Shown here: positions 1-36,631 of the stretch, one piece after another
Layout of the letters: every line of letters begins with the position of its first letter
How positions within the stretch are numbered: position 1 is the first letter of the stretch
Source: Streptomyces sp. NBC_01551
Lineage (GTDB): Bacteria; Actinomycetota; Actinomycetes; Streptomycetales; Streptomycetaceae
Assembly (NCBI RefSeq): GCF_026339935.1
Contig: NZ_JAPEPX010000005.1
Span: 1 to 36,631, forward strand
DNA: 36,631 nt
Reading direction: 5' to 3'
Notes under the pieces: model-generated
The model's database searches: none
The model's input: only the letters and a program-made list of their open reading frames with translations
What the model was told of the DNA's origin: nothing
Translations under genes and position numbers: made by a program

Positions 1-302
1 TTGCTCGGCCAGCCCATCATCCCGGAGTCGGCGTAGTCCAGCATCTCCAGATCGCTGACCTTCAGGACGTCACAGCTCGCTTCGAGTTCTTGACGGCGCA
101 TCAAGGCGACGGCCGCCGGATCGTGCCCGGGGTCGCCCGGCTTGACACCCCCCGGTCCGTCACCGCAACGGCCGTCGGTACACGTCACGAGAACCGTGCG
201 GATGCCTTCCGCCGCGTACCGCGCGAGGACCCCTCCGGTTCCGGTGGCCTCGTCGTCGGGGTGGGCGTGTACTGCCATGAGCGTCAAGGGCCGGTCAGTC
301 AT
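1..302 (-). CDS. PIG-L family deacetylase (Mca/MshB-like), 3' end outside window
   Basis: The minus strand reads without interruption from an ATG at 302 to the window edge (100 codons). Residues 12-16 are HPDDE, the zinc-binding signature of the LmbE/PIG-L superfamily, which hydrolyses N-acetyl groups or amides from sugar-linked substrates such as mycothiol conjugates. The stretch LVTCTDGRCGD with a following GDP and an RRQELEAS helix is typical of the actinobacterial members close to mycothiol S-conjugate amidase. AGGAGG stands 8 nt before the ATG and fixes the start. The second metal His lies beyond the window, so exact substrate cannot be assigned. This is one of the few undamaged genes in the left part. 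Confidence 0.85.
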   Translation of the reverse strand, partial: MTDRPLTLMAVHAHPDDEATGTGGVLARYAAEGIRTVLVTCTDGRCGDGPGGVKPGDPGHDPAAVALMRRQELEASCDVLKVSDLEMLDYADSGMMGWPS

Positions 303-619
303 GAAACAGTCCTCCTGCAGAAAATACGTCTTGGGGCAAGTATGCGGCGGGCGTACCGCGATCCTGGGGCCCGATCCCGGTGGGGCGGACGACCTTGTGG
401 TCTCCGTGTTCCGTGTTCCCCGCCCGTACGGCGCCGGTCCCCCAGTCGATACAACCGCGCCGGCCGGACCAGCTGTTCCCGGCAGGGCCGCTTGGTCTTG
501 ATGGGATGCGGCGCACCACTTCGCCCGTGTCCGGCGGGGGAACAGCCACCGCCGCGGCGTTGGACGCCCTCGCCGCTTACGCATCTGGTCCGCACTATGG
601 GTCGAAAGAAGCGCCCCGG
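303..619. other. Region without a supported gene
   Basis: Between the deacetylase start and the acetyltransferase stop I see short overlapping open frames on both strands but none with a ribosome site and plausible protein composition. It probably holds the promoter of the deacetylase gene. No clear -35/-10 pair could be picked. Confidence 0.4.
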
Positions 620-1101
620 CTAGCTTGAGAGGGTGTAACGGAACATGTGGAGGGTCCAGGATGGCTCGGCGGTCGGCTTCGTCGCATACTGCACGGCCCC
701 CATGGCCGCGTAGAACGGAGCGGCGTTCGGATCCGAACCAACGATGAACTCCGATCGCCCAAGCTCGCGCGCAGTCTGGATTGCGTGCTGCCAGAGAAGC
801 TTGCCGTAACCCTTGCCGATCTCATCGGCGTCAACAAAGAGCTTGTCCAGGAGCAGGTCCCCGTCCTCCTCGGTGAAGCCGTAGAAGCCAAGGCTCCTGC
901 CGTCCTCCTCCAAGACGAAGACCGGGTTGCTCGGACATGGGCATCTGGAATCGCCCGAGCATCGCCCGCCCAGTCAAAGTAGCCCGGTGGATACCCCCAG
1001 TGAGTCGACGATCGATCCTGGAGCCCTTCGAGCTCGCCGGCCTCGTCAGGTTCGGCGCGTCGGATCCGCCAGGCACCGTTGGTTGACACGGCACGGACCA
1101 C
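620..1101 (-). pseudogene. GNAT family N-acetyltransferase, frameshifted
   Basis: The first part (from a GTG near 1101 or the in-frame GTG at 1089) reads AWRIRRAEPDEAGELEGLQ, a usual GNAT N-terminus. Near 931 the frame changes, and the protein continues as FVLEEDG, LGFYGF, LDKLFVDADEIGKGYGKLLW and SDPNAAPFYAAMGA, ending at 620. The second part holds motif A (the GKGYGK acetyl-CoA pyrophosphate loop) and the NAxxFYxxMGA C-terminal motif. The plus strand reads gttgctcgg where one more C would restore a continuous frame, so this is a one-base deletion or a sequencing error. Substrate unknown. If real, the product would stop before acetyl-CoA binding. Confidence 0.75.
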
Positions 1102-1470
1102 CCTTCTCGATCACTACCCGAAGCTGTCGAAGCGACTAGATCACGGTTCCGTGCCGGCGAGCCGCAACCCGGAGAAGAGGTCAAGCGCCGTCTACTACGC
1201 GGGCCGACAGGAGCGCCCGGTCGGCTGCGGCGGACGCGGTCGCTGCGGTCTGCCGCTGGAGCGTCAGGACGTCAGCCAGTCCGGGCTCTCGGCTCTCTTG
1301 CCCGCCAGGCCGGTCCTTCACGGCTACGTCGCCACCCGTGATGAGGGAGAGACGGCGAGTCCCGGACCCGCAGCTCCGACCTGCATGAACAGCCACAACT
1401 CCCGCGCGGGGCACCGGCGCGAACCCGTCGGCGCTTCAGCACGCCCAGGCGCACCGCGGCCTGGTCCGGG
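1102..1470 (-). other. Probably decayed coding remnant
   Basis: A minus-strand frame ending at 1181 (residues ending RALLSARVVDGA) has coding-like composition, but I recognise no family and find no ribosome site. It may be the 3' part of whatever followed the polyprenyl synthase remnant. No confident gene. Confidence 0.25.
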
Positions 1471-2106
1471 CTCAGCAGCACGTGCCGGTGTCCGGGAGCG
1501 CGGCCAGGTCCGGCGGCGGGGCAGGTCGACCAGCCGGTCGCACCACTCGTCGTACTGCGCCGCCAGGGATCGGGCATCGGAGGTGCGTCCGATGAGGCGG
1601 TCGGGGAGCCGGAACTGTTCGCGGGCGCCGGTCCCGATGAGGATGTCCCGAATCCGGGCAGCGCCGCCCTGGTCCAGCCCTGGAGGTCGGCACGGAGCTG
1701 AAAAGCCTCACCGAGCGGCAAGGCGAAGGAACTCAGCGCGGCATGCGCGTCGGCGTCGGCGCCGGCCAGGGCGGCGCCGAGCTACAGGGGCCGCTCGACG
1801 GTGGTGCTTGGCGGTCTTGTGGCGGACGATCACCATGGCCCGCTGAACGTCGCTGGTAGGTCGGCCGGAGGCGACGACATCGAGGCGCCGGCCGTACATG
1901 AGCTCGATGCGCATGCTTTCGATGACCGGCAGCGCGGCGGCCAGTTGGGTGGGGTGAGACCTCAAGCGACGCGGCCGCGTGAAGCACCGGGGTGATCTCG
2001 TCCTTCCCGCCGACGGCGAACCAGCCCAGCACACACAACACGGGCCGCAGGGGCTCCCCTGACTGCCGGGCACTACGGCAGGGGCCGCATCGGCGTTCTC
2101 ACTCAT
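1470..2106 (-). pseudogene. Polyprenyl diphosphate synthase remnant with internal deletions
   Basis: Minus-strand fragments match trans-isoprenyl diphosphate synthases in order, in different frames: EPLRPVLCVLGWFAVGG, then TPVLHAAASLE, then IELMYGRRLDVVASGR, then VIRHKTAKH(TVERPL), then LGAALAGADADAHAAL, then LPLGEAFQLRADLQ, then GAARIRDILIGTGARE. The segment with the first Asp-rich motif (LFHAFALIHDDVMD in family members) is absent, the second motif reads QLRAD rather than QLRDD, and the block after it (normally GVFGDP.. onwards) is missing too. A TAG interrupts the frame after the TVERPL equivalent near 1785. It cannot make an active enzyme. Such enzymes supply C10-C50 prenyl chains for terpenoids or quinones. 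Confidence 0.7.
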
Positions 2107-2215
2107 CCCAACCCCGGAAAACGATCACGCCCTGACCGGGCACCACTACTCACGGTATCTAATTGGCTACGCATCGGAGCGCAGCAGGTGCGTTCCCATA
2201 GCCCTGGAGGTAGTG

Positions 2216-2624
2216 ATGGCAGCCGAAGAAGAGATCAGTCTGGCGGCCCGGCTTGATTTCCAGCCCGGTCAGATCGTGCAGGAGATCGGCTACGGCGAGG
2301 ACGTGGACCAGGAGCTCCGCGACTCCATCGCGGAGGTCACCGGAGTTGACCTGGTCGACGAGGACCACGCGGATGTCGTCGACACGGTGCTGCTCTGGTT
2401 CCGGGACGAGGACGGCGACCTCACCGACGCCCTGGTCGACGCCCAGAGCGCCCTCCCCGCCGGCCGGGTGATCTGGCTCCTGACCCCGAAGGCGGGACGC
2501 GACGGATACGTCGAACCCAGCGACATCGGCGAGGCCGCCCAGACCGCAGGGTTGTCACCCACCAGCAGGCGCAGCGCGGCCGCTGGACTGGAGCGGGAGC
2601 CGCCTGCTCGCCTCCAAGCGGTAG
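2216..2624 (+). pseudogene. DUF3052 family protein, C-terminal frameshift
   Basis: GGAGG stands 5 nt before ATG 2216. The protein begins AAEEEISLAARL, followed by FQPGQIVQEIGYGEDVDQELR, VDLVDED, VVLWFRDEDGDLTDALVDA and VIWLLTPKAGRDGYVEPSDI, which is the complete layout of DUF3052, a conserved actinobacterial family of unknown function. Around 2570-2590 the frame is lost. Another frame carries the normal C-terminus DWSGSRLLASKR ending at the TAG at 2622-2624. In the unshifted frame the tail runs on to 2659 as unrelated residues. The enzyme-like core is otherwise conserved, so either a sequencing indel or very recent decay is possible. It is convergent with a second copy immediately downstream. 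Confidence 0.8.
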
Positions 2625-2633
2625 AGGCTGACC

Positions 2634-2880
2634 CCGCTCGCGGCCGGTCTTCGGCGTGAGCACCCAGACCACGCCGCCGTCCACGACACCCTGGGCGGCA
2701 TCCGGCCGGCGTTCCGCGAGGTCTGCGTCGACCTCGCGGAACCACGGCAGGACTGCATCGACCGCGTCCTCGTGGTCATCGCCGACGAGGTCCTACCCGA
2801 TGGCCGCCTCGTCCGACTTCCGAAGATCGTCGTCACTGTCCTCGGCGTAACCAACCTCTCGAACGGAGCCGTCTTCTGCT
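2634..2880 (-). pseudogene. Second DUF3052 copy, inverted and truncated
   Basis: On the minus strand, reading from about 2866 to 2634, the residues VREVGYAEDSDDDLRKSDE, then a TAG, then DLVGDDHEDAVDAVLPWFREVDADLAE, then VVWVLTPKTGRE follow the same order as the plus-strand DUF3052 gene. The reading then runs into the antisense of the plus copy. The N-terminus is not recognisable and the C-terminus is missing, so it is a relic. The two copies converge tail to tail and differ enough to be paralogues or an old duplication, not a recent inverted repeat. Confidence 0.65.
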
Positions 2881-2971
2881 CCATGGAGATGGCCGTGGGT
2901 CCAGCATCGCCGCCAACAAGGAAGCGCCAGATGTACCGGCCGCGGAGGCTGATGACGGAGAATCCACGGTT

Positions 2972-3543
2972 GTGATCGAACACAAGTGCATCATCGCCGC
3001 CGTCGCAGTTGCCCTTGCGGGCACCTTGGCCCTCACCTCACCCAGTGCGGCCACCGCTGACAACGCACTGCACGCGCCCACCCACGCGGGATCGCGCGCG
3101 GTGAGCGTCCCGACGGCACCCGACAGAGCGACGGTCACGGAGGGGCAGGTCAAGGAGGTCGCGCCGGGGGCGTGATCACCTATCCGAGCGTCACCAGCTG
3201 TCTCACCGTGACCGTGCGGCTGCGTGACGGCGCCCTCGTCGGTGCCCACGCCAGCCTGTTCCAGGTACCGGGTGAACTGCGGTCCGATGAGATTCTGGCC
3301 GCACTCAAACACCTCGTCGGCAACCGCCCCGTCACCGGGGTCCAGGTCAAGGGGGCCGTCGGCGCCTGGCATCCGAGCTACTTCGTGAAGGCGATCGAGA
3401 GTTACGGCGAGGAGGAACAGCCGCCGTACCCGGCACGCCCGAACCCCGAAGGACTCGCCGATGCGGTGTCACAGGGACTCGAACTGCCCCGCCCCCTGGT
3501 CACGGTCGAGGACGTACCTGACGGGGACCAGATCGCCAACTGA
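2972..3543 (+). pseudogene. Secreted protein, two frames; possible CheD/CNF-like Cys-His pair
   Basis: A GTG at 2972 opens a signal peptide (IIAAVAVALAGTLALTSPSAATA, cleavage likely after the last Ala). This frame ends at the TGA 3173-3175. A second frame, starting with the GTG at 3172 and overlapping it by four bases, continues to 3543 as ITYPSVTSCLTVTVRL, GALVGAHASLF, LKHLVGNRPVTGVQVKG. Inserting or removing one base in the GGGGGCG run at about 3166-3172 joins both into one secreted protein of about 188 residues, which I think more likely than two coupled genes. The Cys in TSC and the His 16 residues later resemble the spacing in CheD and CNF-type deamidases (15-17 residues). That relation is inference. 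Alternative: an uncharacterised secreted protein. Confidence 0.55.
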
Positions 3544-3699
3544 CAACACAGCCGATCAGCGCGCGGCCATCAGCGGCCGGGGCGCGGGCCTCGTCGGCGG
3601 CGCCCCCGGTGGCGGCCGTGACCACACCACCTGCGTGCCGCTCGCGTCCACCGCGTTGTCGGCGATCGGCGCGGTCGCCCTTGCGCGGGTGTAGGCCGA

Positions 3700-4015
3700 G
3701 GCCCGGTCGCGGCCTGGCGGAGCGAGGGCCGCTGCTATGCCGACGACGGCGAGGCAGTGTTCGGCCTTGCGCTCGCATCGGCGGTGGAGGCGACGGCAGT
3801 CGGCGAGCCGGGACACGGTCCGTTCGGCGACCCACCGGTGGCGGCCGAGCCACCCGGAGGAGGAGCCATCGTCGCAGGTGGTCGTAGTCGTAGCCCTTGT
3901 CTGCGTGGAGCTTGCCGGGGCGCCGGAGGCGAGGTCCTCGCCGGGACCGGATCGGCGGCATGGCCCGCACGAGCGGTTCAAGACCGAGGCTGTCGTGCGT
4001 CCCGAGTACCGACGC
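3700..4015 (-). pseudogene. IS5-family transposase fragment
   Basis: The minus strand reads LGLEPLVRAMPPIRSRRGP, RRPGKLHADKGYDYDHLRRWL in one frame and LGRHRWVAERTVSRLADCRRLHRR, ERKAEHCLAVVGIAAAL in another. These are the central and C-terminal DDE blocks of streptomycete IS5-type transposases. The segment between them (normally RIARKGVESS..) is deleted, and the N-terminal third is gone. No terminal inverted repeats could be assigned. Confidence 0.75.
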
Positions 4016-4495
4016 GGGCACGGTGCCCTGTATTTCGGGCTCAACCAAAGGCGGTTGGACGTCACCCGGCTGCGCCGGGCCCTGGCCGGCGTGCCGCTGC
4101 CCCGCGCCCGTGACGGCCGGCTGGTGCCCGCTCGTTCTGCCACACCTTCGGACGCGGCCTGGGCAAGCACCAGATGCCGCGGATCCGCCCGCCTCAGGGC
4201 GGGCGCCCCGCCCAAACGCGGCGGCGAGTTCGTGTTCGGGCGGCCCGAGACCTGGAGCGAGGTGGCGGTGACGACCGCGACCGATACCGATACCGACAGG
4301 TACGGGACAGCGACCGCCCCGGCGTGGGACGGCTGCATCCCCGGCTGACCCGGCGGGCGGCGTGGCTCGACCACGAGGGCCCTTTGCCGATCATCGAAGG
4401 CACGGTGATCCGGTTGGCGGTCGCGAAACTGCCCAGTGGTGGGGTCAGCAAGCCCGTGTGGCTGTGGTGCTCCCGGACCGGTGCCCGCCCGGAGG
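3985..4495 (+). pseudogene. Relic of an NF041680-type transposase
   Basis: Plus-strand pieces in several frames match in order a streptomycete transposase family: YFGLNQRRLDVTRLRRALAG, PLPRARDGRLV, then after a large gap CHTFGRGLGKHQM, KRGGEFVFGRPETW, VTTATDTDTDRYGTAT, HPRLTRRAAWLDHEGPLPIIEGTVIRL, LPSGGVSKPVWLWCS. Most of the catalytic core is deleted and at least three frame changes are present, so the element is dead. It abuts the oppositely oriented IS5 relic, marking this as an old insertion hot spot. Confidence 0.6.
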
Positions 4496-4616
4496 ACGTG
4501 GATCGACGTCGGGCGGGCCTTGCCATCGGCGAGTCCTACACCCGACCCGCACACCACAAGGAGGGGACGAAGCCCCGGCGAATTGGATGGACAGCAAGAA
4601 CGGCAGACTAGAGCCC

Positions 4617-5135
4617 ATGGACTCAGGACTCGCCGCGCTGCTGGGCGCCGCCGTCGGCTCCGCCACCACCCTCGGGGCCGCGATCGTCAACGGCCGTGCT
4701 CAGGCACGGTCCCAGCACGCCCAATGGAGCCGCCAGCATCGCCGCGACGCATACGCCGGCTACCTCAGCGCTCTCCACAACCGCGACATCGCCAGGGACG
4801 CCGTCCTCGACGCGCTGCGTTCAGACCAACCCGACCTGCCCGACATCGACGAGAAGACAGGCCGCTTCATCACCCTGGCCCGCGAGGTCCACCGCGCCTG
4901 CGAAATCGTCATCCTCGAAGGGCCGGCGCCCCTCGCGGAAGTCGCGGAACGCGTCACCGTCGCCTCCAGCGACCTGTCAGACGTCATGCGACGGATGGCC
5001 GAGAACGCCCACGCGGGAAACACCACCCACAAGGCCGAAGACATTGCCCTTGCCGCCGAACGAGAGCGGATCCTCTACGAAGCCGTCAAGGACTTCCGCC
5101 TCGCGGCCCGCAGCACCATCGGCAAAACCAACTGA
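4617..5135 (+). CDS. Membrane-anchored hypothetical protein
   Basis: An intact 172-codon frame. Residues 4-25 (GLAALLGAAVGSATTLGAAIV) form one hydrophobic segment, followed by a basic Gln/Arg-rich linker and a long alpha-helical, probably coiled-coil, cytoplasmic domain (LREVHRACEIVILEG.., LAAERERILYEAVKDFRLAAR). Similar small single-anchor proteins of unknown role are frequent in streptomycetes. An alternative in-frame ATG at 4587 would add ten residues. Neither start has a strong ribosome site, and the 4617 ATG was chosen because the membrane segment then begins the protein. Confidence 0.65.
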   Translation: MDSGLAALLGAAVGSATTLGAAIVNGRAQARSQHAQWSRQHRRDAYAGYLSALHNRDIARDAVLDALRSDQPDLPDIDEKTGRFITLAREVHRACEIVILEGPAPLAEVAERVTVASSDLSDVMRRMAENAHAGNTTHKAEDIALAAERERILYEAVKDFRLAARSTIGKTN

Positions 5136-5441
5136 CCCAGGGACTCCGAGCCCGGCCCCGGACCGTTGGGAGGTTGAAGCTTGTTCAGCCTGGAAACGTT
5201 CAGCGTCAAGCTGAGGCCACGCACGGAGGCAGAGCGCCCGGCTCGGGGGCGGACGCGCTGGATCGCCTTCGTCCGGGCGGTGGGGTGACCATCGGTGCGC
5301 GGTCGACGGAGGCTCCGTTGCTAGCCCTGGGCCCCGTACACGAGGAAGATGCGGGGCCGCTCGACCATGGCGGGCTTCGGGAGCCCGTCGAACTCACTGG
5401 GATGCAGCACAGCAACAGCAGGGGTTGTGAGAGGGTACGGG
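5136..5441. other. Region without a supported gene
   Basis: About 300 bases between two small hypothetical genes. Short open frames exist on both strands, but none has a ribosome site or familiar composition. Confidence 0.35.
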
Positions 5442-5768
5442 GTGCCCTATCACCTGCGGTTTTTCTTCGAACACGGCGTCCACACCCCGTTGTGGCCAGG
5501 TCCCTCCGGCAATCCCGACCTCGACAGTCCTTACGGGTACCCCTGCGAACTGGAGCGGCTGCCGATCACTTCGGACACTCAGGCCGAACTGGCGAGACTG
5601 GCCGATTGGTACCAGTCGTCGCTCGACTGGGAGTACCCACCGAATCCGTCTCCGTGGCCCAAGGAACAACAGGAGCTGTTCACGGGGCAGGCAGACGCCG
5701 CACTGGAGATTCTCCGCCGTGAGCTGGGTGACGGCTGGACAGTGGAAGACCGGCGCCGGCAGCTCTGA
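5442..5768 (+). CDS. Small conserved hypothetical protein
   Basis: A 108-residue frame starting at GTG 5442, preceded by GAGAGGG at suitable distance. It reads YHLRFFFEHGVHTPLWPG, YGYPCELERLPI, ELARLADWYQSSLDWEYPPNPSPW, EEQ-like KEQQELFTGQ, RRELGDGWTVED. I know this pattern (HLRFFFE.., SLxWxYPPxPxPW, GxGWxVED) from uncharacterised streptomycete proteins. Function unknown. Soluble, no signal peptide, no catalytic motif evident. It looks undamaged. Confidence 0.7.
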   Translation: MPYHLRFFFEHGVHTPLWPGPSGNPDLDSPYGYPCELERLPITSDTQAELARLADWYQSSLDWEYPPNPSPWPKEQQELFTGQADAALEILRRELGDGWTVEDRRRQL

Positions 5769-5899
5769 CATCACGATCGGTCAGGACCGACCGGCCCCAG
5801 CCGGAGGTGTGTCGGGCTCGGTCAGCGCCTCACCCTCGCCCGGGGGGAACCGTCCGACCTGTGCAGTCGTCAGTTACGGATGTGACTGAAGTGACGCCC

Positions 5900-6923
5900 A
5901 TGCTGCCTGCCGACCACCGCGAACTGATCTCCGACCTGTCCGGGATCGTCAGCGACTACCCCTATACGGATCCCGAATCGACCCTCGCCGTCCTCGCCTA
6001 CGACGCGGCGGAGGTGCTCGGCCGCGACGCCACGCCGGAGGGCCGCCGGGAGCGGACCGGGTACACGGTCCTCCTGCATGCCACCTGCTGGTACGTCAGC
6101 GCACGCATCTTCAGCAAGTCCCTGTTCGCGTCCTACATACAGGCCCTGGACGGGTTCCGTGCGCAGTTGGACCCGGCCTCCTGCACCTGCCCGGCCGACG
6201 CCCACCCCACGCAGCTGGACTCGGAGTACCAGGTCGAGGCGGGGGTGAGCCTGCTGACCGAGGCCGGACGGGCCGCGTTCGCCGAGGACTACGGTCTCGA
6301 CGAGCAGGAGTCGGCGGTGTTCGACTGCGAGGGGTTCCTCGCGAACCTCGCCGATGAGGCCCTGGGCCGCTTGCACGAGGCGCATCGGGAGCTCTTCGGC
6401 GGCATCGACGTCTCCCATCTGGACGCGCAGTTCGTCCGGGACGACGGCCGCCTCGACCTCGTCGCCATGCAGGAGGCGATCAGGCGTAGCTGGGAGGACA
6501 ACACCGGCCCGGTCGCCCTGTGGTCCGCCCGCCGCTGGCTCACCGGGCAGGTGCGGGACGAGGAGCGGATCGGCCTGTTCCTGTGCCTGTGGATGGGCAT
6601 CGCCCAGACGTACGAGGGTCTGCCGCCCTCGTACGCGCGCGACCTGGCCGCCGCGCTCGCCACCATCGACCTGGACGTCTCCTGCGAGCATCCGCAGCAC
6701 CCCTGGTCCACCGCCGATTCCACCGTGGAGTCCCGCTACCGCGCGGTGGTCCACCTGTACGCGCCGGAGGACCACCCCGACACCCCCGTGCCCGCCGAAC
6801 TCTCGGCCCGCGAGCTGTGGGAGCAGCCCGGTGCAGTACGCCCAGTTGGCGCGGAAGGCGCTGGAAGACCTCGAGGGATGGCGCACCATGCGCGGCGGCG
6901 ACGACGAGGACTGGGAGGACTGA
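5900..6923 (+). pseudogene. Hypothetical protein, frameshifted near the C-terminus
   Basis: The frame reads LPADHRELISDLSGIVSDYPYTDPESTLAVLAYD at its start and stays coding-like to about 6830 (..PAELSARELWEQ). Another frame then gives PVQYAQLARKALEDLEGWRTMRGG and DDEDWED, ending at the TGA 6921-6923, which looks like the native acidic C-terminus. Alternative starts are the in-frame GTGs at 5882 and 5891. No strong ribosome site is present. The protein is alpha-helical and acidic, with a few Cys (SCTCPAD). I recognise no family. Confidence 0.6.
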
Positions 6924-7124
6924 GCGGTACGGGGCCGGCGCTCGTCCTATTCCCGGTCCGGCAGGTACCCCTGGTGGCGTAAGCATCCCCCGTCGGCGAG
7001 GAGGGGTCGGCTTGCCGGAGTACCAGTCATGGCGCAGGGTCAGTCGCGTTCGGTTAGGGAGCGAGGGCGACAACCGGAGCGGTGGCGGTCGATTCGCGGC
7101 CCGGGCTCGCGGTTGCCGACCAGA

Positions 7125-7851
7125 TCATTCCGTTACGGGAAGGCACTCGTCGAGCAGGTCGACGATGTCGCGCCAGGCTCGCTGCGCGTGCCGTGGGTGG
7201 GGGCCGACGCCGGGGACCACGGGGTGGTCGACCGCCGGGTGGTGGAAGGCGTGCAAGGCACCGCCGTAGACCACGAGGCGCCAGTCGACGCCCGCGGCCT
7301 GCATCTCGGCGGCGAACGCGTCCCGTTGCGCGGACGGCATGATCGGGTCTTCCGACCCGACCCCGGCCCATACCGGGCAGCGAATGCGGGCCGCCTCGCC
7401 CGGTCGGCCCGTGGTCAGTGCGTTCACTGTCCCGATCGCACGCAGGCCGACGCCGTCGCGCCCGAGTTCCAGCGCGATGGCGCCCCCGGTGCCGTAGCCG
7501 ACGGCGGCGATCCGGTCGAGATCGGTCCGTCGGTTCGGCAAGAAGCACGTCGAGCGCCGCGCGGCCGATGTCCCGCATCCGGTCGGGGTCGGCGAGCAAC
7601 GGCATGCAACGGGCCAGCATCTCCTCGGGATCATCCAGATAGCGCCCGCCGTGAAGGTCGAAGGCCAGCGCTACGTATCCCAACTCGGCGAGAGCATCGG
7701 CCCGGCGGCGCTCGACGTCGCTGAGCCCCATGCCCTCTGGTCCGATCAGCACCGCAGGCCGGCGGTCGATACCGGCCGGGAGCGCGAGGTACCCGGTCAT
7801 CGTCAGCCCGTCGGCCGGATACTCGACCGTGCGGCTTGTCATCGTCGTCAT
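7125..7851 (-). pseudogene. Dienelactone-hydrolase-like alpha/beta hydrolase, frameshifted
   Basis: ATG at 7851. The N-terminal half reads RTVEYPADGLTMTGYLALPAG, RPAVLIGPEGMGLSD, AELGYVALAFDLHGG. Near 7540 the frame changes, and the second half reads DLDRIAAVGYGTGGAIALEL, RCPVWAGVGSEDPIMP and VYGGALHAFHHPA, with stop at 7125. The Asp and His of the hydrolase triad are visible (SEDP and HAFHHP). The nucleophile elbow is GYGTGG, where classical dienelactone hydrolases have GYCFGG, so the usual Cys nucleophile is absent even apart from the frameshift. Divergent from the kinase gene at 8011. Substrate unknown. Confidence 0.75.
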
Positions 7852-8010
7852 GAGAGTGGACCGTAGTGATCGTCGAGCTCGATCGGGTCGGCGTTCACCG
7901 CCGGCAGAAGCGCGCGGCCACACCCCTGCACCGGGCTTCTTACGCGAACCCCTACCCTGGTGGCCGCCACATGGCGGATTTCGAACAGTACGACGGACAG
8001 GATGTGACAG

Positions 8011-9720
8011 GTGACGGGGGCGAACGGCGCGGATCTGGTCGGCGAGGTTCTTGGCGGGCGATACCGCGTGACCGCCACGATCGGCCGCGGCGGCATGGGT
8101 GTGGTCGCCCGGGCGGTGGACCAGTCGCTGAACCGCGAGGTCGCCGTCAAGGTCCTGCGGGCCTACACCGACGCCTCCCCGGCCGAACTGGCCGATCTGC
8201 GGGTCCGGATGCAGAGGGAGGCGCAGGCCGCCGCCCGTATCCGGCACACCGGTGTGGTCACCGTGCACGACGTGGTCGAGGAGCAGGGGCTGCCGGTCAT
8301 CGTCATGGAGCTGGTCGACGGGCCCTCCCTCGACGCTGTGCTGGAGGAGCGCGGCTCACTGGATCCGCGCGAAGCGGCCGCGATCGGCGCCAAGCTGATG
8401 GACGCGCTCGACGCGGCACACCAGGCCGGGGTCCTCCACCGGGACGTCAAGCCCGGCAGCGTACTGCTTGAGCGCGGCGGCCGGGTCGTACTCACCGACT
8501 TCGGCATCGCCAGCATCGAGACCTCCGACGACGAGGCCTTGGCCAAGCTGACCCAGAGCGGTCAGATCGTCGGCTCTCTCGACTATCTGGCGCCGGAGCG
8601 CGCGCAGGGCCAGGCAGCGGGTGCCGCGTCGGACATCTGGGCGCTCGGCATGACGCTGTACGCGCCGTGGAGGGCGCTTCGCCGTTCCGCCGGCCGTCGG
8701 TGTGGTCCACGCTGGCGGCGATCGTGGGCGAACCGGCTTGCCGGAACTGCCCGGCGCGCCGGACCGCTCACCCCGGTGGCGCGCTGCAGGCGCTGATGGC
8801 CAAGCGACCCGCTGCGGCGGCCCGACGCCGGGCAGGCGCGCGAGATGCTGGAAGCGGTCGCCGCGGGCAGCAGGGCGGACCTCGCGGCGGCGGCGCCCCA
8901 TGCCCGGCCTCCGCTGGAGCTTCGGTCCGCCCCGGCCATGCCCGCGCGCCTCCTGCTTCTCCGCCCCCCAACCCGTCGCTTCCTACTCGGCCGGCGCGTA
9001 CGCTGCCCCTCCGTCGGGCGGGCGCCGCGCAGCCGGGCATGGAGCCCCGGCATGCCCGCCGGTCACAACAACCGTTCCGAGACCCGTGCCACGACGGTCC
9101 GCGCGCGGCGCCGCACCCGCACCATCGTCGCGGTGGCGGCCGCCACCGTCCTCACCTGCGGCGGAGTCGCCTACGCTCTGATGGACATGCGAGGCGCCCC
9201 GGGCAGCGGTGGGGCGAACACGGCGCTGCCCGGGGCGAGCACGACCGACGCCCCGGCCTCCCGCGCGGACCTGACACCCATGAGTCCCGGCGAAGTCGTC
9301 CAAGCACTCCTCGAAGAAGGATGCGGACCGAAAGACAGAGTCCCACGTCATCGCCCGGCAACGGAGGTGACAAGCCGGCAGGGAACCCGTCAGCCTCTTC
9401 GAAGGCAACGCCCGGTTCCACGGTGAAGGAGCCCGCGCCGGTGTCGACGGCGTGCACCGGCTGGGCCCACTCGAACCGCAGCAACGGCTACGGCCACGCG
9501 GGCTCCAGGAACAGCCCACCTCGCCGCGCGCCCGTACGCGGAGTGCTCCGATGTGAGCGAGCTCAAGTCCGGCGCGAAGGTCTACTACCACTGCTATGTC
9601 ACCAATGCCCATGCCAACAAGTGGATCTACGCCCGTATCGCGGGCACGGAAACCGAAGGCTGGGTGTTCGGCGACAAATCCACCCTGGACAGCGGCACAC
9701 TCGCCCGCTGCCAAGGCTGA
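8011..9720 (+). pseudogene. Receptor-type Ser/Thr protein kinase (Hanks-type), several frameshifts
   Basis: GTG at 8011. The first 216 codons give an almost complete kinase domain: GRGGMGVV glycine loop, VAVKVL lysine, HRDVKPGS catalytic loop with Asp, TDFGIAS metal-binding DFG, YLAPE and SDIWALGMTLY. Near 8660 the frame is lost. Later pieces in other frames supply the lobe end (SPFRRPSVWSTLAAIVGEP, REMLEAVAAGSRADL), one membrane segment (TIVAVAAATVLTCGGVAYAL around 9122-9180) and an extracellular C-terminus (YAECSDVSELKSGAKVYYHCYVTNAHANKW.., stop 9718-9720). At least three indels separate these. Intact homologues phosphorylate proteins in response to external signals. Confidence 0.8.
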
Positions 9721-9789
9721 TCCGCCATTGACCAGGGGGTGAGTTCCGGGTCGGCCGGGGACCGCGTCGCCGGCGACTCCTCCCCTGGG

Positions 9790-9985
9790 CGTGGTCCGGC
9801 CCGGCGCAGGCGCGGCGGGCTGCCGCGTGCGCGGCGGCTCGGCCGTCGGTCGCCGCTTCCACGCCCGTGAACTCGCCCGTGACCGGCTCGTCGCCGTGGT
9901 CGCGCCGGAGCATCCCCTAGCCGAGGAACAGACCGTCGCCCTTCGCAGGCTCTCTTCAGGACCAACGCGGACTTCCTGGCTGCTT
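9790..9985 (+). pseudogene. LysR-type regulator fragment (effector domain)
   Basis: A short plus-strand stretch reads RELARDRLVAVVAPEHPLAEEQTVALRRL, followed after a frame change by RTNADFLAAW. This is the ..DRLVAVVAPxHPLA.. segment of LysR effector-binding domains. No DNA-binding domain and no C-terminus are present, so this is only a relic of about 65 codons. Confidence 0.5.
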
Positions 9986-10179
9986 GGCATCCCTGCTGCC
10001 GTACTCGGCTCTGAAATGAACCGTGCTGCTGTTTCACAGGTGGTGCCGGGCGGGTCCTGGGGCTCGATGCCCGTCGTGGCGCAGGCGTCCCTGGTTCCGC
10101 TGGGACGCCGGGAGCAGCCCCGGGTCCGCGGCCGTGCATCCCCTTCTCGCCGGAGCCTTTCCTCTCGGGTCGGAGCGGC

Positions 10180-11123
10180 GATCACCCGAAGAACCGGGTG
10201 CGGTTCAGGGACAAGGACGACCTTGCCGAGGTTACGGCGCTGCTCGATGAAGTGTGGGCTCGGGCGGCGCGCCAAGGGGATCTCCTCGTGTACGGCGGCG
10301 CGCAGAGTGCCCGCGCCGCGCCATCTGCCAGAGTCGCGGAGCCAGCGGTCGTAGAGTTCAGGTTGCCTACGGCGATGGCCCGCATCTGAAAGCCGATCAT
10401 GGAGGCGCCGCGGACGAGGAGTTCGTACGCCTCCACCGTGCCGCCGCCGGAGCTGAAGGCCACCAGTCGGCCGCCCGTCGCCAGGGCTCGTACGGCGGGG
10501 CCGAGAAGGTCACCGCCGACGCCGTCGAGAATGACGTCGTACGGGCGCCCCAGTCGGCGTCCTCGTAGAGGACGACCTCGTCGGCACCCAGCCCCTCGCA
10601 CGAAGTCGAGCCTTGTCGGCGCTGCTGACTGCGGCCACGACGCGTGCTGCCCCGCCGGCCTTGGCGTACTGGAGGGCGAGCGTGCCCACTGCGCTGGCCG
10701 CCGCCGTGACCAGGACCGACTCGCCGGGCTCCATGCGCGCGGCCTCGTAGGCACCGCGCGCCACCAGCCCGCTGCGGACCAGTGCGACCGCCTCCACGGC
10801 GGTAGCGCCGGCCGGGATCCGTGACGTCATGGCGGTGTTCAGGACCGCGAACTCGGCGTAGGCGTCGGTGAAGCACAGCCCGGTGACTCGGTCTCCGATG
10901 CCGAAGCGGTGGCTCCCGCGCCTGCGGCGACGATCTCCCCGGCGACCTCGCCGCCGAACGAGATCGGCTCGCTGCCCTCCCTCACCTTGCGCACGGTGGG
11001 CAGGGTCACCCCGACGGCCTCGACCCGGATCAACACCTCCCCGGCTCCCGCCTCGGGTCGGTCGGCCTCCTCGGCGAACAACACCTCGGGTCCGCCGTTG
11101 ACCTCATGGCGAATGCGCAGCAC
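10180..11123 (-). pseudogene. NADPH:quinone oxidoreductase-like (zinc-less MDR), multiply frameshifted
   Basis: Start GTG 11123 with GGGGAGG just upstream. Ordered fragments in three frames: LRIRHEVNGGPEVLFAEE, GAGEVLIRVEAVGVT, ISFGGEVAGEIVAAG, then DRVTGLCFTDAYAEFAV, IPAGATAVEAVALVRSGLVARGAYEAA, ESVLVTAAASAVGTLALQYAKAGG (Rossmann fold), DVILDGVGGDLLGPAVRALATGGRLVAFSS, MIGFQMRAIAVGNLNS, and the C-terminal IEQRRNLGKVVLVP. At least four frame changes are needed (near 10890, 10610, 10555 and 10250). No structural zinc cysteines, as in quinone reductases that reduce quinones with NADPH. It is divergently arranged with marR at 11213, a common pairing in which the regulator controls the oxidoreductase. 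Confidence 0.75.
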
Positions 11124-11144
11124 AGGACCTCCCCGATCCGGTTT

Positions 11145-11191
11145 CATTGGATGTCCCAACGATATGGCGAAAGCCGTTGGGAAGTCCAATG
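11145..11191. promoter_or_regulatory. Operator-like inverted repeat between the oxidoreductase and marR genes
   Basis: Arms 11145-11161 and 11175-11191 form an inverted repeat matching at 15 of 17 positions (CATTGGA..TCCCAACG) around a 13-bp spacer. It covers the intergenic space between two divergent genes and overlaps the candidate -35 of marR, as expected for autoregulated MarR control. The binding protein is inferred from position. Confidence 0.65.
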
Positions 11192-11206
11192 ACTTTTCGA
11201 TAGGCT
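11177..11206 (+). promoter_or_regulatory. Probable leaderless promoter of marR
   Basis: TTGGGA at 11177-11182 and TAGGCT at 11201-11206 are 18 bp apart. The -10 hexamer ends only 6 bases before the ATG at 11213, so transcription would begin at or next to the start codon and the mRNA would lack a ribosome site. No Shine-Dalgarno is visible before 11213, consistent with this. Confidence 0.55.
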
Positions 11207-11212
11207 GAGCGC

Positions 11213-11656
11213 ATGACCTCGGACCTCCAGCGCATTCAGTCCCTGCCGACCTGGCTCGTCGGCCGTGTCGCGGCGCGTGGCCGGGGCATGGTCGCCGACG
11301 CGATCGCCGCGGAGGGGCTCAGGCTCATGCACCACGCGGTACTGGCCGCGACCGCCGAGTACGGGCCCGTCACCCAGGCCGACCTGGGCCGTCGGTTGGC
11401 CGTCGACCCCAAGGACATGGTCGGCGTCCTCAACCACCTCCAGGACAAGGGCCTCGTCCTGCGCGCCCCCCACCCCTCCGACCGCCGCAAGAACGCCGTC
11501 ACCGTCACCCCCGAGGGCACGGCCGTCCTCACCCGCTGCGCAGCTCTGGCCGAAGCCGCCAATGCCGAGTTGCTGGCACCACTCGCCCCGGATGAGAAGA
11601 AGCAGCTGGTGGCACTGCTGACCCGACTCCACGAAGCAGCGGAGAACCCGGCCTGA
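11213..11656 (+). CDS. MarR family transcriptional regulator
   Basis: Intact 147-residue protein. The winged helix-turn-helix is seen at about residues 55-100: PVTQADLGRRLAVDPKDMVGVLNHLQDKGLVLR followed by the wing APHPSDRRKNAVTVTPEG, the hallmark DRR..(V)TxTxxG of MarR proteins. Flanking helices (SLPTWLVGRVAARGRGMV at the start, LLAPLAPDEKKQLVALLTRLHEAAE at the end) form the dimer interface. MarR proteins usually repress a divergent gene and themselves until a phenolic or oxidant ligand releases them. Here the partner is the damaged quinone oxidoreductase. The gene survived while its presumed target did not. Confidence 0.9.
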   Translation: MTSDLQRIQSLPTWLVGRVAARGRGMVADAIAAEGLRLMHHAVLAATAEYGPVTQADLGRRLAVDPKDMVGVLNHLQDKGLVLRAPHPSDRRKNAVTVTPEGTAVLTRCAALAEAANAELLAPLAPDEKKQLVALLTRLHEAAENPA

Positions 11657-11788
11657 TCCGTACTCCGCCGGCAGACGGTGCCCCGTCACGCAGCGCTGTG
11701 CGTTCGGATCAGGTCGCGCATGCGCCTCGCCTACAGTGAAGCCGCAGGCCACAGGCGTGAGATCGGTCGTTGGAAGGGGTAGTGCGGC

Positions 11789-12769
11789 GTGGGGGACGGG
11801 GAGACGGGGGACGTGGCTGTGGAGGGGTTGGAGCTGTATCGGGGGGAGTTGACGGGCTACTGCTATCGGATGCTGGGGGCGTACGCGGAGGCCGAGGACG
11901 CCGTTCAGGAGACCCTGGTGCGGGCCTGGCGGAACATCGAGCGGTTCGAGGGCAGGTCGGCGCTGCGGTCGTGGGTGTACCGCATCGCCACCAACGTGTG
12001 CCTGGACGCCCTTGCCGCGGGCAAGCGGCGGGCGCTGCCGATGGACCTCGCCGGTCCGAGCGAGGGCGGCACGGCGCCCGGGGCTCCGTTGGACGCCGCC
12101 CTGTGGGTGGAACCCTGCCCCAGCGGGGACCCGGAGACGAGCGCGACGGCCGGCGAGTCCGTGCGCCTCGCCTTCGTCGCCGTGCTCAGCACCTGCCGCC
12201 CAAACAGCGGGCCACGCTGATCCTCCGCGACGTCCTGGGCTTTACGGCCGAGGAAGCTGCCGACCTGACGGCACCACCGTCGCCTCGGCCAACAGCGCCC
12301 TGCAGCGGGCCCGGGCCACCTTGGCCGGTCACAGCGAGAGCGCCGATGGGCGGGTCTCCCGGCAGAGCGAGGCGACCCGCCGGGTGCTGGCCGAGCGGTA
12401 CGCCACCGCCTTTTCCCGCTACGACATGGAGGAGCTGAACAGCTGCTCCATGTCGACGCCGCGCTGTGCCTGCCGCCGTACGCAGGTGGATGCGCGGTAT
12501 CGGCGACATCCAGGCGTGGCTGACCGGCCCGACCGTCGGCTGCCGCGGCTCCGCCTGATCCCGACCGTGGCGAACGGCACCGCGGCCTTCGGCCAGTACC
12601 GCCCCCACCCGGACGGCACCGGCTACGTGCCCTGGGCGCTTCAAGTCGTCCATTTCTCAGACGACCGCATCACCGGCATCACGGCCTTCGTGACACCGAG
12701 CGCCTCTTCCCGCTCTTCGGCCTGCCGGAGCAGGTGGGCGAGGACACCCGACTCGGCGCCCGCGCCTGA
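11789..12769 (+). pseudogene. ECF sigma factor with SnoaL-like C-terminal domain, several frameshifts
   Basis: GTG at 11789 with GGAAGGGG upstream. Region 2 is intact: [59 protein letters not shown]. Then in other frames: [33 protein letters not shown] (region 4), SANSALQRARATLAGH, AERYATAFSRYDMEEL, and the SnoaL-like extension PTVANGTAAFGQYRP, YVPWALQVVHFSDDRITGITAFV, LFGLPEQVGEDTRLGARA, ending at TGA 12767-12769. At least four indels (near 12187, 12265, 12440, 12700). The layout is that of the SigX5/SigJ-like extracytoplasmic function sigma factors, whose C-terminal domain replaces an anti-sigma factor. Confidence 0.8.
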
Positions 12770-13438
12770 CCACTGGCCGGCAAGCCTGCGCGCCGACCGT
12801 GCGGGCACTCTCGCCGACTTCGTCCTCGCCGAGGTGCCCCTCCCCCGGTACGCGCGGCATGATCTCGACACTCGGCGGCGGCCGACGGGACCGCGCAGGG
12901 CCGCCTCGTTGCCCAGACGGCCACCGCACCGCAGCGGCGGCGGGGGACGCGCCCACAGCCGCATCGCTTACGCCCCTGTCGGCGTCGGCCGGCCCTCGGC
13001 GAGTCGTCCGGGCCGCGCGAAGCTGCCTACGCGTGTCGCGAGAGCACAGCCAATTCTTGACGTCCTCTCAGAACTGCGGGAGGGGATGACGTTTGGGGGA
13101 CGCCGGCCGGGTTAGACGCGTGGATACCGGAAGCGGACACCTTGCGGGTGGGCGCTTCCGGAGCGGGCCCCGCCGCATGACGACCGCTCCCGGCGTCATG
13201 CCGCAGGCCCGCCCGCACGACGGGCTGCCGCCCGGATCCGTGCGGCACCCGGACACCCCACGTCCCGGCCCCCTCCCCGGCCGGGACCCGGGGCCGCCCG
13301 GCAAGCCCTCGGCGTCGGCGCTCATACCGCCGTCCCCGGGCAACGGACCCCGACGGCAGCAGCCCGGCACGCCCTCCTCGTCCATCCGCGCACAATTGCT
13401 TGGCGCGGTTCGACTACTCGGTGGCAGGGGGTGCAGTT
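12770..13438. other. Long stretch without a supported gene
   Basis: About 670 bases of very high GC. Open frames occur on both strands but show Arg/Pro/Gly-rich shadow compositions and no family I know. It contains one hairpin (stem 13127-13135 with 13153-13161, nine base pairs, 17-nt loop) that could be a terminator. Probably eroded coding DNA. Confidence 0.4.
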
Positions 13439-13982
13439 GTGGATCAAACAGAGGTATTGCTCATCGGAGGGCGCGCCGGAGTCGGCAAGACGACGGTGGG
13501 GTGGGAGGTCTCGGCGCGTCTGCGCGCCGGGATGGTCGCTCACTGCGTAATCGAAGGCGACTTCATGGGGCAGGCGCATCCTGCTCCGGAGGGGGACCCT
13601 CGCCGCAGGAAGATCGCCGAGCGCAATCTGACGGCGCTCTGGTCCAACTACGCCGAGCTCGGGTACCGCCGCTTGATCTACGCACACGGTGAGCGTTCTG
13701 GCCGAGAACGAGGGCATGTTCCAGCGCGCCATGGGCGCGAATGTCAGGATCGTACGGGCAGCGCTCACCGCCTCCGATGCCACCGCCCGTGAGCGGCTGA
13801 CCGGTCGGGAGCTGGGCTCGGAACTGGAGCACGAGCTGGAGAGCAGCGCCCGCAAGGCTCGGATTCTGGATGAGCGGACGCCCCTGGACATGGTGCGAGT
13901 GGCGACCGACGGACGTTCCGTGGTCGACATAGCGCGCGAAGTGGTGGGCGCTACCGGCTGGCTGCCCAGCATCTCCGGTTAG
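13439..13982 (+). pseudogene. P-loop nucleotide kinase-like protein, one frameshift
   Basis: GTG 13439 with AGGGGG 7 nt upstream. Reads VLLIGGRAGVGKTTVGWEVSARLR (Walker A GGRAGVGKTT), EGDFMGQAHPAPE, RKIAERNLTALWSNYAELGYRRLIY. At about 13688 the frame changes, and the protein resumes as TVSVLAENEGMFQRAMGANVRIVRAALTAS, ARERLTGRELGSELEHELESS and MVRVATDGRSVVDIAREVV, ending at 13982. The two parts together give about 180 residues, the usual size of uncharacterised streptomycete P-loop kinases distantly like shikimate or chloramphenicol kinases. Substrate unknown. A single missing base explains the break. Confidence 0.7.
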
Positions 13983-14079
13983 GTTCTTCGCCGCCGGCCC
14001 CGCAGAACGAGTGCTGATGCTGACCCCTGCGCACCGCCCACACCGTCGTCAGCAACTGGTCGGGCAGGACGTCGCCGCG

Positions 14080-15072
14080 CTAGACCGCGTACCGGTCCGG
14101 CGCGAGGAGGAGGGTTCGCCGCGATCCAGTCCGAGGTGTGGCGCAGGCCTTCCTCCAGACCGACCCGGGGTCGCCAGCCGGCCCAGTCGCGAGCCCGGGA
14201 GTTGTCCGACAGCAGGCGCTGGACCTCGCTGCCCGACGGGCGCAGTCGGGTCGGGTCGACCACCACCTCCGCGTCCCGGCCGGAGGCCGTGATCAGGGCC
14301 TCGGCCAGGGCGCCGACGGAGATCTCCTCACCGGTGCCGAGGTTGACCACCTCCCCCAGCGCCCGGTCGCACTCCGCCACCGCCAGGAAGCCCTCCGCCG
14401 TGTCCGTCACGTACGTGAAGTCCCGGGTCGGCGTGAGCGAGCCGAGGCGGATCTCCTGGGAGCCGGCGTGCAGTTGGGCCAGGATCGTCGGGATGACCGC
14501 GCGCGCCGACTGACGCGGTCCGTACGTGTTGAAGGGGCGTACCACCGTCACCGGGAGTTCGAAGGCGTGGTGGAAGGAGAGCGCCATCATGTCCGCACCG
14601 ATCTTGGACGCGGAGTACGGGGACTGCGGCTGCAGCGGGTGGCTCTCGGAGATCGGGGCGGTCAGCGCCGTCCCGTAGACCTCGCTGGTCGAGGTGTGCA
14701 CCAGTCGCCGTACCCCGTGTCGCCGGCAGGCCTCCGCCACGTTCTGCGTGCCCGTGACGTTCGTCTGCACGTACGCGCCCGGCGAGGTGTAGCTGTAAGG
14801 GATCCCGATCAGCGCCGCCAGGTGGAAGACAGTGTCGCAGCCGGCCACCGCGTCGCTGACCCGGCCCGCGTCACGGACGTCACCCGCCCACATCTCCACC
14901 GGGCCCTCCGGGTCGGCGAGGTAGCGCGCCAGGTGGCCCTTCTCCGCGTACGGCTTGTAGTGGACGAAGGCGCGCACCCGCGCACCCCGCGAGACCAGCA
15001 GGTCCACCAACGTCGAGCCGATGAACCCCTCCGCGCCGGTGACGAGGACGGTGCGGTCGGTCCAGCTGTTCA
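14080..15072 (-). pseudogene. NAD-dependent sugar 4,6-dehydratase, LegB-like (extended SDR), C-terminal frameshift
   Basis: ATG at 15072 overlaps the stop of the MurG-like gene (ATGA). Reads VLVTGAEGFIGSTLVDLLVSRG (NAD loop), GDVRDAGRVSDAVAGCDTVFHLAALIGIPYSY, TSTSEVYGT (active site Thr plus SE), PYSASKIGADMM (YxxxK), RPFNTYGPRQSARAVIP. These blocks are those of LegB-type UDP-GlcNAc 4,6-dehydratases used in nonulosonate and other deoxysugar routes. In the unshifted frame the protein runs past its end. In the -1 frame the sequence LLLAPDRYAV followed by TAG (14080-14082) is the natural terminus, so the last eleven or so residues are shifted. The catalytic domain is complete, so the product may still work. 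Confidence 0.8.
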
Positions 15073-16259
15073 TATGCGCTCCAGGTGAGGGGTGGGGGCG
15101 AGGCCGGCGACGCGAAGTACTTCGGCGGCCAGCAGTTCGGCGGCCCGCGCGTGCGGGCCGGGGTCGGCGGCGCAGGCCATCGCCGACAGCCGGGCCGGGT
15201 CGGCCAGCAGCGGCCCGATGAGGTCGGCGAGGCGCTCGGCGGTGGTCTCGGGGTCGGGCAGCAGCAGTCCGGCGCCCGCGTCGGACAGCACCCGCGCGTT
15301 GTGGGTCTGGTGGTCGCCGGGGGCGTGCGGGTAGGGCACCAGGACCGCCGGGACCCCGGTCGCCGCCAGTTCGGCGACGGTCGCGGAGCCCGCGCGGCAC
15401 ACCACCAGGTCGGCGGCCGCGTAGACGAGGTCCATCCGGTCCAGGTAGGGCACGGCCAGCGCGATCCGCTGCCCGCCGGACGTCGCCAGCTCGGCCACCG
15501 TGTCCGCCAGTGCGGCCGGGCCGGTCTTGACCAGCAGCTGCACGTCGTCCCGGTACTGCCAGAGGCCGGCCAGCGCGGCGGCCGCCCGGGTGAGGCGGAC
15601 GGCGCCCAGGCTGCCGCCGTTGAAGACGACCAGCCTGCGCCCCGCGGGAACCCCGAGCGCGCGCCGGGCCTCGGCGCGCAGCGCCGCCCGGTCCGGTCCG
15701 GGCAGCCGCGCGAGGCCGGACAGGGCCGCGGAGATCGGCATTCCGGTGGTCAGCGCCCGGTCACCGCCCGAGAGTTGGGCGCGGCTGCGGTCGAAGGCCA
15801 CAGCGACGTGCGGGGTGAGCCGGGCCGCGAACTGGTTGGCACGGCCGGGCACCGCATTGGACTCGTGGATCGACGGCCGGCAGGCCGCTGGGCCAGGCAC
15901 GAGCACGGCGGCGCGCTCGGGTATCCGCCCATGCCCACGACGGCGTGGGCACCCTGGAGCCCGGATCACCGAGCGCGCCTGGTGCGCCGAGCGCAGCAGC
16001 GCCGCAGGCAGCAGGTACCGCTTCGCGCCCAGTGCGGGATCGAAGGGGATCATGTCGACGGTGTGCAGGCGGTAGCGGCGCCGGGGATCAGTTCGGTCTC
16101 CAGGCCCCGCTCGGTCCCGATGAACGAGACCAGGGCTCCGGGCACGGCGGCACGCAGCGCCTCCGCGAGGGCGAGGCCAGGATAGATGTGCCCGCCGGTG
16201 CCGCCCGCACCGATCACGACGGAGAGTGCCGCAGGTGTGTGTGGTGTGGTGGTGGTCAT
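15069..16259 (-). pseudogene. MurG-like UDP-GlcNAc glycosyltransferase, frameshifted
   Basis: ATG at 16259 with GGGAG about 9 nt upstream. N-terminus [25 protein letters not shown] carries the GGTGGH lipid-acceptor loop of MurG, then [18 protein letters not shown]. Frames change near 16075, 15955 and 15895, passing through [39 protein letters not shown] and IHESNAVPGRANQFAARL. From there to 15069 it is open: NGGSLGAVRLT, ADLVVCRAGSATVAELAATGVPAVLVPYPHAPGDHQTHNA (UDP-GlcNAc site). MurG normally adds GlcNAc to lipid I. This copy is not in a cell-wall cluster and sits with a LegB-like gene, so a dedicated role in a glycan or natural-product pathway is more likely. The three breaks would inactivate it unless they are sequencing errors. 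Confidence 0.8.
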
Positions 16260-16282
16260 GTGCGCACACTCCCGGTGCGCCC

Positions 16283-16298
16283 TAAGAACGTTCTAAGA
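16283..16298. repeat. Left attachment-site core (attL) of the integrated element
   Basis: The 16-mer TAAGAACGTTCTAAGA occurs here and again at 36616-36631 in the same orientation, 20.3 kb apart. It lies 24 bp upstream of the MurG-like start codon and about 110 bp from the integrase stop, the usual position of an attachment core for a tyrosine-recombinase element. Its centre AGAACGTTCT is a perfect palindrome. With flanks it is CTWAGAACGTTCTWAG. It is not part of a tRNA gene here. Confidence 0.8.
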
Positions 16299-16366
16299 GC
16301 CGATCCGGCGGCCACAGCGGGTAGCCGCAGCTCAGAGCCTCCCCACCACGCCCGCGCCCGCCCAGA

Positions 16367-16393
16367 GGGAGCCAATCCGGGAGCCACGAGCCA
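16367..16393 (+). repeat. Tandem GGGAGCCA sites, probable integrase arm-type sites (left)
   Basis: GGGAGCCA at 16367-16374 and 16379-16386 (12-bp period), followed by a partial copy GAGCCA at 16388-16393. The same pair with the same 12-bp period occurs next to the right end (36481-36500), plus a third copy at 36547-36554. Position between core and integrase gene fits arm-type binding sites. That role is inferred. Confidence 0.6.
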
Positions 16394-16406
16394 TACTTGG
16401 ACGGTC

Positions 16407-17591
16407 TTACGGCGCTTCGGCGTCGCCGTCGTGAACACGGCCGAAGATCTCGTCCATCGCCTCGGCGCCTTCGGTGATAACGGGCCGGATCTGCTTGCGG
16501 TACACGCGTTCCGTCGTATTGCTCCCCTTATGCCCGACCAGCCGGGAAATCGCTTCGATGGGCACCCCGTGGTCGGAGAGCAGGGACACGAAGCTCGTCC
16601 TCAGCTCCCGGGTCGTCCACTCTCCCGGATTACTGAACCCGGCTTCCTTCAGCAGCGAGCGCAGGCTGATGCGCACTCCGCTGGCGTCCATCACACGGCC
16701 CACCCTCGATGGAAAGACGAGGCCCTGCTCAGTCCAGGTCTTGCCGGCGGCTTTGAACTTGGCCTGCTGCCGCTCCCGATGCCCCTCCAGCACCTCCACC
16801 GCCTGCTTCGGCATAGCCAGAGACCGCCGGCTCCTCCGCGTCTTCGTGTCCCCGGTCCTTCGCACGGACCGCCACACGTCGATGTGCGGCTTACTGCCGT
16901 CGTCCGGCGCGGTGTGGACGTGGGCCCAGGTCAGGGGACGCGTCTCCTCCGGCCGCGTTCCCACCAGGAGCGACAAGACCACGTACACGTGGATCCACTT
17001 CCCTTCCTCGGCGCTCAGCAGCGCGGTTGCCTGCTCCAGGGTCAGGGACTTGCTGGGCCGACCGGGCCTCCCCTCCGGCACCGCGACCAACTCGGCCACG
17101 TTGCGCGTTGCCCGGCCGCGCCTCTGCGCATGCGCAATGGACCGCCGGAGGACCGAAAGCAGCAGCCGCAGCGAACTGGTGGCCAGCACCTCGGCCTTCT
17201 CGTCAAGCCAGTCGTCCAGCGTGTCCGCCTCCAGCACACGTACCTTGGCCGCGCCGAGGGACGGGTAGATGTGCGTCTCGGCCAGGTACCGGTAGGTCTC
17301 CAGGCTCTTGGGAGCCCTGCCCTTGAGGCCCTGCGCCAACCAGGTCTCTACGGCCTGCTTCACGGTGTAGTGGGCAGGCGCCTTGGCTCCCTGCTCCAGC
17401 TCCTTGCGGAGCTCCCGCAGCTTCCGCCGCACTTCGGTCTTCGTCTTGCCGGACACCTTGGGACGGTGGCGCTTCCCCGCCGGGGTGTAGCCCAGCGAAA
17501 CGGCCCCGATGAAGCGCTCCTTGGACTTGTCCCAGTAGATCGAGTCCTCGCCGTTGGCTGCCTTCCGGCCCGGCGCGCTCTCGTTGTCCAT
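16407..17591 (-). CDS. int: Tyrosine recombinase integrase
   Basis: 394-residue intact site-specific recombinase that would integrate and, with the excisionase, excise the element. N-terminal SAM-like arm-binding part (GEDSIYWDKSKERFIGAVSLGYTPAGKRHRPKVSGKTKTEV), core-binding helical domain (TVKQAVETWLAQGLKGRAPKSLETYRYLAETHIYPSLG), then the catalytic domain: Arg in LLVGTRPEETRPLTW, Lys in TKTRRSRRSL, the HxxR box as TRELRTSF (His replaced, as in several streptomycete integrases), His in RLVGHKGSNTT and Tyr in ERVYRKQIRPVI. The ATG at 17591 has AAAGG 7 nt upstream. An ATG/GTG further upstream lacks a site. A GGGGCCGC hairpin lies between it and the excisionase gene. Confidence 0.95.
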   Translation of the reverse strand: MDNESAPGRKAANGEDSIYWDKSKERFIGAVSLGYTPAGKRHRPKVSGKTKTEVRRKLRELRKELEQGAKAPAHYTVKQAVETWLAQGLKGRAPKSLETYRYLAETHIYPSLGAAKVRVLEADTLDDWLDEKAEVLATSSLRLLLSVLRRSIAHAQRRGRATRNVAELVAVPEGRPGRPSKSLTLEQATALLSAEEGKWIHVYVVLSLLVGTRPEETRPLTWAHVHTAPDDGSKPHIDVWRSVRRTGDTKTRRSRRSLAMPKQAVEVLEGHRERQQAKFKAAGKTWTEQGLVFPSRVGRVMDASGVRISLRSLLKEAGFSNPGEWTTRELRTSFVSLLSDHGVPIEAISRLVGHKGSNTTERVYRKQIRPVITEGAEAMDEIFGRVHDGDAEAP

Positions 17592-17614
17592 CTGGCACCT
17601 TTCAAGCATGAGGA

Positions 17615-17644
17615 CGGGGCCGCACCGGCATCGGTGCGGCCCCG
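17615..17644 (-). terminator. GGGGCCGC hairpin between xis and int
   Basis: Perfect 13-bp stem (17615-17627 with 17632-17644), four-base loop, no T tract. Same core as hairpins at 21772, 22600 and 30000. It could attenuate integrase expression from the upstream operon. Confidence 0.65.
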
Positions 17645-17661
17645 TGATGGGTTGGTTGCTG

Positions 17662-17868
17662 CTACGCGGCGGCCTGCGCCTCGCACTTGAGGAGTTCGAC
17701 GTACTCGTCTACGTACTCGGTGGGTACGAGCCGTCGCCTGCCGACGCGGACAGTCCGCAGGCGACCGAGGCGAATCTCCTCGAACGCTGTGGAGCGGCCG
17801 ACGTTGAGCAGTTCTGCGGCTTCTTCCACGCTGTGTAGCCGCCTCTCGGGTACGACCATCAGTGCCAC
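17662..17868 (-). CDS. xis: Excisionase, AlpA/MerR-like helix-turn-helix
   Basis: 68 residues from GTG 17868, with GGAAGGAA about 9 nt upstream. An in-frame extension further upstream to 18012 lacks a ribosome site and has non-protein-like composition. The core RRLHSVEEAAELLNVGRSTAFEEIRLGRLRTVRVGRRRLVPTEYVDEYVELL is the typical excisionase winged helix-turn-helix that bends att DNA and directs the integrase to excision. It lies directly upstream of int in the same direction, as in pSAM2-like elements. Confidence 0.9.
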   Translation of the reverse strand: MALMVVPERRLHSVEEAAELLNVGRSTAFEEIRLGRLRTVRVGRRRLVPTEYVDEYVELLKCEAQAAA

Positions 17869-17940
17869 GTGATGACGTTCCTTCCGATCCGTGTCTGTTG
17901 TCAGTCGTGCGACTCCAGCCCTGCCGGAGGGCCGGAATCG

Positions 17941-18188
17941 CTGACAGAACTGACAGAACCTCGCCATGTAGCCCCTGACCTGCGGTTTTGGGTGGTTTTC
18001 CCCGCGTGACAAAACCTCAAAAAACTCTGACAGAACCTCGAAAACCTAGGTTCTGTCAGCCCGGTCGGCTCGCCCGAAGCGAGGTTTTTTGAGTTCTGTC
18101 AGAGTTTTCGGAGGTTCTGTCAGAGCCCCGAAAGTGCCCGTTTTCGCAGGTCACAGGGCTGGTCGGGAGGTTCTGTCAGTTCTGTCAG
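17941..18188. repeat. Symmetric array of eight CTGACAGAAC repeats (candidate origin or operator)
   Basis: CTGACAGAAC occurs at 17941-17950, 17950-17959 and 18027-18036. Its complement GTTCTGTCAG occurs at 18050-18059, 18093-18102, 18114-18123, 18170-18179 and 18179-18188. Tandem head-to-tail pairs stand at both outer ends in opposite orientation, and the central two copies form a close inverted repeat around an AT-richer stretch. A-rich and T-rich runs (CAAAAAACTC, GGTTTTTTGAG) flank the centre. The array fills the gap between the Rep helicase stop and the excisionase. I infer iterons of the replication origin. A repressor-binding region for xis/int is the alternative. Confidence 0.65.
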
Positions 18189-18203
18189 TGGGTTGGGGGG
18201 TTT

Positions 18204-19745
18204 TCAGACGGCGGGGGTGATGCGGGGGTGGGTCTCGTAGCGGGGGGAGGGCGGCCGGCCGCCGCGTGCGGTGCGGGGCGGCGGGGGCTGCTGACGAACC
18301 CAGCCGTGTTCCTCCAAGAGGTCCAGGGCGGGGTCGAGGTCGCTCATGGAGGGGAACTCGCTGCGGGGCATCGCGCGGAACAGGTCGCGTTTGGTGAAGG
18401 ACTCGGTTCGGGACTCGCTCAGGTGGGTCAGCACCGTGTGGGCGGCTGCCTGGGCGGGGTCGGCCTTCATCGCGTTGAAGACGTCGAGGGCGTGGGCGGT
18501 GAAGTAGTCCCCGAGGCTAGTAGCGGCGGCCATGGTTTCGGCGGTGATCGGCCGGGTCCAGGCGTCCTCGGGGTGGGCGGCGAGGTGGAGGAGTCCGGCG
18601 AGGCGGGCGACGGCGCCGTCGCGCTTGCTTGCCCAGTTCACGATCGGTGCGAGGGTCCCGTCCTTGCGCAGGCGGGATTCCGTGACGCGCTGGTAGGCGA
18701 GCAGGACGGCGTCCGCCTCGGGGGTGAGGGTGAGCGCGGCGGTCTCGGTCCAGGCCGCGAGGGTCAGGGCCAGGTGCCCGAGCTTGCGGGCGTAGGTTTC
18801 GGCTGTTCCGGGGCTGAGGAGTTCAGGGGTGAGATTCCGGTAGCCGACGAGGGATTCGGGCTTGGAGTAGAGGAACCGGGCGAGCAGGCCGCGTCCGTCG
18901 GCGCCCTTGATCTGCCCGATGGCGTCGAGGACCTCCGGCTGGATGGCAAGGCCCATGGTGATGGCGGGGTTCTCGATGTACTGGGGGTCTCTGGCCTGCC
19001 GGTTGACGCGGGCCATGTCGCCAGCGTGGCCCTTGAGGAAGATCCCCATGTTCGGGACACCGGAGTAGCGTCCGGCGATGATCTCGAAGATCTCGCCCTC
19101 CGGGGAAAGGATCGAGATCCGCCCGTCCTGCTGGGCGAGGAGGGTGGTCAGGCTTTCGGCGGTGATGTCGTCGGCGACGAGCTGCGGCTCGGCCGGGACG
19201 ACAGCCCGCTCGGCGGCCTCGGAGAGCGCGACGGCCTGGGCGGTCAGGCCAGCCAGCTTGTCGTCTTCGGCATTGGCCGCCAGCTTCTCGGCCTTCTCGG
19301 CGGCAGCCTTCGCGATGCGCGCGGAAGCGGCCGCCTCGGTCCGCTGGGGCGCGGTGAGTTCGCTGAGGGCTTTCTCGGCGGCGAGCAGGGGCTTGGTCAT
19401 GAGCCCGAACACGGCGCTCTTGCGGTTGCCGGGCGGCAGGGCGACGGCGGTGTAAAGGTTGACCGGTTCGCTCCACTGCCCGCGCACGGTCACGGTGAGG
19501 CGTCCGCCGGCGGCGGTGCCGATCACGGCGAGAGCGAGACACCCTGCGAGGTCGACGGGCGTCTGCGTCTCCTCCGCGACACCGGCCGTCATGGCGGCGA
19601 GCCAGTCGGGCAGGGCGTCCACAGGAAACACGGGGAGCTGTCCGCGCGGGTTGAGGGGTACGGGCTCGTCCCACACGGGACCGGTGATGTCCTCCGGGGT
19701 CATCTCGTCGAACCCGGCCCACAGCTCAGGATCGTGCGGACTCAT
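18204..19745 (-). CDS. DUF3987 (YfjI-like) Rep helicase/primase-associated protein
   Basis: 513 intact residues. The protein shows the DUF3987 layout: an N-terminal part with DALPDWLAAMTAGVAEETQTPVDLAGCLALAVIG, a nucleotide-loop-like LPPGNRKSAVFG (degenerate Walker A, GNRKS), an acidic/Ala-rich coiled insert at about residues 135-190, LVADDITAESLTTLLAQQDGRISILSPEGEIFEIIAGRYSG, and IFLKGHAGDMARVNRQ. The C-terminus has a helix-turn-helix-like end (TKRDLFRAMPRSEFPSM..). With the upstream prim-pol it would form the element's replication module. ATG start overlaps the preceding stop (ATGA). Function by family and context. Confidence 0.8.
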   Translation of the reverse strand: MSPHDPELWAGFDEMTPEDITGPVWDEPVPLNPRGQLPVFPVDALPDWLAAMTAGVAEETQTPVDLAGCLALAVIGTAAGGRLTVTVRGQWSEPVNLYTAVALPPGNRKSAVFGLMTKPLLAAEKALSELTAPQRTEAAASARIAKAAAEKAEKLAANAEDDKLAGLTAQAVALSEAAERAVVPAEPQLVADDITAESLTTLLAQQDGRISILSPEGEIFEIIAGRYSGVPNMGIFLKGHAGDMARVNRQARDPQYIENPAITMGLAIQPEVLDAIGQIKGADGRGLLARFLYSKPESLVGYRNLTPELLSPGTAETYARKLGHLALTLAAWTETAALTLTPEADAVLLAYQRVTESRLRKDGTLAPIVNWASKRDGAVARLAGLLHLAAHPEDAWTRPITAETMAAATSLGDYFTAHALDVFNAMKADPAQAAAHTVLTHLSESRTESFTKRDLFRAMPRSEFPSMSDLDPALDLLEEHGWVRQQPPPPRTARGGRPPSPRYETHPRITPAV

Positions 19746-20089
19746 GCGGCTTCCTTTCCCTCAGCGAGCAGGGGGCACTGGGTGCGATGCCGGTCGTGGT
19801 CGGCGATCAGGGCGAGGGCTCGGGCCTGTCCCGCGGCGAACAGGTCCCTGCCGCACGCGCACCAGGACCGGACGGACGGCGTGGTGCCGCGTCCGGGGGC
19901 GGTGATGTGGAGCCAGGCGACGGGCCGGCGCCCGTCGCCGGCGTGCGCGTCAGGGCGAAGTACTGAAGGGACGCCTTCGGCGACGCCCTCCGGGGCGCCC
20001 AGCTTGGCCTGCCGCGACGGCTGCTCGGCGTCCTCGGCAGCGGGGTGTTCGAGAGGGCTCTTAGAGGCAACGGGGAGGCGGGCGTTCAT
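19742..20089 (-). CDS. Small hypothetical protein with Cys/His motif
   Basis: 115 residues. The first 50 are low-complexity and basic. The C-terminal half reads WLHITAPGRGTTPSVRSWCACGRDLFAAGQARALALIADHDRHRTQCPL, where CAC, a His in DHDRH and a C eight positions on could bind one zinc. Start and stop both overlap neighbours by four bases (ATGA at 20086-20089 and 19742-19745), so it is translated together with prim-pol and the helicase, suggesting an accessory replication role. No family known to me. Confidence 0.7.
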   Translation of the reverse strand: MNARLPVASKSPLEHPAAEDAEQPSRQAKLGAPEGVAEGVPSVLRPDAHAGDGRRPVAWLHITAPGRGTTPSVRSWCACGRDLFAAGQARALALIADHDRHRTQCPLLAEGKEAA

Positions 20090-21012
20090 GCCGCCCTCCG
20101 GCTGCCAGCGGGGTTGTTGGCGATCGACCAGTCCAGACCCCGGGCGATGACGTCGTCGTAGTAGCGCTCCGACTCGGTGGCGTTGCCCGCCACCGCGCTA
20201 CTAAGAGCCTGCTCAACCTCCACGCGGGTCAGGTCGCCCGACGCGACGAACCGCCCCAGAGCCCTCGCGGCCCTGAGCAGCGTGTCGTTGCGGGTTCCGT
20301 CTCCGGCATGGGCGACGTTGCGTACTTCGTTGTCCAGGGCCGCTTTCGCGTACCGGGATCCCTTCACTGTCTGGGGCATCGGTGCGTCCCTGACGGGCTT
20401 GCGCCTGGCTGTCAGCGCGTCGGCGAGCCATTCGGGCAGTGGGATGGGGCTGATGTTGTCCAGGACCGTGTAGGCGCCGTCCGGGGTGCTGCTGCCGGGG
20501 GCGACGACGTATCCGCCCCAGCCGCGGGTGTCGATGTGCTTGCCGAGACGTCCGGCGGTGGTGCCGAGCCGGGCCCCGGCGGGCTGGGTGAAGTACAGGT
20601 GCTGCCCGCCGCGCGCGGTCCGGACGCGGTAGGTGGTGGGGACGGCCTGTCCGGAGCGCTCGCAGAGCGCCTCGAAGGTGGTTACGCCGTCAGGCGTACC
20701 CTCTTCGTCTGTCGGCTTGAGCATGTCGAGGTCGACGACGAGCAGCCCGGACGGGCCCGTCGCGATCCCGATGTTGTACGGAGCATGGGTCCACGCGGCT
20801 GCGATCAGGTCGGGATCGGTGGTCGCGCGCTGTTCCGGCGTGCGGTGACCGTTCACGCACCGGCCGGTGCCGGGGCAGCGGGCCTGTGCGTGGCCGGCGG
20901 GTCGCTTGTCGCGGGGGCGGACCGGGAAGACGTGCCAGCCACGTTCGGTCGCCGCCATGGCGTGGGCGAGCAGGTCCAGGCCGGGAAGGTCGATGCTGGG
21001 CAGGTCGCTCAC
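20086..21012 (-). CDS. Bifunctional DNA primase/polymerase (prim-pol)
   Basis: 308 residues from GTG 21012, which overlaps the methyltransferase stop by four bases (GTGA). A longer in-frame reading upstream is antisense-like and rejected. Reads LAHAMAATERGWHVFPVRPRDKRPAGHAQA, CPGTGRCVNGHRTPEQRATTDPDLIAAAWTHAPYNIGIATG, LLVVDLDMLKP (the DxD metal site), TYRVRTARGGQHLYF, HIDTRGWGGYVVAPGS: the full prim-pol fold. The C-terminal helical part (GTRNDTLLRAARALGRFVASGDLTRVEVEQAL) is typical. In AICEs that lack RepSA, this protein starts replication of the excised circle. Confidence 0.9.
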   Translation of the reverse strand: MSDLPSIDLPGLDLLAHAMAATERGWHVFPVRPRDKRPAGHAQARCPGTGRCVNGHRTPEQRATTDPDLIAAAWTHAPYNIGIATGPSGLLVVDLDMLKPTDEEGTPDGVTTFEALCERSGQAVPTTYRVRTARGGQHLYFTQPAGARLGTTAGRLGKHIDTRGWGGYVVAPGSSTPDGAYTVLDNISPIPLPEWLADALTARRKPVRDAPMPQTVKGSRYAKAALDNEVRNVAHAGDGTRNDTLLRAARALGRFVASGDLTRVEVEQALSSAVAGNATESERYYDDVIARGLDWSIANNPAGSRRAA

Positions 21013-21734
21013 GCCGCCACCTCCAGAAGGGCGCGGGTGAGGAACCGGGTGCCGATCCACTCGCTGTAGGCCGGGGGGATCGCCTCGGTCAGCTCCTCGT
21101 GCACGTCGGTCCAGTCGATGCCCATGGCCTGCTGCATCTCGGGGACCGACGCCTTGCCGCCGCCCTTGCCGTAGGCGGCGACGTACGGGCCGTCGTGGTA
21201 CTTGCCGTGCCGCCAGCTGCGCACCCGTCCCCGGTGCTTCAGGTGCTCGGGCTTTGCGGTGCTCCAGCCGCCGAGTTCGAAGTTGCGGTGCCTCAGCACG
21301 CCCAGGCCGAACATCTCCCCGCACAGGGTGATGTCCTTGCGGACGTCGGCCTTTCCGTTGGGCTGCTCGATCACGTACGGCAGACCGGAGGCGTCCAGGA
21401 GTTCGCGGGTGGGGGCGACGAGGTCCTTGTGGGTGCCGCCCCAGCCCATGGCCTGGTTGGTGCCGACGGTCAGGGCGCATCCGTGCTGGCAGGGCGGGGA
21501 GGCGTGGATCGCCGAGTACGCGGCGATCTCCCCCGACTCGATCAGGGCGGCGAGGACGGTCAGGGCGTCGCCCTGCCGGAACGGGAACGGGTAGCGGGGG
21601 CGGGGGGCGATATCGACGCCCTCGACCGCGAACCCGGCCCGGTGATAGCCCATCGCCGCCCCGCCGGCGCAGCAAAACAGATCCAGTAAGGCGGGACGCT
21701 CGCGGTCTCGCCGAATGTCGGCGGTGTGGGTCAT
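21009..21734 (-). CDS. DNA (cytosine-5) methyltransferase, phage/plasmid type
   Basis: 241 residues from ATG 21734, with GGAGG 8 nt upstream. Motif I is LLDLFCCAGGAAMGYHRAGF (AdoMet), motif IV is ASPPCQHG with the catalytic Cys, motif VI reads YVIEQPNG (EN is replaced by EQPNG), motif VIII LRHRNFELG, and the C-terminus MGIDWTDVHEELTEAIPPAYSEWIG. The target-recognition part is short. No restriction endonuclease is nearby, so it is an orphan, probably protecting the element from host restriction or marking its DNA for replication. Its stop overlaps the prim-pol start (GTGA), linking methylation to replication. Confidence 0.88.
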   Translation of the reverse strand: MTHTADIRRDRERPALLDLFCCAGGAAMGYHRAGFAVEGVDIAPRPRYPFPFRQGDALTVLAALIESGEIAAYSAIHASPPCQHGCALTVGTNQAMGWGGTHKDLVAPTRELLDASGLPYVIEQPNGKADVRKDITLCGEMFGLGVLRHRNFELGGWSTAKPEHLKHRGRVRSWRHGKYHDGPYVAAYGKGGGKASVPEMQQAMGIDWTDVHEELTEAIPPAYSEWIGTRFLTRALLEVAA

Positions 21735-21771
21735 GCTGGTGTCCTCCAGTTCAGTTGGATGTGCTGGTTGA

Positions 21772-21815
21772 CGAGGGCGGCCCCGGTTCATTGGCGTGAG
21801 AGGGGGCCGCCCTCG
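21772..21815 (-). terminator. GGGGCCGC hairpin upstream of the methyltransferase
   Basis: Perfect 13-bp stem (21772-21784 with 21803-21815), 18-nt loop. Lies between the stop of the gene ending at 21822 and the methyltransferase start. Confidence 0.6.
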
Positions 21816-21821
21816 GCGCGT

Positions 21822-22517
21822 CTAGGAGCGGGAGTTCTGTCGGCGCGGCTCCAGAAGGGCGAAGCGCAGGGCGCGTTCGGCCTGCTGGCCGTACGCGTAC
21901 ATGGCATCGGGCAGGCCCTCGGCCACGATCGAGGCGTCGTGCATCGCAGACGCCTCGTGGTCTGCGATGTACTCGCCGTCGTCGCCGAAAGGCTCGTCGT
22001 AGGTGTCAGGGCCGGACGCGTACTCGGCGGCTGCTTCGCGACGTTCCATCTCGGCGAGGGCCCGGTCGAAGTCGGGCCTGCCGCTCCACCCCTTCAGGCC
22101 CTCGAAGGCCTCCGTGCTGGGGTAGGCCTCGCCGGGGACGGTGTAGAAGCCCTGGGGGGTGCGGGTCAGCTCTACCAGCGGCGGCTGGTTGCCGGCGAGG
22201 ACCTGGCGGATGGCCCACGTGGTGCCGTAGGCGTAGGCCTGTGCGCTCTGGTGGTGGAGCAGGTACAGCATGTCGGCGTGGTTGCGGTGGTGGCCGTTGA
22301 TGAGGGCGATGGTGTGCACGTGCGGCTGGTAGGGCATGTCCACGCTCCAGTGGGGGAGCTGGATCCCGCCCTCGACCAGTCGCAGCCGGTCCAGGTCGCT
22401 CTGGGCGAGGTTTAGGACGGCGCCCTGGTGGGCGTGCTGAGCCTCGCGGGCGGCGGCCCCGAGGGCGTAGACGCTGTCGGTGAGGCTCTCGAACCACGGC
22501 ATCGTGCTGGTCTTCAA
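21822..22517 (-). CDS. Hypothetical protein of the element
   Basis: 231 residues. The TTG at 22517 is chosen because GAGGAG lies 6 nt upstream. The first ATG inside is at residue 6. Reads MPWFESLTDSVYALGAAAREAQHAHQGAVLNLAQSDLDRLRLVEGGIQLPHWSVD, PHVHTIALINGHHRNHADMLYLLHHQSAQAYAYGTTWAIRQVL, and a C-terminal acidic helical part. Helical, soluble, rich in His and Tyr. No recognisable domain. Hairpins flank it on both sides, so it may be expressed somewhat independently. Confidence 0.75.
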   Translation of the reverse strand: MKTSTMPWFESLTDSVYALGAAAREAQHAHQGAVLNLAQSDLDRLRLVEGGIQLPHWSVDMPYQPHVHTIALINGHHRNHADMLYLLHHQSAQAYAYGTTWAIRQVLAGNQPPLVELTRTPQGFYTVPGEAYPSTEAFEGLKGWSGRPDFDRALAEMERREAAAEYASGPDTYDEPFGDDGEYIADHEASAMHDASIVAEGLPDAMYAYGQQAERALRFALLEPRRQNSRS

Positions 22518-22599
22518 GGGGTTCTCCTCAGTGCTGAGTGAAGGTGCGGCTGCCGCCCACCGGACATCCCGGTGGCGGTGATGGACTCAATCGGCAGAA

Positions 22600-22638
22600 G
22601 AGGGCGGCCCCGGACTCTGGCGAGACGGGGCCGCCCTC
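22600..22638 (-). terminator. GGGGCCGC hairpin upstream of the hypothetical gene at 21822-22517
   Basis: Perfect 13-bp stem (22600-22612 with 22626-22638) and 13-nt loop, between the stop at 22662 and the start at 22517. Confidence 0.6.
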
Positions 22639-22661
22639 GTTGTGTCTGCGGGGCGGGGAGC

Positions 22662-22817
22662 TTAGGAGCTGATCTGCGCGCGTACCTCGGCGGTGAGGCG
22701 GAGGATTTCGTGGGCCAGATCGGTGATCGTCTGGAGCTTCTCTTTCAGTTCCGCCGGTTCGGTGAAGGAGAAGGAGCGGTTGTTGTCCGGTTTGGGGTCG
22801 GTGAACGAGAACGACAC
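22662..22817 (-). CDS. Small acidic/helical protein with a repeated SFSFT motif
   Basis: 51 residues from GTG 22817, with GGAG six bases upstream. Reads SFSFTDPKPDNNRSFSFTEPAELKEKLQTITDLAHEILRLTAEVRAQISS. Two near-identical SFSFT(D/E)P units precede an amphipathic helix. The start lies 14 bp after the stop of the upstream gene, so it is part of the same operon. Unknown function. The upstream frame extension was rejected because it overlaps the preceding gene. Confidence 0.6.
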   Translation of the reverse strand: MSFSFTDPKPDNNRSFSFTEPAELKEKLQTITDLAHEILRLTAEVRAQISS

Positions 22818-22831
22818 GGGCGGCTCCAGCC

Positions 22832-23290
22832 TCAGATGTTTGAGTGGTGTGCGCGCTGGATGGCGGCCTCCCACACGCTGCGGACCTGTGCTCCGGTGTG
22901 GGAGTCGTTCCAGGAGGGGATCGACTCCCACTGCTTGCCGTGCTGGTGGCGGGCCTCGTCCAGGAGGAGGTTCCCGGCGTCCCGGTAGGCGGCGTTGCGG
23001 GCGCCGGCCGCTGCGCGCAGTGCGCCGATGGAGCAGCGGGCGCCCTCGGGGTGGATGAGCCGGTGCTTGGCCCAGCCGTGGGTGTCGAGGAAGGCCAAGG
23101 CGTCGGTCAGCGTCCTCTCGACAACGCCGGGCCGGTGCACGGGCGGGGCGGCGAGGACGGCGGGGCCCGGCGCGGGCGCGGCGGGGACCGCGGGGGCGAC
23201 GGGTTCCGGGGTGGGGTCGAGGAGCTGGAACGCCTTCGCGTACAGGTCCTGGTCGACGGGGGCGAAGTGGGTGTCGGTGCGGGTGGTCAT
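22832..23290 (-). CDS. DUF6197 family protein
   Basis: 152 residues, ATG 23290 with GGAGG 5 nt upstream. An N-terminal Pro/Ala-rich tail (residues 28-55) precedes the domain LTDALAFLDTHGWAKHRLIHPEGARCSIGALRAAAGA.., DAGNLLLDEA, WNDSHTGAQVRSVWEAAIQRA. The CSIGAL and WND..V..L(V)W blocks are those of DUF6197, frequent in streptomycete plasmids and ICEs, function unknown. The ATG overlaps the TraB stop by four bases (ATGA). Confidence 0.75.
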   Translation of the reverse strand: MTTRTDTHFAPVDQDLYAKAFQLLDPTPEPVAPAVPAAPAPGPAVLAAPPVHRPGVVERTLTDALAFLDTHGWAKHRLIHPEGARCSIGALRAAAGARNAAYRDAGNLLLDEARHQHGKQWESIPSWNDSHTGAQVRSVWEAAIQRAHHSNI

Positions 23291-25446
23291 GCTGCCCTCC
23301 ACAGGCCGCTCTCGTTGGTGATCTCGTTTCGCTTCTTCAGCTCGGACAGGCGAGGCCTGATGTTCTTTGCGGACGTGCCCAGCTTTCGGGCGATCGTCTC
23401 GGCAGTCATGGGGATGGATTCCTGTTGCAGGAGTTCGAGGATTCGCGGCTTGATCAGCTCCTGTCCGTCCACGCCTGCGGGGCCGGCGGGGTCCGTCTGG
23501 GCCCGCTGGTGCGGGACGGGCGGGCTCTGCTGTGCCTTGGCGAGGAGGTCGGCGAGGCTGCCGACCAGGTTCTTGCCGCGCTGGTCGACCACCGGGGTCT
23601 GCGCGATCGCCTCCCGCAGGCGCCAGGCCTCGCAGTCCTCGACGGCGACCGGCGGCAGGCCGTCAGCGAGGGAGGCAGGCGGCACGTCCAGGTGCAGGGA
23701 GCGGAACTGGACGGCCTGGGATCCGGGGGTGAGGAGGTAGCCGAGGCCGAAGGTGCCGTCCTCGGGCTTGGCGGCGGCTTCAGTGTTCAGGCCGCTCATG
23801 TCCCGGTCGGCGACCTTGGCGTACTGGCCTGGCCACGAATCGGGGATCATCGACAGGTCGATGCCCTCCGCGCCCTGGACCGCGTTCGCCCCGACCAGGG
23901 AGCCCTGGCCCTTGGCGCAGCGCAGGAAGACCGCGCCGCCGCCGATCAGCAGCTGGGAGCGGATGATCGAGGAGTTGCCGAGGTCTTCGGCCAGCGGGGT
24001 CTGGGTGGCCAGGACGACGCCGATCCCGCGCTTGAGGGACCGGCGGGTGAGCTGCTCGACGATCGCTTTGGCTTCCGCGTGGTACTGGGAGGAGGCCGCG
24101 AGCAGCATGTGTGCTTCGTCGATGACGATCAGGGTCAGTGGGTCGGTGAAGGGGAAGGCCGGGGAGCGGTAGCGGGCTTCGCGGTCGAGCATCAGTGCGT
24201 AGGCCAGGCGCAGGGCGCCCATTGCCTCGTCCAGCCCGTCCCCGCAGTGCGCGGTCAGGGGTGCTCCGGCGATGGTTCCGGCCTGCGGCGAGGACAGGAT
24301 CACCGCGATACGCGACTTGTGGGCGGAGAGCAGGATCTGTTCCAGCACCCCGGACTTCCCGGAGCGGGACCCGCCCACCAGGTACAGGTGCCGGGCGCCG
24401 GACCCGGGCTGAGCCAGGGGGACCAGGGCGGCCCGTGCGTCGATGTAGGTGCCCAGGCGGACGTATCCGCGCGAGTCCATGGCCAGCTCGTCCACGACCG
24501 TGGAGAGCATCGTGCCGTGCATCAGCGCGTGCTCCTTCATCACGCGCACCCCCATCTGCGAGGGCTTGTCAGTCGGGGCGAGAGCGACCTGGATCGTCTC
24601 CAGGTGCAGGTTCCCCGCGAGGTCCTGGAGGTTGACGGTCCCAATCGCCTTCCGGTCGCGGGTGGCGATCCCCTCCCAGTCCAGGGGCCCGTCGTAGCGG
24701 GTGAGGGCCAGGGTGGTGCCGGGCATCGCTCCTTCCGGCACGGCGACGTACGCGGCCCACAGCTCCTCGGGAGTCGTGGGCGCGTCGCCAGCCGAGATCT
24801 GCGGCGCTGCCGACGACTTCATGAGGTGGACGGTGACGGGCAGCGCGTTCGGCGCGTAGTGCTTGGGGTCGCCCAGCTCCACCTGGGAGACGGGGATCTG
24901 GTAGACAGCCGCGATGTCGGCCGCCTTCACCTTCACCTGCTGGCCCTGGGGCAGCGTGATGATCCCGGTGAACGACACATGATCGGTCCCGGCGTCGAGG
25001 GCGAGGTGCTCAAGGCCAGCCCCGGCCTGGATCAGCTTGCGGCCCTCGGTCTGGGTCGGGCCGGAGATGAACTCCGCCCACCAGGCACTGATCAGCTGCG
25101 CCTGCGAGGACTGACCCGCAGCCGCAGTCGTGGCAGGCAGCGCCGGGTGCTCGCCGGCGGTGTTTCGCCGGTGGGCCAGGACGGCCGCCCCGGCCGGGAC
25201 GGCGAGCCCGAGGGCGAACAGCGGGTCCATACCGGACGCGAGGACCTGGTGAGCGGCGATGCCACACCCGGTGGCCGTGATCCCACAGGCGATGAGGGAG
25301 CGCAGGGCGGGGGCGGAGGCATTGACGGCCCACGCCCCCGCTCCGGCCGCCGCGGCGGCGAGAGCGGACCAGGGGCCGACGGCGACAGATGCCACCGCGA
25401 GAGCGGCGGGCGCGTACTGGATGAACTGTGCTCGGGTCGGCCCCAT
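23287..25446 (-). CDS. traB: FtsK/SpoIIIE-type DNA translocase, TraB-like conjugation protein
   Basis: 719 intact residues. Two to three membrane segments at about residues 10-90 (YAPAALAVASVAVGPW.., SLIACGITATGCGIAAH, LFALGLAVPAGAAVLA). The motor domain carries Walker A LVGGSRSGKSGVLEQILL, Walker B LTLIVIDEAHMLLAAS and GIGVVLATQTPL. The C-terminus (EESIPMTAETIARKLGTSAKNIRPRLSELKKRNE) is a winged helix, corresponding to the clt-binding gamma-like domain of TraB. TraB forms hexamers at hyphal tips and moves double-stranded plasmid DNA, unlike type IV systems. No relaxase is present, in agreement with this mode. GGGAG lies about 8 nt before the ATG. Confidence 0.93.
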   Translation of the reverse strand: MGPTRAQFIQYAPAALAVASVAVGPWSALAAAAAGAGAWAVNASAPALRSLIACGITATGCGIAAHQVLASGMDPLFALGLAVPAGAAVLAHRRNTAGEHPALPATTAAAGQSSQAQLISAWWAEFISGPTQTEGRKLIQAGAGLEHLALDAGTDHVSFTGIITLPQGQQVKVKAADIAAVYQIPVSQVELGDPKHYAPNALPVTVHLMKSSAAPQISAGDAPTTPEELWAAYVAVPEGAMPGTTLALTRYDGPLDWEGIATRDRKAIGTVNLQDLAGNLHLETIQVALAPTDKPSQMGVRVMKEHALMHGTMLSTVVDELAMDSRGYVRLGTYIDARAALVPLAQPGSGARHLYLVGGSRSGKSGVLEQILLSAHKSRIAVILSSPQAGTIAGAPLTAHCGDGLDEAMGALRLAYALMLDREARYRSPAFPFTDPLTLIVIDEAHMLLAASSQYHAEAKAIVEQLTRRSLKRGIGVVLATQTPLAEDLGNSSIIRSQLLIGGGAVFLRCAKGQGSLVGANAVQGAEGIDLSMIPDSWPGQYAKVADRDMSGLNTEAAAKPEDGTFGLGYLLTPGSQAVQFRSLHLDVPPASLADGLPPVAVEDCEAWRLREAIAQTPVVDQRGKNLVGSLADLLAKAQQSPPVPHQRAQTDPAGPAGVDGQELIKPRILELLQQESIPMTAETIARKLGTSAKNIRPRLSELKKRNEITNESGLWRAA

Positions 25447-25457
25447 GGTCCGGCTCC

Positions 25458-25850
25458 CTACTGCTGGGCGTAGAAGACGGCTTCGGCCATCTCGACCGGC
25501 GAGGAGTCCACGGCGTCGGCGATGCCCCCGTGGTCGCTCTCGACGGCCGTCCTCGCGTCGTCGGCGGCCGCCGCCGCGCTGTCGGCCGCGGCCGTGTAGG
25601 CGCCCGCGGCTTCCTTGGCGCCGGTCATGGTCAGGGCCGCGTCCGCGAACTCGGCGGTGGTGGCCGCGTCGACGGCCAGCGCCTTCATCGTCTCGGAGGC
25701 GTCCTGCATCTGTTCCGCGGTCTCGTCCACGGTGGTGGCGAGGGTGGTGACGGTCTCGGCGTGGACGTGGACCTGGTGGGTGAGCCAGGCGAGCTTGGTA
25801 CGCAGGGCCGCGTAGGTCGCGGCGTCCGCGAGGGATTCGGTGACAGACAT
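25458..25850 (-). CDS. Coiled-coil transfer-associated hypothetical protein
   Basis: 130 residues, GAGGAGAGG six bases before the ATG. Almost entirely helical, Ala/Thr-rich with heptad pattern (VHAETVTTLATTVDETAEQMQDASETMKALAVDAATTAEFADA), reminiscent of short WXG-like or apolipophorin-like coils but without a WXG. Twelve bp upstream of traB in the same operon. It may assist transfer. Function not known. Confidence 0.75.
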   Translation of the reverse strand: MSVTESLADAATYAALRTKLAWLTHQVHVHAETVTTLATTVDETAEQMQDASETMKALAVDAATTAEFADAALTMTGAKEAAGAYTAAADSAAAAADDARTAVESDHGGIADAVDSSPVEMAEAVFYAQQ

Positions 25851-25866
25851 ACGAGCCTCTCCTCTG

Positions 25867-26856
25867 CTATCGGGCGTTGTAGAAGTCGCGTTCGGCGGGG
25901 CGGGTCAGCGGGGAGTCGGCCACGGCCCGGAAGATCTGGCCGTGCCGGACCTCGGCGTTCGCGGACGCGGTCCGGCACGCCTCCTCGCCGCCCTGGATCT
26001 GGTCGTGGAGCTTCTGGGCGGCGGCGGCCTGGAGGTCGAGCTGTTCCTTGAGGTGCTCGCACTTGCCGATGAGGTTCTCGCCGACGCCCTTCTCCGTGAT
26101 CTCGGCGATCAGCACGTCGCAGTCCGCGGCCAGCTGCGCGGACTCGTCCACGAGCTCCAGGCAGGCATCCGAGCTGGTCTGGCACAGCGTGGCGGCGCCT
26201 TCGGCGAGGTCGATGACCTGCGTGAGGTTGATGACCTCACCGCCGCTGTAGGTGCGGGTCTTCCCGGCGGCCGTGGTGACGTGGATGCCCTTGTCGTCGA
26301 CGGTCGCGGTATGCGGAACGGGCGGGTTGGGCTGCATCGCGGGGTCCTTCCTGATCTGCTCGGGGAGCGTGACGGTCGGCGGCGGGGGAACGGTCCCGGG
26401 CGGCGGGACCGTCGGGCCAGGCGCAGGCGTGGGAGGCGCGGCGGCAGACGGTGGAGGCGGACCGGCCGGCGGAGTCGTCGGCTTCGGCGGCGGTGCGGAC
26501 GCCTTCGGGGGCGTGGTGGGCTTCGGTGGGGCGGTGGCCCCCGACGCAGGCGTGGAGGGCCCCGTGGGGGCCGTACCGGAAGGCGAACCGGAAGGTGCAT
26601 TGCCCGGTTTCTTCAGGTAGGCGGAGCGCCACCCGTCACGCAGACCACCGGCCCAATTAGCACCCGCGAGCAGCCCGTAATGAGTTTTCGCTGCCGCGTT
26701 GTAGGGGGCGTTTCGGAAGGTATCCGGCGCCCTGGTCGGCTCCCATTTGACTTTCGGTTTCGGCGGGGGCTTCTTGATTCCCGCCTCCTCGTATTTGCCG
26801 TGTGTGTTGTCGACGCCGACGAGGTAGGTGATGGCGAGGAGAATGAGGAGTTCCAC
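25867..26856 (-). CDS. Membrane-anchored Pro-rich coiled-coil protein (transfer/spread)
   Basis: 329 residues, GTG 26856. AAGGAGG is only 3 nt before it, close but no better start is available. The N-terminus LLILLAITYLVGV is a membrane or signal anchor. Residues about 80-165 are a Pro/Thr/Ala-rich linker (PSGTAPTGPSTPAS.., KPTTPPK), and the C-terminal third is a coiled coil with four Cys (TLCQTSSDACLEL, DCDVLIAEITEKG.., GKCEHLKEQLDLQ.., EEACRTAS). This extended architecture suggests a surface-exposed stalk. Located between traB and the small membrane protein genes. Possible Spd-type spread function by context only. Confidence 0.7.
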   Translation of the reverse strand: MELLILLAITYLVGVDNTHGKYEEAGIKKPPPKPKVKWEPTRAPDTFRNAPYNAAAKTHYGLLAGANWAGGLRDGWRSAYLKKPGNAPSGSPSGTAPTGPSTPASGATAPPKPTTPPKASAPPPKPTTPPAGPPPPSAAAPPTPAPGPTVPPPGTVPPPPTVTLPEQIRKDPAMQPNPPVPHTATVDDKGIHVTTAAGKTRTYSGGEVINLTQVIDLAEGAATLCQTSSDACLELVDESAQLAADCDVLIAEITEKGVGENLIGKCEHLKEQLDLQAAAAQKLHDQIQGGEEACRTASANAEVRHGQIFRAVADSPLTRPAERDFYNAR

Positions 26857-26891
26857 GAGCCTCCTTCCATGACACTGTGCAGTTGTGGGGT

Positions 26892-26988
26892 GTTACCGGT
26901 TACCGGTTACAGGCCCCGTGGACGGCGGTTCGGGCCGCTCAGCACGGGGTGGGAGGGCGTCCACGGGCTGTAACCGGTAACCGGTAAC
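26892..26988. repeat. Long inverted repeat built on GGTTACC units (candidate clt or operator)
   Basis: Arms 26892-26924 and 26958-26988 pair over 31 bases with only a two-base bulge. Each arm contains GTTACC-GGTTACC-GGTTAC tandem units, with a CCCGTGGACG tail. Loop about 33 nt. The repeat is in the largest gap among the transfer genes, between the 27005 stop and the 26856 start. Candidate roles: the cis-acting transfer site recognised by TraB (known clt sites carry short repeated sequences), an operator, or a terminator. No T tract. Confidence 0.65.
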
Positions 26989-27004
26989 CGAAGCGGATGC
27001 TTGC

Positions 27005-27220
27005 TCAGCGTGACGTTCCGATGTTGCTGACCGTGGTGTTCGCCGTGTTGAAGACCGATTCGAGGGTGCTGCGGATCTCGGTACTGAACGGCGTGTACGG
27101 CAGGAAGATCCCGGAGACGATCAGCATCACGCAGATCACCATCTGCTTTCCCTTCGTCTTCTTGAAGGTGAAGAACAGCGCCCAGCAGAACAGGGCCAGA
27201 GCGAAGAACTGGAGCGTCAT
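27005..27220 (-). CDS. Small membrane protein, Spd-like
   Basis: 71 residues, ATG 27220 (AAGGG 8 nt upstream). Two membrane segments: LQFFALALFCWALFFTF (about 3-19) and MVICVMLIVSGIFL (about 27-40), with a KKTKGK basic loop and a Ser/Thr-rich C-terminus. Small two-helix membrane proteins of this kind lie next to tra genes of streptomycete plasmids, where Spd proteins help mycelial spread. Start lies one base after the preceding stop. Confidence 0.7.
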   Translation of the reverse strand: MTLQFFALALFCWALFFTFKKTKGKQMVICVMLIVSGIFLPYTPFSTEIRSTLESVFNTANTTVSNIGTSR

Positions 27221-27221
27221 C

Positions 27222-27830
27222 TCACGCACCCTTCTCGAAGGTGAATCCCTTGTTGTTCACGGGGCTTACCGCACTGGAACCGGAGGGTGCGGAGAGCTTC
27301 TTGTAGGCGATGAGTCCGCCGCCGCCGACGAGCGCCACCCACAGCCAGGGGCTGGAGGTGATGGAGTCGCCGGCCCCGGCGGGCTCCTGCGTCTTGGGGG
27401 CCGCACCGCCCAGGGTCGGGGTGGCGCACGCGGGGATCTTCGCGACGTCGTACGAGGCCGCCTTGGCCACCGCCGCCGCCCGGATCTTCATGCACTCCCG
27501 GTAGACGGTCATCTCCCGCTCGTACAGGGTCTTGGCCGCGGCTTCCTCGGTCTGCGCCCGCTGCTTGTCGGCCTCAACCTCGACCAGCGCGTTCGCGGCC
27601 TTCTCCTGGGCCCGCGCACGGTCCTGGGCGGCCTGCTCCCCCTGCATGCTGGTCACGGCCACGACCGTGCCGCACACCGCGAGGACGGCGATCGTGCCGC
27701 ACACGGCGAGCGCGGCTGTATTGCGGCGGACCCCGCCGATCTTGACGGAGAACTTGGACGACGTGCTGGGCTTCTCCGGGGCCGTGGGGTTCATGCGGGT
27801 GAACTCCTCGTCCCAGTCGATTCCGGGCAT
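27222..27830 (-). CDS. Bitopic membrane protein with coiled coil
   Basis: 202 residues, AAGGAGG seven bases before ATG 27830. A cytoplasmic N-terminus (PGIDWDEEFTRMNPTAPEKP) is followed by a membrane segment TAALAVCGTIAVLAVCGTVVAVTSM, a long charged coiled coil (QDRARAQEKAANALVEVEADKQRAQTEEAAAKTLYEREMTVYRECMKIRAAA) and a second hydrophobic stretch SSPWLWVALVGGGGLIAYKKL. The AAPxT.. middle has a Cys pair. Function unknown. By position and form a transfer/spread accessory protein. Confidence 0.75.
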   Translation of the reverse strand: MPGIDWDEEFTRMNPTAPEKPSTSSKFSVKIGGVRRNTAALAVCGTIAVLAVCGTVVAVTSMQGEQAAQDRARAQEKAANALVEVEADKQRAQTEEAAAKTLYEREMTVYRECMKIRAAAVAKAASYDVAKIPACATPTLGGAAPKTQEPAGAGDSITSSPWLWVALVGGGGLIAYKKLSAPSGSSAVSPVNNKGFTFEKGA

Positions 27831-28189
27831 TGCGGTTCCTCCTTCCAGTACTTGGGCCGTGCAGGTTCGGGGAAGTCGTGGCAGGCGTTGCACATGCCGC
27901 GAGATGTGGGGATCACGTACGGGAGGTGATCCCGGCACACCGGGCACCGGCGCCGGGCGGCATCCGCCTTGGCAAGGGCCGCCCACCGGCCCTGCGTCAT
28001 GGGCCGCACCGGCACAGCGAGGTCGATCCGGTACAGGTAGGCGACCAACGGGCCCCGCCGGCGGCGGGGGCGCTCCAGTTGGGCGACGACGTCCTGACCA
28101 CCGGGGCGGAGCCCCAGGGAGCGGAGCTGTCGGCGGGTGGCCAGGCCGTCGGGGGCGAGGCGCCACCGGTAGATCGGCAGGGTGGCCAT
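27791..28189 (-). CDS. RRQRL-motif zinc-binding protein
   Basis: 132 residues from ATG 28189, whose first base is the last base of the preceding stop (TGATG). Reads LPIYRWRLAPDGLATRRQLRSLGLRPGGQDVVAQL, GPLVAYLYRIDLAVPVRPMTQGRWAALAKADAARRRCPVCRDHLPYVIPTSRGMCNACH. The RRQLR block and two CxxC pairs match streptomycete proteins described as RRQRL-motif zinc-binding, which recur in AICEs and plasmids. The C-terminus overlaps the downstream start by 40 bp. Role unknown. A DNA- or RNA-contacting protein is plausible. Confidence 0.85.
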   Translation of the reverse strand: MATLPIYRWRLAPDGLATRRQLRSLGLRPGGQDVVAQLERPRRRRGPLVAYLYRIDLAVPVRPMTQGRWAALAKADAARRRCPVCRDHLPYVIPTSRGMCNACHDFPEPARPKYWKEEPQCPESTGTRSSPA

Positions 28190-28422
28190 CAGCGCAGGCG
28201 GTGGAGCGAGGCCCGGCAGGCGGTGGCGTGGTCGTTGGCCTTGCGGCGGGTGAACAGGACGCTGTCGAGCATGTCGGAGCGGTCGCCGCAGCCGTGGCAG
28301 CGCCATCCCGAGCCGTGGTAGACCGGGGTGCCGATCACGTCGACGGCGGCGCCGACCTGGTTGTGGAAACGGATCAGCAGGTTGTCCGGCTCAGCCGGGG
28401 CGGTGTACGGGGAGAGCTTCAC
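28189..28422 (-). CDS. Small zinc-ribbon-like hypothetical protein
   Basis: 77 residues. GTG 28422 overlaps the upstream stop (GTGA), and AGGAG lies about 9 nt upstream. Reads IRFHNQVGAAVDVIGTPVYHGSGWRCHGCGDRSDML, then KANDHATACRAS. CxxC plus H and C further on could bind one zinc ion. Part of the translationally coupled block from DUF6284 to the RRQRL gene. No family assigned. Confidence 0.7.
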   Translation of the reverse strand: MKLSPYTAPAEPDNLLIRFHNQVGAAVDVIGTPVYHGSGWRCHGCGDRSDMLDSVLFTRRKANDHATACRASLHRLR

Positions 28423-29432
28423 GGGGTGGCTCCTTCGAGGGCCGGGCGCGGGGTGGGTGCGGTGAGGTCGCGCAGCTCCTGGTAGCGGTTGGCGATCCAG
28501 CCCGTGGACCAGCCGGTGAGTTCGACGGCCTGCCGCTGCGGGAGACCGGCCGCGTACGCGGCTTGCACGACCTGCCGGGCCCGCTCCTCGCCGAGCTTCT
28601 TCATGGCCGGGCCCGCGGACAGCAGCTCGGCGCGCTCACGCTCCGCCCGCTCCGCCGCCGCCTGCCGTGCCTGTTCGGCCCGGCGGCGATCCTCGGCCGC
28701 ACGCTGGGCGGCGGCCTGCCGGGTGGCATGCTCACGGGCGACCTCGGCTTGCTCACGCTCGCGCTCACGGCGCTCACGCTCGTCCCGAGCCGCCTGCTCC
28801 GCCCGCCGCGCAGCCTCGGCCCGTTCGGCCTCCTCGCGGCGGATCCGGTCCTGGCGTTCAGCCTCTTCCCGGGCCAGCTTCGCCTCGTGCTCACGCTGCT
28901 CACGCGCCAGGTTCGCGTCGTGCTCACGGCGTTCACGCTCCGCCCGCAGCTGGTTCTCCTCCCGCTCCGCAGCCGCTCGCACTGCCGCATCCCGCAGGGC
29001 CTGCTTGCGTTCCTCGGCAGCGAGGACAGCGACGGTCAGGGCACGCCGGTAAGCCAGGCCGGCCTCCGCGGTGACGATCAGCAGCAGGGGTGCGACCGCG
29101 TGGACCGCGACCCCAACCGCGTCTCCTGCCAGGGCGGATGCCCCGATGTTCAGCAGGAGCGTCATGGCGCCGGTCATCCAGCGCAGCGCCACCGGCCACG
29201 GCCCGCCCTGCCCGCCCAGACGAGCCAGGACCGAGTCAAGACGGACCACGATGAGCACCGCCGCATCCACAACGAGCGGCAGAATCGGAGCCGTCCAATC
29301 CCACTCGTCCGGGGTGTGGGCGGCCATCAGCGGCGTGACCGTGAGGATGGAGTAGAGCATCGCCCCGCTCACGATCAGCCAGGTCCCGAACGACAACGCG
29401 CGTTCCGATGAGCGCAGATGAGCATCGCTCAC
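28419..29432 (-). CDS. DUF2637 membrane protein with charged coiled coil and C-terminal HTH
   Basis: 337 residues, GTG 29432 overlapping the upstream stop (GTGA). Residues about 13-130 hold four membrane segments (LSFGTWLIVSGAMLYSILTVTPLMA, ILPLVVDAAVLIVV, ALRWMTGAMTLLLNIGASAL, VAVHAVAPLLLIVTAEAGLAY), the DUF2637 pattern. Residues about 140-280 are an extremely charged coiled coil (Glu/Arg/Ala repeats such as EREREQAEVAREHA). The end (KKLGEERARQVVQAAYAAGLPQRQAVELTGWSTGWIANRYQEL) resembles a helix-turn-helix. DUF2637 proteins are widely linked to Spd functions of streptomycete conjugative elements. Confidence 0.88.
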   Translation of the reverse strand: MSDAHLRSSERALSFGTWLIVSGAMLYSILTVTPLMAAHTPDEWDWTAPILPLVVDAAVLIVVRLDSVLARLGGQGGPWPVALRWMTGAMTLLLNIGASALAGDAVGVAVHAVAPLLLIVTAEAGLAYRRALTVAVLAAEERKQALRDAAVRAAAEREENQLRAERERREHDANLAREQREHEAKLAREEAERQDRIRREEAERAEAARRAEQAARDERERREREREQAEVAREHATRQAAAQRAAEDRRRAEQARQAAAERAERERAELLSAGPAMKKLGEERARQVVQAAYAAGLPQRQAVELTGWSTGWIANRYQELRDLTAPTPRPALEGATP

Positions 29433-29701
29433 GACGCACCCCCCGCGATCAGGCGGACCGGCATCTTGGCGATGAGAACGACCGCGGACGTCGGGTCGGC
29501 GGGTCGCTCACGGTCCTCGGTCCAGGACCACCCGATTCCGTCCGGGGCCGCGTAGCCGAGCGAGGTGAGCGCCCGTGAACGCTCCTCGACCGTCGGGGCG
29601 GTCGTACCGGTGAAGGAGAGGCTGGGCCAGTCCGGCTCACCGAGGAGCGCAACGAACACGCTCCACCGGCCGCGCCGCAGGTGCATGTAGGCGTACGTCA
29701 T
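29429..29701 (-). CDS. DUF6303 family protein
   Basis: 90 residues. The ATG at 29701 shares one base with the preceding stop (TGATG). Reads MTYAYMHLRRGRWSVFVALLGEPDWPSLSF, TVEERSRALTSLGYAAPDGIGWSWTE and DPTSAVVLIAKMPVRL, the DUF6303 pattern (RWxxFVAL.G..W, ALxxLGYxxxxxxxWxWxE). Unknown function. A regular neighbour of DUF6284 in AICEs. Its stop overlaps the DUF2637 start. Confidence 0.85.
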   Translation of the reverse strand: MTYAYMHLRRGRWSVFVALLGEPDWPSLSFTGTTAPTVEERSRALTSLGYAAPDGIGWSWTEDRERPADPTSAVVLIAKMPVRLIAGGAS

Positions 29702-29964
29702 CACGCCACCGCCGGCGGAATGGTGCCCGTCTTGTTCGCCGCCGCCCGACGGGCCGCCAGCACCCGCCGGTGCGCCCGGCGGATCCGGCGCCCGTCGAAC
29801 TCCGACGCCGGCCGGTCCAGCAGGACGATCAGCGCGTCGAGCAACTCGACCTCCGCCAGGATCAGCGGCATCTCGGCCTCGATCGCATCCAGCTCCGCGT
29901 CCGTCGGCTCCAGGTCGTCGGACCACGGCGTAACGAGGTCCTGAAGTGCAGCGATGTGCTTCAT
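29701..29964 (-). CDS. DUF6284 family protein
   Basis: 87 residues from ATG 29964 with AGGGAG upstream (about 9 nt). Reads HIAALQDLVTPWSD, EPTDAELDAIEAEMPLILAEVELLDALIVLLDRPASEFDGRRIRRAHRRVLAARRA, which is the DUF6284 signature (EPTDAELDAIE.EMPxIxAE.xLLD, RRIRRA.RR.L..RR). Helical and soluble, function unknown. First gene of the run of overlapping genes. Confidence 0.88.
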   Translation of the reverse strand: MKHIAALQDLVTPWSDDLEPTDAELDAIEAEMPLILAEVELLDALIVLLDRPASEFDGRRIRRAHRRVLAARRAAANKTGTIPPAVA

Positions 29965-29999
29965 GAGTCGTGTTCTCCCTAGCAGGTGGACGGCTCGAA

Positions 30000-30029
30000 G
30001 CGGCCCCGGTGCTCTAACACCGGGGCCGC
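30000..30029 (-). terminator. GGGGCCGC hairpin upstream of the DUF6284 gene
   Basis: Perfect 12-bp stem (30000-30011 with 30018-30029), loop CTCTAA. Located between the short gene 30048-30218 and DUF6284. Same core as three other hairpins in the element. Confidence 0.65.
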
Positions 30030-30047
30030 ACTTCATTGAGGGGAAGG

Positions 30048-30218
30048 TCAGGCCGGGCGCGGGTAGTGGGCCACGCTCGGCCGGATGTGGGCCGGGTCGC
30101 TCTCGCAGTCCTCGGCCCAGCTCTGGTGGGTCCAGCAGGTGGTGCGGTCGTCGCCGTGCATGCCGGCGTCCTCCAGCTCGTTGTCACGCTGGAGCGCCGC
30201 GACGAGCTTCTTGTCCAT
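30048..30218 (-). CDS. Short acidic Cys/Trp-containing protein
   Basis: 56 residues, ATG 30218 with GGAAGGGG about 6 nt upstream. Reads DKKLVAALQRDNELEDAGMHGDDRTTCWTHQSWAEDCESDPAHIRP. Two Cys and two Trp in TTCWTHQSWAEDC may form a small metal or disulfide site. First proper gene of the transfer operon after the leader. No known family, but similar tiny CWxHxxW..C proteins occur at this point in related elements as far as I recall. Confidence 0.6.
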   Translation of the reverse strand: MDKKLVAALQRDNELEDAGMHGDDRTTCWTHQSWAEDCESDPAHIRPSVAHYPRPA

Positions 30219-30332
30219 CTCGAACCCCTTCCGGGGCCGGACACACTCCGGCTCCCCTCAGCCCCGCCCGTACAGCGCCGCAAGGCGCCGGACGGACGAG
30301 GGAGGCAACCGGGCCGCACCGTGTGCGGCAGG

Positions 30333-30404
30333 TCAGGTGACTCGAAAGGCAACACCGCCGCGCCGGTCCAGCACGGCGGCGGCCAAGGGTTTTAAGCGGT
30401 TCAC
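30333..30404 (-). CDS. 23-codon leader ORF with a TTA codon
   Basis: GTG 30404 with GAGGAG five bases upstream, encoding NRLKPLAAAVLDRRGGVAFRVT and TGA at 30333-30335. The third sense codon after the start (Leu) is TTA, the rare codon read by the bldA tRNA in Streptomyces. It lies in the leader of the transfer operon, followed by a small hairpin (30314-30328). Ribosome site and position favour real translation, though the peptide matches nothing I know. Confidence 0.5.
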   Translation of the reverse strand: MNRLKPLAAAVLDRRGGVAFRVT

Positions 30405-30669
30405 AAGCACTCCTCAACGTCGGTCTAGACGGGGGTGGGACTGCTCACCCGGCGCCGCTCGCTCCAGAGGCGGTCCCTGTCTCTGGAGGTCGTGCGGCCA
30501 AATCTTGGCCGGGTGGTTCTTTAGAGCCGATGGCGTGTCCCCCCATTGGGGGTGTGGGGCCCGGGTGTGAAGCGGGCCCGTTCTCGATCGGCTGGTCTCC
30601 ACTCGCCTCGGCCGGTGTGGTCACGGTCGTAGTGATGCGGTGGATCGCTCTGTGGAGTTCTCAAACAAC
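30405..30669 (-). promoter_or_regulatory. Structured leader of the transfer operon with an rrn-like boxC motif
   Basis: The minus-strand transcript would contain TTGTTTGAGAACTCCACAG at 30650-30668, closely like the boxC element of actinobacterial rRNA leaders and spacers (GAACUCAAUAG is bound by M. tuberculosis NusA). It also contains inverted repeats: 30557-30563 with 30573-30579, 30462-30469 with 30481-30488, and 30496-30501 with 30505-30510. No gene other than the 23-codon ORF is supported here. An antitermination or attenuation leader is the inference. Confidence 0.55.
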
Positions 30670-30777
30670 GACGGCTCTCCGACGAGCGCGGTAACCCGGA
30701 AGGGCTCCCATAAGAACGGGACACGCCGGACGCCTAGAGGTACTGCGTGCACATCGGAGTTGGGCCCTTGCGAGCCA

Positions 30778-30820
30778 TCTGGTGCGCACCAGAAGCATGG
30801 CATCTGGTGCGCACCAGATG
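30778..30820. promoter_or_regulatory. Twin palindromic operators
   Basis: A 16-bp perfect palindrome (30778-30793) and a 20-bp perfect palindrome, CATCTGGTGCGCACCAGATG (30801-30820), have centres 25 bp apart and share TCTGGTGCGCACCAGA. They sit between the minus-strand operon leader and the XRE regulator start. A dimeric regulator binding twice is the obvious reading. The XRE or GntR protein of the element are the candidates. Confidence 0.75.
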
Positions 30821-30907
30821 CAAGCCCTTGGTTCGTTCGGGCCTGCTGGCGTTCCTCCGGTGTGACTTCAGGAAACGGCCCAGACGGGGTGTCTCGGTAG
30901 CCAACAG

Positions 30908-30932
30908 GGGTTAACCTCAAGGGTGTTAACCC
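30908..30932. promoter_or_regulatory. Inverted repeat near the XRE regulator promoter
   Basis: GGGTTAAC (30908-30915) and GTTAACCC (30925-30932) form an 8-bp perfect inverted repeat with a 9-bp spacer, about 64 bp upstream of the start codon at 30996. Typical size for an autoregulatory operator. Confidence 0.55.
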
Positions 30933-30995
30933 GCTCCCACCTGCGGCGATTCGGTTAAGCCCTGGCAGGTGGCACGGCCATCGGAGGCGATGCAC

Positions 30996-32126
30996 GTGGG
31001 CAAGGGATTACGAGATGTTCGTACGGCGCGGGGATGGTCGCAGGAGCGACTGATCTTCGAGATAGAGCGCTACGCGCGGCAGCACATGCTGAACGTCGCG
31101 TCCAGCGCGAGCCTGAAAACCTACGTGTCCGAGTGGGAGAACGGCCGGCGGGCCATCACGGAGCGATACGCCGTGATCCTCCGGCCACTCCTCGGGGTTA
31201 CAGACGCCGAGTTGGGCGGGGAGCGTGCACACGCGGTCCCCCAGCAAGCTGACGGCTACGAGGACCTGTTGAGTCGGATCGACTCGGCGCGGAGCGTCAG
31301 CGACTCCATGGTGAGCACCTTCATGGACCAGACCGAGCTACTACGGACCATGGACCGGCAGATGGGTGCATCCGGCCTGGTGGACCAGATGGGCGGACAT
31401 CTGGCGAGGATGGAGGACGCGCTCACCTTCGCCGTCCTGCCAGGAACGCGTCGCCCCATCGCGACGGCATTGGCTGGGGCAGCGACATTGGCGGCTTGGC
31501 AGGCGCTGGACGCCGGTTCCGTGGAACGCGCCTGGCGGCACTACGAGCTGGCGAAACGAGCCGCGCAGGATGCGGACGCACCCCAGTACTTGGCTCACGC
31601 CATGGGCGAGCAGGCATACGTCCTGGGTGATGCTGGCCGACCCGAGCTGGCGGTGGAGCTGATTCGCGACGCGCAGCGTACGCACCCGGAGCGGCAGTCA
31701 CCCCGCCTTCGCGCATGGTTGAGCGCGGCCGAAGCCGAGCTGTGCGCCGCTGCCGGTATGCACGACGATTCCAGGGATGCGCTCGACCGGGCGGCAGCCT
31801 CACTGCCGGAAGGTGCGGATGCCCGCGACCCGGACATGCTGAGCATCTTCCTGAATGCTGACCACCTGGCGCGCTGGCGGGGAAACGTACTGGCACTCCT
31901 GGGCGACAGCTCGGCCATGGACGACCTCTATGTATCGCTCCAGACGACGGACCCCACGTTCGTCCGTGCCAAGGCAGGTCTGCACAGCGACCTGACGCAG
32001 GCGCACCTTGCCCGCGGCGAGTTCGACGAAGCCCGCTCGAACCTTCAACAGGCACGCCTGCTGGCGAACCGCACGGGGTCCGTGCGGCATCGCCGGCGTG
32101 TGGAACTGCTTACGGGGCGGCTGTAG
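30996..32126 (+). CDS. XRE-family regulator with TPR-like C-terminal domain
   Basis: 376 residues from GTG 30996 (GGAGG 8 nt upstream). Starts at GTG 30969 or ATG 30990 are in frame but badly spaced. The N-terminal helix-turn-helix reads VGKGLRDVRTARGWSQERLIFEIERYARQHM, TYVSEWENGRRAITERYAVILRPLLGV. Residues about 130-376 are tetratricopeptide-like helices (ATLAAWQALDAGSVERAWRHYELAKRAAQDA, AHAMGEQAYVLGDAGRPELAVELI.., LTQAHLARGEFDEARSNLQQARLLANRTG). Such proteins often sense small peptides or signals and control element functions. It is divergent from the transfer operon and convergent with the GntR-Nudix gene, overlapping it by 17 bp. Confidence 0.85.
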   Translation: MGKGLRDVRTARGWSQERLIFEIERYARQHMLNVASSASLKTYVSEWENGRRAITERYAVILRPLLGVTDAELGGERAHAVPQQADGYEDLLSRIDSARSVSDSMVSTFMDQTELLRTMDRQMGASGLVDQMGGHLARMEDALTFAVLPGTRRPIATALAGAATLAAWQALDAGSVERAWRHYELAKRAAQDADAPQYLAHAMGEQAYVLGDAGRPELAVELIRDAQRTHPERQSPRLRAWLSAAEAELCAAAGMHDDSRDALDRAAASLPEGADARDPDMLSIFLNADHLARWRGNVLALLGDSSAMDDLYVSLQTTDPTFVRAKAGLHSDLTQAHLARGEFDEARSNLQQARLLANRTGSVRHRRRVELLTGRL

Positions 32127-32961
32127 CCCGCGACGCGAGGACGTGAAGGAGGGCGACCAGGGTTCCTGACCCCATGAGTTTCCCTTCGGCCATGAGTGCG
32201 GGGATGTCCGCCAGGGGTACCCAGGCGATCGTCCCGGCCTCCTCAATGTCCGTGGGTTCGCCCACCTTCACCGCACCACGTGCCACGAAGATCTCGTGGG
32301 GCGAGTCGACCATGCCGATCATGGGCTGGTACGTCACGACGTGCTCGACGTTCGTCGGGCGCCAGCCGGTCTCTTCCTCGGTCTCCCGCGCCGCCGTGGT
32401 CGCCGCGTCCTCGCCTTCGTCCACGATCCCGCCGGGAAGTTCCCAACCCCACTGCTGCGGGACGAAGCGGTATCGCCAGAGCATCAGGACGCGCTGCTGC
32501 TCGTCGATCACGGCGGTGATCGCCACATGGTGGAGGCGTACCACGTGGTGCTCGAACCGCTCGACCCCGGGCGGCTCGACGTCGACGAGGTCGAGGTTCA
32601 CCCACCGGTTCTCATAGACGGTCCTGCTGCCGTGGATCGTCCATGGCTCCAGCTCTGCTGGCGTGGGGACGGTCTCGCCACCCACGACTCGGTACGAACT
32701 GCGGTCGTACGCCCTGATGAGCCGCTCGCTCGCCAGTCGTGCGAGTACCTGGCGGAGGGCGGTACGGCCGATCTCCAGCTCAGCGCTCATGGTCCGCTCG
32801 GAGGGAAGCTTCTCGCCGGGCCCGTACTTGCCCGACTCGATCCAAGACCGGATCGTTTGGTAGACCCTCGTCGACTTCGGTCCCATCCTCAGAGCACTCT
32901 CCCCATTCGTCGGCTGGTGGTGCCCAGCGTAGTCGGGGGGAATCACGGAGGGCTCAGCCAT
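32110..32961 (-). CDS. GntR winged helix fused to a Nudix hydrolase
   Basis: 283 residues from ATG 32961 (AGGAG 8 nt upstream). An ATG six bases earlier is too close to it. Residues about 28-98 form a GntR HTH (STRVYQTIRSWIESGKYGPGEKLPSERTMSAELEIGRTALRQVLARLASERLI). Residues about 130-275 are a Nudix domain with box GGIVDEGEDAATTAARETEEETGW (G-x5-E-x7-RE-x2-EE-x-G) and the preceding LMLWRYRF.PQQWGWELPGG. In pSAM2 the same two activities are separate proteins: KorSA, a GntR repressor of replication and transfer, and Pif, a Nudix hydrolase that blocks redundant transfer. The Nudix residues needed for metal binding are kept, so catalysis is likely. Confidence 0.88.
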   Translation of the reverse strand: MAEPSVIPPDYAGHHQPTNGESALRMGPKSTRVYQTIRSWIESGKYGPGEKLPSERTMSAELEIGRTALRQVLARLASERLIRAYDRSSYRVVGGETVPTPAELEPWTIHGSRTVYENRWVNLDLVDVEPPGVERFEHHVVRLHHVAITAVIDEQQRVLMLWRYRFVPQQWGWELPGGIVDEGEDAATTAARETEEETGWRPTNVEHVVTYQPMIGMVDSPHEIFVARGAVKVGEPTDIEEAGTIAWVPLADIPALMAEGKLMGSGTLVALLHVLASRATAAP

Positions 32962-33014
32962 GCTCATCTCTCCTGGTCTGACGTGAGGACATCGCAAGGG
33001 TGGGCACCTCCGAG

Positions 33015-33058
33015 AGTACCCAGGGCGGGTGATGAACATGTCAAACGATCATGATCGT
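33015..33058 (-). promoter_or_regulatory. Promoter and palindromic operator of the GntR-Nudix gene
   Basis: On the minus strand a perfect TTGACA (33044-33039) has TACTCT about 20 bp downstream (spacing longer than ideal). Directly upstream lies the 14-bp palindrome ACGATCATGATCGT (33045-33058). An operator just upstream of the -35 box suits activation or autoregulation. Confidence 0.5.
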
Positions 33059-33753
33059 GGCCAACCTCTGGCCAGCAGGGGGACCGAGGGCAGGCGACGG
33101 AGCCAAAGGCCCCAGGTGAGGGCGGGGCGAGTGGCGCCTAGCGATCGGTCTTGAAGCCCTCGCGGTTTGCATTGGTGAGAGTTTCCCTGCTGGATCAAGC
33201 ACCCGGCTGCGCTCCGCTCCGCCGGGCGGGCTTCCCGGCTCCGCTCGGGGCGACGCTCCTGCCTTCGGCCCGCTCCGCCCCCGCTGCGCCGACGCCCGCC
33301 CCTACACCGGGATAGGCCAAAAGGCATGAGGCAGTCCCCCTACCGGCCGCCGGTTCCATCTGTCACCGACATGCCTCCGGCGGGGGCCTCCGGCTCCAGG
33401 ATGGCGGGGGCGCCGTTGGCGGGTGCTGGCCGAGCGGGGCTGATGCGGGGAACTCCCATCCCGTCCGCCATCGGCCCAGGACAAGCCCAGCAGACACGGC
33501 ACCGGGCGTCCAGGTCGTTCGTCCAGTTGGGCGCTCCACCTGGACGCCCGGCACCGCGCCCGCTCCACATGCGTGTGGGCCGACGGCAGACGGGATGGGA
33601 GTTGGGCGGGTATGTGGCTAGCGCCGCATTTCAGGTGCCGCAATCCGGCCAAACAGTGCAACTTTTCAGACTAGTTCGATAGCCTGACTGGGCCTCACGC
33701 GCCAGAGGCATCTGGATGCACTGGCACTGCTACCTCAACGGAGAGGTCTGCAC
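33059..33753. other. Non-coding stretch with GCTCCGCTCC-rich block and an inverted repeat
   Basis: No supported gene. 33200-33300 is a C/G-rich block built from GCTCCGCTCC/CGGGCGGGCTTCC segments, a kind of sequence I have seen repeatedly between streptomycete genes. A perfect 14-bp inverted repeat (33502-33515 with 33538-33551, 22-nt loop) follows. AT content rises near 33650-33690 where the promoter of the next gene should lie. Confidence 0.5.
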
Positions 33754-34200
33754 ATGGACGAAGTAAAGGCGCTGCCGGAGAACTACAGACCTGAGGTCAC
33801 CGAGCCTGTCTTGGACATGTACCTGGGCCTACTCGTCCCCCTGCTGGAGCTCGACGAAAGGAATCACATACCCGTCACCCTGACAGTGTCGGGCGCGGTC
33901 ATCTACGGCGAGCTGATCAGCTACGACGTCTGGAAGTCTGAGTGGGTCAAGCTCCTGCAAGAGAGCACCCAAGGTGCCGGCGTTGACGTCTTGGCCAAGT
34001 TTCCGCAGTCCGTAGACGACGTCCGGCAGGAGCTAGTCGATGCGGGTGAGCTTCACGTGCTTAAGTCGCCGCCTCGTTTCGTGCACCTGCGAGATGTGAG
34101 CATCCTGGGCGGTAGCCACAGCACCACAATCAACCACCGACTCTGGCGAGGGCGTCTGGCCGAAGTCTCTGGGTGGTCACTGGGCACACCTTCTTGGTAG
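33754..34200 (+). CDS. GvpU-like gas vesicle accessory protein homologue
   Basis: 148 residues, GGAGAGG seven bases before ATG 33754. Reads VLDMYLGLLVPLLELDERNHIPVTLTVSGAVIYGELISYDVW, then PPRFVHLRDVSILGGSHSTTINHRLWRGRLAEVSGWSLG. The VxGxxxxGxLIS centre and the (Y/F)xHLxDa...(W)WRGxIxxVxGxSxG end are the two blocks of GvpU. No other gas-vesicle gene is in the window, so it is probably used for something else or is orphan cargo. Its G+C and codon use are slightly lower than those of the transfer genes. Confidence 0.72.
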   Translation: MDEVKALPENYRPEVTEPVLDMYLGLLVPLLELDERNHIPVTLTVSGAVIYGELISYDVWKSEWVKLLQESTQGAGVDVLAKFPQSVDDVRQELVDAGELHVLKSPPRFVHLRDVSILGGSHSTTINHRLWRGRLAEVSGWSLGTPSW

Positions 34201-34484
34201 ACCAACAACGCAAGGCGCGGCATGCCAGATGCGTGCCAGTTCGAGCGGTAAATCGCGGCTAACAGTGGTCCCCAGAAAAATCCAACGGGCTCGGGACAGC
34301 GTCTGTTTGCCCAGGTCGGAGTGGCTGTCGGGCGTCGAAGATCGGTGATTCCCAAGCTCATGGCGTCCCGTCTTGCGGGCGGGCGTGCGCCCCTGAGCTT
34401 CGGTCGACCCCCTGTGCGCCCTCTTCATGTTCCACTGCCTGCGCCATCGTCGTGGTGCTGGCGAGGGCCGATGGAGGGGGCGAG

Positions 34485-34682
34485 ATGACGCAGCCGCTGT
34501 GCGGGGCGGCGACGCAGGATGGTCGCCGCTGCCGGAACAAGGCGATCACCGGGAGCGGGCAATGTTCAAAGCACCAGGGGGCCTGTGTTTTCGGCGTAAT
34601 GAATGAGAGCCACCGGGGCGGTGGTTTCGGGAGCCGGATTACTCCACTTGTGAAGGGGATGGACTGCGCAGGATGTCCATGA
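34485..34682 (+). CDS. Small protein with C-x8-C-x9-C-x2-H zinc-finger motif
   Basis: 65 residues, GGAGG upstream of ATG 34485. Reads TQPLCGAATQDGRRCRNKAITGSGQCSKHQGACVFG. The pattern CxAxTxxGxRCxNKAxxGxxxCxxHQ is a known short zinc finger in phage and plasmid proteins. After residue about 35 the sequence is not similar to anything and runs through a possible IS-end repeat (34618-34635), so the C-terminus may have been replaced by an insertion. Confidence 0.6.
   Translation: MTQPLCGAATQDGRRCRNKAITGSGQCSKHQGACVFGVMNESHRGGGFGSRITPLVKGMDCAGCP
34618..34635 (+). repeat. Left copy of an 18-bp inverted repeat, probable IS end
   Basis: GCGGTGGTTTCGGGAGCC here; its exact reverse complement is at 35868-35885. 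The pair brackets the istB fragment and the gene at 34925, as expected for the ends of an IS21-like insertion (these families have repeated terminal sequences). Confidence 0.5.
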
Positions 34683-34875
34683 TCGGCGGCGAGATCGGGA
34701 GCCACCCCAAGCGGGTGAGCTCGCCGATGAGCCGTGCGGGGTGGGAGTGTCCACGGCAGATCATGGCTGCCAGCCGATAGTTTGTGGGTCCCGGGCCCCG
34801 CTGGTCCGTGTCCCTGACAGGCGCGGTCTGGAAGGGCCCGGCCCCTGTCAGGCGTCGCCTTCCACAGACACCCAT
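34639..34875 (-). CDS. Possible small helical protein
   Basis: 78 residues from ATG 34875 with GAGG upstream. The end reads NYRLAAMICRGHSHPARLIGELTRLGWLPISPPIMDILRS, which has natural protein composition, third-position GC of about 75 percent, and a plausible helical-repeat form. The first 30 residues look less natural. It overlaps the end of the zinc-finger gene on the opposite strand, so only one of the two tails can be real. Function unknown. Confidence 0.35.
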   Translation of the reverse strand: MGVCGRRRLTGAGPFQTAPVRDTDQRGPGPTNYRLAAMICRGHSHPARLIGELTRLGWLPISPPIMDILRSPSPSQVE

Positions 34876-34924
34876 TCAGCGCCTCGGATCGCATGCAAGT
34901 TCCGCCTGATGTACCGTCCTGAGT

Positions 34925-35362
34925 ATGCCTAGTTCTGCTCCGGAATGGGTCTCCTACGCCGCCCTCGGTATGAGCGCTCTCACGCTGAGCTGGCAATCCG
35001 TGAGCTATTTCCGTTCTGGCCCGAGAATCAAGATTTCATGCCATACCATGAAGCATGGTGGAGAACAGTACCTGCTTGTGGCCACCACGAATCGAGGCCG
35101 CCTCGCCACCAGTCTTGAGGTCATCGGACTCTATCTACCGAACGTGCCGGGCGCCTACTTCTCCAGAGCAAGCCTTCCGCTCCCCAGCGCCGTGACGTCG
35201 CTGCCGCACGAGCTGAAACCACATTCAACAGCGAACTGGTACGTCATGCCATTGCACATCCAAGATTTTTGCACAAAGCATGAAGCTTCCGTTTCGGACG
35301 TGCGGCCATACGTATATGCGGCTAACAAGCGGCACGAGGGGAAGAAGCGCCTTCCGATTTGA
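34925..35362 (+). CDS. Membrane-anchored hypothetical protein
   Basis: 145 residues, ATG 34925, no strong ribosome site. One membrane segment at about residues 9-27 (YAALGMSALTLSWQSVSYF), then a mostly beta domain: PRIKISCHTMKHGGEQYLLVATTNRGRLATSLEVIGLYLP.. and LKPHSTANWYVMPLHIQDF. This arrangement occurs in small streptomycete membrane proteins of unknown role. Lower G+C than its neighbours suggests separate origin. Confidence 0.65.
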   Translation: MPSSAPEWVSYAALGMSALTLSWQSVSYFRSGPRIKISCHTMKHGGEQYLLVATTNRGRLATSLEVIGLYLPNVPGAYFSRASLPLPSAVTSLPHELKPHSTANWYVMPLHIQDFCTKHEASVSDVRPYVYAANKRHEGKKRLPI

Positions 35363-35471
35363 TGGGTGCTGGACCTCAGCCCTTCACGCAAATGACCTGC
35401 TTGAGCTTCGCAACGACCTCCACCAAGTCTCGGTGCTGTTCCATGAACTGCCCGATCGGCAGGGCGGCCAG

Positions 35472-35775
35472 TCAGCCTTTGCGGGCCTGACGCTCGTTCT
35501 GGGTTGCCTGGTAGCGGTAGGACTCGGTTCCGGTCTGGATCAGGGTGCAGCGGAAGGTGATCCGGTCGGCGATGGCGGCGCAGAGTCGCGGGTCACCGAA
35601 GGTCTTGTCCCACTCTGCAAACGGGGAGTTCGTGGCCACGGCGGTTGCCTTGCATTCCTCACGCTCGGTGAAAATCTGGAAGAGCAGCTTGGCGCCCTTC
35701 TTGTCCAGGTTCAGATACCCGAACTCGTCCAGGCAGAGAAGGTCGACCTTGCTGTAGCGGGCGATCACGGACGAC
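35472..35775 (-). pseudogene. istB: IstB-like ATPase fragment (IS21 family)
   Basis: Minus-strand residues SSVIARYSKVDLLCLDEFGYLNLDKKGAKLLFQIFTEREE, VATNSPFAEWDKTFGDPRLCAAIADRITFRC, TGTESYR match the C-terminal 90-100 residues of IstB, including Walker B (LLCLDEFGY). The Walker A half and istA are absent. The break is near 35775. With the 18-bp inverted repeats at 34618 and 35868 this is a decayed IS21-like insertion. Confidence 0.8.
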
Positions 35776-35838
35776 ACGGCCAAACAGTCCAACATCCCCA
35801 TTACGCCAACAGCGGCATGTCACACACCATCACACCAA

Positions 35839-36000
35839 GTGGCTCCCAAACTCACCGCCCAAACGCTGGCTCCCGAAACCACCGCCTCGTTGGCCTTACT
35901 TCAACCCGCTAGAAACAGGGCCTGGACCGCTTACGGAGTGACGCAGCGAAAGAAGAAGGAAGCTGAAGCGAAGATGCGGAAGTTGCGCAAGAAGAAGTGA
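35839..36000 (+). pseudogene. Possible Lys-rich C-terminal coding remnant
   Basis: An open plus-strand frame ends AWTAYGVTQRKKKEAEAKMRKLRKKK before TGA 35998-36000. The basic C-terminus looks like real protein, but the frame has no good start (first candidate GTG 35839) and its upstream part overlaps the IS end. Likely the 3' end of a gene cut by the insertion. Confidence 0.3.
35868..35885 (-). repeat. Right copy of the 18-bp inverted repeat, probable IS end
   Basis: Reverse complement of 34618-34635. On the minus strand it contains GGGAGCC, and another GGGAGCCA copy lies 27 bp away (35840-35847). See the left copy. Confidence 0.5.
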
Positions 36001-36233
36001 GCTCGCGCGGCCTATTCGTGGACCGCTGGGACTCTGTATGACCGCGCTAGGGATCTGAGCTGCTGAAACACGTGAGACGCACGGGGCCTCCGGAGCCGTG
36101 TGTGGATCGTCTGCTCCACCAGCGGCCACGGTCGCCCGTGCCGGCCCCGTCTCGGTGTGAATCCCCGCACGCGCCGTCGGCCAGCCAGCGCGCTCGGCGT
36201 GCTGGACTGGCGCTGGCACGGCAGGCTAGGGGC

Positions 36234-36461
36234 GTGGCGGACCAGACGGAAATCATCGTGCATCCGGTGTCCCCGAAGGGCGGCCGGAAGGTCACCGTGC
36301 ATGCGCTCGGCGTGGACGTGGACCTCGGGCGTGCGCACACGCCGAGGGACGTTGCCGAGTTCCTGCGTCGCGCCGGCCTGGAAGACGTGGACCTGAGCGA
36401 GGACGGGCCGATCACCTGGGAGGGCGGCGGCCCCGAAGTGTGGAAACGCCCCGATCCCTGA
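36234..36461 (+). CDS. Small acidic hypothetical protein next to attR
   Basis: 75 residues from GTG 36234. GGGG directly before it is a poor ribosome site, and a longer in-frame start upstream has Arg/Pro-rich shadow composition, so 36234 is favoured. Reads ADQTEIIVHPVSPKGGRKVTVHALGVDVDLGRAHTPRDVAEFLRRAGLEDVDLSEDGPITWEGGGPEVW. Compact alpha/beta composition, no known family. Located 155 bp from the right attachment core, outside the regulated block. Confidence 0.6.
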   Translation: MADQTEIIVHPVSPKGGRKVTVHALGVDVDLGRAHTPRDVAEFLRRAGLEDVDLSEDGPITWEGGGPEVWKRPDP

Positions 36462-36480
36462 GGGGCAGCGGTGGTGCTCG

Positions 36481-36554
36481 GGGAGCCAATCGGGGAGCCA
36501 CCGGAGGCAGCACAAGCCGGATCTGCCTGGACTGCCATGGACAGTGGGGAGCCA
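36481..36554 (+). repeat. GGGAGCCA sites near the right end, probable integrase arm-type sites
   Basis: Copies at 36481-36488, 36493-36500 (12-bp period, identical to the left pair) and 36547-36554. 17-19 of 20 bases around the pair match the left pair. They lie inside the element, between the last gene and the right core. Confidence 0.6.
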
Positions 36555-36615
36555 GAACCCTTGGGGTGGAAGGGCTCCACAACGCCGCTTCCTCAGCCCC
36601 TTCTTTCCCCCGGCT

Positions 36616-36631
36616 TAAGAACGTTCTAAGA
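36616..36631. repeat. Right attachment-site core (attR)
   Basis: TAAGAACGTTCTAAGA, identical to 16283-16298 and in the same orientation, at the very end of the window. The repeat may extend beyond it, so its true length cannot be measured here. Confidence 0.75.

Follow-up and report, generated by a model that had tools for sequence, protein, structure and literature searches.

According to the available text of Ghinet et al. (2011; PMC3218068), an AICE carries a tyrosine or serine integrase gene beside one att site, a replication protein of the RepSA, RepAM or Prim-Pol type and a Tra protein with an FtsK/SpoIIIE domain, is flanked by direct repeats, and undergoes excision and conjugative transfer. 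GntR, NUDIX and NsdA-like regulators are also reported there for AICEs. In pSAM2 and SLP1, two AICEs of the same source, Int, Xis, Prim-Pol and a Tra-like block are present, int lies beside one att site, and the target is the 3' end of a tRNA gene. That text and the available part of PMC4891635 also describe the pSLS type, a subfamily of tyrosine-integrase AICEs outside tRNA genes; pSLS itself, from S. laurentii, carries pJV1-like spdB genes (PMC4891635).

The window analyzed in this study is a stretch of 36,631 nucleotides from Streptomyces sp. NBC_01551 (contig NZ_JAPEPX010000005.1). Its features are as follows.

15070..16259, minus strand: MurG-like glycosyltransferase gene (GT28), left neighbour; PF04101; start ATG at 16257-16259
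16283..16299, plus strand: attL, TAAGAACGTTCTAAGAG; the 16-mer part is 16283-16298
16367..16387, minus strand: integrase-arm-like tandem pair GTGGCTCCC-N3-TTGGCTCCC, near int
16407..17609, minus strand: tyrosine integrase; PF00589, E=2.8e-14
17662..18012, minus strand: excisionase-type HTH protein, start uncertain; PF12728; TIGR01764 excise, E=1.3e-12
17941..18188, no strand assigned: GTTCTGTCA/TGACAGAAC, present eight times in groups that mirror each other; candidate iterons of an origin, or candidate operator
18204..19745, minus strand: DUF3987 protein; PF13148, E=6e-100
20086..21675, minus strand: Prim-Pol protein; PF09250, E=1.7e-45
23287..25446, minus strand: TraB-like transfer ATPase with two hydrophobic stretches near the N terminus, motifs resembling Walker A and B, and a weak HTH match in the C-terminal part
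30969..32126, plus strand: NsdA-family regulator; NF053720, E=3.2e-42
32110..33039, minus strand: GntR-NUDIX fusion; PF00392, PF00293
36234..36461, plus strand: short right-end ORF, within the stretch retained in the G266 relic
36481..36501, minus strand: integrase-arm-like tandem pair, right end; a third, single copy lies near 36547
36616..36631, plus strand: attR, 16 visible bases; the contig terminates here

As in pSAM2 and SLP1, the element in the window possesses an Int, Xis, Prim-Pol and Tra-like block with int beside one att site. Among the features that define AICEs, an integrase near att (PF00589), a Prim-Pol protein (PF09250) and flanking direct repeats were found. In contrast to the pSAM2/SLP1-type AICEs as described in the available source, the element has an intergenic core, a 17-bp repeat and a transfer ATPase that scores under the FtsK_SpoIIIE cut-off. 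It shares the non-tRNA insertion with the pSLS type, a likeness in target class; S. laurentii was absent among the 120 listed of 4968 homologs. Unlike pSLS as described in the available text, the element gave no spdB family match, and the "Spd-like" proteins named in the initial annotation found no family match in profile searches of the window ORFs that would support this label. We consider it highly probable that the element is an integrative element of the AICE type, inserted at the site described below with duplication of its core.

The initial annotation had proposed an element of about 20.3 kb between 16-bp direct repeats. A scan of the window found TAAGAACGTTCTAAGA exactly, with 0 mismatches, at 16283-16298 and 36616-36631, both on the plus strand. 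When up to 3 mismatches were allowed, the one further match in the window was the overlapping reverse strand at 16281-16296. No chance copies were expected from 100 shuffles of the window, and the 7.05-Mb assembly contains 2 exact copies, both at the element ends, which lie 20,333 bp apart from repeat to repeat. Two relatives in which the left and the right junction can both be seen, G643 and G725, have a repeat of 17 bp, TAAGAA(C/G)GTTCTAAGAG; the right junction in NBC_01551 lies beyond the contig. The contig ends at 36631, the last base of the second 16-mer, and 16 bp is a lower bound because the contig end sets it.

Unoccupied copies of the site were found in related species. In 53 of the 392 genomes (a hand count that includes the query genome), one uninterrupted match runs across the site; that is, the empty-site check suggested earlier, when run in related species, gave a single-copy site joining the 5' end of the MurG-like gene to other DNA. 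The CTAAGANCGTTCTAAGAG pattern is present as a single copy in 9 of the 392 genomes, of which 8 carry it at this site; G266 is the only genome with two copies, NBC_01551 itself being outside the sample. The target lies between divergent genes, namely the MurG-like gene, which is for an enzyme of cell-wall type, and an OmpR-family two-component operon; the region between them measures 72 bp in G012 by the start-codon reading. The insertion was rightly placed upstream of the MurG-like gene, and it can be refined to a site common to two divergent genes. A tRNA/tmRNA search of the window gave zero genes, and in the relatives the site has the MurG-like gene on one side and the regulator on the other, in agreement with the earlier statement that the site is not in a tRNA gene. 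Most known relatives of the element are inserted in tRNA genes. The MurG-like ortholog in G012 matches TIGR01133 slightly under the cut-off, and in the NBC_01551 assembly the MurG-like gene has an interrupted reading frame as compared with the relatives (tblastn in two frames; 1-base length differences from G266).

We then consider what the core is. In the 39 aligned empty-site rows, which were centred by the best motif match, TCTTA-N6-TCTTA is invariant (39/39) and forms a direct repeat with an 11-bp period. The core had been called palindromic; the perfect palindrome AGAACGTTCT does exist, but it is a minority form (4 of the 39 rows), and the conserved feature is the direct repeat. OmpR-family regulators have tandem sites 11 bp apart. 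TCTTA-N6-TCTTA, a direct repeat with this period, matches an OmpR-family operator more closely than a palindrome would, and the core is probably the operator to which the neighbouring response regulator binds. An alternative that we judge less likely, but still substantial, is that the core is an ordinary conserved promoter segment to which the integrase moved. The core lies 23 bases from the MurG-like ATG (the position first annotated was right, but the spacing is not 24), in a short divergent region, and the operator role is one that we infer; against this, the invariant positions form the two TCTTA blocks 11 bp apart, next to an OmpR-family gene. We prefer the operator reading. CutR was also considered as the core binder and was rejected, the motif TAWATAAA given in the available text of PMC12802291 not fitting.

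The integrase, the excisionase, Prim-Pol, DUF3987 and the regulators of the initial annotation all gave matches in the profile searches, the regulators as a GntR-NUDIX and an NsdA-family protein. The core is about 110 bp from the end of int. The DUF3987 protein is presumably a helicase-type replication protein, and the GntR-NUDIX fusion is possibly a KorSA/Pif-like regulator. Residues 1-216 of the Prim-Pol ORF had no match in G725, and the short ORF at 36234..36461 matched no family in a Pfam search. A simple hydropathy scan indicated TM-like stretches in two ORFs besides the transfer ATPase. The transfer ATPase itself matched PF01580 FtsK_SpoIIIE with E=0.029 and 14.3 bits, under the cut-off of 24; its AlphaFold model, with a pLDDT of 37, was of no use, and a sequence search against solved structures gave nothing relevant. 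Judging from its sequence features, its identity as TraB is plausible, not proven.

These genes bear on the possibility that the element is an immobile relic resembling an AICE. An IstB piece lies near the right end, and excision is so far predicted. In contrast, the int, xis, rep and tra reading frames are open, both ends are present, and R219, K256, R337, H360 and Y370, which we take to be the catalytic residues of the integrase, are invariant across 17 aligned integrases; int is moreover 94% identical in G725 and G643, which we also count against a relic. We regard the relic as unlikely, and the element would be expected to excise and conjugate.

Occupied sites were found in several relatives. 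In G643 the order is the two-component genes, the core, an orthologous element of 20,457 bp, the core and the MurG-like gene. In G725, two elements lie in tandem between the two-component genes and the MurG-like gene, and three cores bound 28,222 and 16,465 bp. G266 has an 82.7-kb insertion at the site, the regulator-side end of which is 87% alike to the final 628 bp of the window; there is a one-base difference between its two cores, and the integrase is gone. Pfam identification of the regulator comes from G012 only; in G643 and G725 it was recognised by a DNA match of 78-81% to that of G012. G317 and G110 carry insertions near the site, of 4.1 kb and 1.2 kb respectively; the core remains intact on the MurG side of each, and no core-like repeat was found on the far side.

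Since the contig stops at the second repeat copy, the right junction is invisible in NBC_01551, and its right flank was deduced from these relatives. We expect the 17th base of attR to be G, followed by the response-regulator gene. The two-component genes were sought in the NBC_01551 assembly and were not found, the best whole-gene regulator match being 69% at the DNA level; they are unassembled, missing from the available data, or lost. It is very improbable that the 16-mers reflect chance or an assembly overlap and that the element runs on past 36631: the contig end does coincide exactly with the second 16-mer, but the response-regulator gene follows the corresponding repeat in G643, G725 and G266, which agrees with the end first annotated and contradicts a continuation, and an arm pair is present at the right end of the window element.

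The tandem arm pairs are confined to the two ends of the window element, where 0.01 would be expected, and they occur at both ends in 11 of the 12 elements examined. The pair at 36481-36501 also marks a true element end, and the integrase probably binds these repeats. In the integrase tree, for which 3 short rows, 5 duplicates and 2 rows under 370 aa were removed from 58, the integrase of the window falls within a 14-member group without a downstream tRNA pattern (SH-aLRT 98). This group adjoins a tRNA-Pro group, which includes three integrases labelled non-tRNA; the fork uniting the two groups has an SH-aLRT of 80 only. The tRNA-Pro elements (G064, G009) have integrases 59-60% identical to that of the window and arm pairs arranged alike, but their arm is GGCCCCC as compared with GGCTCCC, and their target is tRNA-Pro(CGG) with a 45-bp repeat, whereas the window element uses an intergenic core. 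Seven elements at non-tRNA sites (G238, G214, G004, G018, G305, G266a and G390) share the integrase group and the arm pairs with the window element but have unlike cores, such as CTTACCTGAGAGGTAA and TTACGTGCGAGGTAATGCG. Direct repeats were sought for G126, G332, G418 and the short loci L055, L057 and L059, and were not found.

Comparison of the genomes shows the site, both junctions in relatives, the empty sites, the tandem array, the arm-like end repeats and the non-tRNA integrase group. We propose that the tyrosine integrase would recombine the 17-bp core of the circle, which has tandem GTGGCTCCC/TTGGCTCCC arm sites on its flanks there, with the identical 17 bp between the MurG-like gene and the OmpR-family operon. 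Integration would duplicate the core, so that the MurG-like gene and the regulator would each retain one copy.

Our literature searches listed no AICE inserted at a control site of a two-component system; avoidance of tRNA genes by the pSLS subfamily is already in print. With its empty sites, occupied ortholog and tandem array, the locus illustrates at the level of a single site how AICE integrases make use of gene-control regions in place of tRNA genes. The site could be usable for integration vectors, because it is conserved in the 39 aligned rows and its pattern is single in each of the four relatives scanned. We speculate, with considerable doubt, that the host response regulator binds the core in attL, attR and attP and that integration and excision are thereby under direct control of the two-component signal, and more broadly that this integrase group is specialised in operators of host transcription factors as conserved, duplicable landing sites, as other integrases are in tRNA genes. 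If the core is indeed an operator, one DNA site would be common to the mobility of the element and a signalling system of its host.

The 16-mer at 16283-16298 recurs exactly at 36616-36631, with 0 copies expected from 100 shuffles, and the assembly holds no further exact copies beyond these two. The identical repeats that the initial annotation placed at both ends of the element are thus real. Its statement that the site is not in a tRNA also held, as ARAGORN found no tRNA in the window, and a search of the window with Rfam gave no match at gathering thresholds. The contig C5 is the window itself and terminates on the final base of the second 16-mer. Because the own assembly therefore cannot show the right junction, we sought it in relatives.

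The MurG-like 5' end (window 15900-16298) was searched in 61 genomes, and some match was obtained in 46, the own genome (G000) included. We fetched the loci of the ten best-matching relatives (E of 2.2e-56 or lower). In all ten, the MurG-like gene was divergent from another gene start, with a motif like TCTTAGAACCTTCTTA between them; in one locus (L029) the motif had 4 mismatches to TCTTAGAACCTTCTTA. In the relative G012, the divergent gene encodes an OmpR-family response regulator (PF00072 and PF00486) and is followed by a sensor kinase. With a 531-bp query spanning the G012 site, 180 of 392 genus genomes were matched to some extent, many of them in the regulator half only. By hand count, a single uninterrupted match crossed the site in at least 53 of the 392, G012 included, and in others the match was broken into two neighbouring pieces. 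The pattern CTAAGANCGTTCTAAGAG was present in 10 of the 392 genomes, as two copies in G266 and as a single copy in nine. The single copy lies at the MurG/regulator site in eight of these nine and elsewhere in G129. Empty sites with one copy at the MurG-like 5' end exist, as had been predicted.

Occupied sites were found in G643, G725 and G266. The orthologous element of G643 has the same two neighbours as those expected in the window.

Features of two occupied sites and of the window element
G643, 2188612-2190448: DNA 81% like the two-component genes of G012
G643, near 2190497 and near 2210954: cores, with the element between
G643, from the core near 2210954 to 2213183: MurG-like gene and beyond
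G725, 1896140, 1912605 and 1940827: cores, with the same neighbours outside
Window, 32110-33039: GntR and NUDIX domains in one fused protein

The three cores of G725 indicate two elements in tandem. By blastn, the regulator-side element lacks a TraB-like gene and the other has two copies (L236-L239). Read in the orientation of the window, both G643 cores are TAAGAAGGTTCTAAGAG and all three G725 cores are TAAGAACGTTCTAAGAG. Since these cores agree over 17 bp, the repeat is 17 bp long; one middle base differs between the two hosts. In G266, 82.7 kb separates two cores that have a single-base difference between their sequences. The window's last 628 bp are present there at 87%, adjoining the regulator-side core, and the insertion gave no match to 19 window proteins at 1e-6. 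These three genomes contradict an element running past 36631. Between the two att cores of G266 (G266:C5:3261518-3344223, L178-L182) lie giant frames that we take to be NRPS-like, which would fit a biosynthetic cluster caught at the att site.

An assembly branch at about the position where the contig ends would be expected from either a tandem copy like that of G725 or an excised circle. In the own assembly, 12 small contigs of which are N, no two-component genes exceeded 69% DNA identity over the regulator. The large contig C1 holds DNA resembling the stretch after the G012 kinase, but with different left neighbours (G000:C1:4681144 onward, L080); this reflects either a synteny break or an assembly problem. 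Compared with G012, the MurG-like gene (15070-16259) is divided between frames, and it differs from G266 by 1-base changes in length; it is either a pseudogene or affected by sequencing error.

We aligned 39 empty-site rows from 36 genomes, three of them represented twice. With rows centred on the best motif match, which favours the motif, 11 of 16 core positions were invariant, namely those of two TCTTA blocks spaced by 11 bp and a single A lying within the spacer; an AACGTT centre occurred in 4 of the 39 rows. Such direct repeats, spaced by roughly one helical turn and adjacent to an OmpR-family gene, suggest a putative operator of the regulator. In scans for the pattern TCTTAGANNNTTCTTA, four relatives had one copy apiece and G000 had two; the second core of G266 does not fit the pattern. 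After insertion, the MurG-like gene retains the core and 23 bases, and the regulator in the occupied G643, G725 and G266 retains the core and its own leader.

The window has two copies of GGCTCCC-N5-GGCTCCC, one at 16367-16385 and one at 36481-36499 (0.01 expected). When GGCCCCC was allowed, 11 of the 12 elements examined, tRNA-Pro and tRNA-Val elements among them, had such pairs with a 12-bp period both next to the core on the int side and inward of the distal one; the exception was the truncated L071. Single 7-mers are common inside the elements, at 2 to 15 copies per element, and the pairs alone are therefore informative. Pairs stand at the ends of each element in G643 and G725, and only the regulator-side pair survives in G266. 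The pairs are putative arm-type integrase sites.

The integrase, excisionase, DUF3987 and Prim-Pol proteins were clearly identified. The TraB-like transfer protein (719 aa) carries two hydrophobic stretches near its N-terminus and gave a weak HTH match at its C-terminal end, and its family alignment shows GGSRSGKSG and VIDEAHML motifs; the protein matched PF01580 at E=0.029 only, and its structure model was too low in quality for use. Several homologs are named 'type IV secretory system conjugative DNA transfer family protein' and many 'hypothetical protein'. A second TraB-like protein, 89% identical, is encoded in the own genome at G000:C1:3111730-3113883 (L217). Family matching gave no Spd match among the element proteins, and the Spd-like proteins of the initial annotation were not recovered. 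The GntR-NUDIX fusion and an NsdA-family regulator recall proteins that one survey reports from AICEs, namely KorSA, Pif and NsdA-like ones; the survey names KorSA (GntR) and Pif (NUDIX) of pSAM2 as separate proteins (PMC3218068). The two domains are fused here. GTTCTGTCA occurs eight times in mirrored groups at 17941-18188, at the xis start and before the DUF3987 gene end, and is a candidate origin or operator. At 35472-35801, in a lower-GC part of the element, lies a fragment matching the C-terminal part of the IS21 IstB ATPase (PF01695, E=8.3e-25).

According to Ghinet et al. 2011, the vast majority of tyrosine-integrase AICEs occupy tRNA 3' ends, all of the pSLS subfamily being the exception (PMC3218068); a second survey counts 36 tRNA, 14 coding and 1 intergenic sites (PMC9513070). 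Among the papers listed by our literature searches, none was on an AICE in a two-component control site. In a quick tree of 48 integrases (SH-aLRT support, no bootstrap), the window integrase belonged to a 14-member group with a support of 98, and the fork uniting it with a neighbouring tRNA-Pro group (15 tRNA-Pro and 3 non-tRNA rows) had 80. Direct repeats of 16 to 49 bp were found in 8 of 10 group members within 36-40 kb of context, whereas the next-best unrelated matches of these scans measured 12 to 15 bp; none was found in G126 and G332 over this context. Among the eight, the core of G266a runs about 7 bp into the end of a gene, and that of G238 is crossed by a doubtful frame. The genes starting near the eight cores presumably encode secreted proteins, an LPMO, and a SnoaL-like or membrane protein. 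Several elements have TTACC-N5-GGTAA-like cores (L129, L037, L059, L071), and a similar small membrane-protein-like frame adjoins the core in G238, G004 and L071. Since the eight cores lie between genes or at gene edges, as read from frames in the joined flanks, and no tRNA pattern occurs within 327 bp downstream of the integrases of the 14-member group, we consider that a non-tRNA location characterises this group, not the present element alone.
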